From the NCBI RefSeq assembly GCF_002563955.1, contig NZ_PDJE01000001.1:248001-312000 (forward strand): DNA of 64,000 nucleotides. Reading direction: 5' to 3'. Below the pieces are notes generated by a model. That model was not told the origin of the DNA, did no database searches, and worked only from the letters and a program-made list of their open reading frames with translations. Origin of the DNA: Paramicrobacterium agarici. GTDB taxonomy: Bacteria > Actinomycetota > Actinomycetes > Actinomycetales > Microbacteriaceae. Shown here piece after piece: positions 1-64,000 of this stretch. The position numbers were made by a program, and so were the translations under genes. Numbering within the stretch: position 1 is the stretch's first letter; every line of letters begins with the position of its first letter.

Positions 1-116
1 AGCTTCGGCAAGCGCTCAATCAGAAACTGCCGAAGGGTCTTCCAACGGCGCTCGCGCGGCGTGCGCACCCACGCGGCATCGAGCCCGTGGCGTTGCGGAA
101 GAGGTGAGATCGGCAC
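1..116 (-). CDS. RluA-family pseudouridine synthase, N-terminal fragment
   Basis: Only the first ~38 codons lie in the window; the gene runs off the left edge. Reading from a GTG at 116, the peptide begins VPISPLPQRHGLDAAWVRTP and continues with WKTLRQFLIERLP. This resembles the N-terminus of actinobacterial RluA-type pseudouridine synthases, which isomerise uridine to pseudouridine in rRNA or tRNA. A GGGGAGGGG Shine-Dalgarno-like run lies about 12 nt upstream of the GTG. The assignment rests on resemblance of this short N-terminal stretch. The catalytic domain is outside the window, so the substrate RNA cannot be inferred. Confidence 0.55.
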   Translation of the reverse strand, partial: MPISPLPQRHGLDAAWVRTPRERRWKTLRQFLIERLPK

Positions 117-163
117 TCATCGAGGGTACCCCTCCCCATTGAAGCGCCCCGCTTGCCCCTGGA

Positions 164-169
164 TAGACT
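164..169 (+). promoter_or_regulatory. -10 box (TAGACT) placed for a leaderless start
   Basis: TAGACT ends 7 nt before the ATG at 177. Transcription would then begin at or next to the start codon. No convincing ribosome-binding site precedes the ATG. Confidence 0.5.
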
Positions 170-176
170 CCCCCTC

Positions 177-2078
177 ATGGGGAGAATCGCACGTGCGCTG
201 GTCGCAACCGGTGCGGCCGCCGCGGCAGCAGCGATGCTGACCGGGGCGGCCATGGCCGGGACCGTGCCGACGGACGAGAGACCGGGTGAGCCCACGTCGC
301 TCAACCACGCGACAGCAGCGGCGCAGCCCAACGGCACCTCGCCCGTCATGGCGCTCGGCGTCGCGCCCTCCGACGTCGACGATTTCGAGTTTCAGAGCCT
401 CGACGTCGACTACACCATCGGCCGCGACGACGACGGCCACAGCACGCTCACGGTCGTCGAAGAGTTCACGGCGGTCTTTCCCGACGCCGATCAGAACCGT
501 GGAATGCGCCGCAGCATCCCGACGACCTATAACGGTCAGCCGCTCAACCCCGAACTTGTCTCGATCACCGACGGCGCGGGCACAGAGCGCCCCGCTGAGA
601 CCGACACCGAAGACGGCACGTTTCAGATGACATCTCGTGCTGACGACTACCTGCACGGGGCACAGACCTTCGTGTTCACGTACACGCTGCAGCACGTCAC
701 GTGGTACTTCGACGAGACCGACACCGAGGAGTTCTACTGGGACGTCAACGGCGTCGACTGGAAGCAGCCCTTCGGCTCCATCGAGGCCACGCTGCACGTC
801 CCAGCATCCCTCGCGCCCGCGATGACGGCCGAGCAGTCCTGCTACCGGGGAGCGCAGGGCAGCGCCGACACCTGCTCGATTCTGGCGACTCCGGATGCTG
901 ATGGCGGCGCGACCGTGACGGCGCACGCCCGCGACATTTCCCCGTACGAGACGACCTCCATCGCTGTCGGATTCGAGCCCGGCACTTTCGTTCCGTACGA
1001 CACGTCGTTCTTCGCCCGCGCGTGGGGATGGTTGCAGCTCGTCGTGACGCTCGCCGCCGTCGCCCTGCTGATCCCGGCCATCCACACGCGAGTCACGAAG
1101 CTCCGCGATGCGCCCGGACGCCCCAGGGTGATCGCCGAATACGAGCCGCCGCACGACATCGACGCACTGCAGGCCGCCGTCTTTCTCGGCAAGCAGGCGA
1201 AGGCGATCCCGGCCGAGGTTCTCGAGCAGGCCGTCTCCGGCAGCATCCGCATTATCGAGGGTCGCAGAAAGTTCTTCGGCGGCGCGCGGCTGCAGGCCCA
1301 GCTCGTCGACACGTCGAAGGCAGACGGTGATGGGCGCATGCTTCTATACGGTCTCTTCGGCCCCGCACCGGCAGCCGGTGCCGTCTTCGAGTTCGGCCGC
1401 CAAGACAAACGGCTGTCGAAGACGGCGCAGAACATCATCACGTGGGCGAAGACGCAGCTTAAGTCACGCGAGTACCGCCGAACGGTGTCATCGACGGCCG
1501 TCAAAGCTCCCGCAATTCTCGGCTTTCTCGCCGCGGGCGCGTCTGTCGCACTGGGCGTCATCTCTCTCAACCTGCAGGTCGAGCCGCTGCTGCCCGTTCT
1601 GCTCATGATCGGCGCCGTCGTCGCGTGGGTCGCATGCATCATGCTCGTCGCGCACCGACCGCTGACGCCCAGGGGAGCCGAGCTTCGCGACCACCTCGCA
1701 GGTCTCAAGGAGTTCATCGAGTGGGCAGAGGCCGACAGAATCAGGATGCTGCAATCGCCGACCGGCGCGGAACGCAGGACCATCGATGCGAGCGACCCGC
1801 GCCAAGTGCTGCACCTCTATGAGAAGCTCCTGCCGTTTGCAGTGATCTTCGGGCAAGAGAAGCAATGGGCCGACCAGCTCGTCGTGCTCTACCAGTACAC
1901 CGGTGCCGCCGCGCCGACGTGGTACTACGGTGCGGCCGGTTTCAACGCGTCGGCGTTCTCTAGCGGCATATCGACGTTGTCGACAACTGCTGTCAGCGCC
2001 TCGTCGAGTACCGGTGGCTCGAGCGGCGGAGGTTCGGCCGGCGGCGGAGGCGGAGGTGGCGGAGGCGGAGGCGTCTGA
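177..2078 (+). CDS. DUF2207 domain-containing membrane protein
   Basis: A 633-residue protein matching the DUF2207 family in layout; its biochemical function is unknown. It starts with an Ala-rich signal peptide or membrane anchor (MGRIARALVATG...AAMAG). A long extracellular domain of about 250 residues follows. There is one membrane helix near residues 285-305, a cytoplasmic stretch, and a helical pair near 440-490. The C-terminus is a low-complexity Ser/Gly tail ending in a long glycine run, typical of this family. I chose the ATG at 177 because it opens directly onto the signal peptide and sits 7 nt after TAGACT. A TTG at 153 is possible but would prepend residues unlike a signal sequence. 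The gene is monocistronic. Confidence 0.8.
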   Translation: MGRIARALVATGAAAAAAAMLTGAAMAGTVPTDERPGEPTSLNHATAAAQPNGTSPVMALGVAPSDVDDFEFQSLDVDYTIGRDDDGHSTLTVVEEFTAVFPDADQNRGMRRSIPTTYNGQPLNPELVSITDGAGTERPAETDTEDGTFQMTSRADDYLHGAQTFVFTYTLQHVTWYFDETDTEEFYWDVNGVDWKQPFGSIEATLHVPASLAPAMTAEQSCYRGAQGSADTCSILATPDADGGATVTAHARDISPYETTSIAVGFEPGTFVPYDTSFFARAWGWLQLVVTLAAVALLIPAIHTRVTKLRDAPGRPRVIAEYEPPHDIDALQAAVFLGKQAKAIPAEVLEQAVSGSIRIIEGRRKFFGGARLQAQLVDTSKADGDGRMLLYGLFGPAPAAGAVFEFGRQDKRLSKTAQNIITWAKTQLKSREYRRTVSSTAVKAPAILGFLAAGASVALGVISLNLQVEPLLPVLLMIGAVVAWVACIMLVAHRPLTPRGAELRDHLAGLKEFIEWAEADRIRMLQSPTGAERRTIDASDPRQVLHLYEKLLPFAVIFGQEKQWADQLVVLYQYTGAAAPTWYYGAAGFNASAFSSGISTLSTTAVSASSSTGGSSGGGSAGGGGGGGGGGGV

Positions 2079-2109
2079 CGCTTTTCCCCCCGGCGCGCCG
2101 ATGGTATCG

Positions 2110-2124
2110 TGTGGTCTGACCACA
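2110..2124. promoter_or_regulatory. LldR/FadR-type operator, perfect 15-bp palindrome
   Basis: TGTGGTCTGACCACA has 7-bp arms around a central T. Its core TGGTCTGACCA fits TNGTNNNACNA, the motif known for FadR-subfamily GntR proteins including LldR of Corynebacterium. It lies 20 nt before the GTG of the GntR gene. A possible -10 box, TATCGT (2105-2110), abuts it, so binding should block transcription of the regulator and the downstream dehydrogenase. Confidence 0.8.
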
Positions 2125-2143
2125 TCGATTGACCGGAGGCGGC

Positions 2144-2857
2144 GTGACTGACGAGAAGCGTGCATGGGAGACCGTGCTCTCGCGCGTGGAGTCCGATCTG
2201 CTCGACGGCACGCTCGTTCCCGGCGACCGCCTGCCCGGGGAACGCGCACTCGCCGCCGAACTCGGCGTCGGCCGATCGAGCGTTCGCGAAGCACTTCGCG
2301 TGCTCGAAGTGCTCGGCCTCATCCGCACGGCGACGGGTTCCGGGCCGGGTGCGGGTGCGATCATCGTCGCGACTCCGCGCGGCGGCATGTCGGCGCTTCT
2401 GCGGCTTCAGGTCGCTGCGAAGGGCTTCGCCATGCACGACATCGTCGCGACGCGCCTCGTCCTCGAAGCGTCGGTCGCTGAGGACCTCGCCCGACAGCAT
2501 CCGGATCTCACCGACGCCGAGGCAATGCTCACCGCCATGAACGGTGACGATCTGACTCCCGCCGAGTTTCTCGCACTCGACGCGCAGTTCCACTTGTCGC
2601 TCGCCGAGGCGACGGGCAACGCCGTGATCGCGGCGACCATGGCCGGATTGCGCGGCGCGATCGAGTCGTACGTGCAGGCCGGGAGCGCGAGCATTCCCGA
2701 CTGGCTCGCGACCGCTGCACGGCTGCGTGCAGAACACGCGCGCATCGTCACCGCGATACGAGCGGGAGACGCGGATGCTGCCCGCGCGCACGTGCGCGAC
2801 CACATCACGGGCTACTACGCCCAGATCAACAACGGAAAGGATGCGCAGAATGGTTAA
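2144..2857 (+). CDS. lldR: FadR-family GntR regulator, probable lactate-responsive repressor LldR
   Basis: A 237-residue GntR protein. It has an N-terminal winged helix ([20 protein letters not shown], then [16 protein letters not shown]) and an all-helical FCD effector domain ([19 protein letters not shown]; the terminal HVRDHI carries metal-ligand-type histidines). I chose the GTG at 2144 because GGAGG lies 6 nt upstream. The operator at 2110-2124 indicates autoregulation. Its stop overlaps the start of the alpha-hydroxy-acid dehydrogenase by 8 nt, so the two are translationally coupled. By analogy with Corynebacterium LldR it should release DNA when L-lactate is present; that is inferred from the partner gene and the operator. 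Confidence 0.8.
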
Positions 2858-4115
2858 GCGCCAGCTCCCGAACCCGGCAGAGATCTTTGAGCTCATGAAG
2901 TTCAAGACACCGGAGCTCAACCTCAAGAAGCGCCGGCTCGATGCCGCTCTGACGATCGGAGACCTGCGCGAGATCGCCAAGCGCCGCACGCCGGCCGCGG
3001 CCTTCGACTACACCGACGGCGCCGCCGAGGCCGAGCTGTCGATCGCCAGGGCGCGTCAGGCATTCAAAGACATCGAGTTTCACCCCGACGTTCTGCACCC
3101 CGCGACGAGCGTCGACACCTCGACGACCATACTCGGCGGCCCGAGTGCGCTGCCGTTCGGCATCGCCCCGACAGGGTTCACGCGACTCATGCAGACCGAG
3201 GGCGAAGAGGCCGGCGCGGGAGCCGCGGGCGAGGCAGGCATTCCGTTCACGCTTTCGACGCTCGGCACGATGTCGATCGAAGACGTCAAGGCGGTCAATC
3301 CGCACGGCCGCAACTGGTTTCAGCTGTACGTCATGCGCGACCGCGACGTCTCCTATGAGCTGACGCGCCGGGCGGCAGCATCCGGATTCGACACCCTCTT
3401 CTTCACGGTCGACACGCCTGTTGCCGGCGCACGCCTGCGCGACACCCGCAACGGATTCTCGATTCCGCCGCAGCTCACGCTCAAGACGATTCTCGACGCC
3501 ATTCCGCGGCCGTGGTGGTGGTTCGACTTTCTCACGACGCCCAAGCTCGAGTTCGCCTCGCTGTCGTCGACCGGCGGAACGGTCGGCGAACTGCTTGACG
3601 CGGCGATGGACCCGACCATCAGCTACGAGGACCTCGATGTGATTCGCGACATGTGGCCGGGCAAGATCGTGGTGAAGGGCGTTCAGACCGTCGCGGATGC
3701 TGCGAAGCTCGTCGATCTCGGTGTCGACGGCATCGTGCTCTCGAACCACGGCGGGCGCCAGCTCGACCGAGCGCCGATTCCGTTCCACCTGCTGCCGCAC
3801 GTGCGTCGCGAGCTGGGCAGAGATGCGACGATCATCACGGACACCGGAATCATGAATGGAGCCGACATCGTCGCGTCTGTCGCCCTCGGCGCGGACTTCA
3901 CGCTCATCGGGCGCGCCTACCTCTACGGGCTCATGGCCGGCGGGCGTGAGGGGGTCGACCGCACCATCTCGATTCTGCGCACGGAACTGACGCGCACCAT
4001 GAAGCTTCTCGGGGTCTCGTCGCTCGCCGAGCTCGAGCCCAGGCACGTCACGCAGCTCGCGCGTCTCACACCCGTTGCACAGGAGGCCGACGAGGTCGCT
4101 GCGGGCTTCGCCTGA
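2850..4115 (+). CDS. lldD: FMN-dependent alpha-hydroxy acid dehydrogenase, probable L-lactate dehydrogenase (quinone)
   Basis: A 421-residue member of the FMN-dependent alpha-hydroxy acid oxidase/dehydrogenase family, a TIM barrel that oxidises L-lactate to pyruvate. The hallmark SNHGGRQLD with the catalytic His and flavin-binding Arg lies near residue 300, and the phosphate-binding [19 protein letters not shown] follows. The N-terminus [13 protein letters not shown] and the block [16 protein letters not shown] are also typical. The ATG at 2850 overlaps the end of lldR and has AAAGG about 9 nt upstream. With lldR it forms a two-gene lactate-utilisation unit, likely passing electrons to menaquinone. 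A lactate monooxygenase or another 2-hydroxyacid substrate cannot be excluded from sequence alone. Confidence 0.8.
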
Positions 4116-4198
4116 TCCACAGTGCGCGTCGAACACGGCGAGGGTGATCGATGCACAGCTTTTATACGAGGCACTGCCCTGCGCAGCATCCGCCCCTG

Positions 4199-4204
4199 TA
4201 GTGT
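4199..4204 (+). promoter_or_regulatory. -10 box (TAGTGT) placed for a leaderless start
   Basis: TAGTGT ends exactly 6 nt before the ATG at 4211, with no Shine-Dalgarno sequence between them. Confidence 0.5.
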
Positions 4205-4210
4205 CGCACC

Positions 4211-4744
4211 ATGATCACTTTGCGACCGTGGAAGCTCTCTGACGCGGCCGCGCTGCTCGAGTGCATCGCGACGTCGCCCGACCTCGTGCGTCAGGTGGGC
4301 ACCGCCGATGTCTCCACGGTTGAATCGTGCCGCGCGTTCATTCGCGACGCGCTGCCTGCCGAGGCATCGACGGTCAACGTCGCGGCGTGCATCGACGACG
4401 TGCCGGTGGGCAATGTCGGAATCAGCAACATCGAGTACCGTCACAGCACGGGGTGGACCTACTATTGGCTCGCCGTTCGGGCGCGCGGGCAAGGCATCGC
4501 GACGCGCGCCCTCGCCACGATCGCGCAGTGGGCGTTCACCGAGCAGAGCATTCACCGGCTTGAACTCGGGCACCGCGTCGACAACCCTGCCTCGTGCCAC
4601 GTTGCGACGCGAGCGGGCTTTGCACCCGAGGGCATTCAGCGGGAGAAGCTCCGCTACGGAACCGAGCGGTATGACGTCGAGACGCATGCGCGCTTGGCAA
4701 CGGATGCTGTTCCCGCAATCGAACCGCTGCCGCTCGACCTCTGA
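4211..4744 (+). CDS. GNAT-family N-acetyltransferase (RimJ/RimL-like)
   Basis: A 177-residue GNAT protein of the RimJ/RimL group, whose members acetylate N-terminal or side-chain amines using acetyl-CoA. It opens with ITLRPWKLSDAAALLECIA, as RimL proteins do. The acetyl-CoA pyrophosphate-binding loop appears as VRARGQGIATRALATIAQWA, and HRLELGHRVDNPASCHVATRAGF is the family's C-terminal signature. It is a single gene preceded by a leaderless-type -10 box. The acceptor cannot be inferred: it may be a ribosomal protein, an antibiotic or a small molecule. Confidence 0.8.
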   Translation: MITLRPWKLSDAAALLECIATSPDLVRQVGTADVSTVESCRAFIRDALPAEASTVNVAACIDDVPVGNVGISNIEYRHSTGWTYYWLAVRARGQGIATRALATIAQWAFTEQSIHRLELGHRVDNPASCHVATRAGFAPEGIQREKLRYGTERYDVETHARLATDAVPAIEPLPLDL

Positions 4745-4762
4745 GCGCGCTCGTCGCGTTCA

Positions 4763-4839
4763 CATAGTCGGAACGGCGGTGACGCTTACGGCGTGTCGCC
4801 CGCTCGGCAACGGAGTGTCGCCCGGCATTTCCGACTATG
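4763..4839. repeat. 77-nt element bounded by an 11-bp perfect inverted repeat
   Basis: CATAGTCGGAA (4763-4773) and TTCCGACTATG (4829-4839) are perfect inverted copies. They enclose 55 nt that also hold two direct copies of GTGTCGCCCG (4793-4802 and 4815-4824). The element lies between the convergent GNAT and MarR genes. It may act as a bidirectional terminator, but neither strand has a T-tract, so a small mobile or binding element is also possible. Confidence 0.5.
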
Positions 4840-4871
4840 GGCGCATGAGGCCTCACTTCAGTGACTCGCGG

Positions 4872-5366
4872 TCACTCGCTCTCGTGGGCGGAGAGCAGTC
4901 GACTCAGCAGGCTGGCGAGCTCCGCCCGCTGCTCAGCGTTGAGGCTCTGCAGCATCCGCTCTTCATTGGCGACATGATCGAGCAGCGCTGATTGCACGAC
5001 GTCTCGCCCCTCGGCGGTGAGCTCCACGCGCACCGAACGGCGGTTGGCCGGGTCCACCTCCCGGGTGACGTAGCCTTTCGCGACAAGCCGGTCGAGACGA
5101 TTCGTGATTGCGCCTGACGTGACCATCGTCTGCGCCGTGAGTTGTCCTGCGGTCAGGCCTTCTCTGCGGGGATCAGCACGCACAAGCGTCGCGAGAATGT
5201 CGAACTCGCCGCGCAGCAGATTGTGCCGGTCGAAGACCTCGCGCATCTGCGCGTCGTGTGCGCGCTCGAGTCGTGAGATGCGGCCGATGATTCCCATCGC
5301 GCTCACGTCGAGTTCGGGTTCTGTGGCGTTCCACTGGGCGATGATCCTGTCGACGCTGTCCGCCAT
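4872..5366 (-). CDS. MarR-family transcriptional regulator
   Basis: A 164-residue winged-helix MarR protein. Recognition region: LTAGQLTAQTMVTSGAITNR; wing: VAKGYVTREVDPANRRSVRV. The long N-terminal and C-terminal helices that form the dimer flank these. AAAGG lies about 6 nt before the ATG. It diverges from an EamA-type exporter, and the 88-bp gap between them contains two related repeats. This suggests it represses both itself and the exporter until a ligand binds. The ligand is unknown. Confidence 0.85.
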   Translation of the reverse strand: MADSVDRIIAQWNATEPELDVSAMGIIGRISRLERAHDAQMREVFDRHNLLRGEFDILATLVRADPRREGLTAGQLTAQTMVTSGAITNRLDRLVAKGYVTREVDPANRRSVRVELTAEGRDVVQSALLDHVANEERMLQSLNAEQRAELASLLSRLLSAHESE

Positions 5367-5375
5367 GTTCGACCT

Positions 5376-5387
5376 TTCAACGCTGAA
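5376..5387. promoter_or_regulatory. Candidate MarR operator, copy 1
   Basis: TTCAACGCTGAA is an imperfect palindrome just upstream of the marR start. It shares the pattern TTCAACGYTRA with a second copy 60 bp away at 5436-5446. Confidence 0.45.
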
Positions 5388-5391
5388 CTAT

Positions 5392-5420
5392 TTGACGTCG
5401 AGTTTACATCGCGATATTGT
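5392..5420 (+). promoter_or_regulatory. Sigma-A promoter of the EamA/SDR operon
   Basis: TTGACG (5392-5397) and TATTGT (5415-5420) are separated by exactly 17 bp. This is the best -35/-10 pair in the window. Predicted transcription start is about 5427. Confidence 0.65.
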
Positions 5421-5435
5421 CTGAGCATTCAAGTG

Positions 5436-5446
5436 TTCAACGTTAA
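5436..5446. promoter_or_regulatory. Candidate MarR operator, copy 2
   Basis: TTCAACGTTAA lies just downstream of the predicted exporter transcription start. Bound repressor here would act as a roadblock. Confidence 0.4.
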
Positions 5447-5454
5447 GAGAAACG

Positions 5455-6399
5455 ATGAAACTGACAACGACCGCCCTCACGGCACTCGCACCCGCCGTCT
5501 GGGGAACGACATACATCGTGACGACTGAGCTGCTCCCCGCCGATCATCCGCTGTTCGCATCGCTCGTGCGGGCACTGCCCGCAGACCTCCTCGCCATTGC
5601 AATTGCACGGCGCCTCCCCCGCGGATCGTGGTGGCTGAAATCGGCGATCCTCGGCATCCTGAACATCGGCGCCTTCTTTCCGCTTCTGTTTCTTGCCGCG
5701 TACCGCCTCCCCGGCGGTGTCGCGGCCACCCTCGGCGCATTCCAGCCACTCATCGTCGCGCTGCTCGTCGTGCCCATCCTCAGAGAACGCCTCTCGACGT
5801 GGCGCATGCTGTGGGGGCTGGTGGGCGTCGTCGGTGTCGCCCTCGTCGTGCTTCGCTCGTCGGCGTCGCTCGATGTCGTCGGAATCGTCGCCGGACTCCT
5901 GGGCCCCGTCTCCATGGGACTCGGCGTGGTGCTCACCAAGAAGTGGGGCCGCCCAGAAGGCGTCTCCGGCGTCGCCCTCGCGGGGTGGCAACTGACCGCG
6001 GGCGGGCTCGTTCTTCTTCCGATTGCGCTCACTGTCGAGGGCGTGCCCGCAGTGATCGACGCGGATGCCGCGCTCGGCTACGCCTGGCTCGGCATCGTCG
6101 GTGGCCTCCTCGCGTACACCCTCTGGTTCAGCGGCATCCGCTCACTACCCGTCACGGCTGTCGCCGTGTTGGCACTGCTCTCTCCGCTTGTCGCTGCATT
6201 GCTCGGAGCCCTCGTGCTTGGTGAGACATTCACACTCGCGCAGCTGGCGGGCTTCGCCCTCGCGCTTGCCGCGATCGTCGCCTCGCAGCTCACTCCGCCG
6301 AAACGACGCCGCGCACATCCACATACCGACCGCAGACTCACCTACCAGCCAAGCACCTCGACAACGTCGCTCGCTGCCACCGAAAGGACGCCCCAATGA
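5455..6399 (+). CDS. EamA-family (DMT) exporter
   Basis: A 314-residue inner-membrane protein of the drug/metabolite transporter superfamily with about ten hydrophobic helices arranged as two EamA repeats. The first repeat starts ALAPAVWGTTYIVTTELLPA. The second contains LGYAWLGIVGGLLAYTLWFS and ends near ALLGALVLGETFTLAQLAG, the usual closing motif. Members export metabolites or drugs by proton antiport. The last codons overlap the next ORF by 4 nt (ATGA), so the two are co-translated. It diverges from the MarR gene, so it is probably induced by the exported compound or a relative of it. Confidence 0.85.
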   Translation: MKLTTTALTALAPAVWGTTYIVTTELLPADHPLFASLVRALPADLLAIAIARRLPRGSWWLKSAILGILNIGAFFPLLFLAAYRLPGGVAATLGAFQPLIVALLVVPILRERLSTWRMLWGLVGVVGVALVVLRSSASLDVVGIVAGLLGPVSMGLGVVLTKKWGRPEGVSGVALAGWQLTAGGLVLLPIALTVEGVPAVIDADAALGYAWLGIVGGLLAYTLWFSGIRSLPVTAVAVLALLSPLVAALLGALVLGETFTLAQLAGFALALAAIVASQLTPPKRRRAHPHTDRRLTYQPSTSTTSLAATERTPQ

Positions 6400-7025
6400 G
6401 AATCGCCGTGATCGGAGCAACCGGAATGATCGGCGCACGCATCGCAGCAGAGGCAGCACAGCGCGGTCACGCCGTTACCGCCGTGTCACGATCTAAGCGA
6501 GCGGATGCTGCCAGCAACATGTCGCCGATCGCGGCCGACGCCACGGATGCCGCCGCCATGCGCGCTCTCGCTCACGGCAATGACGCGCTCGTGCTTGCCA
6601 CGCGCCCCGCTCCCGGAGCAGAGCACCTGGTGCGCGACCCGGCGCGCATCGTGCTCGCCGCGGCTCAGGATGCGCGGCGTCGCGTCTGCGTGATCGGCGG
6701 CTCCGCGCCCCTGAAGACCCCGGATGGCACCGGCCTCGTCATCGATGACGCTCGCTTCGTTCCTTCCGAGTGGCAGACGTTCGCCCGCGCCAGCGTCGAG
6801 CAGCACGACGAATGCACGCGCTCCCGCGCCGACTGGGTATACGTGAGCCCTCCCGCGGTCATCGAACCGGGGCGGCGCACCGGCTCCTACGTTCTCGGCA
6901 CCGACACGCTGCTCGTCGACGACGCCGGCGTCTCATGGATCAGCGCTGAGGACTTCGCCGTCATGGTCGTCGACCAGCTCGAGGCGCCACCCTCCAGCAT
7001 CAGCCACCTCACAGCACGCGCGTGA
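6396..7025 (+). CDS. NAD(P)-binding atypical SDR-family protein (YwnB-like)
   Basis: A 209-residue Rossmann-fold protein of the NAD(P)H-binding atypical SDR group. It starts MRIAVIGATGMIGARIA, where GATGMIG is the dinucleotide-binding turn. Later motifs are the VSPPAVIEPG strand and the ISAEDFAVMVVDQLE terminus, seen in YwnB/YhfK-type proteins. The classical Tyr-Lys catalytic pair is not evident. It is translationally coupled to the EamA exporter and therefore probably under MarR control. A quinone- or flavin-reductase-like protective role is possible but is a guess. Confidence 0.75.
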   Translation: MRIAVIGATGMIGARIAAEAAQRGHAVTAVSRSKRADAASNMSPIAADATDAAAMRALAHGNDALVLATRPAPGAEHLVRDPARIVLAAAQDARRRVCVIGGSAPLKTPDGTGLVIDDARFVPSEWQTFARASVEQHDECTRSRADWVYVSPPAVIEPGRRTGSYVLGTDTLLVDDAGVSWISAEDFAVMVVDQLEAPPSSISHLTARA

Positions 7026-7041
7026 GCGATGTCCGAGCCGG

Positions 7042-7776
7042 TCATTGACGCGTGGCACGGAATCGCTGCGGCAGCGCGGCGATGCCCCACAGCGTTACGC
7101 GCCACATCGCTTCGAACACGATTCCGCCGCTCATCTTCGACCGGCCCTTCGTGCGTTCGACGAACGTGATCGGCACTTCGACGATTCGCAGGCCCGCACG
7201 GTGCGCATGCCACAGCATGTCCACTTGAAATCCGTAGCCCTGACTGTGCACGTCGCCGCGGCTGATTCGGCGCAGCGCGTCGCTCGAGAACACGCGGTAG
7301 CCGCCCGTCACATCGCGGTACGGCATGCCGAGCACCCATCGCGCATACGCGCTGCCGCCCCGTGACAGCATCCGCCTCTGCCACGGCCAGTTCTCGATAC
7401 CTCCGCCGGTGACCCAGCGGGAGCCGAGCACCAGATCCGCCCCAGCATCCGCGGCCGCGAGCAAGTCCGCAAGCTGCTCGGGCACGTGCGATCCGTCGGC
7501 ATCCATCTCGACAAGCCGCGCAAACCCGCGCTCGAGCCCCCACGCGAACGCGTGTGAGTACGCGGCGCCCAGCCCCTGCTTTCCCGGGCGGTGCAGAACC
7601 GAGATGCGAGAATCGGATGCTGCCAGCTCATCGGCGAGCGCGCCGGTGCCGTCTGGCGAGGCATCGTCGACTACGAGCACGTGAGCGTCGGGGACGGCCG
7701 CCCTCACACGCGAGACGACGTCGGCGATGTTCGCCCGCTCGTTGTAAGTCGGGATGACGACGAGCACGTCCGTCAC
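7042..7776 (-). CDS. Polyprenol monophosphomannose synthase-like glycosyltransferase (GT2)
   Basis: A 244-residue GT-A enzyme closely resembling polyprenol-phosphate mannose synthases (Ppm/Dpm1), which transfer mannose from GDP-mannose to polyprenol phosphate at the cytoplasmic membrane. Motifs in order: VVIPTYNERANI, VVDDASPDGT, the catalytic EMDADGSHVPEQL (Asp-x-Asp), DLVLGSRWVTGGG and YRDVTGGYRVF; FVERTKGRSKMS is the diagnostic C-terminal motif. I chose the GTG at 7776 because GGAGG lies about 6 nt upstream; a start at 7809 would add an unconserved tail. Unlike mycobacterial Ppm1, there is no fused acyltransferase domain. Confidence 0.85.
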   Translation of the reverse strand: MTDVLVVIPTYNERANIADVVSRVRAAVPDAHVLVVDDASPDGTGALADELAASDSRISVLHRPGKQGLGAAYSHAFAWGLERGFARLVEMDADGSHVPEQLADLLAAADAGADLVLGSRWVTGGGIENWPWQRRMLSRGGSAYARWVLGMPYRDVTGGYRVFSSDALRRISRGDVHSQGYGFQVDMLWHAHRAGLRIVEVPITFVERTKGRSKMSGGIVFEAMWRVTLWGIAALPQRFRATRQ

Positions 7777-7896
7777 GGCATCCTCCCGGTCTCTTGCGCA
7801 GCGCGGCAATCCAGCCTACCCGGATGCTGTTGAGTCACTGCTCTGCCCGCGCATCCCTCACGCTCCGAGTCCAACGCGACCCGCGCTGCGCCGTCG

Positions 7897-7958
7897 AGCG
7901 CCAAGAATTGGGCGGCGGCGACTCAAGTATGTGTCGCCCTCGAGCAGTTTTTGGCGCT
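7897..7958. terminator. Nested stem-loop after the dimethylargininase gene
   Basis: AGCGCCAA (7897-7904) pairs with TTGGCGCT (7951-7958). An inner stem, GGCGAC (7917-7922) with GTCGCC (7933-7938), lies inside it. It sits about 20 nt downstream of the dimethylargininase stop on the minus strand. There is no T-tract, so it could be a terminator or processing structure. Confidence 0.35.
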
Positions 7959-7976
7959 GGAGGCCTCAGCTGACCG

Positions 7977-8840
7977 TCAGCGGCGGAGTTCGAGCGTGCA
8001 GCACTTGACGCCGCCTCCGCCGAGCAGCAGCTCAGAGAGGTCGACGCCGATCGGGTTGTACCCGCGCTCACGCAGCTGCGCCTCGAAGCCTGTCGCCCGC
8101 TCGGCGATCACGACGTTGTACCCGTCGGAGATCGAGTTGAGCCCCAGAATGCGGGAGTCCTCTTCGCTCACGTGGATGGCGTCGGGGTAGCGCTTCTCGA
8201 GGATCGCGCGCGAGGCGTCGTCGAAGGCGCTCGGCAGGTAGGCGATGTTGGCGTCGTCGTCGCCCGTGAGCGGATCGAGCACGGAGATCGCCGTGTCGAG
8301 GTGGTAGAAGCTCGGGTTCACGAGGTTGAGCGAGACGACCTCACGTCCGAAGACCTCGGCGACCTCGCGGTGGCTGTCGGTGCTCGTGCGGAACCCGGTG
8401 CCCGCGAGAATCGTGTCACCGACGAGCAGCAGATCGCCCTCGCCCTCGTTGATGTTCTTCGGCTCGACGACGTCGAAGCCGTTGGCATCGAACCAGCTCA
8501 TGAACGCCGGACCTTCGGGCTGGCGCTCCGGGTACGTGAATCGCGCGCCGTAGGCCGTTCCGTCGATGACAAAGCCGCCATTCGCTGTGTAGACCATGTC
8601 AGGAAGACCTTCGAGGGGGTCAATCAGCTCGATCGTGTGCCCGAGCGACACGTACGTCTCGTACAGGGTCTGCCACTGCGCAATGGCGCGTGCCGTGTCG
8701 GTCGGGTGAGTCGGCTCCATCCACGGGTTGATGCGGTAGGAAACCGTGTAGTGCTCGGGACGGCACATCAGATACGTGCGAGGGTTCGGCGTGCGCTCTG
8801 CCAAGGGAGCGGATGCGGTCACGGACTCGGTGCTGGTCAT
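7977..8840 (-). CDS. ddaH: Dimethylargininase (N(G),N(G)-dimethylarginine dimethylaminohydrolase)
   Basis: A 287-residue guanidine-modifying enzyme of the DDAH/amidinotransferase fold, expected to hydrolyse methylated arginine to citrulline plus an amine. Visible motifs: YLMCRPEHYTVSYRINPWM near the start, DMVYTANGGFV, GEGDLLLVGDTILAG, the catalytic-His region SFYHLDTAISVLDP, and the C-terminal nucleophile in GGGGVKCCTLELRR. I chose the ATG at 8840 over an upstream start because TGGAG lies about 8 nt before it. It diverges from an Lrp/AsnC regulator. In many actinobacteria this enzyme neighbours ornithine aminotransferase; none is visible here. A broader citrulline- or agmatine-type substrate is possible. 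Confidence 0.8.
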   Translation of the reverse strand: MTSTESVTASAPLAERTPNPRTYLMCRPEHYTVSYRINPWMEPTHPTDTARAIAQWQTLYETYVSLGHTIELIDPLEGLPDMVYTANGGFVIDGTAYGARFTYPERQPEGPAFMSWFDANGFDVVEPKNINEGEGDLLLVGDTILAGTGFRTSTDSHREVAEVFGREVVSLNLVNPSFYHLDTAISVLDPLTGDDDANIAYLPSAFDDASRAILEKRYPDAIHVSEEDSRILGLNSISDGYNVVIAERATGFEAQLRERGYNPIGVDLSELLLGGGGVKCCTLELRR

Positions 8841-8984
8841 AGCGTCTCCAGTGAATATCTCAGATGCGGCGGACGCTGTCCTCTTGGCCCGGCCGCTATC
8901 GAATCCGGGCACGCCTCCACATCCAGTTTCTCATCGCTGTCACGACGATGAATCCGATCCACTGCAGGTTTCATGCGTCATCGA

Positions 8985-9007
8985 CGGCGAATACGCAACT
9001 TTCGCCG
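8985..9007. promoter_or_regulatory. Candidate Lrp/AsnC operator (7-bp inverted repeat)
   Basis: CGGCGAA (8985-8991) and TTCGCCG (9001-9007) are perfect inverted arms 9 nt apart, in the divergent ddaH/lrp region. A direct repeat AATACGCA occurs at 8990-8997 and 9013-9020, the second copy overlapping the lrp -10 box. Both fit autoregulation by an Lrp-type octamer. Confidence 0.45.
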
Positions 9008-9009
9008 CT

Positions 9010-9015
9010 TAGAAT
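9010..9015 (+). promoter_or_regulatory. -10 box (TAGAAT) placed for a leaderless start
   Basis: TAGAAT ends 7 nt before the ATG at 9023. No Shine-Dalgarno sequence is present. Confidence 0.5.
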
Positions 9016-9022
9016 ACGCAGC

Positions 9023-9460
9023 ATGGACAATATCGACCGCGGAATCATCGATTTGCTGCGACAGAATGCACGTGCCGGGTACGGAGATATCGGGCAGGTC
9101 GTCGGGCTGTCAGCATCCGCCGTAAAGCGTCGAGTGGACCGGCTCGTCGCCGATGGTGTCATCCGCGGTTTTACCGTGCAAGTGGATCCCGCCATCGATG
9201 GGCGCCGCACCGAAGCATACGTCGAGCTCTTCTGCCGAGGAACCGTCGCCCCCGACGAACTCCGGCAGATGATGAGCCACGTTCCCGAGGTCGTCGAAGC
9301 GTGCACGGTCTCGGGCAGCGCCGACGCCATGGTGCACATCAGAGCGCGCAGCATCCCGGCCCTCGAAGACGCCCTCGAGCGTGTGCGCGTCGCCCCTAAC
9401 GTCGATCACACGCGGTCGTCGATCGTGCTTTCACGCTTGATCGACCGGCCTATTGACTGA
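9023..9460 (+). CDS. Lrp/AsnC-family transcriptional regulator
   Basis: A 145-residue Lrp/AsnC protein. The N-terminal helix-turn-helix begins MDNIDRGIIDLLRQNARAGY, with recognition helix LSASAVKRRVDRLVADGVI. The C-terminal RAM effector domain includes AYVELFCRG and VVEACTVSGSADAMVHIRA. The ATG at 9023 opens directly onto the conserved N-terminus; upstream in-frame codons add nothing conserved. It diverges from the dimethylargininase gene, so an arginine-related amino-acid ligand is likely, though unproven. Seventeen nucleotides after its stop, thrE begins with its own -10 box. Confidence 0.85.
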   Translation: MDNIDRGIIDLLRQNARAGYGDIGQVVGLSASAVKRRVDRLVADGVIRGFTVQVDPAIDGRRTEAYVELFCRGTVAPDELRQMMSHVPEVVEACTVSGSADAMVHIRARSIPALEDALERVRVAPNVDHTRSSIVLSRLIDRPID

Positions 9461-9465
9461 GGTTT

Positions 9466-9471
9466 TACGCT
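9466..9471 (+). promoter_or_regulatory. -10 box (TACGCT) placed for a leaderless thrE start
   Basis: TACGCT ends 6 nt before the ATG at 9478, inside the short lrp-thrE gap. This indicates that thrE has its own promoter. Confidence 0.5.
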
Positions 9472-9477
9472 AGGTAC

Positions 9478-10926
9478 ATGACTGGGCAGGCGAGCAAACG
9501 GCAGCGCCAGCTTCGCGCCAAACTCGGCGAGTCGCTGAAGGGGCTTGCCGGCGGCATGGTGCGCGGCATGGGCATGCCCACACAGCGGATCGCGCTTCCG
9601 GGCAGCGACGATGCCGTGTCACAGCGTCACGCGCGATCGGTGATCGAACTCTGCCTCAGGGTCGGCGAGACGATGATCGCCACGGGCGCGTCGGCAGCCG
9701 ACACGGTTGCTCAGCTTCTTCGACTCAGCTCGAGCTTCGGCATCTCCGGCGTGCACGTCGACATTCACTTCAGCTCGATCACAGTGTCGGTGCACCGCGG
9801 GCTCGACGAAGACCCGATCTCGGTCATGCGCGTCGTCAAGGTGCGCACCACCGACTACACGCGGCTCCGCGACGTCTACATGCTCATGGACGAGATCACC
9901 TCGGCAACCGATCCCGTCGACCCCGATATCGCTCGCCAGCACCTCAGCGAGATTCTGCGACAGCCGCACCCGTACCGCCGGTGGGTCGTCTCGGCGGGAA
10001 AGGCGATTCTCGCCGCGGGGGTCGTCGTCATGTACGACGCGAGCTTCATCGTGATTCTCGCGGCCGCCATTTCGGCGATCATCGCCGACATCGTCACGCG
10101 GCGTCTCGAGAAGTGGGGCATCTCGGCGTTCTTCGTGCAGATGGCCGCCGCCTTCATCATCACGTCCATCGCCGGGCTGCTCTACTGGACGCGGACGCTG
10201 GGCTTCGCGGTGACGAGTGAAGTTCAGCCGACGGTGATCGTGATCTCGGGAATCATGCTGCTGCTGTCCGGAATCGGATTGACGGCTGCGGCCAGAGACG
10301 CGATTGATGGCTACTACATCACGGCATCGTCACGCGGCCTCGAGGTGATCATGATGACCCTCGGTCTCGCGGTCGGAATCTCGCTGACCATCGGTCTTGC
10401 TCTTCGCATCGGCATTCCCATTGACGTCGGCACGTCCCTCGGACGCACGGACAATATTTGGGCGGGCATCGTCGGTGCAGGACTCATCGGCATCGGCTTC
10501 GCTCTCACGTCGTATGTGCGCTTGATCATCGCGCCGATCATGGCCGCGCTTGCCGGAGCCGTCTTCGCCGTCTTCTTCATCGTGCAGCCGCTGATGCCCG
10601 ACCCCGGACTCGCACCGGGTATCGCGGGAGTCGTCGCCGGCGTGCTGAGCTACCTGGTGTACCGCTGGATCACCGTTCCTGAGGCCGCTCTCACGATGGC
10701 GGGCATCATCGGGCTCATTCCCGGACTGACCGTGTACCGCGGCCTGTACACGCTCATGGATGGCCCGCAGGGCCTCGTCGCGGCGCTCGGCGAGCTGTTC
10801 GTCGCACTCGCCGTCGGCATCGGCCTCGCAGCTGGAACGACGATCGGCGGACACCTCGCCCGGCGCAGCTTCGGCCTCGATCGCGCGGCAGAGATCTCCA
10901 TGCGCCGCACCCGCCGCATGAAGTAG
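9478..10926 (+). CDS. thrE: Threonine/serine exporter ThrE
   Basis: A 482-residue inner-membrane protein of the ThrE family with both halves fused: an N-terminal ThrE/DUF1212 domain and a C-terminal ThrE_2 domain. The soluble N-terminal part contains CLRVGETMIATGASAADTV and FGISGVHVDIHFSSITVSV, both typical. About ten hydrophobic helices follow, ending with a basic tail. The family exports threonine and serine by proton antiport in Corynebacterium. It follows the Lrp gene directly, so Lrp could sense the exported amino acid as well as govern ddaH. Confidence 0.85.
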   Translation: MTGQASKRQRQLRAKLGESLKGLAGGMVRGMGMPTQRIALPGSDDAVSQRHARSVIELCLRVGETMIATGASAADTVAQLLRLSSSFGISGVHVDIHFSSITVSVHRGLDEDPISVMRVVKVRTTDYTRLRDVYMLMDEITSATDPVDPDIARQHLSEILRQPHPYRRWVVSAGKAILAAGVVVMYDASFIVILAAAISAIIADIVTRRLEKWGISAFFVQMAAAFIITSIAGLLYWTRTLGFAVTSEVQPTVIVISGIMLLLSGIGLTAAARDAIDGYYITASSRGLEVIMMTLGLAVGISLTIGLALRIGIPIDVGTSLGRTDNIWAGIVGAGLIGIGFALTSYVRLIIAPIMAALAGAVFAVFFIVQPLMPDPGLAPGIAGVVAGVLSYLVYRWITVPEAALTMAGIIGLIPGLTVYRGLYTLMDGPQGLVAALGELFVALAVGIGLAAGTTIGGHLARRSFGLDRAAEISMRRTRRMK

Positions 10927-10974
10927 CTCGGCGCACTGCAGCCAGCTGGCGCGAAGCCCGCCAGGGCAAGGAAA

Positions 10975-11002
10975 GGAGGCAGGATGCCCCCATCCTGCCT
11001 CC
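10975..11002. terminator. 12-bp perfect hairpin in a convergent gap
   Basis: GGAGGCAGGATG (10975-10986) pairs perfectly with CATCCTGCCTCC (10991-11002) around a CCCC loop. On the minus strand the stem is followed by TTTCCTT, so it could terminate the lipase maturation factor transcript. It also contains the ribosome site and start codon of a small ORF. Confidence 0.55.
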
Positions 11003-11106
11003 AGGCCGACCGCGGCGAACCGCCCGAGAACGGGCGGGTCCCCAACCACCGCACGCTGGCCGGCTTCCTCAAACGACGATCGCGGCAGTGCCTGGCGATG
11101 TCGTAG
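10984..11106 (+). CDS. Possible 40-residue small ORF with start inside a hairpin
   Basis: The ORF begins MPPSCLQADRGEPPENGRVP and ends RQCLAMS. It is preceded by AAAGGAGG, one of the strongest Shine-Dalgarno matches in the window, about 4 nt from the ATG. Both the ribosome site and the start codon lie in the 5' arm of the hairpin at 10975-11002, so translation would depend on melting it. I recognise no family. It may be a chance frame across a terminator. Confidence 0.2.
   Translation: MPPSCLQADRGEPPENGRVPNHRTLAGFLKRRSRQCLAMS
11020..11037. terminator. Second hairpin in the thrE downstream region
   Basis: CCGCCCG (11020-11026) pairs with CGGGCGG (11031-11037) around AGAA. With the stem at 10975-11002 it forms a tandem pair between convergent genes. 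Confidence 0.4.
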
Positions 11107-11149
11107 ATACACAGTACCGTGAAGGCGTGCCCCAAACGAGGGGTAGCAG

Positions 11150-12667
11150 TCACCATTCTGCTCGTGTAGTGGGCGGCACGAGGGTCGCGAGCTCGTCGCG
11201 CACCCACACGGCGCCCGTCGCGCGCTTCTCGGCGCGCGTCGCAAATCGATAGGCGAAGACGCGAGCGCGAATGGCGCGCGGAGCGGCCCCGTCGAACGGG
11301 TCGTGTCGCAGCATCCGCAGGGTCGCGCGGTCGGCGTGCAGCAGCTTGCCGAGCAGCCTCTCGAACCAGACGGCGTTCCAATCGCCGAGCGCGAGAAACC
11401 ACATGAGCCAGTCAAGCCGCAGGTGGTATGGCGCGAACTGCTGAGGTGTGCGCGTCACGTCGCCCGGCTTGCCCTTGAACTCGTACGCGTGCCAGTCGTC
11501 GGCGTCGGGATGCTCCGCCATCGTGCCCTCGATCACCACCTCGCGCCGCAGCTGCGTGACGCTGCCGAAGGCCCCATACGCGTTGCCGATTCCGAGCCGG
11601 TTGAAGCTCGCGTTCATGAGTTGCCGGCGCGAGAACAGATTCGCCACGGCGGGCACGCTCAGCCACGCACCGACGAGGAAGGCGGCGGTCGTGAGAGCGA
11701 GCCACCAGATCGGTGACGAGTATGCTGCGTCTCGCGCAGCATCCGCCCCGCCCTGCGCGCCAAGCGGCACACTGAACCAGCTCCAGCCCGGCCAGCCGTG
11801 ACCCGTGATCCACGCGAAGAAGGAGTCGCTCACGGCCGAGAACGCGACGACGATGGTGATCCAGTTGAGCCAGGCGAAGTTTCCGGTCACGACGAGCCAC
11901 AGCTGCGTCAGGACGATGAGCACCGCGGCGCAGCTGGCGATCGGCTGCGGCGCGAACAGCAGCAGGGGCATGCCGAGCTGAACGATGTGGTTGCCGAGTG
12001 TTTCGGCGCGGTGCACCGACGGCGGCATCAGATGGGCGAGCCGGCTGAACGGCCCGGGCATCGGCTGCGTCTCGTGGTGGTAGCTCATGGCCGACAGGTC
12101 GCGCCAACTGCTGTCGCCGCGCATCTTGATGAGCCCAGCGCCGAGCTCGACGCGCACGACGAGCCACCAGAAGAACACGATCACCAGCAGCGGAGGCGCC
12201 GTCGCGTTCGAACCGAGAAACGCGGCGATCGCGCCCGCCTCAAGCAGCAGCGATTCCCAGCCGAACCCGTAGAACACCTGCCCGATGTTGACGATCGAGA
12301 GGTACAGCACCCACAGCAGGACAAAGACGAGAAGGGGCAGCCAGGGAGGGCCGAGTTGCGGGAGCCCGAGAACGACGGATGCCGCAAGGGCGACGCCGAT
12401 CGAGGCAGTGACGCGCAGCATCCTGTCGCTGTACCGAAACGGCCGCAGCCTGAAGATGCTCGGCAGGCGGCGGCCCGACGTGCGGGCGATGAATCGCGGA
12501 GCGGGGAGCAGGCCGTTCTCGCCGAGCAGTGCGGGGAACTGCGCAATCGCGGAGGCGAAGGCGATCGCGAAGATCGCCGCGATGCCGCGTTGCAGCACCT
12601 CGCGCGCGATCGTGTAGTCGTCGGCGTTGAGAAACCCGAGCGCATCAGCGAGTTCTGTGCCTGCCAT
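11150..12667 (-). CDS. Lipase maturation factor family membrane protein
   Basis: A 505-residue polytopic protein of the lipase maturation factor family (LMF1/LMF2-like). The hallmark block MSYHHETQPMPGPFSRLAHL and the continuation LMPPSVHRAETLGNHIVQLG lie near the middle. Further family features are WESLLLEAGAIAAFLGS and a C-terminal soluble region with LRLDWLMWFLALGD. Vertebrate LMF1 helps fold secreted lipases in the ER; the bacterial role is not established. A GGGGG ribosome site precedes the ATG by about 6 nt. It stands alone, with hairpins on both sides. Confidence 0.8.
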   Translation of the reverse strand: MAGTELADALGFLNADDYTIAREVLQRGIAAIFAIAFASAIAQFPALLGENGLLPAPRFIARTSGRRLPSIFRLRPFRYSDRMLRVTASIGVALAASVVLGLPQLGPPWLPLLVFVLLWVLYLSIVNIGQVFYGFGWESLLLEAGAIAAFLGSNATAPPLLVIVFFWWLVVRVELGAGLIKMRGDSSWRDLSAMSYHHETQPMPGPFSRLAHLMPPSVHRAETLGNHIVQLGMPLLLFAPQPIASCAAVLIVLTQLWLVVTGNFAWLNWITIVVAFSAVSDSFFAWITGHGWPGWSWFSVPLGAQGGADAARDAAYSSPIWWLALTTAAFLVGAWLSVPAVANLFSRRQLMNASFNRLGIGNAYGAFGSVTQLRREVVIEGTMAEHPDADDWHAYEFKGKPGDVTRTPQQFAPYHLRLDWLMWFLALGDWNAVWFERLLGKLLHADRATLRMLRHDPFDGAAPRAIRARVFAYRFATRAEKRATGAVWVRDELATLVPPTTRAEW

Positions 12668-12745
12668 AGAAACCCCCTATCGCCAGGACACCACTGCTGC
12701 GCCGCGCCCGCAAGGGGGTTGGCGCGACCTAGTCGCGCACTTCTG

Positions 12746-12792
12746 TGAGGCAAAGAGCTCTTCATCGTGCGCCTGAAGAGCCCTTTGCCTCA
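12746..12792. terminator. 19-bp hairpin after the choice-of-anchor I gene
   Basis: The arms at 12746-12764 (TGAGGCAAAGAGCTCTTCA) and 12774-12792 (TGAAGAGCCCTTTGCCTCA) pair at 18 of 19 positions around a 9-nt loop. The structure lies 14 nt downstream of the minus-strand stop at 12807 and upstream of the next gene. No T-tract is visible; long T-less stems are common as actinobacterial terminators. Confidence 0.6.
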
Positions 12793-12806
12793 AACGAACC
12801 GTCGGA

Positions 12807-14795
12807 CTAGAGCCTTGCGCGACGGCGAGCAACGATGAGCGACGTCACGCCGATCGCGACAACCGCCCCGCCGAGCGCTGCGAGAACAGCGGCCAGGCCC
12901 GCGTCGACGCCCGTGTACGGCAGCTCGCCCGACGCATCGTCAGCAGCGTCCGCGCCATAGGCCTGCGAATCAGTCCCCGTGCCTGTCTGTGTTCCCGCGC
13001 CGGACCCGTCGGCACCAGGTGCACCGCCGGGCTCCTCACCATTCGGGTCGTCGCCGAGTTCGCCCGTGCCATCGCCGTCACCCGGCTCCTCCGAGCCGCC
13101 CGGTGTCTCACCGTCGTCGCCCGCGAGTGCGATGCCGTAGTAGCTCGTCGTTCCCGAGACCTCGTTGCCGACCGCGAGCATCGGCTCTCCCGTCGGAGAC
13201 GCGTCCGCCGCAACGAACGCGATGCCCTCCGGCCCGAGGTCGCCCGCTGCCGACAGCACGGCGTCGGGGTTTGCAGCATCCTCAACAGAAATCGAGAAGT
13301 CGCGGTTGTTCAGATATGTCACGAACGTGGCCGCCGCCGGCTCGCTGATGTCGTACACGGCAATGCCACCCACGCGCTCGAAGCCGACAAACGCGTACGT
13401 GCGGCCGTCGACAACGCCGAGCGTCACACTCTCGGGCTCGGGGCCCTTGTCGTCGCTGCGCCCCTCTCGGTTCGATTCGCTGTGGTTCGAGTTGAAGTAC
13501 TCGGGCGCCGCCTCGGCGGTGATCTGCTCGAAGCCGTCGCCGGAGTCGAAGACAAGCTCGCCCGATGTCGTCCAGATCGAGAACGATCGAGCGCCGAACG
13601 CATAGAGCTCCTCGTAGCAGCTGCCGTCGTCAGACAGCCCAAGATCCGTCACGACGTTGAGGCGCCCGAGATCAGCGTCATCCGTCTGCGCAGCGAGCGG
13701 GCTCGTCTCGCACACGGGAGCGAGCCCGTCGTCGCCGAGATCCTTCACGCGCGCAGCATCCACGAAGTCGCCCCACTCACGCGAGTCGCCCTCATTAGCA
13801 GTCACGAGGTAGGTCTCGCCGTCGACCTCATACGCCGCGATGCCGTCGGGCATGTACACACCGTGCAGCCCGTCGTACGTGCTGATGTTTACGGTCGGGG
13901 CGCCTTCGGGATCACGATCCGACGCGTCGAGGCCGAAGCCGGCCGTGCCATGGTCTTTGTACCCCAGAGGCCAGATGTCGGTGACGGATGCTGTCGCGAG
14001 ATCGACGACAGCCACGGCGTTCGCCTCCTGAAGCGCCGCATACGCCGTTCCCCCCGACACGGCAATGTACTCCGGCTCAAGGTTGCGCGACACCGGAAGG
14101 TCGCTCTCGGGCGTTGGCCCGAAAACGCGCACGGCCTCGTCAAGCGTCTTCGGCCCGCCAGCCTCGAAGTCGTGGAATTCGGCGATGCTCACGGCATCCT
14201 GCGACGGTGCCGCAACGGCATCGGGAAGCGCGACGACACCGATCGAGCCCTCTGGGTCGACGGAGAAGTCGTCGGCGGGCTCGCCCTCGTTCGCCACGAC
14301 GGCGTAGGCGCCGTCGGCACTGATCGTGACCATGTCGGGAAGGGCGCCGACCTGAACAGAGCCGAGAACGGACGCGGAGGCGGCGTTCGCGTCGAAGAAC
14401 AGGAGCGTTCCAGCATCCGTCTTGATGTCGGACTCGAGCGCGACAACGCCGAGGCCATCGTCGCGGATCGCAATCGAGTTGGCCACGCCGGTTCCCCCGA
14501 TGGAGTACAGGTATCGCGGCGCTGACGGGTCGCTCACATCGACGACGTCGACGGCGGCCTTCTGCGCGTTGACGGTGTAGCTGCGGTTCTCGTAAACGGC
14601 GACGATCTCAGCGGCAGATTCGTCGAAGACGCCCGTCTCAAAACTACCGAGCACGCTGAGAGACAGCGCGGCGTTCTCGGCTGAGACCGTGATGGGGTCG
14701 GCCGCCGGCGCAGCAGCGGCGGGTGCGACGCCTGCGAGGCAGACGGCGACAAGGGCGGATGCTGCGAGGGCGCAGCGTGTTGCTCGCAGTGGCAT
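12807..14795 (-). CDS. LPXTG-anchored choice-of-anchor I family surface protein
   Basis: A 662-residue secreted protein with a signal peptide (LAASALVAVCLAGVAPAAAA). A large beta-propeller-like region follows, of the kind called choice-of-anchor I, with blocks such as GGTGVANSIAIRDDGLGVVA, MVTISADGAYAVVANEGEP and LVTANEGDSREWGDF. A Gly/Glu/Thr-rich stalk leads to a cell-wall sorting signal: LPYTG, a hydrophobic helix, and the basic tail ARRRARL. Sortase should attach it to peptidoglycan. Similar sequences are sometimes annotated as alkaline-phosphatase-like or esterase-like; no catalytic motif is evident here. No sortase lies in this window. Flanking hairpins suggest it is monocistronic. Confidence 0.8.
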   Translation of the reverse strand: MPLRATRCALAASALVAVCLAGVAPAAAAPAADPITVSAENAALSLSVLGSFETGVFDESAAEIVAVYENRSYTVNAQKAAVDVVDVSDPSAPRYLYSIGGTGVANSIAIRDDGLGVVALESDIKTDAGTLLFFDANAASASVLGSVQVGALPDMVTISADGAYAVVANEGEPADDFSVDPEGSIGVVALPDAVAAPSQDAVSIAEFHDFEAGGPKTLDEAVRVFGPTPESDLPVSRNLEPEYIAVSGGTAYAALQEANAVAVVDLATASVTDIWPLGYKDHGTAGFGLDASDRDPEGAPTVNISTYDGLHGVYMPDGIAAYEVDGETYLVTANEGDSREWGDFVDAARVKDLGDDGLAPVCETSPLAAQTDDADLGRLNVVTDLGLSDDGSCYEELYAFGARSFSIWTTSGELVFDSGDGFEQITAEAAPEYFNSNHSESNREGRSDDKGPEPESVTLGVVDGRTYAFVGFERVGGIAVYDISEPAAATFVTYLNNRDFSISVEDAANPDAVLSAAGDLGPEGIAFVAADASPTGEPMLAVGNEVSGTTSYYGIALAGDDGETPGGSEEPGDGDGTGELGDDPNGEEPGGAPGADGSGAGTQTGTGTDSQAYGADAADDASGELPYTGVDAGLAAVLAALGGAVVAIGVTSLIVARRRARL

Positions 14796-14897
14796 GACAG
14801 GGCTTTCCTCTCGGGAGGGGGCCCTGCTTGTCTACGGCGGCCAGGTGTCGCTCCGGTGAACCGCGGGTTGCGCGTTGAAGTTCTGTTCGCGCGAGCC

Positions 14898-15797
14898 TTA
14901 CGAGAGCGACACGTCGAGCACGACCTTGCCCTGCGGGCGGCCCGTCTCGACGCGATCGAATGCGGCAGCAGCATCCACGAGCGGAAACACGGAGTCGACC
15001 CGGGCGCCGTACCCGTGCGTGGCGATGAGCATCGGGAGGTCGGCCAGAATGTCCCACGCGCCGTCCGCTCCCCCGCCAGTCGCACGCGCCCCGAGTTCCG
15101 GAGCTGTGAAATCGGCGATCGATACGACCTGGGCGGGGTCATCGACGAGCGTGATGAGCTCGGGCACTGAACCTGAGCCTGCCGTATCGAAGACGGCGTC
15201 GACGTGGTTCGTGAGACCTCTGACGCGGCCGGCAATGCCGCGACCGTACGAGAGCGGCTCGGCGCCGAGCGAGGCGAGGTAATCGTGGTTGCGCTCGGAT
15301 GCCGTTCCGATCACGCGCGCGCCGCGAGCACGGGCAAGCTGCACAGCCGCCGCTCCGACGCCTCCCGCTGCTCCCTCGATGACGATCGTCTGCCCCTCGC
15401 GCACGTTCAGCAGTCGAAGGCAGCGCTCGGCGGTCTCGGTCACGACCGGCAGCGCCGCCGCGTGCGTCCACCCGACGGCGGGCGGCTTCTGCACAACGTG
15501 CTTGAGCACGGCGAACTCGGCGTGCGTGCGGAAGCCCCACCCGAGCACCTCGTCGCCGACGGCAACGTGCTCGACGCCTTCGCCCACCTCGTCGACGACT
15601 CCCGCCGCGTCGAACCCGGGCGTCACGGGAAACGTGGCTTCACCCATCTGACCGTTGCGCTTCTTGACGTCGGCCGGGTTGACGCCCGCGGCACGAACCC
15701 TGATGCGCACGCGCTCCTCGCGAGCGTGCGGCTCGTCGCGCTCCGCGACCCGCATCACCGAGCTGTCGCCGAACTCGTCGTACCTGACCGCCAGCAT
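14898..15797 (-). CDS. Zinc-independent quinone oxidoreductase-like NADP-dependent protein (MDR family)
   Basis: A 299-residue medium-chain dehydrogenase/reductase of the quinone oxidoreductase type. The GroES-like N-terminal domain reads MLAVRYDEFGDSSVMRVAE then VNPADVKKRNGQM. The NADPH-binding Rossmann motif is EGAAGGVGAAAVQLARARGA, and the C-terminus GRPQGKVVLDVS is typical. It lacks the zinc-ligand cysteines of alcohol dehydrogenases. I chose the ATG at 15797 because GGAGG lies about 8 nt upstream; the open frame extends further, but those residues are not conserved. It is 58 nt downstream of an FAD monooxygenase on the same strand, so the two may be co-transcribed. Confidence 0.8.
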   Translation of the reverse strand: MLAVRYDEFGDSSVMRVAERDEPHAREERVRIRVRAAGVNPADVKKRNGQMGEATFPVTPGFDAAGVVDEVGEGVEHVAVGDEVLGWGFRTHAEFAVLKHVVQKPPAVGWTHAAALPVVTETAERCLRLLNVREGQTIVIEGAAGGVGAAAVQLARARGARVIGTASERNHDYLASLGAEPLSYGRGIAGRVRGLTNHVDAVFDTAGSGSVPELITLVDDPAQVVSIADFTAPELGARATGGGADGAWDILADLPMLIATHGYGARVDSVFPLVDAAAAFDRVETGRPQGKVVLDVSLS

Positions 15798-15855
15798 GAA
15801 GAGCCTCCCCCTCGACGTTGACTCTGCGAACGTGTGCTCCCAACGTTCAGAGTGG

Positions 15856-17385
15856 TTATTCCTGCCCTTCGAGGGTACGACGACCCGGCAGCACGCCGGC
15901 GAACGTCTCAGCGGCCTCTGAGGGGCGCGCTCGAGCGACGACGTATCCGTCGGGCCGCACGAGATAGAACTCACCCGGAATAAGCGGCGTGTCCGGCGCC
16001 GCGGAGAACACGTGCACCTCGCAGCCGAGCGCACGCTCAAGACGAGCCGTGTCTGCGGGGTCCGCGCTTCCGTACTCGTGCACCTGCCACTCATGCGAGC
16101 GCAGCGCGTCGACGTTGTCGCCCGCCCACGGCAGCCGCCGCCCCACGACATCGTCGCGCGTTCCGTCAGCGTGCTCGCTGCCTGGCACGTGGTACCGCAC
16201 TCGCAGCTGCCCGAGGTAACCAAATCCGCGGTCTCCAACCCAGGTGCGCGGCAGGAGTCTCGTGATGATCGGGCCAAGCAGCCGCGGCCCGATTCTGCGC
16301 ACCAGTCGCGGAACGGTCTCGGGCGAGGTGACGAACGAAAAGAGGCTGTCTGTCGTCTCGATCAGGTGGCGCGCCACCGGCATCCGCTCTGCCTCATATC
16401 GGTCGAGGATGCTGTCGCGAGCGCCGCGCTTCAGCACGTCGGCGAACGCGAACGCGAGGTTGTGGGCATCTTGCAGTCCGGTGTTCATGCCCTGCGCGCC
16501 GACGGGCGAGTGTACGTGCGCCGCATCACCCGCGAGAAACACGGCGCCGTCGCGAAAGCGCTCGGCCACGCGGTGATGCACGCGATACGTGGCGAACCAG
16601 GTGTGCGACTGCCACGTCACGCCGAACGAGATGCGCACGCGCTCGCGGACCGCGTTCTCCAGAGCGTCGGGATCGTCGTGACGCTCGGCCTCCGGCACGA
16701 CGGTGATGATGCGAGCATGGCCCTCGCCCTCCATGGGAAATGTGAGAAGCAGATCGGTCTCGAACGGCCGGATGTTGATGGCATCTTCGTCGAGCCCGGT
16801 AACACCGTTCGCGTCGATGACGCAAAAGGTCTCGGCGTTCGTCGTGCCCTCAAACGCGATGCCGCGAATCTCGCGCACGAGCGACGACGCGCCGTCGGCT
16901 CCCACGACGTAGCGCGCAGTGATCGTCTGCTCGGCACCGTATCCGTCGGCGACGGTCACGGTCACTCCGTCTCGGTCAGCCGCGTCGGCCAGACCGACGA
17001 GCTTCTGACCCCAGCGCACGTCGCGTCCGCGCGAACGCAGCGCGTCGACGAGAATGCGCTCATTGCGGCTCTGCTCAAGAATGTACAGCTGCGGGTACGG
17101 CGTCTGGCCCTCGCCGAGCGCATCGAACTCAACGGCGTTGAACATCTGGTGGCCGTATCCCGGCCGAGCGGCGGGAGCCACACGGGCCTCCTGCATCACA
17201 CGCTCCACGACGCCAAGCTGATCGTAGATCTCGATCGACCGAGCCTGCAGCCCGATCGCGCGTGACTCCCGGGTCGGCTCCGCCTTGCCGTCGACGATCA
17301 CGGCGTCAATGTCGAGCTCTGCAAGCCACGCCGCCAGCATGAGGCCGGTCGGCCCTGCCCCGATCACCACGACGTCGGTGTCCAT
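15856..17385 (-). CDS. FAD-dependent aromatic-ring monooxygenase (PheA/TfdB family)
   Basis: A 509-residue class A flavoprotein monooxygenase. FAD-binding motifs are VVVIGAGPTGLMLAAWLAEL (residues 5-24, GxGxxG), the GADGASSLVR loop, and FLAGDAAHVHSPVGAQGMNT near residue 285, which binds the FAD ribityl chain and identifies the PheA/TfdB group. The C-terminal thioredoxin-like domain carries EFYLVRPDGYVVAR. The family hydroxylates phenols or polyketides with NAD(P)H and oxygen. The start has a TACCGT box 6 nt upstream. It diverges from a small GntR regulator and may share a transcript with the quinone reductase. The natural substrate is unknown. Confidence 0.8.
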   Translation of the reverse strand: MDTDVVVIGAGPTGLMLAAWLAELDIDAVIVDGKAEPTRESRAIGLQARSIEIYDQLGVVERVMQEARVAPAARPGYGHQMFNAVEFDALGEGQTPYPQLYILEQSRNERILVDALRSRGRDVRWGQKLVGLADAADRDGVTVTVADGYGAEQTITARYVVGADGASSLVREIRGIAFEGTTNAETFCVIDANGVTGLDEDAINIRPFETDLLLTFPMEGEGHARIITVVPEAERHDDPDALENAVRERVRISFGVTWQSHTWFATYRVHHRVAERFRDGAVFLAGDAAHVHSPVGAQGMNTGLQDAHNLAFAFADVLKRGARDSILDRYEAERMPVARHLIETTDSLFSFVTSPETVPRLVRRIGPRLLGPIITRLLPRTWVGDRGFGYLGQLRVRYHVPGSEHADGTRDDVVGRRLPWAGDNVDALRSHEWQVHEYGSADPADTARLERALGCEVHVFSAAPDTPLIPGEFYLVRPDGYVVARARPSEAAETFAGVLPGRRTLEGQE

Positions 17386-17391
17386 GACTCA

Positions 17392-17397
17392 ACGGTA
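17392..17397 (-). promoter_or_regulatory. -10 box (TACCGT) placed for a leaderless start
   Basis: On the minus strand TACCGT ends 6 nt before the ATG at 17385. Confidence 0.45.
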
Positions 17398-17481
17398 CGC
17401 TCATGTGCCGACCACAGCATCCCGCAGTTGCGACGCCTGGCGGGCCTTGCCACACTTGTCACACCGACGACTGGAGGCGTG

Positions 17482-17853
17482 GTGACCGACCCGTTCTCAC
17501 CGATTGATGCGGATGCTGGTGAGCCGCCGTTCGAGCAGCTCCGCGCGCAGCTGATCGACGCCGTGCGAAGCGGCCGCGCGACCGCGGGAGACAAGCTTCC
17601 GACCGTGCGAGGACTGGCGAGCGACCTCGGGCTCGCCGCGAACACCGTCGCGAAGGCGTATCGGGCACTCGAGACCGACGGCCTCATCGAGACGCGCGGC
17701 CGCAGCGGCTCCTTCGTCTCGGCGCAGGGCGACGCGACGCAGCAGCGGCTGCAGCGCGCTGCGAGCGACTACGCCCGGCTCGCGCACGAGATGAAAGTGG
17801 ATGCCGCGAGCGCGCTCGACTACGTGACGGCGGCCCTCGGCATCCGCCCCTGA
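17482..17853 (+). CDS. Small GntR-family regulator (YtrA-like)
   Basis: A 123-residue GntR protein of the YtrA type: a winged helix with only a short C-terminal dimerisation helix pair and no effector domain. The helix-turn-helix spans QLIDAVRSGRATAGDKLPTV and LASDLGLAANTVAKAYRALE. Two consecutive GTG codons follow GGAGG; the second (17482) has the more workable 4-nt spacing. YtrA-type regulators usually head ABC-transporter operons, but no ABC genes follow, and the next gene is convergent. It may regulate itself or the divergent monooxygenase. Confidence 0.8.
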   Translation: MTDPFSPIDADAGEPPFEQLRAQLIDAVRSGRATAGDKLPTVRGLASDLGLAANTVAKAYRALETDGLIETRGRSGSFVSAQGDATQQRLQRAASDYARLAHEMKVDAASALDYVTAALGIRP

Positions 17854-17860
17854 CCGAGCG

Positions 17861-19453
17861 TCAGGCGGTCGCGACCTCTCGCGCTCTCAGGTCCTTGCGC
17901 AGGATCTTGCCCGAGCTGGACTTCGGGATCGCGTCGACGAACTCGACGCGCCGCACTTTCTTGTACGGCGCAACGCGCTCTTCGACGAACTCCATCACCT
18001 CGTCTTCTGTCAGCTCGGCGTCGCCTGCGGAGACCACGAAGGCCTTCGGAATCTCCTGCCCGTCGTCGTCGAGCACGCCGATCACGGCGACGTCGGCGAC
18101 GCGCGGGTGGCTCAGAAGCAGTGCCTCGAGCTCGGCCGGCGGCACCTGGTATCCGTGGTACTTGATGAGCTCTTTCACCCGATCGACGATCGTGTACCAA
18201 CCGCCCTCGCTGAGCGTTGCAACATCGCCCGTGTGAAAGAAGCCGTCTGCATCGATCGCCTCGGCTGTCGCATCGGGCCGGTTCAGGTACCCCAGCATCA
18301 CCTGTGGACCTTTGATCCAGAGCTCCCCGGGACGCGTGACTCCGGCGTCGTCGAACTCGGTGATCTCTGCGCCGCTGTCGGGGTCGACGAGCTTGCAGAC
18401 CGTGTTGGGCAGCGCGACGCCGACAGAGCTCACGGGAATCTCGTCGCGCGTGTACGGCACCGCGTGAGTCACGGGGCTCGTCTCGGTGAGACCGTAGCCC
18501 TGCATCATGCGCGCGTGGATGCGGCTTGCGGCGCGTTCCGCCGTCTCGCCGTCGAGCGGCGCTGCGCCCGAGAATACGGAATGCACCGTCGAGATGTCGT
18601 AGCGATCGACGACCGGATGCTTCGCGAGCGCGACGGCGATCGGCGGAGCGATGAACAGGTACGTGCAGCGATGCTCCTGAATGTTCGACAGAAAGTCCTC
18701 GAGGTCGAAGCGCGGCATGGTTACGAGGCTCGCGCGCTGCCGCAGAGCGAGATTGAGCAGCACGGTCATGCCGTAGATATGAAAGAACGGCAGCACCGCG
18801 AGAACCCGGTCGCTGCCGCGAAGGTCGATGTTCACGCGGGACTGCTCCACGTTGGCGACGAGATTGCGGTGGCTCAGCATGACGCCCTTGGGTGTGCCCG
18901 TCGTGCCCGACGAATACGGCAGCACGGCCAGGTGCGTCTTCGGATCGATCGTCACTTCCGGCGGAGTAGGCTGCTCACCGAGCAGGTCCCGGAGGTTCGG
19001 GTGACCTTCGGCGCCGTCGAGAACGATGACATGGTCAGTGGGGATGCCGCACGCGCGCGTCGCTTCGGCGGCGTTGGGCAGCAGGGCGCTGACCGTCACG
19101 AACCATGTGGCGCCAGCATCCTCGATCTGCTTCTGAATCTCGGCTGCCGTGTACAGCGAGTTGAACGTCGTCACGGCGGCTCCGAGGCGCAGCACGCCGT
19201 GAAACACGGTGGCGAACGCGGGAACGTTCGGGCACAGCAGACCCACGACAGTGTCAGCCGCGACTCCGCGAGCGGCGAGCGCGCCAGCGAATGCGTCGAT
19301 CTGTGCTTTGAGGACGCCGTAGCTCGTTTCGGCGCCCGTTGACGGGTCAATGAGTGCGACGCGCGACGCCTCGTCGTCGGTCAGGTTGGCGAACAGGTAG
19401 TCGTAGACGCTGAGGTCGGGAACCTCCACGTCGGGGAACGGGCTGTGGAACAC
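17861..19453 (-). CDS. Acyl-CoA ligase of the 4-coumarate/long-chain type
   Basis: A 530-residue adenylate-forming enzyme (ANL superfamily) that activates a carboxylate with ATP and joins it to CoA. Motifs: the P-loop YSSGTTGTPKGVMLSHRN near residues 177-195, the adenine-binding MQGYGLTETSPVTHAV near 320, the hinge GWYTIVDRVKELIKYHGYQV, and the catalytic-lysine region PKSSSGKILRKDLR at the C-terminus. The overall pattern is closest to 4-coumarate-CoA ligase-like enzymes. It starts with GTG at 19453, with GGAG about 8 nt upstream. The aquaporin gene upstream ends about 90 nt away on the same strand. The substrate is undetermined. Confidence 0.8.
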   Translation of the reverse strand: MFHSPFPDVEVPDLSVYDYLFANLTDDEASRVALIDPSTGAETSYGVLKAQIDAFAGALAARGVAADTVVGLLCPNVPAFATVFHGVLRLGAAVTTFNSLYTAAEIQKQIEDAGATWFVTVSALLPNAAEATRACGIPTDHVIVLDGAEGHPNLRDLLGEQPTPPEVTIDPKTHLAVLPYSSGTTGTPKGVMLSHRNLVANVEQSRVNIDLRGSDRVLAVLPFFHIYGMTVLLNLALRQRASLVTMPRFDLEDFLSNIQEHRCTYLFIAPPIAVALAKHPVVDRYDISTVHSVFSGAAPLDGETAERAASRIHARMMQGYGLTETSPVTHAVPYTRDEIPVSSVGVALPNTVCKLVDPDSGAEITEFDDAGVTRPGELWIKGPQVMLGYLNRPDATAEAIDADGFFHTGDVATLSEGGWYTIVDRVKELIKYHGYQVPPAELEALLLSHPRVADVAVIGVLDDDGQEIPKAFVVSAGDAELTEDEVMEFVEERVAPYKKVRRVEFVDAIPKSSSGKILRKDLRAREVATA

Positions 19454-19543
19454 GAGAGTTCTCCTTTGAATCTTCGTGAGCGCTCCGGCGTTCGCCGGAG
19501 AGGGTTGCCGTCCATCATGCCACTCGGCGACTCCAGAGCTCTC

Positions 19544-20479
19544 TCACTCTCGCGTACGGCCCGCAGGTTCTTCTTTGTCCGCGAGTTCGCGGGAGTGCAG
19601 CACGTCGCCGATGAAGAGGTCATACACGAGCACGCCGATGATGCCTCCGATCAGCGGCCCCACGATCGGCACCCAGAAGTAAGCGCTGAACGAGCCCTCG
19701 ACGGTGCCGGGGAGGGCAACGTCGCCCCAGCCGGCCATCCAGGCGAACAGCCTCGGACCGAAGTCGCGCGCGGGGTTGATCGCATAACCCGCGTTCGCGC
19801 CGAACGAGATTCCGATCGCGGCGACCGCGAGCCCGATCAGCAGCGGCCCGAGTCCCGCTTTTACCGCTGCATTGCGCATGTCGATGATGGCCGCGACGAA
19901 CATCACGAGAAACGCCGTGCCGACGATCTGATCCGCGAGGGGAACCCACATATTGCCGTCGAAGTACGGCGCGGGGAACGTCGCGAAGATCGAGAAGGTG
20001 ATGTTGCCCTCCGGGTCCGTTCGCGTCACGCCCATCGCCTCGTTGAACGCGTTGATCGCGTCGGAGTAGAGCAGGTACACGAGCGCCGCGCCGACGAACG
20101 CTCCCACCACTTGGGCGACGATGTATGGCGCCACCTTCTTCCACGGAAACCGCCGGCGAACCGCGAACGCGAGTGTCACCGCCGGGTTGATGTGCGCACC
20201 GCTCACGCCGCCGGCCACATAGACGCCGAAGGCGACGGCGAACGCCCAGCCCCACCCGATGAGCAGCCAGTCGCCCGCGCCGAGAAAGAATGCCGTCGGG
20301 TCCTCGGTTCTGCCCGACCCGGGCAGACCGGCCACCGCCATGGCGACGACGCCGTCGCCGAAGGCGATCAGAACAAAGGTGCCGAGAAACTCGGCGAGCA
20401 CTTCGCCCCACGTGTTGTTCAGGCGCTTGAGTCCGCTGCCATGCCGCAGGGCGCCGCGAAGAGGTGTGACATCGCTCAT
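19544..20479 (-). CDS. Aquaporin / glycerol facilitator family channel (MIP)
   Basis: A 311-residue major intrinsic protein with six transmembrane helices. The two half-helix signatures are intact: SGAHINPAVT near residue 98 and GYAINPARDFGPR near residue 231. The Asp after the second NPAR favours the glycerol-facilitator branch over strict water channels. About 25 N-terminal residues precede the first helix (NNTWGEVLAEFLGTFVLIAF). I chose the ATG at 20479 because AGGAGG lies 6 nt upstream. No glycerol kinase is adjacent, so the physiological solute is uncertain. Confidence 0.85.
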   Translation of the reverse strand: MSDVTPLRGALRHGSGLKRLNNTWGEVLAEFLGTFVLIAFGDGVVAMAVAGLPGSGRTEDPTAFFLGAGDWLLIGWGWAFAVAFGVYVAGGVSGAHINPAVTLAFAVRRRFPWKKVAPYIVAQVVGAFVGAALVYLLYSDAINAFNEAMGVTRTDPEGNITFSIFATFPAPYFDGNMWVPLADQIVGTAFLVMFVAAIIDMRNAAVKAGLGPLLIGLAVAAIGISFGANAGYAINPARDFGPRLFAWMAGWGDVALPGTVEGSFSAYFWVPIVGPLIGGIIGVLVYDLFIGDVLHSRELADKEEPAGRTRE

Positions 20480-20633
20480 GATGAGCCTCCTGGATATCGA
20501 CATCAACGTCAGTACATCCGAGGGTCTCGTTTCGAAACGGGGCTCTCTTCTCGCACAGTACGCCTGAGTGCGACAGAGACACAAGAGGCGCAGCGAGAAG
20601 TGCTTCGCGGCACCGATCTGGCCGGATGCTGCG

Positions 20634-21326
20634 TCAGCCCGTGAGCGAGTACAGCAGCTCCGGTCGCCCTGCTTGCCCGTATCGTGGGGCGACAGAAGCC
20701 TGCCCCGTCGACGTCAGGTGCTCAAGGTACCGGCGCGCACTCACGCGTGACAGGCCGGTGGCCTCGGCGATGTCGGTGGCGGATGCTGCCGCGTCAGCCG
20801 CGTGCAGAGCGGCGACGACCCGGCGCAGCGTTGCCTCGCCGATTCCCTTCGGCAGCGGTGCATTCGCGACCGCGACCCTGCCGCCGTGCATGATGGCGTC
20901 GATCGCCGACTGGTCCACGACAACGCCCGCCTCCGTGTCGAGCTGACGCCTCGTGCGTGCAAACTCGGCGAGCGCGTCTCGCAGCTTGCTCGCGCTGAAG
21001 GGTTTGACGATGTACCGAAACGCACCGCCGAGCTTGGCCCTGCGCACGCTGTCGAGATCGCGGGCGGCCGTCACCGCAATCACATCGATGTCGCGCGTCG
21101 CGTCGTCAGACCGCAGCTCCGCGAGAACATCGAGACCGCCGATGTCGGGAAGATACAGATCGAGAACGACGAGGTCGGGCTGCAGCGAGCGCGCCTTCGC
21201 GAGCGCCTGCGAGCCGGAATGCGCCGTTCCAACAACCGAAAACCCATCGAGCGCCTCGATGAACCGTTCGTGTATGCGAGCGACGGCAAAGTCGTCATCG
21301 ACGACCAGAACGGCAAACGATGTCAC
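20634..21326 (-). CDS. CitB/DcuR-type response regulator
   Basis: A 230-residue response regulator of the CitB/DpiA/DcuR class. The receiver domain begins FAVLVVDDDFAVARIHERFI, has the phospho-acceptor Asp in DLVVLDLYLPDIGGLDVL and the conserved Lys in RYIVKPF. The C-terminal output domain carries a helix-turn-helix in ASATDIAEATGLSRVSARRY. Its start overlaps the kinase stop by 4 nt (ATGA), so the two are translationally coupled. It should activate the divergent tctCBA operon in response to citrate or another tricarboxylate. Confidence 0.85.
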   Translation of the reverse strand: MTSFAVLVVDDDFAVARIHERFIEALDGFSVVGTAHSGSQALAKARSLQPDLVVLDLYLPDIGGLDVLAELRSDDATRDIDVIAVTAARDLDSVRRAKLGGAFRYIVKPFSASKLRDALAEFARTRRQLDTEAGVVVDQSAIDAIMHGGRVAVANAPLPKGIGEATLRRVVAALHAADAAASATDIAEATGLSRVSARRYLEHLTSTGQASVAPRYGQAGRPELLYSLTG

Positions 21327-22915
21327 AGTGCGCGCTCCGTCGGCCGGGCGTGAACGTCTGCGAGCACAGCCGTGAACGTGGAGCCGCTGCCCGGTTCAGA
21401 GACGACGGTGACGTCGCCTCGCCGTCGACGGGCGATGCGCCGCACCAGTGCAAGCCCGATCCCCCGGCGGCCGTTCGCCGACGTCTTCGTCGACACTCCA
21501 GCGTCGAAGACGTGCTGTGCGAGGTCGTCGGGAATGCCAGGTCCGTCATCGCGCACAACCACGACGTAGCCATGGTCGTCACGGATGCTGACGGCCACCG
21601 TTCCGCCCAGTTCACACGCGTCGAGTGCATTCTCGATGAGGTTGGCGACGACCGTCAGCACGTCGATGCGCGTCTCGAGGTCAGACGAGAGATCGCGCAG
21701 CGAGCTCTGCGGATCGATGGCGAGTGCGATGGCGCGCTCTCGGGCACGTGCATCGAGCGAGATCAGCAGCGCGCTCACCTCGAGATCGACGATGCCCGGG
21801 TGTGCGCCGTCGCCGTTCAGAGTGCCCCCGCCGTTCGTTCTCTCGATGATCGCCACCGCTTCGTCGGCGTGGCCCAGCTCGATGAGCCCTGAGATCACGT
21901 GCAGCTGGTTCGAGAACTCGTGCGCTTGTGCCCGCAGTCCTTCCGCAAGGCTCTGCACACCTTCAAGCTCACGCAGCATTTCGTGCAGGTGCGTGTGGTC
22001 CCGAAGAATGAGTACGCTCGCCGTCGGCCCGCTCGGAACGCTCACCCGGTCGCTGTGCGCGATCAGCACGCGATGTCCGGCCAGAATGAGCCGCTCATCC
22101 ACATCGCCCTCATCCACGAGGTCGAACACAGCGGGCTCCAGCACGTCTGAGGCCGCGCGCCCGACATAGTGCTCGCCGTCGAGGTCGAGAAGCCGCCGCG
22201 CCTCGTCATTGATGAGCACGATGCGCTGCTTGTCGTCGACGGCGACGATGCCTTCGCGGATGCCGTGCAGCATCGCGTCGCGAGTCTCAAGCAGCGCGGC
22301 GATCTCGTCGGGCTCGAGCGAGTAGATGCGCCGCCTGATGACGCGCGTCGCCCACGCTGACCCCAGAACGCCGAGCCCCGCAGCGATCGCGAGCACGATC
22401 ACCAGTTGCAGGGTGTCGGCGACCAGCGCCTCGTCGAGCATCGATTCGAGCATGCCGACAGAGACGGTCCCGATCACCTCATCGCCGTCGAACACCGGGA
22501 CCTTGACGCGCCACGATTCCCCGAGAGTCCCCGTCTGCGTTCCCACATACATCTCGCCCGAGAGCGGAATCGAGGGATCCGTCGACACACGCTTTCCGAT
22601 TCGGCTCTCGGTGGGGTGCGAGTACCGGATGCCGTCAGCATCCGTCACGACCACGTAGGTGACGTTCGATGCCTGCCGTATCACCTCGGCGATCGGCTGA
22701 ATCGTCTCGGCCGGATTCTCGGTCTCGTACGCGTCGAGAATCGCCGGCATACTCGCGATCGACTCGGCCACAGAGACCATGCGATTCTTGTAGGCCTCTC
22801 GCAGCTCTCGTTCTTGAAACCACGACGAGGCGACACCGGCCGTCACCACCGTCACGAGCACGATCGACACCTGCAGCACGAGCAACTGCACTCGAAGCGA
22901 CATTGGCCGAGTCAT
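21323..22915 (-). CDS. CitA/DcuS-type sensor histidine kinase
   Basis: A 530-residue membrane kinase. An N-terminal helix (LLVLQVSIVLVTVVTAGVAS) is followed by a periplasmic PAS-like citrate/dicarboxylate sensor of about 140 residues and a second helix (LQLVIVLAIAAGLGVLGSAW). A cytoplasmic PAS comes next, then the phospho-acceptor His in LRAQAHEFSNQLHVISGLIE near residue 332. ATP-binding boxes are VANLIENALDA (N box), VRDDGPGIP and RRGIGLALV. A GACAAT box ends 6 nt before the ATG. By analogy with CitAB of Corynebacterium it senses extracellular citrate and controls the divergent transporter. Confidence 0.85.
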   Translation of the reverse strand: MTRPMSLRVQLLVLQVSIVLVTVVTAGVASSWFQERELREAYKNRMVSVAESIASMPAILDAYETENPAETIQPIAEVIRQASNVTYVVVTDADGIRYSHPTESRIGKRVSTDPSIPLSGEMYVGTQTGTLGESWRVKVPVFDGDEVIGTVSVGMLESMLDEALVADTLQLVIVLAIAAGLGVLGSAWATRVIRRRIYSLEPDEIAALLETRDAMLHGIREGIVAVDDKQRIVLINDEARRLLDLDGEHYVGRAASDVLEPAVFDLVDEGDVDERLILAGHRVLIAHSDRVSVPSGPTASVLILRDHTHLHEMLRELEGVQSLAEGLRAQAHEFSNQLHVISGLIELGHADEAVAIIERTNGGGTLNGDGAHPGIVDLEVSALLISLDARARERAIALAIDPQSSLRDLSSDLETRIDVLTVVANLIENALDACELGGTVAVSIRDDHGYVVVVRDDGPGIPDDLAQHVFDAGVSTKTSANGRRGIGLALVRRIARRRRGDVTVVSEPGSGSTFTAVLADVHARPTERAL

Positions 22916-22965
22916 CTGCCCATTGTCCCATCGAGCGAGGCCCCGCCGATGCCCGAAAGCGTGAC

Positions 22966-22981
22966 CACAATGAACACAATG
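22966..22981. promoter_or_regulatory. Candidate response-regulator site (CACAATG direct repeat)
   Basis: CACAATG occurs at 22966-22972 and 22975-22981, a 9-bp period. An inverted ACAATG (as CATTGT) lies at 22921-22926 near the kinase start. The cluster is in the kinase/tctC divergent gap, where the response regulator should bind. Confidence 0.35.
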
Positions 22982-23092
22982 CACTCTATGACCGGATGCT
23001 TCCAGCGCACCGCCTCCCGCCCCTAGTGTCGCTGCAACCCTCTCTGCACTCGAGGGCACTGCACATCACTCAACGAGGAGGATCACGTTCCC

Positions 23093-24112
23093 ATGGCACA
23101 CAGCCGAAACCGACGTCGATGGGGAATCGGCGCCACAGCGATCACAGCAGCGGCGGCACTCGCACTGACCGGATGCTCCGCAGAAGCGAGCGGAGCAGGC
23201 GGCGACTCCGCCGACGGGCCGTCAAGCGTCGACATCATCGTTCCCGCCGACCCGGGCGGCGGCTGGGACCAGACCGGGCGCACGATGCAGCAGGTGCTGA
23301 CAAGCGAGAAGATCGTGAGCGACGCGCCCGTCACCAACATCGGCGGCGCAGGTGGCACCGTCGGCCTTGCATCACTGGCCACCGAGAAGAACCCGTACAC
23401 GCTCTTCGTCACAGGACTCGTCATGGTCGGCGCCGTTGAGACGAACGAGTCGGCGACGCGCATTGAAGACACGACGCCGATTGCCAAGCTCACCGAAGAG
23501 GCTCTCGTCGTCGTGGTTCCCGCTGATTCGAAGTATCAGACGCTTGAAGATCTCGTCGAAGACGTCGTGAAGAACAAGAAGGACGTCACGATCACGGGAG
23601 GCTCCGCCGGCGGTGCCGACCACATTCTGGCCGGGCAGCTGCTGGCCGCGGCCGGAGTTGCGCCGGAAGACACGAACTCGACGCTCAACTACATCGCCAA
23701 TTCGGGCGGCGGCGAGGCCGTCACGATGCTGCTCGGCAACAACGTCTCGGCGGGCATTTCGGGCGTCGCGGAGTTCTCGGAGCACATCGAGTCGGGCAGC
23801 CTTCGCGCTCTCGCCGTGTCGTCTCCCGAGCGCTCAGAGCTGCTCCCCGACACCCCGACGATCACCGAAGCGGGCTACGACGTCGAGCTCACCAACTGGC
23901 GCGGCGTTCTCGCGCCCGGCGACATCTCCGACGACGAGCGCGCAGAGCTGATCGACGTGGTGACGCAGATGTATGAGACAGACGTCTGGAAGGACGAACT
24001 CGAGAAAAAGGGCTGGGAAGACGCCTTCATGGCCGGTGACGAGTTCGACGACTTCATCACCTCAGACATCGAGTCGGTGACCGAAACGCTCACCAACATC
24101 GGGTTGATCTAG
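23093..24112 (+). CDS. tctC: Tripartite tricarboxylate transporter substrate-binding lipoprotein TctC
   Basis: A 339-residue TctC-family solute-binding protein. Lipobox LTGC places the modified Cys at residue 28, so the mature protein is anchored to the outer face of the membrane. Family motifs are VDIIVPADPGGGWDQTGRTM, NIGGAGGTVGLASLA and the C-terminal WKDELEKKGWEDAFM. GAGGAGG lies upstream of the ATG with long spacing. It heads tctCBA, and tctB follows after 4 nt. Expected ligands are citrate or related tricarboxylates. Confidence 0.9.
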   Translation: MAHSRNRRRWGIGATAITAAAALALTGCSAEASGAGGDSADGPSSVDIIVPADPGGGWDQTGRTMQQVLTSEKIVSDAPVTNIGGAGGTVGLASLATEKNPYTLFVTGLVMVGAVETNESATRIEDTTPIAKLTEEALVVVVPADSKYQTLEDLVEDVVKNKKDVTITGGSAGGADHILAGQLLAAAGVAPEDTNSTLNYIANSGGGEAVTMLLGNNVSAGISGVAEFSEHIESGSLRALAVSSPERSELLPDTPTITEAGYDVELTNWRGVLAPGDISDDERAELIDVVTQMYETDVWKDELEKKGWEDAFMAGDEFDDFITSDIESVTETLTNIGLI

Positions 24113-24116
24113 CATC

Positions 24117-24734
24117 ATGGCTGAGCACGACGGGGCTCTCGCTTCCGAGCGGGAGCCCCTCCCCGATACCGAACGACCCTCGTCTGCGGGCGCAGGCTCC
24201 GGCTGCGCAGAGTCCGCCAGTGAGGCGTCGCCGCGGCCGGGCAACACGGTCGGCGAGATCGTCTTCGCCGTTCTGTGCGTCGCGATCGGCGTGCTGGCGC
24301 TCGTCGTCGCGAGCCAGATTCACGTTCCCCCGACGGCCAACACCGTTGGCCCGCAGGTATTCCCGTACATCGTCGGCGGCGCGCTGACCATCGTCGGCCT
24401 CGCTACGCTCGTCACGGTGTTGTTCGGCGCACGGGGCGACGCAGAAGACAGCGAGGATGCTGACTCGACGATGGGCACGGACTGGCTCACGGTCGCGAAG
24501 CTCGTCGTCTTCTTTCTCGCGCATGCATTTCTCATCGACTACATCGGCTGGCCGTTCGCCGCAGCTCTGCTGTTCTTCGGGGCGGCATGGGCGCTCGGAG
24601 CGAAGTCGCTCTGGCGCGCTGCCGTTGCCGGCATCGCGCTCGGCCTGTTGATCGAGCTCGCCTTCGGCGTCGGCCTCGGGCTTTCGCTGCCGGCAGGGCC
24701 GCTCCTGAATTGGATACCGATATTCAATGGATAG
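24117..24734 (+). CDS. tctB: Tripartite tricarboxylate transporter small membrane subunit TctB
   Basis: A 205-residue TctB-type protein. A hydrophilic Ser/Pro/Glu-rich N-terminus of about 40 residues, longer than usual, precedes four transmembrane helices. These begin [20 protein letters not shown] and end near [17 protein letters not shown]. It starts 4 nt after tctC and overlaps tctA by 8 nt, so all three subunits are translated together. TctB pairs with TctA to form the secondary transporter that takes up the solute delivered by TctC. Confidence 0.88.
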
Positions 24735-26325
24735 CATCGACCTTCTGCTGAACGGCTTCGCAACAGCTCTTCAGCCTCAGTACCTGCTGTACGCCCTGCT
24801 CGGCGTTCTCGTCGGCACCGCCGTCGGGGTTCTGCCGGGCATCGGTCCGGCAATGACGGTGGCTCTGCTGCTGCCGCTCACGTACACCCTCGATCCCACG
24901 GCAGCGATGATCGCGTTCGCCGGCATCTACTACGGCGGAATGTACGGCGGATCGACGACGTCGATTCTGCTCAATACTCCGGGCGAATCCGCCTCGATCG
25001 TCACGGCGCTCGAGGGCCATAAGATGGCCAAGCTCGGCCGGGGCGCAGCCGCCCTCGCCACGGCGGCGATCGGATCGTTCATCGCGGGAACACTCGCGAC
25101 GATCGCTCTCACGTTCGTCGCGCCGTACCTCGCCGACTGGGCTGTCTCGCTGCGACCGAACGACTACTTCGCGCTCATGATCGTCGCCTTCGTGACGGTC
25201 GGTGCACTGCTCGGGTCATCACCGCTGCGCGGCATCATCTCGCTCATGGGCGGTCTGCTACTCGGGCTCGTCGGCACCGACGTGACGAGCGGCCAGCAGC
25301 GCTTCACGTTCGACGCTCCCGTGCTCGCAGACGGCATCTCCGTCGTCATCGTCGCCGTCGCGCTCTTCGCCGTTGGCGAGACGCTCTACGTTGCCTCCCG
25401 GTTGCGCCGCGGGCCGATCTCGGTCGTTCCCGTCACCTCTGGCTGGCGCACCTGGATGTCCCGCGACGACTGGAAGCGATCATGGAAGCCGTGGCTGCGC
25501 GGCTCCGCGATCGGATTCCCCATCGGAACGGTCCCCGCCGGGGGCGCCGATGTCGCGACGTTCCTGTCGTACGCCGCAGAGCGCAAGCTCTCGAAGCGCA
25601 AGGATCAGTTCGGCAAGGGCGCCATCGAGGGCGTCGCCGGCCCGGAGGCGGCGAACAACGCGGCGGCAGCGGGCGTGCTCGTTCCGCTTCTGACGCTTGG
25701 ACTCCCCACCACCGCGACGGCCGCGATCATGATCTCGGCACTGCAGACTTACGGCATCCGTCCGGGACCGCTCCTGTTCGACAGCCAGCCGGCTCTCGTG
25801 TGGGCGCTCATCGCGAGCCTCTACATCGGCAACCTCGTGCTCGTGGTGCTGAATCTGCCGCTCGTGGGCATGTGGGTGAAGCTGCTGCAGATTCCGCGGC
25901 ACTACCTCTACGCGGGCATCCTGGTATTTGCCGGGTTCGGCGCTTACGCGAACAAGTTCAACTACCGCGAGGTCATCATTCTGCTCGTGCTCGGCGTCGT
26001 CGGGTTCTTCATGCGCCGCTATGGCTACCCGGTCGCTCCGCTCGTGATCGGCATGATCCTCGGGCCGATGGCCGAAGAGCAGCTGCGCAAGTCGCTCATG
26101 ATCAGCCAGGGCGACCCCACGTACCTCGTGACGAGTCCGTTCGCGATCGGAGCGTACGTGTTCCTTGCGCTCGTGGTGATCGCGGGTCTGTGGCTTCGCC
26201 ACCGTCAGTCCAAGCTCGAGCAGCGCCTTGCCGCCGAAGACCTGGCGACGCGCGAGCGCGAGGCGATCTCGGTCGAGGCGCACGTTGCAGAAGGTGCGCG
26301 GCGCTCCGGCCCTCAGGAGGACTGA
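24727..26325 (+). CDS. tctA: Tripartite tricarboxylate transporter large membrane subunit TctA
   Basis: A 532-residue TctA permease with about 10-12 helices. Signature motifs: [40 protein letters not shown] and the second-repeat [40 protein letters not shown] is also characteristic. It is the last gene of tctCBA, and a strong terminator follows at 26340-26381. Uptake is ion-driven rather than ATP-driven. Substrate specificity (citrate or another tricarboxylate) is inferred from the CitAB-type regulators upstream. Confidence 0.9.
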
Positions 26326-26339
26326 GCAGCTCCTGGTCG

Positions 26340-26381
26340 AGAATCGGGCGGATGCTGTTCCAGCAGCATCCGCCCGATTCT
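26340..26381. terminator. Bidirectional terminator with an 18-bp perfect stem
   Basis: The arms 26340-26357 and 26364-26381 pair perfectly around TTCCAG. The stem ends in AGAATC/GATTCT, giving a TTCTGTCT tail on the plus strand. It serves convergent tctA and the DHFR-like gene. The top of the stem is GGATGCTG facing CAGCATCC, the over-represented word of this window as an inverted pair. Confidence 0.85.
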
Positions 26382-26385
26382 GTCT

Positions 26386-26919
26386 CTACAGCGCGTCCTT
26401 TACTTGATAGCGGCCGCACAGGAAGGCACGGTTGCGTGCGATGTCGACGAGTTCGAGATCCAGCTCGCGCGGAAACAGCGGCGCGCCCGCGCCGAGCGTC
26501 ACGGGGGCAAACTGAACCCAGATCTCGTCAAGGAGACCGGCGTCAGCAAACTGGCCAGCGAGCTCTCCCCCGCCCATGACCCACAGGTCCTTTCCCGGGA
26601 CCGCTGCGGTCATCTCGGCGTGCACGGTGCGCACATCTCCCTGCACGAAGCGAACATCAGCGCCCGGAGATGCATTCAGCTGGCGGTGCGTGAACACGAA
26701 TGCCGGTCGCGTATACGGCCAGCCGTCGTCACCCTCTTCCGCCTGGATCGCCTCATACGTCGTCGCACCCATCGCGAGAGCGCCCATGCTCTGGATGAAT
26801 GCGGGGTACGCCATCGGCCCCTCGAGGTCGATGTCTTGCTTCAGCAGCCAGTCGAGCGAGTTCTCGGGACTCGCGATAAAACCGTCAAGGCTCGATGCCG
26901 TGTAATAGTGGGTCGTCAT
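26386..26919 (-). CDS. DHFR/RibD C-terminal-fold reductase
   Basis: A 177-residue protein of the dihydrofolate-reductase family (RibD C-terminal-domain type, YyaP/YwjB-like). The start HYYTASSLDGFIASPENSLD holds the NADPH-site SLDGFIA motif. GALAMGATTYEAI and DLWVMGGGELAGQFADAGLL (GGGELA-type loop) follow. These proteins are NADPH-dependent reductases, but few have known substrates, so a folate or riboflavin role is not implied. TAGCAT ends 6 nt before the ATG, suggesting a leaderless transcript. It converges on tctA. Confidence 0.8.
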   Translation of the reverse strand: MTTHYYTASSLDGFIASPENSLDWLLKQDIDLEGPMAYPAFIQSMGALAMGATTYEAIQAEEGDDGWPYTRPAFVFTHRQLNASPGADVRFVQGDVRTVHAEMTAAVPGKDLWVMGGGELAGQFADAGLLDEIWVQFAPVTLGAGAPLFPRELDLELVDIARNRAFLCGRYQVKDAL

Positions 26920-27012
26920 GCGCCGATGCTATGCGGCACCACCGATATCCGGGTCGTTCGACGCTTTCCTCGCATAGAGGCGCGCCAAGTTCCGAGCCCA
27001 CCGCCCGGGTGA

Positions 27013-27096
27013 GTTCGTCAGTCTCAGTTCCGATGTTCGTTTCAGTTCTGACGTTCGTCAGATCCAGTTCTGGCGTTCCTCAGCTTCGGCTCTGAT
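27013..27096. repeat. Degenerate ~22-bp tandem repeat, four units
   Basis: Four units begin GTTCGTCAGTCTCAG, GTTCGTTTCAG, GTTCGTCAGATCCAG and GTTCCTCAGCTTCGG. Unit lengths are 22, 18, 22 and 22 bp. They lie in the 272-bp gap between the DHFR-like gene and the end of the HNH gene. I see no other feature in this gap. Confidence 0.5.
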
Positions 27097-27191
27097 CTCC
27101 TCCATCGAATGTCGACGTGACCCTTTGCCGTATCAGTGCTCGCCGACGAGTTGTTCGAACGAGCCAGCTGTGTCGCGACTCTCGATTCGGT

Positions 27192-28670
27192 TTAGAACGG
27201 CGGATTCTCTGGCAGATTCCGTGCTCGCTGTTGGCCCTCAGCGGGCACGGTCTCGGGTGTTGTGTCTTCGAATTTCACGACGCGCTTGTATCCGGGCCCC
27301 GCGTACGGGCGGATGACGTAGTGGCGCCCGAGGGCTGATGTCCACACGAGTTTGCCGTCGCCGGTGCGCTCCACGCTCCATGTTGTTTCGTGCTTCACCG
27401 GGTGATGCGACGGACACAGCGCGGCAAGGTTGTCGAAGTCGGTTTCACCGCCGAATTGCCAGTCCAGCCGATGATCCAGATCGCACGAGGAGGCCGGCCG
27501 GTTGCAGCCGGGGAATCCGCATGTTTCGTCGCGGATCTCGACTGCTTTGCGTAGGTCCGCGGGCACCGTGTACCGGTCACGTCCGACCGAGAGCACCGCA
27601 CCGGTCTCGGGATGGGTGAGCAGTCTGGTGAAGCTCGGAGCAGCCGCGGCCAGCCGTCGGGCCGTGTCTGCGTCGATCGGACCGTACCCGTCAAGCGTGC
27701 CCGGCTCCGCTGATCGGCCCAGCAGCGTCATCACCGGAACGGTGACATGCACGGTCGGGCGAAGCCGGCCCCGACGCGCCTGGACGCCCTCAGCAGCCGA
27801 ACCGGCCGTCGTCACGCCCTTGTCGCCTGCGTCGTCGCCAGCATCGCCCCCGGCAGCGCTGTCGCTGGTTTCTTCGGCTGGTGCCGGGAGATCGACGGTG
27901 AATCCGGTCTTGACCGCGTCGAGGACGGCATCCGTGGCGATTTGTGACAGTGTGCGACCATCGCCAGCCGCTTTCAGCGACCTCGCGGTGTTACGGGCGA
28001 CAGCCTCGATGCTGAGGATGTCTTCGATCGGGCCATACAGATCGAGATACCCCATCCCGTTCGGGCACGAGGTCACGTGAATGTGGCGATCCTTCACCGC
28101 CTCCCGCTTACGCTCGGCCGCAGAGTCCGGGTTCAGTCGCTCCCGGATCGACACGGCGGCGGTCTTGAACTGCGGTGGGGTCGTCGACAGCGCCGTTGCG
28201 ATCGCCGTGGATTCGAACTGGCGCACGTGCTCACGATCAAGCCCTGCAGCTTGCGCGACCATGATCTCCGCATGCTGCAGCGAGATCGACCCATCCTGCA
28301 ACGCCGACAACGTCTCGGGAAGCTCTGTCACGAGAGCCTCGCTGGTCTCCATCATCGACGCGATCTTCCGCTCCGACAGCCGGAACGCTACGGCGAATTC
28401 CGCAATCAGGGCACGACGCGTCCATTCCTGACGCGACGCCGACGACGACGTGTCGTCAGGCACAAAGACGCGATCGTTACGCAATGCGAATCGCACTGCC
28501 TCACACATCAGAACAGCAACCCGAGCCTGCATGCTCGCGATCATCTCCTGCTGCTCCGCGATGCCGTCAACCATCATCGACAACGAGTTCGCCGACGCAC
28601 CAGCCGACCCCGCAGGCGGATCATCACCACCCGGATACTTCCCAAAATCAGTGAAATCAACCATGCACAT
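27192..28670 (-). CDS. DUF222 / HNH endonuclease domain protein (13E12 family)
   Basis: A 492-residue actinobacterial DUF222-HNH protein. The N-terminal helical DUF222 region includes LSERKIASMMETSEALVTEL. A variable acidic linker rich in Ala/Gly/Asp follows. The C-terminal HNH nuclease domain has CGFPGCNRP and CPSHH (probable zinc ligands) and the catalytic CDLDHRLDWQFGGETDFDNL. The family is multicopy in many actinobacteria, and its role is not settled. I chose the ATG at 28670; an ATG two codons later is equally possible. No GGATGCTG copies occur in it. Its upstream region carries LexA-like boxes. Confidence 0.75.
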   Translation of the reverse strand: MCMVDFTDFGKYPGGDDPPAGSAGASANSLSMMVDGIAEQQEMIASMQARVAVLMCEAVRFALRNDRVFVPDDTSSSASRQEWTRRALIAEFAVAFRLSERKIASMMETSEALVTELPETLSALQDGSISLQHAEIMVAQAAGLDREHVRQFESTAIATALSTTPPQFKTAAVSIRERLNPDSAAERKREAVKDRHIHVTSCPNGMGYLDLYGPIEDILSIEAVARNTARSLKAAGDGRTLSQIATDAVLDAVKTGFTVDLPAPAEETSDSAAGGDAGDDAGDKGVTTAGSAAEGVQARRGRLRPTVHVTVPVMTLLGRSAEPGTLDGYGPIDADTARRLAAAAPSFTRLLTHPETGAVLSVGRDRYTVPADLRKAVEIRDETCGFPGCNRPASSCDLDHRLDWQFGGETDFDNLAALCPSHHPVKHETTWSVERTGDGKLVWTSALGRHYVIRPYAGPGYKRVVKFEDTTPETVPAEGQQRARNLPENPPF

Positions 28671-28697
28671 ATTCCACCACGACCCACCGACATTCAC

Positions 28698-28713
28698 TCG
28701 AACATGTATACGA
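28698..28713. promoter_or_regulatory. LexA-like SOS box upstream of the HNH gene
   Basis: TCGAACATGTATACGA matches 10 of the 12 fixed positions of the actinobacterial consensus TCGAAC-N4-GTTCGA. It lies 28 bp upstream of the HNH protein's start. Confidence 0.35.
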
Positions 28714-28794
28714 GTCTCCCATGAAACGGGACCGGGATTGCAGAGAAGTCGACTCTGGATTGCACGACCGGCGATCGGGTCGTTCGTTCGTAAA

Positions 28795-28810
28795 TGGAAC
28801 ATACGTTCGC
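28795..28810. promoter_or_regulatory. Second LexA-like box
   Basis: TGGAACATACGTTCGC has a perfect GAAC-N4-GTTC core and 10 of 12 consensus positions. It lies between the HNH gene and the 3' end of the DUF4440 gene. Confidence 0.35.
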
Positions 28811-28846
28811 ATTATTCGAGAGACGTGTCGGCGACCGAAGTCTCAG

Positions 28847-29206
28847 TCAGGCGCAGCGGGTTCCCTGATGAAAGCGCACGCGGGGCTGCCCCGACGTGAT
28901 GTCCCAGACAGACGAGTGCCGACTCTCGACAGCAGTTCCCGTGATCCGGTATGTCACGAGCACGATTCCAGCCGAGAGCTCGGCAAAGTGCCATTCGTCG
29001 GTCTGAGGTACCTCTCCGCGCTCCTCGCTCCCGAGCATCGCGACGATCTCGTCTCGCGTCCACCGCCGACCGGAGCGGCCGATCTCGATGAAGTCTCCGT
29101 GAAGCAGTTGATCAACTCGGATGCTGTCGCTGCGAGTCTCGGGCGAGAGCAACCCGATCTCCGCGGCTCTGATCCGCTCGAATCGTTCATCACCGCGCTC
29201 ACTCAT
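28847..29206 (-). CDS. DUF4440-type NTF2-like protein
   Basis: A 119-residue protein of the NTF2/SnoaL-like superfamily, matching DUF4440. An N-terminal helix (ERFERIRAAEIGLLSPE) is followed by LLHGDFIEIGRSGRRWTRDE and the closing strand RVRFHQGTRCA, typical of the family. It folds as a cone-shaped pocket, but no catalytic role can be assigned. TAGTCT ends 6 nt before the ATG, so it probably has a leaderless transcript of its own. Confidence 0.75.
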   Translation of the reverse strand: MSERGDERFERIRAAEIGLLSPETRSDSIRVDQLLHGDFIEIGRSGRRWTRDEIVAMLGSEERGEVPQTDEWHFAELSAGIVLVTYRITGTAVESRHSSVWDITSGQPRVRFHQGTRCA

Positions 29207-29236
29207 ACGGTCAGACTATCGGCAGAAGACCCCGCG

Positions 29237-30505
29237 TCAGCCGCGGCCATTCGAGCAGGTTTCGTCTGCCGCCGTCTGACCCTTGACGCTATCCGGCAGC
29301 TCAACCGGGCCCTCGGTCGATGGCGGATCCGTCGCCTCGCCCGTCGAATTATCGGCGGGAGGCTCACTCGGCTCTTCGCTCGAATCGCCGTCCTTGGGTA
29401 CGGCCCCGTACTCACCTGTTCCGCCCGTGATCGCCAGACTGCGGTCGGCCTTGACGGCGTCGAGCAGCGTGGCGGCAGCATCCTCTACCGGAATCTCGCC
29501 ATCTTGCCCATTGCGCATTCCAGAGCCGGTGGGAAACTTCACAAACGTGATGTTCTCGGTCGGCATTCCCTTGAGGGCAAGTGCGATCGACACCATCGTG
29601 TTCGGGTTGCTGAGCTCGTTCGAGAGCGTCATGTTGTCGGCGGCGACGCGCGCGAGCTTGTACAGCTTGACGGGATCAGAGAGCGTCTCGCCCGAGAGGA
29701 TCTTGCGCATGAGCGCCGACATGTACACCTGCTGGTTGCTGATGCGGCCGAGGTCTGAACCGTCACCGACGCCGTAGCGTGTGCGCAAGAACTGCAGTGC
29801 CGTCTCGCCCTTGAGCGTGACATCGCCCGCAGGCAGATCGAGGTTCGTCTTGGGGTCGACAATCGGTTCACTCAGGCAGACCTCGACGCCGCCGATCGCG
29901 TTGGCCATGGCCGTGACGCCGTTGAACTGAATGGCGCCCGCGTAGTGAACCGTCAACCCGGTGAGCTCTTGCACCGTTGCCGCGGTACAGCCGAGGCCGC
30001 CGTGCTTGAGGGTCGTGTTGATCTTCTGAATGCCCGCAGGCGCTTGCTCCCCCTCGGGCACGGTGCCGTCGTCATTCTGCGGGTACGGGCACGCGGGAAC
30101 ATCGACGAACGTGTCGCGCGGAATCGAGATGGCCGTCGCGTTCGAATGGTCTTCAGAGACGTGCACGAGGATCGTCACGTCGTTCAACTGCCCCGTCAGC
30201 AGCTTGGGGTCGCCAAAACCGTTGCCCTGACCCTTGCGGCTGTCGCTGCCGACGAGAAGCAGGTTGAAGCCGCCCTCGATCGCGTTGACGTCGGGAAGCG
30301 GCTGCCCCGAGTTGCCCGGAAGAGACACGCCACCGCGGTCTAGCCGCCCGAAGATGTCGGCGACGCCCCACGCCGCGACACCGACCACGCTCATGGCGAT
30401 GACGACGACCGAAGCGAGAGCCACCTTCAGGCCCGTGCGCACTCCGCTGCGGCGAGGCTGCTGACCGTGGCGCACGGGGGCGCCGGTCGAGCGGCGTTCG
30501 CTCAT
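29237..30505 (-). CDS. LytR-CpsA-Psr (LCP) family cell-wall glycopolymer ligase
   Basis: A 422-residue LCP protein. A short cytoplasmic N-terminus and one membrane helix (VALASVVVIAMSVVGVAAWG) lead to the extracytoplasmic LCP domain. That domain contains NLLLVGSDSRKGQGNGFGDP, LNDVTILVHVSED, ATAISIPRDTFVDVP and ALQFLRTRYGVGDGSDLGRI, the arginine- and Asp-rich pyrophosphate-binding signature. The Pro/Ser/Glu-rich tail is low complexity. The family attaches polyprenyl-linked glycopolymers to peptidoglycan. A ribosome site (AAGGA) lies within a GGATGCTG copy just before the ATG. Confidence 0.88.
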   Translation of the reverse strand: MSERRSTGAPVRHGQQPRRSGVRTGLKVALASVVVIAMSVVGVAAWGVADIFGRLDRGGVSLPGNSGQPLPDVNAIEGGFNLLLVGSDSRKGQGNGFGDPKLLTGQLNDVTILVHVSEDHSNATAISIPRDTFVDVPACPYPQNDDGTVPEGEQAPAGIQKINTTLKHGGLGCTAATVQELTGLTVHYAGAIQFNGVTAMANAIGGVEVCLSEPIVDPKTNLDLPAGDVTLKGETALQFLRTRYGVGDGSDLGRISNQQVYMSALMRKILSGETLSDPVKLYKLARVAADNMTLSNELSNPNTMVSIALALKGMPTENITFVKFPTGSGMRNGQDGEIPVEDAAATLLDAVKADRSLAITGGTGEYGAVPKDGDSSEEPSEPPADNSTGEATDPPSTEGPVELPDSVKGQTAADETCSNGRG

Positions 30506-30545
30506 GGCAGCATCCTTCCGCTGGTTTCAGGCATGAAGGGGCACA

Positions 30546-31946
30546 CTACCCGCTCGAGTCTGAGAGAGTCACAGCGTTCGCTGGGAGCCGCCTGTTGACG
30601 ATGCCGATTCCCGAGACGATACCGCCGACCGCGAGCATGACCGCCGTCGCGATCATGGCACGCCGAAAACCGTCGATGTCGAGAGCGCCCCCGACAATGA
30701 GCGCGGCGCACGCGACGGTCACCAGTCCCGCGACGCGAGAGACTGCGTTGTTGACCGCCGAGGCGATGCCGGCGCGGTCCGGGCCGATCGCGCCGAGAAT
30801 AGCGCTCGTCAACGGTGCGACGGTGATGCTGAGCCCGAGGCCGAAGATGAGCAGCCCGGGCAGAAGCTGAAGCCAGTAGTTGATATCGGGCGTCACCGTG
30901 AGCGTGAGAGCGAATCCCAGGCCGGCGACGATCGGTCCGACGCACATGAAGAGACGCGGTCCGAACCGGCTTGCGAGGTCGCCCATGCGGCCCGACAGCG
31001 CGAGCATGACGAGCGTCGGCGGCATGAGTGCGACACCGGCGAGGGTTGCGGCGAATCCTGCGACCTGCTGCAGGTAGATCACGATCACGAACGTGCCGAA
31101 GCTCAGCGCCCCATAGACGAACACCGTTGCCACGTTGCCGACCCAGAAATTGCGTGCCCGAAACAGAGTGAGGGGCAGCATCGGTGCGCGCGCCTTCGCC
31201 TGCCAGATGACAAAGGCGATGGATGCTGCGATCCCGATCGCGAGCGGCACGGCGACGACCGGGCTGGCCCAGCCGAATCGCTGCTGCTCGATGAGCGCGA
31301 ACACGAGGCCGCCGAGACCCACAGCACCGAGCACAGCGCCCAGCACATCGATGCGTGCGCGGCCTTCTGGACGCGGCTGGGCGGGCATCTTTGCCATGAG
31401 CCCGAGTGTCACGACGATGGGGATCACGTTGATGCCGAAAATGAGTCGCCAGCTGAGCGCGTCGACGAGCACGCCACCGAGCAGCGGCCCGATGATCATC
31501 GCCGTTCCCGTCCACGCTGTCCAGACGCCGATCGCCCGGCCGCGCTCGTCGTCGTCGAACGTTGAGGTGATGATGGCCAGTGAGCTCGGCACGAGCAGTG
31601 CTGCCGCGATGCCCTGCAGCGCGCGGGCCACGATCAGCAGGACGGCGGTGGGGGCGACGGCGCACAGCAGCGACGTGACGCCGAACCAGACGAGCCCCGC
31701 GGCGAGAACCCTGCCGCGGCCGAAGGAGTCCGAGAGCGAGCCGGCGAGCAGTATGAACGCTCCGAGCGTGAGCATGTACGCGTCGACGACCCACTGCTGC
31801 ACGGCGAGGCCGCCGCCGAGTTCGTTCTCAATCGCGGGAAGGGCGACGTTGACGATCGACCCGTCGAGAAACGACACGAACGACGCGAGGATCGCCACGA
31901 CGAGAACGAGCCTCTTCGCGCGCGCGTCGGGCACGACAGCATCCAT
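30546..31946 (-). CDS. MFS drug-efflux transporter (DHA2 / EmrB-QacA type)
   Basis: A 466-residue major facilitator of the DHA2 family, with about 14 hydrophobic helices. Motif D-like FLDGSIVNVALPAIENELGG is followed by QQWVVDAYMLTLGAFILLAG and motif A-like LSDSFGRGRVLAAGL. Motif C-type ALQGIAAALLVPSSLAI and the GPLLGGVLVD run are typical of proton-coupled drug pumps. GATAAT ends 7 nt before the ATG. No regulator is adjacent, and the drug or metabolite is unknown. Confidence 0.85.
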   Translation of the reverse strand: MDAVVPDARAKRLVLVVAILASFVSFLDGSIVNVALPAIENELGGGLAVQQWVVDAYMLTLGAFILLAGSLSDSFGRGRVLAAGLVWFGVTSLLCAVAPTAVLLIVARALQGIAAALLVPSSLAIITSTFDDDERGRAIGVWTAWTGTAMIIGPLLGGVLVDALSWRLIFGINVIPIVVTLGLMAKMPAQPRPEGRARIDVLGAVLGAVGLGGLVFALIEQQRFGWASPVVAVPLAIGIAASIAFVIWQAKARAPMLPLTLFRARNFWVGNVATVFVYGALSFGTFVIVIYLQQVAGFAATLAGVALMPPTLVMLALSGRMGDLASRFGPRLFMCVGPIVAGLGFALTLTVTPDINYWLQLLPGLLIFGLGLSITVAPLTSAILGAIGPDRAGIASAVNNAVSRVAGLVTVACAALIVGGALDIDGFRRAMIATAVMLAVGGIVSGIGIVNRRLPANAVTLSDSSG

Positions 31947-32016
31947 GTCTTCGATTATCTGCCGTCCGGCACGTCACGTCGATGGTGTGCGTCAGACATG
32001 TCGCCCGTGCGCGACC

Positions 32017-32442
32017 TTATGACGCGAGGGGGTCGACGCGACGAAGACCGGGGATGCTGTCGAAGGCCGGGTCTGACGAGGCGACCGTCTCGATGCCGTA
32101 GGCGAGGGCCGTTGCAGCATGCACAGCGTCGCGCCCCCGCACCTGGGTGCGTTCGATGAGCTCGAGGGCAAGCTCAAGTACCTCGTGGTCGAAGTTCAGC
32201 ACGATGAAAGAGCGCATCGAATCGCGCGCATCACTCACGGCGAGCAATCGGTCGCCTGTCCTTCGCAACCGGTGGTGAACCACCTCTTGAATCATCTCGG
32301 TACTCGCGTAGGCACGCCCTTTCCCGCTCCACACATGCCGAAGATATCGACGACATGCCTCTTTGTGAGGCTGACGGTCTCCGAGGGCGTGAGCAAGGAC
32401 TGTTGAATCTACGAGCACCGCGTGCTCGTCCATGGGGTTCAT
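32017..32442 (-). CDS. vapC: VapC-type PIN-domain toxin
   Basis: A 141-residue PIN-domain ribonuclease. The acidic residues that bind metal are visible: VLVDSTVLAHAL (first Asp), YASTEMIQE (Glu), and GRDAVHAATALAYG with SSDPAFDSI (C-terminal Asps). It starts with an ATGA overlap with the antitoxin. VapC toxins cleave tRNA or rRNA when the antitoxin is degraded. The start may be at 32442 or three codons later; the overlap favours 32442. Confidence 0.8.
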   Translation of the reverse strand: MNPMDEHAVLVDSTVLAHALGDRQPHKEACRRYLRHVWSGKGRAYASTEMIQEVVHHRLRRTGDRLLAVSDARDSMRSFIVLNFDHEVLELALELIERTQVRGRDAVHAATALAYGIETVASSDPAFDSIPGLRRVDPLAS

Positions 32443-32714
32443 TCGATGTCCATCAGCGACGGTCGGTTTAGCAGATCATCCTTATGCTCTTCCCATTCTT
32501 CCGCGGACATCGCAGGCATCGGGTTCTCGTCGGCTCGCGCAAAAAGTTCTTCCAGCGCGGCCCGTGCATCCGATCGTTTGCGATCGAGCCGGTCGTCGAC
32601 GGCTTCCCGGATGAGCGCACCGACGCTCATGCGCTCGGCCCGCGCCTCGGCCTCGAGCCGGGCGTACTGCTCGGGGTCGAAGAGCACCTGAACCCGCTTC
32701 TCTAGTGTCGCCAT
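32439..32714 (-). CDS. vapB: Ribbon-helix-helix antitoxin (VapB/CopG type)
   Basis: A 91-residue protein. A ribbon-helix-helix N-terminus (LEKRVQVLFDPEQYARLEAE, then MSVGALIREAVDDRLD) is followed by an acidic C-terminal tail that should neutralise VapC. TAGACT ends 6 nt before the ATG at 32714. An inverted repeat at 32741-32758 is a plausible operator for autorepression. It is translationally coupled to the toxin (ATGA). Confidence 0.8.
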   Translation of the reverse strand: MATLEKRVQVLFDPEQYARLEAEARAERMSVGALIREAVDDRLDRKRSDARAALEELFARADENPMPAMSAEEWEEHKDDLLNRPSLMDIE

Positions 32715-32740
32715 GGTGACAGTCTACTCGCTCCTGCACA

Positions 32741-32758
32741 TGCATACACATCTATGCA
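32741..32758. promoter_or_regulatory. Candidate VapB operator
   Basis: TGCATA (32741-32746) and TATGCA (32753-32758) are perfect inverted arms 6 nt apart. TGCACA is directly repeated at 32735-32740 and 32755-32760. The site is 27 nt upstream of the antitoxin start. Confidence 0.5.
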
Positions 32759-32778
32759 CATCACCCCATTTCCGGGGT

Positions 32779-35700
32779 TCAGATGACCGCTTCACTCCAC
32801 GTGTCAAGGTTGCCAAAGCGGTGCGCGGTGATCGAGATCGCCTGCTCGTGCACGAACGGCAGCATCTCCACACGGCCGGACTGCGTGACCGGGCCGGAGT
32901 AGATCGCGAGGTCCGGGTCGCCATCCACCGCGACAGCGAGAGCCCGGTGCAGGGCTGCGCGGCGCCGCGCATCCGCCCCGACCAGACGCACGCGAGGAAC
33001 GCGCGAAGCAGAACCGTCAGCCGCGCTCGGTCTGGCCATGCGCTGCACCCACTCGGCATCGGTCTCGACCGTGACGGTGACGCCGAGCCCGTCGAGCACG
33101 CGAAGCACCGCCGTCGGCAGGGCAGACGCGACGCTCACCGTGAGCTCGGACTTGGCGCGAACGCCCGCGACGATCACGCGCAGCACCTCGCTGAGAGGTG
33201 CGTCATCCATGGCGCGAATCGCGACCGGAACCGGGCGGTAGCGCAGAATGTTGCGCTCGACATCGAGCCCCGTCGCGTCTTTGACCTCGCCGTACTCGTT
33301 GGCCCACGCGACGGCGTCAGACAGCGCGCTGCGGCGCAGAACATCGAACTGCTCGTACTCCATCGAAGGCTGCGCCGACTCGATCAGCCGCGTGATGCGC
33401 GAGTCGAGCCCGCGCAGATGCAGTGTCGAGCTCGAGCTGCCTCGAGCGGCGCGCCACGAACCGAGTCCGTAGAGGTAGCTCGGCCCGCCCGCCTTGGTGC
33501 CCGCCCCCACGGACGAACGCTTCCACCCGCCGAACGGCTGTCGCTGCACGATCGCCCCCGTCATGCCGCGGTTGACATACAGGTTGCCGGCCTCGACGTT
33601 CGCGAGCCACTCTTCGAGGTCGTTCGGGTCCTGCGTGTGAAGGCCGGACGTGAGCCCGTATTCGATCGCGTTGACATACCGAATCGCGTCGTCGAGGGTT
33701 CGAGCGCGCATGATGCCGAGAACCGGTCCGAAGAACTCGGTCAGGTGAAAGTACGAGCCGGCCTTGACGCCGGAGCGGATGCCGGGAGACCACAGTCGCC
33801 CCGACCGGTCGAGGCGTTTCGGCTCGACGAGCCACTCCTCGCCGACGCCGAGCTCCGTCAGGGCGTGCAGCAGCTTTCCCTGCGCCGGCTCGACGATCGG
33901 GCCCATCTGGGCGCTCGGGTCAGAGGGGTACCCGACGCGCAGCGACATGGCGGCATCCACCAACTGGCGGTGGAACCGCTCGGATTTCGCCGCGGAGCCG
34001 ACGAGAATCACAAGACTGGATGCTGAGCATTTCTGCCCCGCGTGGCCGAAGGCGCTCTTCACGACGTCTGACGCCGCGAGGTCCATGTCGGCGCTCGGCA
34101 TCACGATGAGGGCGTTCTTGCCGCTCGTCTCGGCGAGAATCGGCAGCTCCGGCTTCCACGAGCGGAACAGCTTGGCGGTGTCCCACGCGCCCGTGAGAAT
34201 GACACGGTCCACGGCGTCGTGCGCGATGAGTTGTCTGCCGAGGTCGCCCTCCTCGATCGAGACGAAGGCGAGCAGATCGCGCGGAACGCCAGCCTCCCAC
34301 AGTGCCTCGACCATGACGGCGGCGGTGCGCTCAGCCTGCGGTGCCGGTTTGATGATGACGCCGGACCCCGAGGCAAGTGCGGCGAGAACGCCTCCCGTCG
34401 GAATCGCGAGCGGAAAGTTCCACGGCGGCGTGACGACAATGAGCTGCGACGGCTCGAACACGGCACCCTGCACGCGGTCGAGCTGGCGGGCCTGCGCGGC
34501 GTAGTAGTGCGCGAAGTCGATCGCCTCGCTCACCTCGGGGTCGCCCTCGGAAATGGTCTTTCCCGTCTCGGAGCCCATCACCTCGATGAGCCGGTCGCGG
34601 TGCGCGGCGAGAGCATCGGCGGCGCGCTCGATGACCTCGGCGCGATCAGCGCCCGGCTTCGCGCCCCACGCGGCACCCGCGCTGGTCACGGTATCGATGA
34701 TGCGCTCGAGCTCGGCAGCATCCGTCACCCGGTGGGCGTTTACCTCCTCGACGCCCAGCCGCGATTCCGCCATGCGTGCGATGATGGCGCGGCCCCACTC
34801 GCGGTTCGCGGGGATCGCCGGGTCGGTGTCTGGCGTGTTGTGAAAGCCGGGCAGCCCGACGTCGCTGCGCGTCACGGCCTCGAACGTGCCCGTGAAGATG
34901 CGCGTCGTGTCGAACGGACCGGGAGCGTCACCTCTGGGGCGTCCCAGATGCAGCACCTGCTGGGTCAGGCCCTCGTCAGGCAGTGCGTCGCCGAGATCGA
35001 GGGTGTCGGATGCTGTCGCCGCAGCACGCTCGACGTCAACCTCCTGGGCCTCGGCGTTCTCGCCGGCGGTGATTTCGCCGTTCGGTGCGTCGCCCGCGAG
35101 CATCCATTCGGTCTGGCGATTCTGTGTGCGGTTCGGCGTGGGAGGTGCCGAGCCGTCGTGGTCGAGCTCGTCGATCGAGGCAAGAAACCGCTCTGTCTCG
35201 CGCTCGAGCAGCGCGTGGTTCTCGTGCAGCTCGAAGACCGCCGACATGTAGTTCTCCGTCGAGGCGTTCTCTTCAAGCCGACGGATGAGGTAGGAAATCG
35301 CGACATCGAACTCGTGCGGATTCACGACCGGCGTGTAGAGCAGCAGGTTGCCGACGACGTTGCGCACGGCCTGCGCCTGACCCGTCGCCATGCCGAGAAG
35401 CATCTCGAACTCGACAGCATCCGTCACACCGCGCTGCCGCGCAAGCAGCCACGCATACGCGACGTCGAAGAGGTTGTGGCCGGCGACGCCGAGCCGAACA
35501 GCATCCGTGTTCTCTGGCGTCATCGACCACTCGAGAACGCGCTTGTAATTGGCGTCGGTGTGCTGCTTCTCGGAGTACGGCGCGTTCGGCCAGCCGTGCA
35601 TCTGGGCGTCGACGTTCTCCATCTGCAGATTGGCGCCCTTGACGAGGCGCACCTTGATCGGCGCTCCGCCGCTCGCACGGCGGGTGCGTGCCCATGCCGT

Positions 35701-36519
35701 GAGCTCCTGCATGGCCGGCAGCGCGTCGGGCAGGTACGCCTGCAGAACGATTCCCGCTTCGAGAAACCTCAGCTCGGGGTGCTCGAGCACGCGCGTGAAG
35801 ACCGCGATCGTGAGGTCGAGGTCGCGGTACTCCTCCATGTCGAGATTGATGAACTTGCGGTGGCCGCGCTGCTCGGCCTCGACGGCGACGCGGTACAGCG
35901 GAATGAGCTTTTCGACGACGTGCTCGACGGCCTCGTCGAACGCCCACATCGAGAGCTGCGACACGATCGACGACACCTTGATTGAGACGTAATCGACGTC
36001 GTCGCGCTCGAGCAGCCGCAGCGTTCCGTCGAAGCGACGCTGCGCCTCTTTCTCACCCAGCACCGCCTCGCCCAGCAGATTGAGGTTGAGCCGCGAACCG
36101 TCTTCACGCAGGTGAGCGATTGCCGGGCCGAGCTTCTCTGGCGTGGCGTCGACGACGAGGTGCCCGACCATCTCACGCAGCACGCGGCGGGCGATTGGAA
36201 TGACGATGGCGGGAATCACGGGCCCGAGAACACCGCCGCACGCGATGGCGGCGCGCATGTACCAGGGGAGAAACGCCGGCGTGAGCTTCGCGACCCGCTG
36301 CAGCCCGTATCCCGCGACAAAGAGGTCTTCTGGGCGCATGACGCCGTCGACGAAGCCGACGGTGAACGGCAGCCCGTTCGGATCTTTCAGAACTCCCGCG
36401 AGCCGCTCGGCGGCCGGATCCGCGGGGTATTGCGCGCTTTCGCGGAGCCACGTGTGCGCCAGCTGCACCGCTTCGTGAGCAAGCTCGTGTCGCGTTGTCT
36501 GCTGTGATGCCTCTGCCAT
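32779..36519 (-). CDS. putA: Bifunctional proline dehydrogenase / L-glutamate-5-semialdehyde dehydrogenase PutA
   Basis: A 1246-residue bifunctional enzyme oxidising proline to pyrroline-5-carboxylate (FAD, electrons to quinone) and then to glutamate (NAD+). The PRODH half has RFLEAGIVLQAYLPDALPAM and KVRLVKGANLQMENV near residue 293. A ~120-residue linker rich in Glu/Asp/Ala follows. The P5C dehydrogenase half contains TPPWNFPLAIPTGG, the catalytic Glu in AETSGKN (~795) and the nucleophilic Cys in GHAGQKCSAS (~829). About 200 further C-terminal residues follow the core. No N-terminal DNA-binding domain is present; regulation probably falls to the divergent LysR gene. TAGTCT ends 7 nt before the ATG. 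Confidence 0.88.
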   Translation of the reverse strand: MAEASQQTTRHELAHEAVQLAHTWLRESAQYPADPAAERLAGVLKDPNGLPFTVGFVDGVMRPEDLFVAGYGLQRVAKLTPAFLPWYMRAAIACGGVLGPVIPAIVIPIARRVLREMVGHLVVDATPEKLGPAIAHLREDGSRLNLNLLGEAVLGEKEAQRRFDGTLRLLERDDVDYVSIKVSSIVSQLSMWAFDEAVEHVVEKLIPLYRVAVEAEQRGHRKFINLDMEEYRDLDLTIAVFTRVLEHPELRFLEAGIVLQAYLPDALPAMQELTAWARTRRASGGAPIKVRLVKGANLQMENVDAQMHGWPNAPYSEKQHTDANYKRVLEWSMTPENTDAVRLGVAGHNLFDVAYAWLLARQRGVTDAVEFEMLLGMATGQAQAVRNVVGNLLLYTPVVNPHEFDVAISYLIRRLEENASTENYMSAVFELHENHALLERETERFLASIDELDHDGSAPPTPNRTQNRQTEWMLAGDAPNGEITAGENAEAQEVDVERAAATASDTLDLGDALPDEGLTQQVLHLGRPRGDAPGPFDTTRIFTGTFEAVTRSDVGLPGFHNTPDTDPAIPANREWGRAIIARMAESRLGVEEVNAHRVTDAAELERIIDTVTSAGAAWGAKPGADRAEVIERAADALAAHRDRLIEVMGSETGKTISEGDPEVSEAIDFAHYYAAQARQLDRVQGAVFEPSQLIVVTPPWNFPLAIPTGGVLAALASGSGVIIKPAPQAERTAAVMVEALWEAGVPRDLLAFVSIEEGDLGRQLIAHDAVDRVILTGAWDTAKLFRSWKPELPILAETSGKNALIVMPSADMDLAASDVVKSAFGHAGQKCSASSLVILVGSAAKSERFHRQLVDAAMSLRVGYPSDPSAQMGPIVEPAQGKLLHALTELGVGEEWLVEPKRLDRSGRLWSPGIRSGVKAGSYFHLTEFFGPVLGIMRARTLDDAIRYVNAIEYGLTSGLHTQDPNDLEEWLANVEAGNLYVNRGMTGAIVQRQPFGGWKRSSVGAGTKAGGPSYLYGLGSWRAARGSSSSTLHLRGLDSRITRLIESAQPSMEYEQFDVLRRSALSDAVAWANEYGEVKDATGLDVERNILRYRPVPVAIRAMDDAPLSEVLRVIVAGVRAKSELTVSVASALPTAVLRVLDGLGVTVTVETDAEWVQRMARPSAADGSASRVPRVRLVGADARRRAALHRALAVAVDGDPDLAIYSGPVTQSGRVEMLPFVHEQAISITAHRFGNLDTWSEAVI

Positions 36520-36565
36520 GCTCCCGAGACTATTACGCCAGAGGTCGTGACGCCGCCCGGACTGC

Positions 36566-36625
36566 CGCAGATTCAGCTTCTCGGCGGGTGGACCGCGACT
36601 CGTCAGAGCAGCCATCGAATCTGCG
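36566..36625. promoter_or_regulatory. Paired 9-bp half-sites in the putA/lysR gap
   Basis: CGCAGATTC (36566-36574) and GAATCTGCG (36617-36625) are perfect inverted copies. Their centres are 51 bp apart, close to five helical turns. Two half-sites placed this way on one DNA face suit a tetrameric LysR regulator that bends or loops DNA. Confidence 0.45.
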
Positions 36626-36667
36626 AGAATAACCATCACGTCTGCTTCATGAAGACGAGGAGGCCGG

Positions 36668-37579
36668 ATGCTGGACATGCGACGCCTCCGCGTGCTTCAC
36701 GAATTGAAACTGCGAGGAACCCTCTCGGCCGTCGCCGACGCTCTCGCGTACAGCCCTTCGGCCGTGTCGCAGCAGCTCGCGCAGCTCGAGCGCGAGGCCG
36801 GTGTTCCGCTCATTCAGAAGGCCGGCCGCCGTGTTGCGCTCACCCCTCAGGGCGAGGTTCTCGCCGCTCACGCCGCTCGCCTGCTCGACGGGCTCGAGGC
36901 AGCGGAAGCCGCGGTGTCGCAGACGCTCACCTCCGTGTCGGGCACCGTGCGGCTCGCTGTCTTTCAATCAGCCGCGCACGCGATCATCCCGCGCGCCATC
37001 ACGCTCGTTGCGGCGCAGCATCCCGAACTGCGCGTCATCACCGTCGAACGTGAGCCTGACGAGGCGCTCTTCGAGGTGTCGGCGCGCGACTTCGACCTCG
37101 TGATCGCCGAGCAGTATCCGGGGCACACACGCGCACATCGTTCCGATCTCGATCGAGTCCCTCTCGGAAACGACGCGATTCGACTCGCGATGCCACCGGA
37201 TGCCGGAGACACGCCGATCGCCTCTGTCGACGACTTCGCAGCATCCGCCCGCCACCGCCCCTGGGTGATGGAGCCGCAGGGAACGGCGTCGCGCACATGG
37301 GCGCTGCAGCTGTGCCGGGGAGCCGGATTCGAGCCAGATGTTCGCTTTGAGACCGCCGACCTCATGGCGCACATCCGGCTCATCAGCAGCGGCAACGCCG
37401 TCGGCCTGCTTCCCGATCTCGTGTGGGCGGGCGAGCACCCGTCGGTCACGCTTCGCGAGCTGCCGGGAAATCCGCAGCGCGAAGTGTTCACCTCGGCACG
37501 GCCTGCCAACGCGTCGCGGCCAGGAGTCGTCGCCGTGCGTGCCGCGCTCGCTCAGGCGGTCGCCGAGATCGCACCCTGA
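36668..37579 (+). CDS. LysR-family transcriptional regulator
   Basis: A 303-residue LTTR. The N-terminal helix-turn-helix spans MRRLRVLHELKLRGTLSAVA and SPSAVSQQLAQLEREAGVPL. A linker helix and a periplasmic-binding-protein-like effector domain (SGTVRLAVFQSAAHAIIPRA) follow. GAGGAGG precedes the ATG at 36668. It diverges from putA, which is the likely target; proline or pyrroline-5-carboxylate could be the co-inducer, but this is inferred only from position. Confidence 0.85.
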   Translation: MLDMRRLRVLHELKLRGTLSAVADALAYSPSAVSQQLAQLEREAGVPLIQKAGRRVALTPQGEVLAAHAARLLDGLEAAEAAVSQTLTSVSGTVRLAVFQSAAHAIIPRAITLVAAQHPELRVITVEREPDEALFEVSARDFDLVIAEQYPGHTRAHRSDLDRVPLGNDAIRLAMPPDAGDTPIASVDDFAASARHRPWVMEPQGTASRTWALQLCRGAGFEPDVRFETADLMAHIRLISSGNAVGLLPDLVWAGEHPSVTLRELPGNPQREVFTSARPANASRPGVVAVRAALAQAVAEIAP

Positions 37580-37668
37580 TTCAGCACGCCACCTTCTGTC
37601 AAACCCTGTCGTGCGCAGAGCAAACGTGCCACGGTGAAGAGGAACGCACCGAGCACCAGGAGAGTCTC

Positions 37669-38019
37669 ATGTCGCGAACACCGACGGACGTGATCCACGA
37701 CCACCTGATGAAGCGCCTCGAGGGAGACCTCGAGGGCGACATCGCACACAACTTCTCCGAAGACATCCTGATTCTGTCGGGCTTCGGCACCTACAGAGGG
37801 CACGACGGCATTCGGCAGTCGTCAGCGGAACTCACCGAGGCTGTCGCGAGCGGCGAGTTCAACTACAACCGCACGGTCATCGAGCGCGAGTACGGCTTTC
37901 TCGAGTGGACGGCGAAGGGGAACGACAACATCATTCGCGACGGCGCCGACTCGTATCACGTCGTCGACGGGCTGATCGTGCTGCAGACGATCCACTACAC
38001 GACCTGGCCGCGCACCTGA
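37669..38019 (+). CDS. SnoaL-like / NTF2-fold protein
   Basis: A 116-residue NTF2-superfamily protein of the SnoaL/ketosteroid-isomerase-like kind. It begins with an amphipathic helix (DVIHDHLMKRLEGDLEGDIA) and has LSGFGTYRGHDGIRQSS and ERE-YGFLEW strands that would line a pocket. CCAGGAGAG precedes the ATG at 37669. The ligand and role are unknown. It converges with the dehalogenase-like gene, 6 nt between stops. Confidence 0.7.
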   Translation: MSRTPTDVIHDHLMKRLEGDLEGDIAHNFSEDILILSGFGTYRGHDGIRQSSAELTEAVASGEFNYNRTVIEREYGFLEWTAKGNDNIIRDGADSYHVVDGLIVLQTIHYTTWPRT

Positions 38020-38025
38020 CGGTGG

Positions 38026-38883
38026 TCAGCCGAAGAAGCGCTCGAGCTCGCCGGTCAGCTGAGTCGGCGCCTCTTCGGCCATGTGGTGCCCGCTGTCGAT
38101 GCGCGCACCCTGCACCTGGTCGGCCCACGCTCGCCAGATCGCGAGCGGGTCGCCGTATAGCTTCTCGAGATCGTCGCGAATCGACCACAGCGCGAGCACC
38201 GGCATCGTGAGCTTCTTCCCGCGGTCGCGGTCGGCCTCGTCGTGCTGCCGGTCGATCGCGAGTCCAGCACGGTAGTCGGCCAGCATCCCAGCGATGACCT
38301 CGGGCCGACGAACCGCCTCTGCCACCTCGGCGAAGTTCTCGGCGCCCATGGTGTCGGCATCGAACCCGTACCAGGCGAGGGGGTCCGCTGCGATCGCACG
38401 CTCGGGTTTATCGGGCTGAGCGTAGAAGAACCAGTGCCACCGCGCCGTCGCGAAGGCGGCATCGGCACGGGCGAGGTGTTCGCTGATGGGAACGCAGTCG
38501 GCGAGCGCGAGCCGGGCCACGGCCGCCGGACTGTCGAGTGCGAGCCGCAGGGCGACGTAGCTGCCGCGATCGTGCCCCACCAGGTAAAACCGTGTGTGAC
38601 CCAGCGTCTCGACTGCGGAGCGGATGCTGCGGGCCATCGCACGCTTCGACGATGACGAATGATCGGATGCTGGATGAGCGATGACCGACCGGCCATAGCC
38701 CGGAAGATCCGGGCAGATCACGGTGAATCCAGCATCCATGAGCGTGGGAGCGACTCGATGCCATGTTGCCGAGGTCCGCGGGTGTCCGTGCAGCAGAACG
38801 ATCGGAAACCCATCTCCGCCGTGCCGCACGAAAATGCGCGCACCTGGAGTCTCGACCCAGTCTTCGGCGAAACCCTTGAACAC
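38026..38883 (-). CDS. Alpha/beta hydrolase, haloacetate-dehalogenase-like
   Basis: A 285-residue alpha/beta hydrolase. The oxyanion region LLHGHPRTSATWHRVAP is followed by the nucleophile elbow GHDRG, where an Asp replaces the usual Ser. This marks the haloacetate dehalogenase/epoxide hydrolase branch. The catalytic His lies in SGHHMAEEAP near the C-terminus. Such enzymes hydrolyse fluoro- or chloroacetate or epoxides. The GTG at 38883 is the only plausible start that opens the domain. A 10-codon ORF (38886-38918) ends 2 nt before it. Confidence 0.75.
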   Translation of the reverse strand: MFKGFAEDWVETPGARIFVRHGGDGFPIVLLHGHPRTSATWHRVAPTLMDAGFTVICPDLPGYGRSVIAHPASDHSSSSKRAMARSIRSAVETLGHTRFYLVGHDRGSYVALRLALDSPAAVARLALADCVPISEHLARADAAFATARWHWFFYAQPDKPERAIAADPLAWYGFDADTMGAENFAEVAEAVRRPEVIAGMLADYRAGLAIDRQHDEADRDRGKKLTMPVLALWSIRDDLEKLYGDPLAIWRAWADQVQGARIDSGHHMAEEAPTQLTGELERFFG

Positions 38884-38885
38884 GA

Positions 38886-38918
38886 TTACTCGTCTCGCTG
38901 CAATCGGCTGCTGCTCAT
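38886..38918 (-). CDS. Possible 10-codon leaderless leader ORF
   Basis: ATG at 38918 opens a frame reading MSSSRLQRDE and stopping 2 nt before the dehalogenase GTG. TAGCGT lies 6 nt upstream of the ATG, the spacing seen for leaderless starts here. The layout suggests translational coupling, in which ribosomes ending the leader reinitiate at the GTG, which lacks a good ribosome site. Confidence 0.3.
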   Translation of the reverse strand: MSSSRLQRDE

Positions 38919-39043
38919 GATTCGACGCTAATCGCGATGCCCACTGCTGGCGAGAGGTTGACACGGGCACCGCACGGTCGTCGTCGGCTCACTCGCCGGC
39001 GTCGTGCGCACCCTCGACTGAGCGCCCTCGACGGGTCGCACCC

Positions 39044-40180
39044 TCAGCTGCGCACGGCCGACACGATGTCGCGAACGGGTTCCGCCGCCTTGAGCCCTGC
39101 TCCCGTGAGCAGTACGACGGTGGTCTCGGCGGGTGCGATCGCGCCCGAGCTCAGCAGCCTGGAGTAGGCGGCAGCGGCGGTGGCGCTCGTCGGCTCGACG
39201 AAGAGTCCCTGCGAGCACAGATCGGCGAGAGCACGCGAGATCTCTGCCTCGGCAAGAGCAATCGTTGCCCCGCCGGTCTCCCGCAGCGCACGGATCATCT
39301 GCGCCAGCCGCAGGGGATGCGCAATCGCTGTTCCCTCGGCGATCGTGGGGGCGACAGGACGCTCGACCGGCACGTCGACTCCTGCCGTGAAACTCGCGTC
39401 GACGGGAGAGCAGTTCACCGGCTGCGCCGCGTAGAGCCGCGGCATCCGCGTGATCTGCCCCGCGCCGAGCAGTTCTCGAAACCCGATGAAGCATCCAAGC
39501 AGGCTGCTGCCGGCCCCGACCGGAACGATGACGTTGTCCGGTGCGCGAAACCCCAGATCTTCCCACAGCTCGTACGCGAGCGACTTGGTGCCCTGAAGAA
39601 AGAATGCCTGCCAGTTGTGGCTGGCGTAGAACGCTGTGTCGCCAGACGCCGCGATCGCGGCATTTTGCGATTGCTCGCGCGCTCCCGGCACGAGCTCGAG
39701 CCGCGCACCGTATGCCTGCACTTGAGCGAGCTTGGCCGCAGACGTTGCCTCGGGCGCGAAGATCGTCGCTTCGAGTCCGCCCGCAGCCGCGTAGCCCGCG
39801 ACGGAGGACCCGCCATTGCCCGAGCTGTCTTCGAGAATGGAGCGGATGCCGCGGTCGCGAAGGTATGAGAGCATGACGCTCGTGCCGCGATCTTTGAAGC
39901 TGCCGGTGGGGTTCATCCAATCGGCTTTGAACAGCGGAGTGCCGCCGGCGAACGAAGGCTCGATCAGCGGAGTGCATCCCTCCCCGAGGGTGATCGGCGA
40001 CGCAATCTCGACGGGCAGTGCAGCGCGATACCTCCACAGTGAGTGCGCCGAGGTGTCGATGTCGTTGCGACCGAGGCCTGAGCCCAGTTCGATCCACAGC
40101 GGGCGACCAGCATCCGATCTCCACCGTGGCTCGCCCAGAGGGTAGGTGCTCCCATCAACCGGATCAACGTAGCTGCTCAC
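39044..40180 (-). CDS. Threonine synthase-like PLP-dependent enzyme
   Basis: A 378-residue PLP fold-type II protein related to threonine synthase. The PLP-lysine lies in WMNPTGSFKDRGTSVMLSYL. The phosphate-binding SSGNGGSSVAGYAA and the VPVGAGSSLLGCF block follow, and TGAGLKAAEP closes it. Threonine synthase converts O-phosphohomoserine to threonine; related enzymes act on other beta- or gamma-substituted amino acids. I prefer the GTG at 40180 because TACGCT ends 6 nt before it; an in-frame ATG at 40222 is an alternative. It diverges from yajQ. No hom or thrB gene is nearby. Confidence 0.75.
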   Translation of the reverse strand: MSSYVDPVDGSTYPLGEPRWRSDAGRPLWIELGSGLGRNDIDTSAHSLWRYRAALPVEIASPITLGEGCTPLIEPSFAGGTPLFKADWMNPTGSFKDRGTSVMLSYLRDRGIRSILEDSSGNGGSSVAGYAAAGGLEATIFAPEATSAAKLAQVQAYGARLELVPGAREQSQNAAIAASGDTAFYASHNWQAFFLQGTKSLAYELWEDLGFRAPDNVIVPVGAGSSLLGCFIGFRELLGAGQITRMPRLYAAQPVNCSPVDASFTAGVDVPVERPVAPTIAEGTAIAHPLRLAQMIRALRETGGATIALAEAEISRALADLCSQGLFVEPTSATAAAAYSRLLSSGAIAPAETTVVLLTGAGLKAAEPVRDIVSAVRS

Positions 40181-40186
40181 GATGCC

Positions 40187-40192
40187 AGCGTA
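40187..40192 (-). promoter_or_regulatory. -10 box (TACGCT) of the threonine synthase-like gene
   Basis: On the minus strand TACGCT ends 6 nt before the GTG at 40180, supporting this start. Confidence 0.45.
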
Positions 40193-40235
40193 TGCGAGCG
40201 GCACCGCCAGCCGAGCGTTCATCGGCCAGTGCGGC

Positions 40236-40241
40236 TAGCAT
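40236..40241 (+). promoter_or_regulatory. -10 box (TAGCAT) of yajQ, leaderless spacing
   Basis: TAGCAT ends 6 nt before the ATG at 40248. With the box at 40187-40192 it makes a divergent pair of leaderless-type promoters. Confidence 0.5.
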
Positions 40242-40247
40242 GTGGGC

Positions 40248-40736
40248 ATGGCAGATTCATCGTTTGACATCGTCAGCAAGGTCGACAAGATGGAGGCGGA
40301 GAACGCCGTCAACCAGGCCCGCAAAGAAGTGGCCCAGCGCTACGACTTTCGCGGAACCGAGGCGTCGGTCGAGTGGGCGGGCGAGGCGATCCTCCTCAAG
40401 GCGAACACCGAGGAGCGCGTGAACGCGATTCTCGACGTCGTGCAGTCCAAGTTCATCAAGCGCGGAATCTCGCTCAAGAGCCTCGAGTCCGGCGAGCCCT
40501 ACGCGAGCGGCAAGGAATACCGCCTCGAGATCGGCCTCAAGAACGGCATCGCGAGCGACCAGGCAAAGAAGATCTCGAAGATCATTCGCGACGAGGCGCC
40601 CAAGAGCGTGAAGAGCCAGATTCAGGGCGATGAGCTGCGCGTGCAGTCGAAGAGTCGCGACGACCTGCAGTCGACGATCTCGCTGCTCAAGGGCAGCGAT
40701 CTCGACATCGATCTGCAGTTCATCAACTTTCGCTGA
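40248..40736 (+). CDS. yajQ: YajQ-family nucleotide-binding protein
   Basis: A 162-residue YajQ/UPF0234 protein, the usual family length. It starts [20 protein letters not shown] and has [20 protein letters not shown] and [20 protein letters not shown]. Proteobacterial homologues bind cyclic di-GMP and act with a regulator; a similar role here is not shown. The ATG at 40248 is chosen over a GTG two codons earlier because of the -10 spacing. Confidence 0.9.
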
Positions 40737-40757
40737 TCAGCGTCCCGCCGTTACTGT

Positions 40758-41738
40758 TCAAGGACTGGCACCATCGCGATCGCGCATGGCCGTGCGAGGA
40801 ATCTCTGGCACAGGAATGATCGCGACATCCTGCAGTTTCCAATCGAGACGCATGCATTCGACTCGGGCGGCACGCAACAGCTCCGTCGTGACCTTGCCGC
40901 GTCGCGGAACAACGAACGCCTCGACATGAAACACCTGGCCCTCATCGCGAACGCGTGACCCGACGTCGGTGACCCACGAGAGGCTTCCGAGATAGTCGTG
41001 CACCTTGTCGACGAGCGGGTGCACCTGCTTCTGGTCGAATGTCGTCGCACGCTGGTCCACGAGATCGAGAATCGACGCTCGAGTGTTCTTGATGCCGTCC
41101 CAGAGAATACCGATGGAGATAAAGATTGCCGCTGCCGAGTCCATCCACCAGATTCCCACGCCAATACCGGCCACCCCGACGATCGATCCCACGTTCGTCG
41201 TCCAGTCAGCCTTCGCCATGTCAGCATCGGCAAAAAGCAACTTGTTGTGCAGCGGTCCCGCAACTTTCATTTTCGCGCGTCCAAGCAGCACGGGCGGAGC
41301 GGCGATGAGCGCCATCACGATCATCATCAGCCACCCCAGCCAGATCGTGTTTCCCCAGAGATTGACCGTGCCTATCGTGGGATGCTCCTGTTTGACGAGC
41401 CCCGTCGTGGCGTCAACGATCAGTATCAGGCCGACGATGCCGAGTGCGACGCCAGCGACGAGATGGCCCACTTCCATTGCGCGGTGAAAGCCGTACGGAT
41501 GCTTGCGCGTGGGCTTCTTCGCCACGATAGAGATGGCGACGAGAAACGCGAGCTGCGGTGTCGTGGAGATCATGTCTTCGATCCACGCCGTCTTCATGGC
41601 CTGCGAGTTTCCGAGCACGAAGAACACGATCGTAATCGTGAACACCGCATAGGCGATCGTCGCCCACTCAAGCCAGATCGCCTTACGCAACGCCTCCTGC
41701 TGCTCCTGGGGCAGCTTCTGGTCTATCGGGGGAATCAT
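40758..41738 (-). CDS. Cation diffusion facilitator family transporter
   Basis: A 326-residue CDF-type membrane protein with about six helices. The HPYGFHRAMEVGHL block near residue 77 and HNKLLFADADMAKADWTTNV carry the histidine and aspartate residues of the metal site. A cytoplasmic C-terminal domain (WVTDVGSRVRDEGQVFHVEA) follows, as in CDF exporters. Members usually export zinc, manganese, iron or cobalt in exchange for protons. Its ATG overlaps the stop of the substrate-binding lipoprotein (ATGA), so the two are co-translated; this is an unusual pairing. Confidence 0.8.
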   Translation of the reverse strand: MIPPIDQKLPQEQQEALRKAIWLEWATIAYAVFTITIVFFVLGNSQAMKTAWIEDMISTTPQLAFLVAISIVAKKPTRKHPYGFHRAMEVGHLVAGVALGIVGLILIVDATTGLVKQEHPTIGTVNLWGNTIWLGWLMMIVMALIAAPPVLLGRAKMKVAGPLHNKLLFADADMAKADWTTNVGSIVGVAGIGVGIWWMDSAAAIFISIGILWDGIKNTRASILDLVDQRATTFDQKQVHPLVDKVHDYLGSLSWVTDVGSRVRDEGQVFHVEAFVVPRRGKVTTELLRAARVECMRLDWKLQDVAIIPVPEIPRTAMRDRDGASP

Positions 41739-42208
41739 GCGTCCTCCCTCTGCGTGTCAAGGTAGGTCTCGAGCTCGCTCAAAAGCGCGTTCTCCCCCAT
41801 CGGAACGAGCATGACGAGATTGAGGATCGAACCGTCATCTGCCTTGGTCTTCATATAGGGACGCGTCGGCGCTGCCCGCTCTGCCCACGGCGTCTGATCG
41901 GTCATTCCCGCGATCACGACGTCGAGCTGCTGCTTCTCCAGACCTCGAACGAGCGCCTCCTCACTCCCGACCGTCCACTCGATCTCGGCATCGATGCTCT
42001 CGGCGAAGCCGCGAATGAGCTCCACCTCCTTGCCGCTGTACTCGCCGTCGTCGGCAACCGTCAGATTCCCGTTGGGCGAGATGCCCACGCGGAGCGTACC
42101 GCCCGTGGCATGCTCGAGACTCCCGTAAGGGTCTGTGGGCATGGTGATCCCGCACCCGGTGAGCAACACTGCCATCAAGCCGACGGCGAGCAGTCGAAGA
42201 AATCGCAT
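41735..42208 (-). CDS. Half-size substrate-binding-protein-like lipoprotein
   Basis: A 157-residue lipoprotein: signal peptide MRFLRLLAVGLMAVLLTGC with the lipobox Cys at residue 19. The mature part resembles lobe I of family-3 amino-acid-binding proteins (GGTLRVGISPNGNL, then YSGKEVELIRGFAESIDAEI and LDVVIAGMTDQTPWAERAA). It is about half the usual mature length, so it has at most one complete lobe. TACCGT ends 6 nt before the ATG. The stop overlaps the CDF start, and there are no ABC transporter genes. It may serve as an extracellular metal or ligand partner for the CDF protein. Confidence 0.75.
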   Translation of the reverse strand: MRFLRLLAVGLMAVLLTGCGITMPTDPYGSLEHATGGTLRVGISPNGNLTVADDGEYSGKEVELIRGFAESIDAEIEWTVGSEEALVRGLEKQQLDVVIAGMTDQTPWAERAAPTRPYMKTKADDGSILNLVMLVPMGENALLSELETYLDTQREDA

Positions 42209-42380
42209 ATTCCGACGGTATCGACCTGCCCCGCACGAGGCGATGCCTTGACAAAGCACGAGAACCAGAAGTATTCGAGCCCGCACGCTTCCGCACTGCC
42301 GCGGTGTCGGGCGAGGAACACTTCAACCGTGCACGTTGTGGCGCTGGTCATAGTCCGCGCGCACGACGGCCCATGGATCT

Positions 42381-42434
42381 GGGGGCCAACTTTTACTGTC
42401 TGCCGTGGGCTCGGCACCAGTAAAGTTGGTCCCC
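42381..42434. terminator. Large imperfect hairpin with an inner stem
   Basis: GGGGGCCAACTTTTACTG (42381-42398) pairs with CAGTAAAGTTGGTCCCC (42418-42434) with one bulged T and one G-T pair. The 19-nt loop itself folds through TGCCG and CGGCA. The structure begins 57 nt downstream of the aldehyde dehydrogenase stop and may terminate it. The rest of the 42209-42490 gap shows no supported gene. Confidence 0.5.
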
Positions 42435-42490
42435 GATTGGGCGAACTGACCGCCGAGTTGCCGTGGGCACAGGCGGCGAGCCTTGCCAGC

Positions 42491-43930
42491 TCAGTCGAGC
42501 GCGTGCATCACGTGCTTCACACGGGTGTAGTCCTCGAGGCCGTACATCGAGAGGTCTTTGCCATAGCCCGACATCTTGAAGCCGCCGTGCGGCATCTCGG
42601 CCGTGAGCAGAATGTGCGTGTTGACCCACACGCAGCCGAAGTCGAGGTCGCGCGTGAGGCGCATGGCACGCGCGTGATCGGTCGTCCATACGCTGGCGGC
42701 AAGACCGTAGTCAACGCCGTTGGCGAGTTCGACAGCCTCGGCTTCGTCGCTGAACGACTGCACCGTAATGACCGGGCCGAAGGTCTCCTGCTGCACGCAC
42801 GCGTCGTCTTGCCGCACGCCCGTCACAACGGTCGGCGCAAAGAAGAATCCGTGCTCCCCCACGCGGCGCCCGCCCGTCTCCACGGTGGCGTGGGCGGGCA
42901 GGTCGTCGAGCACGGCCTGCACCTTGGCGAAGTGGCTCGCATTGTTGAGCGGACCGTAGAGCGCGTCAGCATCCGTGCCCGTCTTGGTCGCCTCGGCCGC
43001 GCGCACCAGCTCCGCGACCATGGCGTCATGCACCGGCTCATGCACGAGCACCCGCGTCACGGCGGTGCAGTCCTGCCCGGCGTTGAAGTAGCCCGACTCG
43101 GCGAGGGCGTCGGCGGTCGCCGCGAGGTCGACGTCGTCGAACACCACGGCCGGGGCCTTGCCGCCCAGTTCGAGGTGCGAGCGGTGCAGACGTTTGGCCG
43201 CGGATGCCGCGACCTCACGGCCCGCCCGCACCGACCCCGTGATCGAGACGAGCCCTGGAACAGGATGCTGCGCGAGAAGCTCGCCCGTCGTCGCGTCGCC
43301 CAGCACAACGTTGAGCACGCCGTCGGCCAGCACGCCGCGGCTGGCATCGGCGAGCACGAGGGTCGACTCTGGCGTCGTGTCGCTCGGCTTGAGCACCGTC
43401 GTGTTTCCCGCCGCTATCGCCGGCGCGATCTTCCACACCGCCATCATGAATGGGTAGTTCCAAGGGGTCACTTGCGCGACCACGCCGATGGGCTCGCGCC
43501 TCACATACGAGGTGTGGCCCTCGAAGTACTCGCTCGCCGCTGCCCCCTCGAGCACACGCGCTGCGCCCGCGAAATACCGAATCTGATCACAGCCCGTGAT
43601 CACCTCTTCGACGCGGATCGTCTCTTTCGGCTGCCCCGTGTTGCGGTTCTGCGCCTCGACGATGTCGTCGGCGCGGGCTTCGAGAGCATCGGCGAAGGCG
43701 AGAAGCGCCGCCTGACGCTCCCCTGGAGTCGTGCGTCCCCACGACACAGCAGCCGACCGCGCTGCGTCGAACGCAGCATCCACGTCTGCCTCATTCGACA
43801 CCGGAGACACGGCAACGCGCCCCTCCGTCACCGGGTTGACGACGTCGATCGTGGCGGTTCCCCGCGCGTTGACGAACCGGCCGCCGACAAAGTTCTGAAG
43901 TGGCGCTGTATTCTGCAACAGGTCAGGCAT
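42491..43930 (-). CDS. NAD-dependent aldehyde dehydrogenase, probable gamma-aminobutyraldehyde dehydrogenase
   Basis: A 479-residue ALDH. Motifs: VTPWNYPFMMAVWKIAPAIA, the catalytic Glu in LHRSHLELGGKAPAVVFDDV, the catalytic Cys in NAGQDCTAVTRVLV, and the C-terminal EMPHGGFKMSGYGKDLSMYG. The length and C-terminal pattern fit gamma-aminobutyraldehyde dehydrogenases (PatD-like), which turn 4-aminobutanal from putrescine into GABA. AAGGGAG lies about 8 nt before the ATG at 43930. It follows gabD and gabT on the same strand, supporting a putrescine/GABA route. Substrate is inferred. Confidence 0.75.
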   Translation of the reverse strand: MPDLLQNTAPLQNFVGGRFVNARGTATIDVVNPVTEGRVAVSPVSNEADVDAAFDAARSAAVSWGRTTPGERQAALLAFADALEARADDIVEAQNRNTGQPKETIRVEEVITGCDQIRYFAGAARVLEGAAASEYFEGHTSYVRREPIGVVAQVTPWNYPFMMAVWKIAPAIAAGNTTVLKPSDTTPESTLVLADASRGVLADGVLNVVLGDATTGELLAQHPVPGLVSITGSVRAGREVAASAAKRLHRSHLELGGKAPAVVFDDVDLAATADALAESGYFNAGQDCTAVTRVLVHEPVHDAMVAELVRAAEATKTGTDADALYGPLNNASHFAKVQAVLDDLPAHATVETGGRRVGEHGFFFAPTVVTGVRQDDACVQQETFGPVITVQSFSDEAEAVELANGVDYGLAASVWTTDHARAMRLTRDLDFGCVWVNTHILLTAEMPHGGFKMSGYGKDLSMYGLEDYTRVKHVMHALD

Positions 43931-43994
43931 GGTTTCGCTCCCTTGCGATGTCGGATGCCGTGAGGGCGGTGCTTGTGGCACCGCCCCCGAGCCG

Positions 43995-45446
43995 TCAGGC
44001 CGGCATCATCGTGTACTTGGTGTTGAGGTATTCGTGAATGCCCTCGAGACCGCCCTCGCGACCGAGACCCGACTGCTTCACGCCCCCGAACGGCGCCGCC
44101 GCGTTCGAGATGACGCCAGCGTTCAACCCGACCATGCCGGACTCGAGCCGCTCGATCATGCGGTGGCCGCGCGCGAGGTCCTTCGTGAACGCGTAGGCAA
44201 TGAGGCCGTATTCGACGCCGTTCGCCATGGCGACGGCCTCGTCTTCGGTCGAGAACGGTGCGATCGCGAGCACGGGCCCGAAGATCTCCTCGCGCACGAT
44301 CTCGGCGTCGCTCGGCACGCCCGTCATGACGGTGGGCTCGTAGAAGCTGCCGTCGCCCTCGATCGCCGAACCGCCCGTGACGAGCGAGGCGCCGTGCTCG
44401 ACAGCATCCTGCACGAGCCGATTCGCCTTGTCGACAGCGCGGTCGTCGATGAGCGGACCGATCATGACGCCGTCGTCGGTGCCGCGCCCGATGCGCATCG
44501 ACGTAACCCTCTCGGTGACACGGCGCGCGAACTCGTCGGCCACCGACTCGTGCACGATGAAGCGGTTCGCCGCCGTGCACGCCTGGCCGATGTTGCGGAA
44601 CTTCGCCGCGATCGCGCCGTCGACGGCCGCGTCAAGGTCGGCGTCGTCGAACACGATGAACGGGGCATTGCCGCCCAGCTCCATCGAGGTGCGCAGCACG
44701 TTCTTCGCAGACTTCGCAATGAGGTCCTGCCCCACGCCCGTCGACCCCGTGAAGCTGAGCTTGCGCAGCCGCGGGTCGTCGAGGATCGCGTCGGACACCG
44801 GCCCCGTGCGTTTGGTCGTCACGATGTTGACGACACCCTTCGGCAGGCCCGCGTCTTCGAGCAGCTTTGCGAAGTAGAGCGTCGTGAGCGGCGTGAGCGA
44901 CGCCGGCTTGACCACGACGGTGCAGCCTGCGGCGAGCGCCGGCGCGATTTTGCGCGTCGCCATGGCGAGAGGAAAGTTCCATGGGGTGATGAGAAAGCAG
45001 GGGCCGACCGGATGCTGCGACACGATCATGCGCCCGGTTCCCTCGGGGTTCAGTCCATAACGGCCCGCAACGCGCACGGCCTCCTCGCTGAACCAGCGCA
45101 GAAACTCACCGCCGTACGTGACTTCGCCGTTGGATTCGGCGAGCGGCTTGCCCATCTCGAGCGTCATGAGCAGGGCGAATTCGTCGCGGCGCTCCTGCAT
45201 CAGGTCGAACGCATCGCGCAGAATGTTCGAGCGCGTGCGCGGCGGCGTCGCTGCCCATTCCTCTTGTGCGGCGACGGCGGCATCGAGCGCGGCGGTGCCT
45301 TCGTCAACCGTCGCGTTGGCGATCTCGACGAGCGTCTTTCCCGTCGACGGGTCGGTCACGGCGAAGGTCTCGGCAGCGTCTTTCCACTCGCCGCCGATGA
45401 ACAGGCCGGTGGGAACCTTCGCGAGCAGGTCGCGTTCTGAAATCAT
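43995..45446 (-). CDS. gabD: Succinate-semialdehyde dehydrogenase GabD
   Basis: A 483-residue ALDH with GabD hallmarks: [20 protein letters not shown] at the start, [20 protein letters not shown], the catalytic Glu in [20 protein letters not shown], the catalytic Cys in [14 protein letters not shown], and [20 protein letters not shown], a succinate-semialdehyde dehydrogenase signature. It oxidises succinate semialdehyde to succinate for the TCA cycle. AAGGAGA lies about 7 nt before the ATG. It sits between gabT and the aldehyde dehydrogenase. Confidence 0.88.
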
Positions 45447-45478
45447 GTGATTCTCCTTACGTATCAGGTGCCGCAGCG

Positions 45479-46852
45479 TCAGCGGGCGGAGTCTGTGTGC
45501 ACGTCGCGCAGAGCCGTCGCGACGATATCGAGTCCTTCAACGAGCAACTCGAGTGGAATGCTCAGCGGCGGCAGAAATCGGATCACGTTTCCGTACGTTC
45601 CACAGGTCAGCACGATCACGCCCTGGGTGTGGGCGGCGGCTGCGACGCGGCGCGCGAGCTCCGCATCGGGTTCGCCCGTCTCGGGGCGCACGAATTCAAC
45701 AGCGATCATGGCTCCGCGGCCTCGAACATCGCCGATTCGGGGGTCGGATGCTGCCAGCTCGCCGAATCGTCGCGCGACGATCTCGCCGATGCGCTCGGCT
45801 GCCTCGCAGAGCCCGTCGTTCTCGAAGGCGTCGATCGCGGCGAGGGCCGCCGCGCAGGCAACAGGGTTTCCGCCGTACGTGCCGCCGAGACCGCCGGCGT
45901 GCACGGCATCCATGATCTGTGCTCTGCCGGTCACCGCGGCCAGCGGCATGCCGCCCGCTATGCCCTTGGCCGTCGTGATGAGGTCGGGAACGACGCCCTC
46001 ATGCTCGCAGGCAAACATGCGACCCGTGCGCGCGAAGCCTGTCTGCACTTCGTCGGCGATGAACACGACCCCGTTGTCGCGCGCCCACGCCGCGAACGTC
46101 GGCAGAAACCCATCTGCGGGAACGATGAAGCCGCCCTCTCCGAGGATCGGCTCGATGATCACGGCGGCCAGCTGGTCGGCGCCGATCTGGGTCTCGATGC
46201 GGCTGATCGCTGCGCGAGCAGCATCCGTCCCCGTCATTCCCCCATCGCGAAAGGGGTACGAGACGGGCGCGCGGTAGACCTCGGAGGCGAACGGGCCGAA
46301 GCCGCGCTTGTAGGGCATGGACTTCGCCGTGAGCGCCATCGTGAGGTTGGTGCGGCCGTGATAGGCGTGATCGAAGGCGACGACCGCCGGCTTGCCGGTG
46401 TGCGCACGGGCAATCTTCACCGCGTTCTCCACGGCCTCTGCACCCGAATTGAACAGGGCACTGCGTTTCGCGTGATCGCCGGGTGTCAATCGATTGAGCG
46501 CTTCGGCGACAGCGACGTAACCCTCATAGGGAGTGACCATGAAGCACGTGTGCGTCGAGAGCGCCGCTTGCGCCGCCACGGCCTCGACCACGCGAGGGTG
46601 AGCGTTGCCCACTCCCGTGACGGCGATGCCCGACCCGAGGTCGATGAGCGAATTACCGTCGACGTCGACGACGACTCCTCCGCCCGCGGCGCGGGCGTAG
46701 ACAGGCATCGTCGTGCTCACGCCACCGGCAACGGCTCCGTGCTTGCGCTCCATGAGTGCGACGGACCGGGGGCCAGGAATCTCCGTAACGAGGCGTCGCT
46801 CCTGGGGAAGAGCCGGGCCGCCCGCGGTGAGCGTCGGTTCTGCAATGGTCAT
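45479..46852 (-). CDS. gabT: 4-aminobutyrate-2-oxoglutarate aminotransferase GabT
   Basis: A 457-residue class III aminotransferase. The N-terminal EIPGPRSVALMERKHGAVAG and GIAVTGVGNAHP are GabT-like. The PLP lysine lies in LITTAKGIAGGMPLAAVTGR, preceded by ADEVQTGFARTG; KIARAHTGKPAVVAFDHAYH and GEGGFIVPADGFLP follow the fold. It transfers the amino group of GABA to 2-oxoglutarate, making succinate semialdehyde for GabD. It heads the minus-strand gab unit; its ATG is chosen within the divergent region opposite the PucR gene. Confidence 0.88.
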   Translation of the reverse strand: MTIAEPTLTAGGPALPQERRLVTEIPGPRSVALMERKHGAVAGGVSTTMPVYARAAGGGVVVDVDGNSLIDLGSGIAVTGVGNAHPRVVEAVAAQAALSTHTCFMVTPYEGYVAVAEALNRLTPGDHAKRSALFNSGAEAVENAVKIARAHTGKPAVVAFDHAYHGRTNLTMALTAKSMPYKRGFGPFASEVYRAPVSYPFRDGGMTGTDAARAAISRIETQIGADQLAAVIIEPILGEGGFIVPADGFLPTFAAWARDNGVVFIADEVQTGFARTGRMFACEHEGVVPDLITTAKGIAGGMPLAAVTGRAQIMDAVHAGGLGGTYGGNPVACAAALAAIDAFENDGLCEAAERIGEIVARRFGELAASDPRIGDVRGRGAMIAVEFVRPETGEPDAELARRVAAAAHTQGVIVLTCGTYGNVIRFLPPLSIPLELLVEGLDIVATALRDVHTDSAR

Positions 46853-46951
46853 GACCACTTCCCGTCGAGTTCGCGTCTGTGCTCTCCATGCTACGAAGCG
46901 CGCGCGAATCCGGTACGTGCCGTTTTGGTGAATTACGCAGCGGGAGTACGC

Positions 46952-46957
46952 CATACT
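46952..46957 (+). promoter_or_regulatory. -10-like box (CATACT) of the PucR-family gene
   Basis: CATACT ends 7 nt before the ATG at 46965. The match is weaker than the other boxes. Confidence 0.3.
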
Positions 46958-46964
46958 GGCACAC

Positions 46965-48479
46965 ATGACCGTCACCGTCCGCCGGCTCCTCGCGCGCACA
47001 GACCTCGGGCTTCGCCTGCTCTCACCGCTGCCCGACCGCGCGGCACCGGCCGTGCACCCGCTCGACCAGCCCATCACCTGGGTCGCGGGCACCGATCTCG
47101 ACGACCCGACGCCGTTTCTCACTGAGGGGAATGTCGTGCTCACGACCGGGAGACAGTTCGGTGACGCGATCGACGCCGACGGTTACGTATCGCGGCTCGC
47201 TGCCTTCGGCATCCGTGCGATCGGCTTCGCCTCTGGAGTGATTCGCGATGTTCCGGCAGAGCTCGTCGACGCCTGCGAACGCGAGGCGATGCCACTCTTC
47301 GACGTTCCCTACCGCACGCCGTTCATCGCGATCACGCGCTACGTTGCCGACCTCGTGACCGCCGAGGCACACGGTCGCAGCGTGTGGGCAGCCGACGCTC
47401 AGCGCACAATCTCCGGCGCTGCGCTGCGCGATAACGGGCTGCGCTCCAGCGTCGTCGAGCTCTCGCGGCAGCTCGATCGACCGGTGACACTCTTCGACGC
47501 CACGGGCGACGCGCTTCACGCAGCGCCGGCTCCGCTCGATGTTCACGCAGACGTACGACGACTGCTCGAACGGGGCATTCCCGCAGCCGCTCCGACCGAC
47601 GACGGGATTCTGCTGCAGACGATCGGCCGCGGGGGCGAGCTGCGGGGAGTGCTCGCTGTTGCGGGCCCACTCGATCATCCGGCACAGAGCGTCGTCGCCG
47701 GCGTCGTCGCGCTCGCGGTCATGGCGCTCGAACAGCGCCGCTCGCTCGCCGAGGCGTCTCTCGCGCTGCGCAACGGGGCATGGCACTGTCTCCAAGACGA
47801 CAACCTCGCGCTTGCTCGGCACCTCGCGGGACACGAGCTTCCCGCCGGAGACATCGTGGTGGCTCTCATCGCGCCAGCTGCTGCCGATCGCGTTCCCCCC
47901 GACGATGCCTCACGCGCCTCGAGCCCGCTCGGCGCTATCCTCGCGGATCCCGCCCTCGACGGCCTGTTCACCGCGCGCGAGGGATCGCGCATTGCGGTAC
48001 TGCTCCCCGCGGGCGACGAATCGTCGCGAGATGCACCGGTAACGCGCGACCTCGCCGTTCGCCACGGCATCCACATCGGCCTGTCGTCCCCCGCGACCAT
48101 CGAGACCGTGTCGCGAGCGGCAACGCAAGCAGAACTCGCGCTGTCACGGGCGGCGCAGACGGGCGGAGTTGCTCGCTTCGATGAGGTGGCGGATGCTGGC
48201 TTCGACGCCGTTCTCGACACCGAGGCCGCCCGCTCGATCGCTTATGCGCTGCTCCGCCCGATCGCGGAGCACGATGCCGCCCACAGAACAGCGCTCACCA
48301 CGTCGCTGCGCACCTGGCTCGAGCACAACGGCGCCTGGGATCCCGCGGCGTCAGCCCTCAGCATCCATCGGCATACCCTGCGCAAGCACATTCTGAAGAT
48401 CGCCGAGCTGACCGGACGGGACCTCTCGACGGCGCGCGTGCGTGCCGAGCTCATACTGGCGCTCGAGAGCACCCAGTAA
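46965..48479 (+). CDS. PucR-family transcriptional regulator, probable GABA-responsive activator
   Basis: A 504-residue PucR-type regulator. The N-terminal purine-catabolism-like domain includes VAGTDLDDPTPFLTEGNVVL; a GGDEF-like middle follows. The C-terminal PucR helix-turn-helix is HRHTLRKHILKIAELTGRDL. It diverges from gabT. In Corynebacterium a PucR-type protein, GabR, activates the gab genes in response to GABA, so the same role is likely here. Confidence 0.8.
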   Translation: MTVTVRRLLARTDLGLRLLSPLPDRAAPAVHPLDQPITWVAGTDLDDPTPFLTEGNVVLTTGRQFGDAIDADGYVSRLAAFGIRAIGFASGVIRDVPAELVDACEREAMPLFDVPYRTPFIAITRYVADLVTAEAHGRSVWAADAQRTISGAALRDNGLRSSVVELSRQLDRPVTLFDATGDALHAAPAPLDVHADVRRLLERGIPAAAPTDDGILLQTIGRGGELRGVLAVAGPLDHPAQSVVAGVVALAVMALEQRRSLAEASLALRNGAWHCLQDDNLALARHLAGHELPAGDIVVALIAPAAADRVPPDDASRASSPLGAILADPALDGLFTAREGSRIAVLLPAGDESSRDAPVTRDLAVRHGIHIGLSSPATIETVSRAATQAELALSRAAQTGGVARFDEVADAGFDAVLDTEAARSIAYALLRPIAEHDAAHRTALTTSLRTWLEHNGAWDPAASALSIHRHTLRKHILKIAELTGRDLSTARVRAELILALESTQ

Positions 48480-48501
48480 GCAACGACGTCTCGCGGCGCG
48501 G

Positions 48502-49473
48502 TCAGCGGACGGGCGGAGGTTGCGGCTGCCAGCCGGGCTGCGCGGGCTGCGGTGCCCTGCCGGTGAACACGCGCTGACCGCGCACCGCCAGCACGACGAG
48601 CGTGCCGAGCGCGACGACGACCGCGGCATCGATGACCGTCCACAGCGACGAGACAACCGTGTAGGGAAAGAAGAACTCGAGCGACCCCTGCACGGCGCCG
48701 ACGATGAGGTCGAGAATGAGCGCGAGAACCAGGCTCACTCCGCCCGCAATCACGCCAGCCACGAGACCGCGGCCGAGTGATGAGATCTTGGACAGCGGCC
48801 AGATGGCTGCAAGCACAACGAACGCCGCGGCGGCACACAGCACGGCGCGCAGCACGATGATGACCAGCTGCACGAAATGCCCATGCACGAGAAGCATCCC
48901 GACGGCGAGCACAGAGACCACGACAGCATCGACGAGTACAGCGCCGGCGATGATGAGTGCGGGCGGCACCACGTTCCGGCGATCCGGCACGCCTGCAGCC
49001 AGCTCCCCACTCCAGCGGCGTCCGCGCACGATCACGGCTCCGAGCGCGAGAACAAGCGTCAGCGAAATGAGGTTTCCCACGACGGCACCCAGGTTGACGT
49101 CGTACGACGAGCCGCCGTGGATGGCAAGAGTGCGGATCGTGGCGTAGAGGTAGCGGTAGATGACGAGCAGTGCGCCGCCGATGCCACCCGCGATGAGCAC
49201 CGGAACAGCAAGCGCAGCCACGGGGCCATTTAGCTGCGGCGGCTTGATGAACGCGAGCGAAAGAAAAGCCGCCCCGGCGAAGAGAAGCGTCGGAAGCAGT
49301 TCGCCGAAGATCGCGAGCAGCACGTCGTCAAACCGCATCCCGAACGAGAAGAGGCTGATCAGTACATTGAGAAGTGCCATTCCCGCGGGAAAAGCCGCAA
49401 TGAGGAGTGCGACCGGCACCGAAGCCGGCCGAGCTGGAGACGCAGGCTGCTGCCATAGCGGCTGGTTCGTCAT
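48502..49473 (-). CDS. Polytopic membrane protein of unknown function
   Basis: A 323-residue protein with a proline-rich N-terminus and about eight hydrophobic segments, for example PVALLIAAFPAGMALLNVLI and LVLALGAVIVRG. The C-terminus is again Pro/Gln-rich (APQPAQPGWQPQPPPVR). I do not recognise a family. TACTCT ends 6 nt before the ATG at 49473. It lies between the PucR gene and an alpha/beta hydrolase, with no obvious partner. Confidence 0.6.
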   Translation of the reverse strand: MTNQPLWQQPASPARPASVPVALLIAAFPAGMALLNVLISLFSFGMRFDDVLLAIFGELLPTLLFAGAAFLSLAFIKPPQLNGPVAALAVPVLIAGGIGGALLVIYRYLYATIRTLAIHGGSSYDVNLGAVVGNLISLTLVLALGAVIVRGRRWSGELAAGVPDRRNVVPPALIIAGAVLVDAVVVSVLAVGMLLVHGHFVQLVIIVLRAVLCAAAAFVVLAAIWPLSKISSLGRGLVAGVIAGGVSLVLALILDLIVGAVQGSLEFFFPYTVVSSLWTVIDAAVVVALGTLVVLAVRGQRVFTGRAPQPAQPGWQPQPPPVR

Positions 49474-49518
49474 TCGCTTAGAGTAGCGGCCGCCGCGGCG
49501 CGAGTCTATAAGCAGCTG

Positions 49519-50511
49519 TCACCACTCTCGCCCATACCCGGCGAGCCAGCGCTGAAGCTCGAGCTTCACCCGTTGCCGCACCGGCGGCGCCGAGAGCGTG
49601 ACATCGTGGATCGCCCCCTCCACCCGAATGAGCGTGACGGCGTTGCCCAGCCGCGGAACCCGCTGCGCGACTTCGTCGACATTGAGCACGATATCTGTCG
49701 TGCGCATGGGTTCCGCCCACGTGCGCGAGATCGTCGATGCCGACGAGAGCAGCACGAGCACGGGAATATCGATCGAGAGACCGGATGCGACTTTGCGCTG
49801 CGCCGCAAAGATCGCCGCGAGCCACGCGGTGTGCGTCGCAAAGCCGCGCTCGGGCCGCCAACGCGGGTCGATGTGCCACTCCCCCTCGAACTGGTCAGAG
49901 ATCGTTCGCGTGTAGAAGCCGTAGTCCACTTGAGGCAGCGATCGCAGCGGCGTAATGCGCGCGCCGATCTCGAGAAGCGGCGTGAGCGCCTCGCGGCCGA
50001 TGCCGCCGATCTGAAACTCGAGCCACGGGCTGTTGAGCACGAGCGCGTGAGCGCGACCGGGGTTCCGATGCACCCACAGGCTCATCGTGAGCCCGCCCGT
50101 GGAGTGCGCCATGATGAACAGGCGTCGCGTCGGCCGCTGGCCCTTGCCGTGCCCCATCGCGTGTAGCGCCCCCTCGATGTCTTCGTCGTAGGTCTCGAGG
50201 TCGCTGATGTAGCCCGGCGTCTGGTGCTCGCGCAGGCTGCGGCCGTACTTTCGCAGGTCGAGCGCATGAAAGCGCGCGCCGGTCTCTTCCCATGCTTCGG
50301 CAACATGACGCTGAAAGAAGTAGTCGACCCAGCCGTGCACGTAGAGCACGTCGACGTCCGAGAGATTCTTGACGGATGCTGTCAGCCGCTGCCAGCGCGA
50401 ACGCCGCGTTCTCACAAGCGTCGCAACCACGTCTCCTTGCGGGTCAGGAGCAAGAGGCAGCGTCGCGCGCTCGAAGCGTTCTCCGAGAATATCCGGCTCC
50501 CACGTCACCAT
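49519..50511 (-). CDS. Alpha/beta hydrolase (serine aminopeptidase S33 / lysophospholipase-like)
   Basis: A 330-residue alpha/beta hydrolase. The nucleophile elbow is AHSTGG (Ser), with VLYVHGWVDYFFQRHVAEAW as the oxyanion region; the C-terminal IRVEGAIHDVTLSAPP supplies the catalytic His. The pattern is that of Hydrolase_4 / S33-type enzymes such as monoacylglycerol lipases. TACGCT ends 6 nt before the ATG at 50511, which is why I prefer this start to one further upstream. The substrate is unknown. Confidence 0.7.
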   Translation of the reverse strand: MVTWEPDILGERFERATLPLAPDPQGDVVATLVRTRRSRWQRLTASVKNLSDVDVLYVHGWVDYFFQRHVAEAWEETGARFHALDLRKYGRSLREHQTPGYISDLETYDEDIEGALHAMGHGKGQRPTRRLFIMAHSTGGLTMSLWVHRNPGRAHALVLNSPWLEFQIGGIGREALTPLLEIGARITPLRSLPQVDYGFYTRTISDQFEGEWHIDPRWRPERGFATHTAWLAAIFAAQRKVASGLSIDIPVLVLLSSASTISRTWAEPMRTTDIVLNVDEVAQRVPRLGNAVTLIRVEGAIHDVTLSAPPVRQRVKLELQRWLAGYGREW

Positions 50512-50635
50512 GGCTTCAGCGTAACGAAGCCCGCTGCGTCGACAGCATCCGACGACGCGCCCCTGACTGGGGTCATGCATGACACGCTAAACATGAGTAT
50601 TCTTCACATTAAGGGGTTCGTTGGAGCTTCTTCGC

Positions 50636-50687
50636 AGAGACCATGTCTGACGCACTTCCCCTCATGTGTGCGACCGGCATGGTCTCT
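50636..50687. terminator. 10-bp inverted repeat after the TetR gene
   Basis: AGAGACCATG (50636-50645) and CATGGTCTCT (50678-50687) are perfect inverted arms around 32 nt, just past the tetR stop at 50693. A perfect 12-bp palindrome (GTCATGCATGAC) lies at 50572-50583 in the same 181-bp gap. Confidence 0.35.
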
Positions 50688-50692
50688 GTCGT

Positions 50693-51280
50693 TCACGGTG
50701 CGACGGCGCGCTCCACCACCGTGCGCAGAAACTCTCGTCGTCCAGCGTGAACACCGTCGCCCTCGCGCGCGGTCGCCGCATAGACATTGCTCACAGGTGA
50801 CCACGCCATCGACATGGCGATCACCATGGCCATCACATCGAAAGCCGAGGCGGCAGCGGTGATCTCGCCAGACCGTTGGGCAGCCCCGATCACGTCGAGC
50901 TTTGTCGCGTCAAGCCGATCAGCGTCGTCACGAAGGTGCCCCTCGGGTCGCCGCTCGAGACGAGCCCATGTGGCGAGGCGAATGAGATCAGGGCGCTCGA
51001 GATATTCGTCATACAGTCTCACTGCCCAGTCTGCGAGATCGTCCGCCGAAATCGGCACAGTCGAGAGCATGTGCTGCATCGACTCGTGCACGACGTCGTC
51101 GAACAGTGCCTCCTTGCTGCCGAAGTACACATAAAGCTGCGCCTTGTTCGTGCGGGCGTTTGCGGCGATCCGATCGACGCGTGCGCCCGCAAGACCGTAT
51201 CGCGCGAACTCTTCAGTCGCAGCATCCAACACCCGTTGCCGTGTCGCGCGCCCCCGCGCCGTCGCCGCTGTTTCCGCCAT
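50693..51280 (-). CDS. TetR/AcrR-family transcriptional regulator
   Basis: A 195-residue TetR protein. The N-terminal helix-turn-helix spans RQRVLDAATEEFARYGLAGA and VDRIAANARTNKAQLYVYFG, followed by SKEALFDDVVHESM. The C-terminal ligand-binding domain is all helical. TATGCT ends 6 nt before the ATG at 51280; an upstream GTG adds one residue. It diverges from a zinc alcohol dehydrogenase, and two AACY-N4-AGTT motifs lie between them. It should repress the dehydrogenase and itself. Confidence 0.85.
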   Translation of the reverse strand: MAETAATARGRATRQRVLDAATEEFARYGLAGARVDRIAANARTNKAQLYVYFGSKEALFDDVVHESMQHMLSTVPISADDLADWAVRLYDEYLERPDLIRLATWARLERRPEGHLRDDADRLDATKLDVIGAAQRSGEITAAASAFDVMAMVIAMSMAWSPVSNVYAATAREGDGVHAGRREFLRTVVERAVAP

Positions 51281-51307
51281 CACCAGAGCATACCAACCTC
51301 GAAAACC

Positions 51308-51319
51308 AACCGTTCAGTT
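51308..51319. promoter_or_regulatory. TetR operator candidate, copy 1
   Basis: AACCGTTCAGTT fits AACY-N4-AGTT, shared with 51352-51363. It lies 28 bp upstream of tetR. Confidence 0.45.
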
Positions 51320-51351
51320 TGCACATGAAGATCTCCAGGGTTTACATTTGC

Positions 51352-51363
51352 AACTAACCAGTT
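51352..51363. promoter_or_regulatory. TetR operator candidate, copy 2
   Basis: AACTAACCAGTT is a perfect AACT/AGTT inverted repeat, 44 bp from copy 1 and just before the dehydrogenase ribosome site. Confidence 0.5.
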
Positions 51364-51380
51364 TGTTTTGGAGGGGCGGC

Positions 51381-52430
51381 ATGCGAGCGACAATGGCCTA
51401 CGGAACGCGAAACGGAGAGAGCCTCACTGCGGTGCGCATCGAGCGACGTGACCTGCGGCCGACGGACGTCGCGATTGAGATCACGTACTGCGGTGTCTGC
51501 CACTCCGACCTGCATGCTCTTCGCGAGCACGGCCGCAGCGGCCCTGCGGATCTGCTCGTTCCCGGGCACGAGTTCGTGGGAACCGTGAGTGCGATCGGAG
51601 CGGCTGTCAGAACGTTCGCGATCGGAGACCCGGTCGCTGTCGGCAACATCGTCGACTCGTGTGGCACGTGCGACATGTGTCGACGAGGACAAGAGAACTT
51701 CTGCGAGGAGTTTCCGACCACCACCTACGGAGGCCAGGACCGCCGCGACGGCACGACGACCCTCGGCGGCTACTCACGCGACACCGTTGTCGACGAGCGC
51801 TTCGTGTACCACCGCCCCGAGCAGCTCGAGGCGGCAAGCGTCGCTCCGCTGATGTGCGCCGGAATCACCGTGTGGGAGCCGCTGCGCCAGTGGAACATCG
51901 GCCGTGGCAGCAGCGTCGGGGTCGCGGGTCTCGGCGGCTTGGGGCACCTTGCCGTGAAGCTCGCTCGCGCTCTCGGTGCCACCGTCACCGTCTTCACGAC
52001 ATCGCCGCGAAAAGCCGAGGACGCACGGGCGCTTGGCGCGGCCGAGGTCATCGTGTCAACGGATACCGAGGCGCTCTCTGCCGTCCGGAACCACTTCGAC
52101 CTGGTCATCGATACGATTTCGGCGCCGCACACTGTCGAGCCTTATCTCTCGACGGTCGCGCTCGATGGAGCACTGTGCCTTGTCGGGCACCTCGGCGAGA
52201 CGAACGTCGACGTGCTCTCGTTGCTCATCGGCCGCAAGAGCCTGACGTCGGCGGGAAGCGGCGGCCGCGTCCACACACAGGAACTGCTGGATTTCTGCGG
52301 CGAGCACGGCATCACCGCTGACGTCGAGGTACTTCCGTCTCGCGAGGTCAACGTCGCGCTCGGTCGCCTCGCACGCAACGACGTGCGGTATCGCTTCGTT
52401 CTCGATATGGCAGACCTCGATCGCGCCTGA
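51381..52430 (+). CDS. Zinc-dependent NAD(P)-linked alcohol dehydrogenase (CAD/YahK type)
   Basis: A 349-residue zinc MDR. The catalytic zinc site starts CGVCHSDLHAL and GHEFVGTV; the structural zinc cysteines are SCGTCDMCRRGQENFC. The Rossmann motif is VAGLGGLGHLAVKLARALGA. The CAD/YahK-like pattern suggests a broad aldehyde or alcohol substrate range. GGAGGGG lies about 6 nt before the ATG at 51381. It diverges from the TetR gene, which likely controls it. Confidence 0.85.
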   Translation: MRATMAYGTRNGESLTAVRIERRDLRPTDVAIEITYCGVCHSDLHALREHGRSGPADLLVPGHEFVGTVSAIGAAVRTFAIGDPVAVGNIVDSCGTCDMCRRGQENFCEEFPTTTYGGQDRRDGTTTLGGYSRDTVVDERFVYHRPEQLEAASVAPLMCAGITVWEPLRQWNIGRGSSVGVAGLGGLGHLAVKLARALGATVTVFTTSPRKAEDARALGAAEVIVSTDTEALSAVRNHFDLVIDTISAPHTVEPYLSTVALDGALCLVGHLGETNVDVLSLLIGRKSLTSAGSGGRVHTQELLDFCGEHGITADVEVLPSREVNVALGRLARNDVRYRFVLDMADLDRA

Positions 52431-52453
52431 CGGGTGGCACGAGGCCGCGTGGG

Positions 52454-53812
52454 CTACTCGCCGCGGGAGATGCGCACCATCTCATCGCGCGGCACGACCT
52501 TGATGCGGGCACGCTCGTGCGGCTCACCCAACGCGATCTCATGTGCGTCGAGATTGTGCCATCCCTCGAGATCGGTGTACTCGACGCCGCGCTCGTTGAG
52601 CAGATCGACGATCGCCTGCTCCTCGGGCTGCTCGGGACTCCACCAGCTGCCCTGATCATTGATAATGTGCGAGACCGTCTCCATGGCGTCTGACTTCGTG
52701 TGACCAATGAGCCCGATGGGGCCACGCTTGATCCACCCCGTCGCGTAGACCCCGTGCACTTGCTCATTCGTCTTGCGATCGAGAACACGGCCTTCGTGGT
52801 TGGGAATCACCCCGAGCTTCTTGTCGAACGGAATGCCGTCGAGCGGCGACCCGAAGTAGCCGATGGCGCGGTACAACTGCCCGATCGCCACCTCGCGGAT
52901 CTCACCCGTTCCCTCAACACCGCCCTCGCCATCGGGGCGCGTGCGCTCATACCGGAACGCCGCAACGTTGCCATTGCCGTCGTCGACGACCTCAATCGGC
53001 TTCGCGTAGAAGTGCAGGTGCAGGCGTCGCGAGGCCTGCCCCGTCTCGCGCTCGCGCCACTTCTGCAGCACGCGGTCGATGACCATGACCTGCTTGTTGC
53101 TTGCGATCGCCTGCTTCGAGGCCTCGTCGTAATCGAAGTCCTCGTCGTACAGAATCATGTCGACGTCGTTCAGCTCGCCCAGCTCCCGCAGCTCGAGCGG
53201 CGTGAACTTCACCTGCGCAGGGCCGCGTCGGCCGAAGACGTGCACATCGGTGACCTGCGACGCCTGCAGTCCCTCATACACGTTGTCGGAGATCTCCGTG
53301 GGCAGCAGATCGTCTGCGTGCTTGGCGAGCAGGCGCGAGACGTCGAGCGCGACGTTGCCGTTTCCGATCACCCCAACAGAGCTCTTGTCGAGGGGCCACT
53401 CCCTCGGCACATCGGGGTGGCCGTCGTACCAGTTGACGAAGTCCGCTGCGCCGTACGATCCGGTGAGGTCGATGCCGGGGATGTCGAGGCTGTGGTCGCG
53501 AATCGCCCCCGTGGCGAAGATCACTGCGTTGTAGTGCCTCTTGAGGTCGTCGAGCGTCACGTCTTCGCCGTAGCGCACGTTGCCGAAGATGCGAATGTCG
53601 CCGCGGTCAAGCACATCGCGCAGAGCATTGATGATGCCCTTGATGCGCGGGTGGTCGGGGGCGACGCCGTAGCGAACGAGTCCGTACGGTGCCGGAAGCT
53701 GCTCGAACAGATCGATCGACACTTCAAACTTGCGCTCGGCTTTCAGCAGAATGTCCGACGCGTAGATTCCGGCCGGGCCGGCTCCGACCACGGCAAGTCT
53801 CAGCTTTGTCAC
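52454..53812 (-). CDS. fprA: NADPH:ferredoxin reductase (FprA, adrenodoxin-reductase type)
   Basis: A 452-residue FAD/NADPH reductase. It begins LRLAVVGAGPAGIYASDILL (FAD GxGxxG), then VSIDLFEQLPAPYGLVRYGV and GVIGNGNVALDVSRLL (NADPH site). VYATGWIKRGPIGLIGHTKS is typical of FprA. It passes electrons between NADPH and ferredoxins, for example to P450s or to other redox enzymes. A GTG start has AAAGG upstream. It follows the start of the menaquinone cluster on the same strand but is not a men gene. Confidence 0.88.
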   Translation of the reverse strand: MTKLRLAVVGAGPAGIYASDILLKAERKFEVSIDLFEQLPAPYGLVRYGVAPDHPRIKGIINALRDVLDRGDIRIFGNVRYGEDVTLDDLKRHYNAVIFATGAIRDHSLDIPGIDLTGSYGAADFVNWYDGHPDVPREWPLDKSSVGVIGNGNVALDVSRLLAKHADDLLPTEISDNVYEGLQASQVTDVHVFGRRGPAQVKFTPLELRELGELNDVDMILYDEDFDYDEASKQAIASNKQVMVIDRVLQKWRERETGQASRRLHLHFYAKPIEVVDDGNGNVAAFRYERTRPDGEGGVEGTGEIREVAIGQLYRAIGYFGSPLDGIPFDKKLGVIPNHEGRVLDRKTNEQVHGVYATGWIKRGPIGLIGHTKSDAMETVSHIINDQGSWWSPEQPEEQAIVDLLNERGVEYTDLEGWHNLDAHEIALGEPHERARIKVVPRDEMVRISRGE

Positions 53813-53853
53813 TTGGTTCCTTTGCTTGGGTACGCTGCGGGTGACGCGGGCGT

Positions 53854-54918
53854 TTATCTGTCTCTGTCGGCCAGCTTGCGGCCGAACCGGGTCAGGGCGT
53901 CGCGCACGGGCCCCTCCGGAAGGTCATCGAGAGTCGCGATTGCCTCGGCGGCCCACTTCTTCGCCTCGGCGCGGGTTCGCTCGGTGACCGGGTGAGCATA
54001 GAGATCTGCAACAGCAGTGAGGAAGGACTCGGATGCTGCCGCCTCGACGTCGCCCGACTCGTCCTCGATGCGGCGCAGCAGGTCTGCGTCAGCAGCATCC
54101 GTCTTCGCACTCTGCCGCAAGTAGATCATGGGCAGGGTTGCGACGCCCTGGCGAAGGTCGGTGCCGGGAACCTTGCCCGTCTGATCGGGCTGAGGCGAGA
54201 GATCGATGACGTCGTCGACGAGCTGGAACGCGACGCCGATCTTCTCTCCGTACTCCCGCAGCGCCTCTTGCACACTGTCGGGCGCGTGCGCGAACAGGGC
54301 TCCAGCGCGCGCCGCCGTCGAGATGAGCGACCCGGTCTTGTCGGCGAGCACCTGAATGTAGTGCTGCTCTTCGTCTTCGCCGTTCTCGGGACCGACGGTC
54401 TCGTGCAGCTGGCCGAGAACCAGGCGCTCGAACGTGTCGGCCTGCAGGCGAATCGCCCGCTCGCCGAGGTTCGCCATGAGCTGGCTCGCGCGGGCGAACA
54501 GCAGATCACCCGTGAGAATCGCTACCGAGTTTCCCCACACGGTGTGCGCGCTCGGCACCCCGCGGCGGCGGTCGGCGTGGTCCATGACGTCGTCGTGGTA
54601 CAGCGACGCGAGGTGCGTGATCTCAATGGCCTTCGCGGCGTCGTAGACGTCTTGCGTGTTACCGTCGCCCAGCTGCGCGGCGAGCAGAATGAGCATGGGA
54701 CGCACACGCTTGCCGCCCGCTTCGAGAAGGTAGCGGCCTGCAGCATCCGCCACTGAGTCGGTGAACTCGAGATCGCCGATCAGCTGCCGCTCGATCTCGA
54801 CGAGCCCCTCGTCGATGGCGTTGACGACGTGACGCATCGATGGGCTCATCATCATGCGCTCGGTCAGGCCCAGCTGCTGCGACAGTCGCGTGTCGCGAGG
54901 GGTCGTGCTCACATCCAC
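53854..54918 (-). CDS. Polyprenyl diphosphate synthase (long-chain, menaquinone side chain)
   Basis: A 354-residue trans-prenyltransferase. The two Asp-rich motifs are LYHDDVMDHADRRRGVPSAH near residue 106 and FQLVDDVIDLSPQPDQTGKV near 236. GGKRVRPMLILLAAQLGDGN and GTDLRQGVATLPMIY are also typical. It likely makes the octa- or nonaprenyl chain added by MenA. GTG at 54918 is chosen because TAGGGT ends 6 nt before it. It lies next to menG on the same strand. Confidence 0.85.
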   Translation of the reverse strand: MDVSTTPRDTRLSQQLGLTERMMMSPSMRHVVNAIDEGLVEIERQLIGDLEFTDSVADAAGRYLLEAGGKRVRPMLILLAAQLGDGNTQDVYDAAKAIEITHLASLYHDDVMDHADRRRGVPSAHTVWGNSVAILTGDLLFARASQLMANLGERAIRLQADTFERLVLGQLHETVGPENGEDEEQHYIQVLADKTGSLISTAARAGALFAHAPDSVQEALREYGEKIGVAFQLVDDVIDLSPQPDQTGKVPGTDLRQGVATLPMIYLRQSAKTDAADADLLRRIEDESGDVEAAASESFLTAVADLYAHPVTERTRAEAKKWAAEAIATLDDLPEGPVRDALTRFGRKLADRDR

Positions 54919-54967
54919 CCCACTACCCTATCCGTCCGTGCAGACCACGGTGCGATCCCGGATGCCG

Positions 54968-55678
54968 CTACCTACCGGGCTTGAACGCACGGTGCATCGC
55001 GGCGATGCCCGCCGTGAGGTTGCGGTACTCGACGTTGCCCCAGCCTGCCTCGCGCAGCCATCGGGCGAGGCCCTTCTGGTTGGGCCAGGCGCGGATCGAG
55101 TCGTTGAGGTAGGTGTACGCCTCGGAGTTCGAGCTGACGAGCCGAACGATGAGCGGCATGATCTTGGCGATGTAGAGGTTGTACGCGCTGCGCACGGCGG
55201 CCGCTGGCGGCGTCGAGAACTCGCACACGACGAGGCGCCCGCCCGGCTTGGTGACGCGCAGCATCTCGGCGAGCGCCTTCTTGGGGTCGACAACGTTGCG
55301 CAGCCCGAACGAGATCGTCACCGCGTCGAACTCGTCGTCGCCGAACGGCAGATTCGTGGCGTCGGCCTCGACGAAGTCGATGTTGGGCAGGTGCCCGAAA
55401 CGGCGTCGGCCCTCGGCGATCATGCCGGGCGAGAAGTCCGCCGCGACGACCGTGGCACCGGTCGCGGCGAGCGCGGCACTCGAGGTTCCCGTTCCGGCGG
55501 CGAGATCGAGGACGCGATCGCCCGGGCGCGGGTCGACGGCACGGCGGAGCGCGATGCGCCACAGCCTGTCATTTCCGAAGGACAGAACATCGTTCGTGAT
55601 GTCGTAGCGTTCGGCGACCTCGTCGAACATGGCCGACACCTGCTCGGGCTGCTTCGCGAGATCCGCCTTCTTGCTCAT
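54968..55678 (-). CDS. menG: Demethylmenaquinone methyltransferase MenG/UbiE
   Basis: A 236-residue class I SAM methyltransferase of the UbiE/MenG family. The start [20 protein letters not shown] is diagnostic, with SAM motif [20 protein letters not shown] and [20 protein letters not shown] (motif II). It methylates demethylmenaquinone, the last step of menaquinone synthesis. TAAACT ends 6 nt before the ATG. It diverges from menF. Confidence 0.9.
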
Positions 55679-55729
55679 TCCCCCAGTTTAGGCACTCTCG
55701 CCTGAACGACCTGCCCAGCCCGCCCGGCG

Positions 55730-55735
55730 TAGGCT
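55730..55735 (+). promoter_or_regulatory. -10 box (TAGGCT) of menF, leaderless spacing
   Basis: TAGGCT ends 6 nt before the GTG at 55742. With TAAACT for menG (55685-55690, minus) it makes a divergent pair of leaderless promoters within 64 bp. Confidence 0.45.
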
Positions 55736-55741
55736 TGGGCC

Positions 55742-57016
55742 GTGACCACCCCCGACACGCCGCGGCTTGTCGTCGACACCACCCCCGTCGGCGATGTGTC
55801 GCTTCTCATCCCCCACACCTCACAGAGCGAACCGCTCGTCTGGCTGCGCAAGGGCGCAGGAATGATCGGAATCGGCGAGGCCGTGCGCCTGGAGTTCTCC
55901 GGGCCAGACCGCATGACCGAGGCCGCCGCAGCATGGCGTCGCCTTGCGGCATCCGCTCATGTCTCCGATCGCGTCGGTGTCCCCGGAACCGGGCTCATCG
56001 CGTTCGGCGCGTTCGCGTTCTCGGCGCTGTCGACGACGACGAGCGTGCTTGTCGTGCCGCGCACCGTCATCGGGCGCCGCGGCGGACGCCACTGGGTGAC
56101 GCACGTGCGCCTCGAGGGCGAGGAGCTCAACACGGGACACGGGGGAATGACGGATGCTGCCGAGGCAGCGATCGCCGACGCGATGCCCGTCGGCGAGGCG
56201 TTCGCCGTAGAGTTTCTCGACGGCCAGGAGTCTCCCGAGTCGTACAAGCTGCATGTCGCGGAGGGCGTTCGTCGCATTCGCGCGGGCGAGCTCGACAAGG
56301 TCGTTCTGGCGCGGGACCTCGTCGGAACGGTTCCCGAGGGCGCCGATCTGCGCCGTTTCGTCACAGACCTCGCGCAGGGGTACCCCGACTGCTGGACGTA
56401 TGCGGTCGACGGCCTGATCGGCTCAAGCCCCGAGACGCTCGTGAGCGTGACCGAGGGCGCGGTGACGGCGCGCGTTCTGGCGGGCACCACGGGGCGCGGA
56501 GACGGCCCGGATGCTGACGAGCAGGCCGCCGTCGCCCTCGCGACATCGCAGAAAGACAACGACGAGCACGAGTTCGCCGTGCAGAGCGTCGTGCGCTCGC
56601 TCGAATCGCACACGTCGCACCTGGCGGCGAGCGAAGTGCCGTTCACCCTCAAGCTGCCGAACCTCTGGCATCTCGCGACGGACGTCGACGGTGTTCTCAG
56701 CGACGGCGCATCGTCGCTCGACCTCGTCTCGGCACTGCACCCGACGGCGGCGGTCGCCGGGGCGCCGACCCCAGACGCTGTCGCCCTCATCGACGACCTC
56801 GAGCCGTTCGACCGCGGGCGCTATGCCGGACCGGTGGGCTGGGTAGGCGCTGACGGCGACGGCGAGTGGGCGATCGCGCTGCGGTGCGCGCAAGTGGACG
56901 GCGACGCACTCACGGCGTATGCGGGGTGCGGCGTCGTTGCCGATTCCGTTCCCGAGAACGAGCTCACCGAGACGCGCATCAAGTTTCGGCCCGTTGTCGA
57001 CTCGCTCGAGGGCTGA
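55742..57016 (+). CDS. menF: Isochorismate synthase MenF
   Basis: A 424-residue chorismate-utilising enzyme (ADCS/isochorismate synthase family). The C-terminal catalytic region has ELDKVVLARDLVGTV, IGSSPETLVSVTEGAVTARV and LAGTTGRGDGPDADE, then LHPTAAVAGAPTPDAVALID and the final TETRIKFRPVVDSLEG. It converts chorismate to isochorismate, the first committed step to menaquinone. It converges on menD, with a terminator between them. A siderophore-type isochorismate synthase is unlikely given the neighbouring men genes. Confidence 0.85.
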   Translation: MTTPDTPRLVVDTTPVGDVSLLIPHTSQSEPLVWLRKGAGMIGIGEAVRLEFSGPDRMTEAAAAWRRLAASAHVSDRVGVPGTGLIAFGAFAFSALSTTTSVLVVPRTVIGRRGGRHWVTHVRLEGEELNTGHGGMTDAAEAAIADAMPVGEAFAVEFLDGQESPESYKLHVAEGVRRIRAGELDKVVLARDLVGTVPEGADLRRFVTDLAQGYPDCWTYAVDGLIGSSPETLVSVTEGAVTARVLAGTTGRGDGPDADEQAAVALATSQKDNDEHEFAVQSVVRSLESHTSHLAASEVPFTLKLPNLWHLATDVDGVLSDGASSLDLVSALHPTAAVAGAPTPDAVALIDDLEPFDRGRYAGPVGWVGADGDGEWAIALRCAQVDGDALTAYAGCGVVADSVPENELTETRIKFRPVVDSLEG

Positions 57017-57038
57017 GCCACGTCCTGCTCCTGACAGT

Positions 57039-57080
57039 TGCGGACGTTTTGTGCTGCCGCGCCGATACAGAACGTCCGCA
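57039..57080. terminator. Bidirectional hairpin between menF and menD
   Basis: TGCGGACGTTTTGT (57039-57052) pairs with ACAGAACGTCCGCA (57067-57080) at 13 of 14 positions around a 14-nt loop, between the convergent stops. Confidence 0.6.
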
Positions 57081-57141
57081 GACCACAGAACAACGCTCAG
57101 TGCCGTCGAAGGCAGCGACGTACCGCGTGCAGACGCACTGC

Positions 57142-58992
57142 TCAGCGCTCGAGCGGAACCTCGATGATCACCGGGGCATCGCGCGGCGTCGTGAGCGCCT
57201 GATCGAGGTCTGCGCGGGTCTGTGCACGCACGTGGTCCCACCCGTACGCCTGCGCGAGCGCGGCTACGTCGACGCCGTGCGGCGTGTACTGCACGCGATC
57301 GAACACGTCGCGCTCGGCGGACTTCGCAACCTCGAGATCATCGAAGATCGTTCCGCCGCCGTCGTTGCCAACGATGACCTGCAGTCGCGGCCAGGCCTCG
57401 CCGTGACCACCGAGCAGTGAGCCTGCATCGTGCAGGAGCGCGAGGTCGCCGACAAGCACGCGTGTGACGCCCGGCATCCCGTCTTTCTGCTGCACCGACG
57501 CGATGCCGTGCGCCGTGGCGATCGTGCCGTCGATGCCGGCGAGACCGCGGTTCGCGTGCACGGGGATCTTCTTTCCCGCGACGAAGGCGTCGGCGACGCG
57601 AATCAGGCGGGATGCCGCGAGCACGAGACGATCGTGCGGCCACGTCACACGCCACAGCTCTTCGGCCAGCATCCGCCTGTCGATCGGAGCGCGCACGGCA
57701 GCGAATTCTGCGCGGGCGAAGCGGGCGCGTGCTGCGGGATCGTTCGAGTGGCCGTCGTCCAGTGACGGTGCCGTGTCGCGGTCGGCCGCGGCCATGTGTT
57801 CGCGCGATGCGACCACCCACGCTCCAAGCCAGTCCCGGTCTGCAGGGCCTTCGGCGACGGATGCTGTCGCGACGACGCGAGCGCGCCGCGCAGGGTTGTA
57901 CGCCTCAATGCCCGTCGGCGCGACGACCGTCACGTCGACGTCCGGCCGCTGCAGCAGCGCCGGCACCTCGCGGCTGAGCGTCGGGTGGCCGAACACGACG
58001 GCACGCTCGATGCGCCCGCCGAGGCGAACGTCGCGCAGCAGCTCGCGGTACGGCACAACGAGATTGCGACCGAAACGAGCCCCGCTTGTGACCTCTGCGA
58101 TGAGCGGCCAGGAGCCGGCGTGCGCGAGTTCTTCTGCGGCGGGCCCCGCGCCGTGTCCGGCAATCACGACGGTTCGCGGGCCCCGGTCGAGTGTCACGCT
58201 CGGCCGCTCGAACCTCGCGCTGGTGGAGGGGCGGGGCGCTTCTGCTTCCGGCGTTCGTGTGCCACTTTGTGTGGCATCGTCGGTGCTCACGCCGCCAAAA
58301 ACGGCACGCGAATCGGCGCCCGTTGCATCAGCCAGCTCCTCCGCCACGTCCGTCTCCGAGAGCGACGACGACAGCGGTTCACGAAAAGCGACGTTCAGGT
58401 GCACGGGTCCTGACCCGGCGACGCCTCGGCCGTTGGCGGCGCGCATCGCCTCACGTGCCAGCGCCGCGGCCCGCTCGATCTCGTGCGGCGTCCCGACCGG
58501 CGCGGCGACATCGCGCTCGAACCGCACGGCGCCGCCGAAAATGCCCGGCTGCACGGTGGTCTGGTTGCTGCGAATCCCGCGCAGCTCCTCCGGGCGATCG
58601 GCCGTGACCAGCAGCAGCGGAACACCCGAATGATGCGCCTCGAGAACCGCGGGATGCAGGTGCGCCACGGCAGACCCGCTCGTGGTCACGACCGCGGCAG
58701 CGTGCCCCGACTCGACGCCGAGGCCGAGCGCGAAGAACGCGGCCGAGCGCTCATCGATGCGCACGTGCACGCGCAGGACTTCGGCCTGCTCCAGTGCCGC
58801 CGCCGCGAGCGCGAGCGCTTGCGACCGTGACCCGGGGCACACAACAACGTCGGTCAGACCGTGCTGCGCGAGTGCGTTCAGCAGCGCGAGTGCGTACGTC
58901 GTCGCCGGCGCCTGGTTCGAGGCGAGGATGCTGTCGCCAGCCGCGTTCGGTTCAGAGCGGCCCTCGTCTGAGACGGACGGCTCGTCAGGCAT
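57142..58992 (-). CDS. menD: 2-succinyl-5-enolpyruvyl-6-hydroxy-3-cyclohexene-1-carboxylate synthase MenD
   Basis: A 616-residue ThDP-dependent enzyme of the MenD family, joining isochorismate with 2-oxoglutarate. The start region LAQHGLTDVVVCPGSRSQAL carries the MenD signature CPGSRS. LRVHVRIDERSAAFFALGLG and AAVVTTSGSAVAHLHPAVLE follow. The C-terminal ThDP-binding region has LVGDLALLHDAGSLLGG and VIVGNDGGGTIFDDLE. The ATG at 58992 overlaps the PLDc_N gene stop by 8 nt, so it is coupled to that gene. An insert near the middle (about residues 300-340) is low complexity. Confidence 0.88.
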   Translation of the reverse strand: MPDEPSVSDEGRSEPNAAGDSILASNQAPATTYALALLNALAQHGLTDVVVCPGSRSQALALAAAALEQAEVLRVHVRIDERSAAFFALGLGVESGHAAAVVTTSGSAVAHLHPAVLEAHHSGVPLLLVTADRPEELRGIRSNQTTVQPGIFGGAVRFERDVAAPVGTPHEIERAAALAREAMRAANGRGVAGSGPVHLNVAFREPLSSSLSETDVAEELADATGADSRAVFGGVSTDDATQSGTRTPEAEAPRPSTSARFERPSVTLDRGPRTVVIAGHGAGPAAEELAHAGSWPLIAEVTSGARFGRNLVVPYRELLRDVRLGGRIERAVVFGHPTLSREVPALLQRPDVDVTVVAPTGIEAYNPARRARVVATASVAEGPADRDWLGAWVVASREHMAAADRDTAPSLDDGHSNDPAARARFARAEFAAVRAPIDRRMLAEELWRVTWPHDRLVLAASRLIRVADAFVAGKKIPVHANRGLAGIDGTIATAHGIASVQQKDGMPGVTRVLVGDLALLHDAGSLLGGHGEAWPRLQVIVGNDGGGTIFDDLEVAKSAERDVFDRVQYTPHGVDVAALAQAYGWDHVRAQTRADLDQALTTPRDAPVIIEVPLER

Positions 58993-59470
58993 CCGAGCTG
59001 TTCGTACCGGTGCCGTGGCCGTGGTCGGAGGGGTGCTCGTCGTCACACGGGTCGGTTGCCGTTCCATCAGAGGAACGCTCTGCCTCGCGGCGCTTGCGCT
59101 GCTCTTCTGCGGCCGCAGCATCCGCTCGTCTCTTCTCGTCACGCGGACGAATGATCTCTTCTTCAGCATCGAGTGCTGCGAGCTCTTCTTCGAGCTGGCG
59201 AATGCGGTCGTCTTGCTCAGAGTCGCCGCGCAGTCCGCCGATGAACGACGGGTCGTCGTCGGGCGCGACATCGCGAGCGAGCTCGGAGCCGCCTCGGCCG
59301 ATGAAGTACCAGAGCGCCAGGCCGATCACCGGAAGAACGAGGATCAGCACGATCCAGATCGGCTTCGACAGGCCCCTGACGCGTCGGTTGTCGATGATGG
59401 CGCAGTCCACGACCGTGTAGATCGTGATGGCCACGATCACCGGGATCAAGATGAAGAGTAGACGTGCCAT
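58985..59470 (-). CDS. PLD nuclease N-terminal (PLDc_N) domain membrane protein
   Basis: A 161-residue protein with two N-terminal membrane helices in the PLDc_N pattern (LLFILIPVIVAITIYTVVDC then LSKPIWIVLILVLPVIGLAL). A charged coiled-coil-like tail rich in Glu, Asp and Arg follows. It lacks any phospholipase catalytic domain. TACCAT ends 6 nt before the ATG. Its 3' end overlaps menD by 8 nt, so the two are translated together. Its role is unknown; conserved linkage to menaquinone genes would suggest a membrane-organising role. Confidence 0.75.
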   Translation of the reverse strand: MARLLFILIPVIVAITIYTVVDCAIIDNRRVRGLSKPIWIVLILVLPVIGLALWYFIGRGGSELARDVAPDDDPSFIGGLRGDSEQDDRIRQLEEELAALDAEEEIIRPRDEKRRADAAAAEEQRKRREAERSSDGTATDPCDDEHPSDHGHGTGTNSSDA

Positions 59471-59545
59471 GCACTTATGGTAGCTTCCCCAGCGGTTAAT
59501 GTTCTGGGCGTCTTGGCACCCAGCGCTCAGCCAGCCGCTTCGCCC

Positions 59546-59551
59546 TAGAAT
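59546..59551 (+). promoter_or_regulatory. -10 box (TAGAAT) of the DUF4229 gene
   Basis: TAGAAT ends 6 nt before the GTG at 59558. Confidence 0.5.
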
Positions 59552-59557
59552 TCTCGT

Positions 59558-59893
59558 GTGAAGCGCATTCCCCCGGCCGTGACCTACACGATTCTTCGCC
59601 TGCTGACGTTCTTCGTTCCGCTGGCGATTCTGCTTCTGCTCGGGTTCAACGAGTGGTTCTCGGCGATCGTGGCCGCGCTCATCGGGTTCGCTGTCTCGCT
59701 CATTTTCTTGCGCCGGTCGCGAGATCAGGTGTCTGAGGCCATCCACAGCAAGCGCACGGGGGCGGATGCTGCCAAGCCGCACGAGACGCCGACGGACGAA
59801 GAGGCCGAAGACGACGTTGTCGACCACGCCGCGCCCGAGCCCGGTGCCACCGACGGCAAACGTTCTCGGCGCGACGACTCCGCAACGGCATAG
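59558..59893 (+). CDS. DUF4229 small membrane protein
   Basis: A 111-residue protein with two helices (LRLLTFFVPLAILLLLGFNE and WFSAIVAALIGFAVSLIFLR), then a basic segment and an acidic tail, as in DUF4229. Family members often lie near menaquinone genes in actinobacteria, as here, but no activity is known. It is the only plus-strand gene between menF and menC in this cluster. GTG at 59558 is favoured by the TAGAAT box. Confidence 0.75.
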   Translation: MKRIPPAVTYTILRLLTFFVPLAILLLLGFNEWFSAIVAALIGFAVSLIFLRRSRDQVSEAIHSKRTGADAAKPHETPTDEEAEDDVVDHAAPEPGATDGKRSRRDDSATA

Positions 59894-59933
59894 CCCGTGA
59901 GCAGCTACTCGACTGACGCCGTTTCTCGCGCTG

Positions 59934-60929
59934 CTAGAACGAGTAGCCGACGAAGAACGCGATGCCGTACAGCAGCTGCGTGATCCCGACGAGCTTGAGT
60001 GCGAGCACGAGCTCCTTTGGCGTGCGCGCTGTGACGACGATGAGGCACGCTGGCAGCGCGGCGAGCAGCGCGAACGCGGCGTACCAGATACCGGTGTAGA
60101 ACAACGCCACGAGCGCCGCGATGGCGAAGGGCACGAGCATGAGCACGACGAAGAGAATGCGTGTGGCGAGGTTGCCGATCAGCACCGAGAGCGTGTGCTT
60201 GCGCGAGAGCTTGTCTGACTCCCGGTCGCGCAGGTTGTTGACCAGGATCGCCGACATCGAGATGAGACCGACGCCGACCGCGCCGTACCAGGCCTCCTGG
60301 TTGAGCTGCCCCACCTGCACCCACATGGTGCCGAGGGTCGCGACGAGCCCGAAGAAGATGAACACGACGATCTCGCCGAGCGCGTAATAGCCGTAGGGGC
60401 GCTTGCCGCCCGTGTAGAACCATGCCGCAAGAATGCACGCCGCACCGACGGCGATGAGCCACCACTGCTGCGTCGCGATCGTGATGAGCACACCTGCGAC
60501 GGCGGCGAGACCGAAGAACACGAGAGCGACGATGAGAACGCTGCGCGGACTCGCCTTGCCCGAGCCGACGAGCCTGCCCGGGCCGACACGGCTCTTGTCG
60601 GTTCCACGGATGCCATCGGAATAGTCGTTCGCGAAGTTGACGCCGATCTGCAGCGCAACGGCAACGGCGAGGCAGAGCAGAGCGCGCACCCAGTGAAATT
60701 CGTCGGGAGCGCCCGCAATGCGCGCAGCGCCCGTGCCGACGAGAACCGGAGCGATCGACATGGGAAGCGTCGGAATGCGAGCCGCGCGAATCCAGTCACC
60801 GGCGGTCGCCGGCTTGATCTGCTGCAGCGGGCGCGCCGCCGGGTTTCCGCTCTTGCCGCCACCCTTGCGCGCGACGTGAACCGCCGCGCCCTGCTTCTTC
60901 TTCGACGAGCTCTTGCTCTGTGCTGCCAC
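59934..60929 (-). CDS. menA: 1,4-dihydroxy-2-naphthoate polyprenyltransferase MenA
   Basis: A 331-residue UbiA-family prenyltransferase with about nine helices. The first Asp-rich motif is NFANDYSDGIRGTD, and the second is NNLRDRESD. A basic, disordered N-terminus (KSSSKKKQGAAVHVARKGGG) precedes WIRAARIPTLPMSIAPVLVG. It attaches the polyprenyl chain to 1,4-dihydroxy-2-naphthoate. I chose the GTG at 60929 because AGGAGG lies 6 nt upstream. It sits next to menE. Confidence 0.88.
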   Translation of the reverse strand: MAAQSKSSSKKKQGAAVHVARKGGGKSGNPAARPLQQIKPATAGDWIRAARIPTLPMSIAPVLVGTGAARIAGAPDEFHWVRALLCLAVAVALQIGVNFANDYSDGIRGTDKSRVGPGRLVGSGKASPRSVLIVALVFFGLAAVAGVLITIATQQWWLIAVGAACILAAWFYTGGKRPYGYYALGEIVVFIFFGLVATLGTMWVQVGQLNQEAWYGAVGVGLISMSAILVNNLRDRESDKLSRKHTLSVLIGNLATRILFVVLMLVPFAIAALVALFYTGIWYAAFALLAALPACLIVVTARTPKELVLALKLVGITQLLYGIAFFVGYSF

Positions 60930-60968
60930 GAACGACCTCCTGCTCCGCGGCAACTTTACTAAAGAACG

Positions 60969-62141
60969 CTATGTCGGCGTGCGCTCGGCGATCACGCGCG
61001 CGACGGCCTGGCGATCGGGCTTGCCCGACAGGAGCCTCGGAATCGCGGCGACGGTGACGATGCGATCGGGACGCGCGGGCTTGCCGAGCGCTGTCGCGAC
61101 AGCATCCTGAACCACATCGAGGCGCGACCCGGCCACGTCTGTCACGACGACAGGCACCTGCCCCCAGCGGTCATCGTCGGCACCCACGACGACGGCATCT
61201 TCGAGGCCCGCCACAGTGTGCACAATGCGCTCGACCCGGTCAAGGTTGACGTTGATGCCGCCCGAAACGATGACGTTGTCGGCGCGCCCGAGCACCGTGA
61301 GCACGCCATCGTCAATGCTCGCGAGATCGCCCGTTCGATACCAATGGCGGCCCTCGCGCTCGACGAATGCGCCCTCCATGCGGCGGTGATCGATCGTGCC
61401 GTCGTCGGCGAGGTATCCGTCGGCGAGCATCGGACCGGTGAGCTCGACTTGCCCGTCGACGATGTTCATCTCAACGCCGGGCAGCGGGCGGCCGTTGTAA
61501 ACGCAGCCGCCGGAGGTCTCACTCGAGCCGTACGTGCGAAAGATGGGGAGCCCGAGCAGCTGCGTTCGATCGCGCACGGGTTCGGGCAGAGCCTGCCCAC
61601 CGATGAGGATGCCGTCGAAGCGACGCAGCGCAGTCACGCCGGAACGCGTCTCGAGCAGCCGCATGAGCTGCGCCGGAACGAGCGACGTGAAGCGCAGATC
61701 GCCCGTGAGCTGCTTGCTCGCCTCGATGAACGCCGCCGTGTCGAAGCGGCCGGGCGGCAGCACGACGGGCGTCGTCTCGGCGGCGATCGAGCGCACGAGA
61801 ACCTGCAGCCCCGCAACGTAGTGCGCGGGCAGAGCGATCAGCCACTGCCCTGGTCCGCCCATGACGGACTCCGATGCCGAGGCCGACGCCAGCAGCGCGT
61901 CACAGCTGAGAACGACGTTCTTAGGTTCGCCCGTCGATCCAGACGTGCGGATCACGACGGCCGTCGCGTGCGGAACCTCGTGCAGCTCGGTGCCGTGGTG
62001 GGCGGCGAGCGGGGCATCTTTGTGCGGCGACTCGGCGGCCAGCGGCAGCAGCGCGGGGCCGGAACGGTCGAGCGCACCGCGCAGTGCCGTCATGACCTCG
62101 ATGGGGTCGGATGCCGGAACGGCGACGATACTGCGTGTCAT
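60969..62141 (-). CDS. menE: o-Succinylbenzoate-CoA ligase MenE
   Basis: A 390-residue ANL-family ligase, shorter than typical acyl-CoA ligases, as MenE usually is. Motifs: VVIRTSGSTGEPKNVVLSCD (P-loop), FRTYGSSETSGGCVYNG (adenine-binding) and WYRTGDLASIDDGVLTVLGR with IVSGGINVNLDRVERI. It activates o-succinylbenzoate for MenB. TAGACT ends 6 nt before the ATG. It converges towards menA on the same strand (40 nt gap). Confidence 0.85.
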   Translation of the reverse strand: MTRSIVAVPASDPIEVMTALRGALDRSGPALLPLAAESPHKDAPLAAHHGTELHEVPHATAVVIRTSGSTGEPKNVVLSCDALLASASASESVMGGPGQWLIALPAHYVAGLQVLVRSIAAETTPVVLPPGRFDTAAFIEASKQLTGDLRFTSLVPAQLMRLLETRSGVTALRRFDGILIGGQALPEPVRDRTQLLGLPIFRTYGSSETSGGCVYNGRPLPGVEMNIVDGQVELTGPMLADGYLADDGTIDHRRMEGAFVEREGRHWYRTGDLASIDDGVLTVLGRADNVIVSGGINVNLDRVERIVHTVAGLEDAVVVGADDDRWGQVPVVVTDVAGSRLDVVQDAVATALGKPARPDRIVTVAAIPRLLSGKPDRQAVARVIAERTPT

Positions 62142-62234
62142 GACCAGAGTCTACGTCCCGGCCCAACCCCGGCGCACGGGGCTTGCGCACACTCGTGTGT
62201 ACTCCTTGTACTCATTGTGTGCCCGCGGCGCGAC

Positions 62235-63137
62235 TCAGTAGTGCCAGGGGTACGGCGACCAGTCGGGCTCGCGCTTCTCGAGGAACGAATCGCGTCCTTC
62301 GACGGCCTCGTCTGTGCCGTAGGCGAGACGCGTCGCCTCCCCCGCGAAGACCTGCTGGCCCACAAGACCGTCGTCGACGGCGTTGAACGCGAACTTCAGC
62401 ATCCTGATCGCCGTCGGCGACTTGGTGAGAATGCGCCGCGCCCACCGCAGGGCTTCGGTCTCGAGCTCCGCGTGCGGAACGACGGCGTTGACGGCGCCCA
62501 TCTCGTAGGCGCGCTGCCCCGAATATTCGTCGGCGAGAAAGAACACCTCGCGGGCGAACTTCTGCCCGATCTGACGGGCGAAGTACGCGGATCCGTAGCC
62601 GGCGTCAAATGAGCCGACATCGGCATCCGTCTGCTTGAACTTCGCCTTATCGCTCGCCAGCGTGAGATCGCACACGACGTGCAGCGAGTGGCCGCCGCCG
62701 GCTGCCCACCCGGAAACGACGGCGATGACGACCTTCGGCATGAAGCGAATGAGCCGCTGCACCTCGAGAATGTGCAAGCGACCCGAGCGCGCCGGATCGA
62801 TGCCCTGCGCCGTGTCTTCGGCAGAGTACTTGTAGCCGTCGCGGCCGCGGATGCGCTGGTCGCCGCCGGAGCAGAATGCCCAGCCGCCGTCTTTCGCGCT
62901 CGGCCCGTTGCCCGTGAGCAGCACGACGCCGACGGTCGACGCCGTGCGTGCGTGGTCGAGCGCGCGGTACAGCTCGTCGACGGTGTGCGGGCGAAAGGCG
63001 TTGCGCACCTCGGGACGGTCGAACGCGATGCGGGCGACGCGGCCGTCATGCGTGTGGTGATATGTGATGTCGGTCAGCTGTTCAAAGCCCTCAACCGCCT
63101 GCCACTGGGATTCGTCGAAGATCTCAGACACCGTCAT
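62235..63137 (-). CDS. menB: 1,4-Dihydroxy-2-naphthoyl-CoA synthase MenB
   Basis: A 300-residue crotonase. Family motifs: DGRVARIAFDRPEVRNAFRP, GDQRIRGRDGYKY, the oxyanion/active-site AVVSGWAAGGGHSLHVVCDL and FKQTDADVGSFDAGYGSAYF, which is MenB-specific. It closes the second ring to make DHNA-CoA. TACGAT ends 6 nt before the ATG. It diverges from menC. Confidence 0.92.
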   Translation of the reverse strand: MTVSEIFDESQWQAVEGFEQLTDITYHHTHDGRVARIAFDRPEVRNAFRPHTVDELYRALDHARTASTVGVVLLTGNGPSAKDGGWAFCSGGDQRIRGRDGYKYSAEDTAQGIDPARSGRLHILEVQRLIRFMPKVVIAVVSGWAAGGGHSLHVVCDLTLASDKAKFKQTDADVGSFDAGYGSAYFARQIGQKFAREVFFLADEYSGQRAYEMGAVNAVVPHAELETEALRWARRILTKSPTAIRMLKFAFNAVDDGLVGQQVFAGEATRLAYGTDEAVEGRDSFLEKREPDWSPYPWHY

Positions 63138-63196
63138 GCCTCAATCGTAGTTGTGTGCCGCTGCCCTCCCTGGCCCCAGGCGGGCACGCGTGCACA

Positions 63197-63290
63197 GTTT
63201 CGGAATCCTCGCGGGCGTCGGTGCCACAGGATGCCGCCGACCAGGGGTTTTGCGGCGGTTCGCGTGCACCGCCGCACAGATTTCCGAAAC
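63197..63290. repeat. Near-inverted repeat in the menB/menC gap
   Basis: GTTTCGGAATC (63197-63207) and GATTTCCGAAAC (63279-63290) are inverted copies with one extra base. Both lie within the 185-bp divergent gap and follow a CACA. They may bind a regulator, but nothing confirms this. Confidence 0.3.
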
Positions 63291-63310
63291 AAGCGCACGG
63301 CCTGCCGGTG

Positions 63311-63316
63311 CAGAAT
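63311..63316 (+). promoter_or_regulatory. -10 box (CAGAAT) of menC, leaderless spacing
   Basis: CAGAAT ends 6 nt before the ATG at 63323. Confidence 0.45.
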
Positions 63317-63322
63317 GGGCGC

Positions 63323-64000
63323 ATGCATGCGTTGCCGCCGCTCGACGAGCTTCTTGCCTCAGCCCACGTCGTCTCGCTGCCGCTGACAACCAGGTTCCGC
63401 GGCATCACGCAGCGCGAGGCCGTGATCTTCATCGGGCCTGAGGGCGCAACCGAGTTCTCCCCGTTCACCGAGTACGAGGATGCCGAGGCGGCGACGTGGC
63501 TGCGGGCGGGCATCGCGTTCGGCTGGGGCGAGCTTCCGCCGCTGTGCCGCGACAGCATCCGCGTGAACGCGACGATGCCCGCCGTCACGCCGGACCGCGT
63601 GGAGAACGTGCTTGCACGCTACGACGGATGCCGCACTGTGAAGGTGAAGGTCGCCGAGCCGGGGCAGACACTCGCAGACGACGTCGCGCGCGTTGCGGAA
63701 GTGCGGCGTCTGGTGGGACCCGAGGGCCGCGTGCGCCTCGACGCGAACGGCGGTTGGAACGTCGACGAGGCCGAGCACGCGATTCACGAGCTTGCCGAGT
63801 TCGATCTCGAGTACGTCGAGCAGCCGTGCGCCACTGTCGACGAACTGGCTCAGGTGCGCAGGCGCGTGAAGTACATGGGCATTCCCATCGCGGCAGACGA
63901 GAGCGTGCGCAAGGCCGAAGATCCGCTCGCCGTCGCCCGGGCGCGCGCCGCCGACCTGCTCATCGTGAAGGCGCAGCCGCTCGGCGGTATCGGCCGCGCG
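63323..64000 (+). CDS. menC: o-Succinylbenzoate synthase MenC, partial at the right edge
   Basis: The first 226 residues of an enolase-superfamily protein; the gene runs off the window. It begins MHALPPLDELLASAHVVSLP and has TRFRGITQREAVIFIGPEGA, the short-form actinobacterial MenC N-terminus. The second strand KVKVAEPGQTLADD contains a catalytic Lys, and VRLDANGGWNVDEAE plus YVEQPCATVDEL supply metal ligands; IPIAADESVRKAEDP and LIVKAQPLGGIGRA follow. It makes o-succinylbenzoate from the MenD/MenH product. Divergence from menB completes the cluster. Confidence 0.88.
   Translation, partial: MHALPPLDELLASAHVVSLPLTTRFRGITQREAVIFIGPEGATEFSPFTEYEDAEAATWLRAGIAFGWGELPPLCRDSIRVNATMPAVTPDRVENVLARYDGCRTVKVKVAEPGQTLADDVARVAEVRRLVGPEGRVRLDANGGWNVDEAEHAIHELAEFDLEYVEQPCATVDELAQVRRRVKYMGIPIAADESVRKAEDPLAVARARAADLLIVKAQPLGGIGRA

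Follow-up and report, generated by a model that had tools for sequence, protein, structure and literature searches.

The question raised by this locus is why a single octamer, GGATGCTG, which is non-palindromic in that it differs from its own reverse complement CAGCATCC, recurs so often in a genome of the Microbacteriaceae. Across the window, which is the whole 64,000-nt stretch of DNA analyzed, 83 copies were counted, 36 on the plus strand and 47 on the minus strand; a preliminary description had arrived at about 82 (36 and 46). It had estimated that base composition would give only 2–3 copies; 100 dinucleotide shuffles of the window gave a mean of 3.16, and the largest count in any of them was 8. 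The excess extends to the whole genome (3.23 Mb), in which 2789 copies were found (1416 forward and 1373 reverse) vs. 99 (46 forward plus 53 reverse) for the control, the same word read backwards. The over-representation of GGATGCTG/CAGCATCC is thereby confirmed as real.

Statistics on 8-mer frequency (Markov models), reading frame, consensus, and word pairs were calculated on 464 kb of the same genome, where GGATGCTG was the top deviant 8-mer under both order-4 and order-5 models (404 copies observed vs. 51.4 expected, z 49, and 158.9 expected, z 19, respectively). The preliminary description had named a sixth-order model as the check to make, and under that model an excess was present but small (404 vs. 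333.7 expected, z 3.8); in the window alone, GGATGCTG fell outside the 12 most deviant 8-mers. The order-6 test is nearly blind for this word because the 7-mers within it mostly come from the word itself, and the informative tests are low-order Markov models, synonymous-codon shuffling, and conservation between orthologues.

The consensus is nearly all-or-none. The 404 perfect copies in the 464 kb amount to 19 times expectation, and 20 of the 24 single-mismatch words lie between 0.34 and 1.34 times expectation; the four enriched ones are GGATGCCG (4.8 times; 183 observed vs. 38 expected), GGATGCTT (2.0), GGATGCTC (1.7), and GGATGCGG (1.5). Taken as raw counts, single-mismatch words total 669 and outnumber the perfect copies, so that a strong consensus is not apparent in that form of the comparison; this is because the octamer is GC-rich and 183 of the mismatched words represent a second dialect, GGATGCCG. 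The flanks are weakly constrained, with C before the word and Y-C-G after it.

Exact copies of GGATGCTG on the plus strand of the window start at 893, 1744, 2773, 3695, 4702, 6503, 7615, 7822, 13986, 14757, 16407, 17511, 20624, 20781, 21583, 24455, 26350, 29119, 31221, 32052, 34018, 35008, 36666, 38622, 38665, 43263, 45010, 45746, 48191, 50374, 54031, 56152, 56509, 57859, 58926, and 59764. Exact minus-strand copies, for which the plus strand reads CAGCATCC, start at 512, 802, 1241, 2495, 3376, 4184, 4950, 7366, 7443, 9111, 9349, 11309, 11737, 12416, 13274, 13754, 14411, 14969, 17415, 19114, 22636, 26364, 29476, 30508, 31937, 34716, 35415, 35499, 37016, 37239, 38281, 38730, 40108, 42967, 43774, 44402, 46219, 48359, 50543, 51220, 54093, 54741, 57667, 59116, 61100, 62397, and 63553. 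The second form, GGATGCCG, is matched exactly 37 times on both strands (5652..63633), with plus-strand starts at 6063, 6545, 12377, 15297, 17799, 19042, 22258, 22627, 33777, 37198, 39844, 43202, 43953, 54960, 57610, 61607, 62109, 63229, 63478, and 63626 and minus-strand starts at 5652, 6132, 7497, 7776, 14192, 16378, 17838, 25752, 27926, 33951, 39440, 45904, 47207, 48065, 55947, 57472, and 62621.

Copies of the word lie both inside and between genes, and the positions and frames quoted in the preliminary description matched the gene calls. The plus-strand gene 234–2078 contains copies at 512..519 on the minus strand (C-AGC-ATC-C, Ser-Ile), at 893..900 on the plus strand (G-GAT-GCT-G, Asp-Ala), and at 1744..1751 on the plus strand (GG-ATG-CTG, Met-Leu). 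Minus-strand copies fall at 2495..2502 in the plus-strand gene 2144–2857 (CAG-CAT-CC, Gln-His-Pro) and at 3376..3383 in the plus-strand gene 2850–4115 (CA-GCA-TCC, Ala-Ser). The copies at 4184..4191 on the minus strand (gap 4116–4210), 26350, and 26364, which had been called non-coding, are all intergenic. The argument that the variety of frames speaks against a codon or peptide effect also holds: in the 464 kb, 346 coding copies were observed vs. 36.2 in synonymous shuffles, and all six frame and orientation classes were seen, so that a codon-pair or peptide cause was rejected. The commonest frame is G-GAT-GCT-G (Asp-Ala), with 147 of the 346 coding copies, and sense frame 0 (Gly-Cys) is almost empty (2 of 346). 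Sense copies number 218 and antisense copies 128. The 56 non-coding copies occupy the ~16% of the DNA called non-coding, at a density similar to that of coding copies.

Neighboring copies were also examined for arrangement. Copies less than 200 bp apart are slightly scarce (56 observed vs. 69.1 expected, sd 6.7), and neither a two-word tandem pattern nor a bias toward gene ends, as in Pasteurellaceae, was seen. Among pairs separated by up to 45 bp in the 464 kb, 14 are head-to-head (8.4 expected) vs. 2 that point the same way (8.5 expected); the head-to-head count alone is only modestly above random placement, a value of 14 being reached in 90 of 2000 trials, and 5 of the 14 are wholly intergenic. 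One such pair in the window, at 26350 (plus) and 26364 (minus), lies within 26340..26381 in the gap between the convergent genes 24727–26325 (plus) and 26386–26919 (minus), and forms a hairpin with a 19-bp stem and a 4-base loop (−38 kcal/mol, z −9.0). This inverted pair, previously described as a terminator, is terminator-like by position and lacks a T run, and is best regarded as a putative terminator.

The density of the word tracks GC content strongly (Spearman 0.66). In 4-kb bins it is 0.05/kb at <58% GC vs. 1.42/kb at >67%, where GC serves as a mere proxy for origin and the reversed-word control (2 copies in one set of 10 bins, then 4 and 9 in two sets of 53) is too sparse to correct the GC effect finely.

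The preliminary description had also advised a comparison with related genera, and this revealed a shared core. GGATGC is enriched in most of the Microbacteriaceae genera sampled, with genus-specific last letters, and no such enrichment was found in the other families sampled. In pooled loci, the favored letters after GGATGC differ by genus (TG, CG, CA, CC/CT, or GC), dialects also differ within one genus, and GGATGCCG is the most frequent form in the majority of the related genera pooled. These pools drew on 73 of 80 loci, one locus of 4–24 kb per contig, with L004, L011, L020, L050, L056, L060, and L080 left out; those for Leifsonia, Mycetocola, Labedella, Glaciibacter, Okibacterium, and Rathayibacter comprise 47–95 kb each, the Okibacterium pool containing a strain named Leifsonia and the Rathayibacter pool a further Microbacteriaceae strain. 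Two word forms are carried by each of G002 and G004. Of 36 family genomes, 19 have CGGATGCC at least 5 times as often as the reversed-word control, which is a rough control, since the corresponding ratios span 1.0 to 2.4 in 23 genomes of other families; firm statements of enrichment rest on Markov tests of sequence and not on these ratios. At orthologous sites, with nine codons used in the test, codons within words were unchanged in 78 of 86 cases in G003 (28.4 expected), 68 of 86 in G004 (30.8), 57 of 72 in G002 (26.4), and 37 of 70 in G001 (18.1), and GGATGCCG stood in place of GGATGCTG at 6, 18, 12, and 17 sites, respectively.

Taken as a whole, these patterns favor, with a probability of about 0.55, the reading that GGATGCTG is an actinobacterial DNA-uptake sequence that would have been spread by biased uptake and recombination via ComEA/ComEC and probably a Tad pilus. 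The interpretation in the preliminary description is partly supported: its arguments for a resemblance to uptake sequences hold, and its view that uptake, recombination, methylation, and nucleoid binding were equally possible gives way to a leaning toward an uptake-type word. In the proposed mechanism, the cell surface would prefer word-bearing free DNA, bound by ComEA or a Tad-type pilin; a single strand would enter via ComEC; and homologous recombination would replace word-less alleles with word-bearing ones. Over generations, such a drive would fill tolerant sites, coding or not, on both strands, and a shift in receptor preference would shift the word and yield genus-specific dialects around the GGATGC core. 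Low-GC DNA with few words would, on the same scheme, be recently acquired. The wider proposal, put at even odds, is that Actinomycetota independently evolved an uptake-sequence system based on a Tad pilus together with ComEA/ComEC. Its dialects would change fast in the Microbacteriaceae, limit gene exchange between genera, and have shaped coding sequence genome-wide, with a different word, YATCGGTGTTG, in Rhodoluna lacicola.

The main rival is a conserved orphan methyltransferase acting on a HIP1-like word, in which the enzyme would mark GGATGC/GCATCC and methylation-dependent repair would create and keep the sites; we consider this unlikely. A beta-class methyltransferase gene (PF01555) does lie at G000:C1:213712-214638, and its close relatives (E below 1e-100) occur in 33 of 36 family genomes, including all 19 of the genomes richest in the word (CGGATGCC at least 5 times control), vs. 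3 of 23 genomes from other families. However, relatives are also encoded by 14 of the 17 family genomes that are poorer in the word, by G040 from another family, in which the core is not in excess (88 vs. 99.8 in 100 kb), and by R. lacicola, whose enzyme is 69% identical yet whose word is different. Methylation as the sole cause is therefore weakened. From the catalytic motif onward, nineteen aligned PF01555 sequences share 68 to 100% identity with the genome's own and contain long blocks without any change, even though the words of their genomes differ; a shift of target specificity between genomes may still be compatible with this alignment. C5 methylases (PF00145) are missing from the word-rich G003, G004, and G028, and PF02384 types, sought in 36 of 59 genomes, from the word-rich G002 and G004. 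Methyltransferases were accordingly rejected as predictors of the word, PF01555 being present in most word-poor genomes too and the other two families being patchy. HIP1 and the alternate HIPs of cyanobacteria, in the portion of the source available (PMC4390886), resemble GGATGCTG in that an octamer is very frequent, an orphan methyltransferase is conserved, and some lineages carry alternate words. HIPs are palindromes with methyltransferase sites inside them, whereas GGATGCTG is not palindromic and methyltransferase presence does not predict it.

A functionless mutational or codon-context bias would fit the small order-6 excess but is highly improbable given the synonymous shuffles, the retained codons in G003, the similar density of non-coding copies, and the predominance of head-to-head over same-way pairs. 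Chi and KOPS are over-represented, non-palindromic octamers that are oriented with replication, and the length and over-representation of GGATGCTG are within the range of known Chi sites. A polar recombination or translocation signal of this kind is nevertheless the least credible explanation, because strands are even in both GC-skew groups of the 464 kb (92 forward and 86 reverse copies in the eleven positive-skew stretches, 117 forward and 109 reverse in the remaining ten) and GGATGCTG thus shows no replication polarity; the mixed orientation that had been noted as unlike KOPS is borne out by the same counts. Direct selection, on both strands, of a site bound by a protein of chromosome structure or maintenance (nucleoid, segregation, or repair) is more plausible than either, though still doubtful. 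It agrees with the even orientation, the frequency of about one copy per kb, the orthologous conservation, and the slight shortage of copies less than 200 bp apart, but we know of no such protein with sites of this density and strictness. The near absence of the word from low-GC DNA and the dialects within a genus would need extra assumptions, and, by an argument from the available part of PMC1626085, a consensus this close to all-or-none does not resemble that of relaxed protein-binding sites.

The reading as a DNA-uptake sequence can be set against known cases. Uptake-word literature, as far as the excerpts of the sources extend, concerns Neisseriaceae and Pasteurellaceae (PMC3630211, PMC1626085, PMC1939737), and neither GGATGCTG nor an uptake sequence of Actinobacteria was described among the open-access literature matches listed, subscription papers being outside this scope; a term search likewise found the letters of GGATGCTG absent from the main text of the word-frequency papers searched. 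Like GGATGCTG, the DUS of Neisseriaceae, as partly accessible in PMC3630211, is a very frequent, short, non-palindromic word with dialects on a fixed core, inverted pairs that form terminator-like hairpins, and two dialects in one genome, as in Simonsiella. It differs in phylum and word, in its receptor, which is ComP in Neisseria with no ComP-like receptor known here, and in its machine, a type IVa pilus as opposed to a likely Tad/Flp pilus. The USS of Pasteurellaceae, in the available text of PMC1626085 and PMC2346458, is similarly a family-wide word with subclade types and one orientation commoner within reading frames, and an unusually strong consensus is a trait common to USS and DUS (PMC1626085). 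USS has AT-rich flanking segments, whereas GGATGCTG has weak flanks only and no gene-end bias. If correct, the proposal would add a third, independent uptake word, new for actinobacteria, that acts as a "self" label for recognizing DNA of the cell's own kind. It would also allow one to ask why uptake words evolve, how dialects arise inside a genus, and whether ComEA or a Tad pilus is capable of sequence recognition, and the right word in a construct might ease transformation of many hard-to-handle environmental actinobacteria.

ComE-type uptake genes, which the preliminary description had proposed looking for, are present in the genome itself as comEA-comEC-holA together with Tad-type genes. 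Among 59 genomes, ComEC was found in 57, ComEA in 56, and T2SSE ATPases in 59, and all are equally common in word-less genomes; the machinery is therefore no predictor of the word, and ComEC and ComEA were set aside as nearly universal and hence uninformative. A PilB-like ATPase was rejected as a predictor as well, with strong matches (E about 1e-135 or better) in the word-poor G007, G019, G034, and G035 and none in the word-rich G002, G003, G004, and G010. Candidate receptors are ComEA, a DUF4244 pilin-like protein (L183), and a Flp pilin (L190); a protein search with R. lacicola ComEA returned further ComEA-like proteins only.

Natural transformation has been shown in two Microbacteriaceae, among them R. 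lacicola, for which a protocol exists, according to the accessible part of PMC11577799. R. lacicola (G013) is without GGATGCTG and has its own word, YATCGGTGTTG (for example CATCGGTGTTG), which has no GGATGC core; in 1.06 of its 1.43 Mb, YATCGGTGT occurs 274 times vs. 11.9 expected, with 136 and 138 copies on the two strands. The published construct for this species, as given in that same part, had arms of roughly 500 bp and gave transformants (PMC11577799), yet ATCGGTG is absent from the 600 bp on either side of R. lacicola crtB. The arms thus apparently lacked the species' own word, which is therefore not strictly needed there. The R. lacicola phytoene-synthase gene is 894 bp long.

Exact copies of the 8-mer GGATGCTG were counted in the window, which contains 83 of them (36 plus, 47 minus) against the 3.2 expected from dinucleotide shuffles; the over-representation claimed in the preliminary description, at about 82 copies in 64 kb, is therefore real and large. 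It extends across the single-contig genome (G000; 3,233,920 bp, in which the window occupies 248001-312000), with 1416 forward and 1373 reverse copies, compared with 46 and 53 for the reversed-word control. Markov models were fitted to 464 kb of this genome, consisting of the window and 20 evenly spaced 20-kb stretches. GGATGCTG ranked first among 8-mers, its 404 copies comparing with 51.4 expected at order 4 (z 49) and 158.9 at order 5 (z 19). At order 6, the level at which the earlier description had proposed to judge the word, an excess was still present but small (404 versus 333.7, z 3.8), because the inner 7-mers consist mostly of the word itself.

The consensus is nearly all-or-none. Under an order-2 model, exact GGATGCTG occurs at 19 times expectation, whereas 20 of its 24 single-mismatch neighbours lie between 0.34 and 1.34 times expectation, with only GGATGCCG (4.8), GGATGCTT (2.0), GGATGCTC (1.7) and GGATGCGG (1.5) above that range. 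The likeness to a strong consensus is present after this background correction but absent in raw counts, where the neighbours sum to 669 versus 404 exact copies. The extended consensus is C-GGATGCTG-Y-C-G, with weak flanking letters.

By a simple gene caller that assigns 84% of the DNA to coding sequence, 346 copies were genic, 56 intergenic and 2 at edges. The copies fell into all six frame/orientation classes, with frames 1 and 2 predominating in both sense and antisense. Shuffling synonymous codons across 410 genes left 36.2 copies versus the real 346. Strand counts in 21 stretches split by GC skew were 92 forward and 86 reverse in the eleven positive-skew stretches (480001 to 2080001) and 117 and 109 in the remaining ten, and therefore give no sign of replication polarity. 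Pairs of words within 45 bp faced opposite ways in 14 cases and the same way in 2, where random placement predicts about 8.4 of each and reaches at least 14 opposite-facing pairs in 90 of 2000 trials. Twelve of these 14 were ordered GGATGCTG...CAGCATCC, the latter being the reverse-strand form, and 5 were wholly intergenic; the pair at 26350/26364 lies between convergent genes and forms a 19-bp stem (-38 kcal/mol, z -9.0). Word density rose with GC content (Spearman 0.66, 116 bins), from 0.05 words per kb in the five 4-kb bins below 58% GC to 1.42 in the 13 bins above 67%; copies of the reversed-word control are too few for recent arrival, which low GC may mark, to be told apart cleanly from composition. 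Three 20-kb loci of G000 (L086, L091 and L099, starting at C1:800001, 1600001 and 2880001) contain GC-poor stretches in which the word is scarce; if low GC is taken to mark recent arrival, these are candidate genomic islands.

The closest named locus to the window came from Microbacterium sp. MPKO10, whose PutA-like protein was 85% identical over its best-matching segment. Across G000 and four other genomes of its genus (G001-G004), GGATGCTG numbered 2789, 575, 1835, 3355 and 1680 copies and CGGATGCC 537, 1864, 1141, 835 and 1286, respectively, so that G000 and G003 use mainly the form ending in TG, G001 that ending in CG, and G002 and G004 both. To compare orthologous sites, the window was set against the corresponding 80-kb stretch of each genome, and reciprocal best hits paired 37 or 38 genes per comparison. 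The exact word was retained at 33 of 49 aligned word sites in G003, 18 of 52 in G004, 17 of 46 in G002 and 3 of 47 in G001, with 6, 18, 12 and 17 sites, respectively, reading GGATGCCG. G001 kept the exact 8-mer less often than other 8-mers (0.06 versus 0.17), as would follow from G001 having the other form as its dialect. For nine codons at conserved residues, with the same codons elsewhere as the expectation, unchanged in-word codons amounted to 78 of 86 in G003 (28.4 expected), 68 of 86 in G004 (30.8), 57 of 72 in G002 (26.4) and 37 of 70 in G001 (18.1). What is kept is the word, not the codon.

Within the family Microbacteriaceae, 19 of 36 genomes contained CGGATGCC at no less than five times its reversed control, compared with none of 23 genomes from other families of the order (highest 2.4). 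In small genus pools drawn from 73 of 80 named loci, the core GGATGC stood at 2.5 to 3.0 times expectation in Agromyces, Cryobacterium, Leifsonia, Mycetocola, Glaciibacter and the Okibacterium pair and at 1.7 in Rathayibacter, with no excess in Labedella (0.94) or in Arthrobacter-type genera of another family (0.92). The preferred last letters in these small pools were widely CG, with CA in Mycetocola, CT/CC in Agromyces and GC in Cryobacterium.

Aurantimicrobium photophilum belongs to the Microbacteriaceae. Rhodoluna lacicola has been affiliated with the same family (PMC4156110), and both are described as naturally transformable (PMC11577799). In 1.06 of the 1.43 Mb of R. lacicola, GGATGCTG was not enriched (28 versus 30.0 expected); YATCGGTGT occurred 274 times versus 11.9 expected (136 forward, 138 reverse) and ATCGGTGTTG 106 times versus 3.8, giving an iterated word, YATCGGTGTTG, that is equal on both strands and many-fold over expectation. 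R. lacicola, a proven transformable member, therefore has the same kind of word in different letters. Its 894-bp squalene/phytoene synthase gene (L251:11752-12645) matches the size published for crtB, and ATCGGTG is absent within 600 bp on either side; a construct with arms of roughly 500 bp is reported to have produced transformants (PMC11577799), which together speak against a strict word requirement in R. lacicola, where the word may play a stimulating role.

Competence genes are present in G000, where comEA, comEC and holA are consecutive (L125:8550-12486). A short locus (L183:8247-10545) adjoining topoisomerase I and thymidylate kinase genes encodes a T2SSE ATPase, a T2SSF-type protein and a DUF4244 small protein; a larger locus (within L190:4183-11637) has a second T2SSE ATPase gene along with one for a Flp pilin. 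We read these two Tad-type loci as putatively encoding Tad pili, and the small gene that comes next in L183, which lacks a Pfam match, as TadE-like. The actinobacterium Micrococcus luteus is reported to transform via Flp/Tad pili and to carry comEA and comEC (PMC6370729), and tad/flp and com genes are reported in R. lacicola and A. photophilum (PMC8591293). ComEC, ComEA and T2SSE were found in 57, 56 and 59 of 59 genomes, respectively, so that their near-universal presence gives no means of telling word-rich genomes from word-poor ones.

Molecular drive spreading an uptake-type word accounts for more of these facts than any rival reading, and we give it a probability of about 0.55. GGATGCTG shares most of the tested sequence-level features of the DUS/USS uptake words; the name DUS would also call for the functional ones (uptake effect, receptor, transformability of this genus), so that uptake-like is the proper label. 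A serious rival, here weakened, is the METHYLTRANSFERASE explanation, in which a PF01555 methyltransferase would stand behind the word by analogy with the HIP1 model (PMC4390886). An orphan-looking beta-class enzyme of this family, judged by gene calls around it in two genomes, lies at C1:213712-214638 of G000 (L163:6709-7638, minus strand), and its close relatives occur in 33 of the 36 Microbacteriaceae genomes, G030 having two copies, and in only 3 of the 23 from other families. However, they are also present in 14 of 17 word-poorer family genomes; G040, of another family, carries one with a core ratio of 0.88, and R. lacicola has one that is 69% identical yet uses another word. Beyond the catalytic motif, moreover, 19 aligned enzymes keep at least 68% identity to that of G000 and share long invariant blocks. 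Other methyltransferase families were patchy in distribution.

The PF01555 enzyme was retained even in the 0.93-Mb genome G018, in which overlapping 8-9-mers (CACGTGAA, ACGTGCGG and GCAGGGCC; L143-L145) reach about 10 to 50 times expectation and look like one longer interspersed repeat. Possibly other iterated words are ACGTCCTCG/CGAGGACGT (26 versus 5.7 expected) and ATCGCGTTC/GAACGCGAT (14 versus 1.9), found in four loci from Rathayibacter and another member of the Microbacteriaceae (L055, L076, L077 and L079). The palindrome CGACGTCG, perhaps HIP-like, was moderately enriched in the 13 loci of the Arthrobacter-type pool (L057, L059, L061, L073 and others; 100 versus 39.4). In L004, from Compostimonas suwonensis, ATGATCCG and CCACGCGG occur 37 and 42 times in 23.6 kb, probably as a local repeat.
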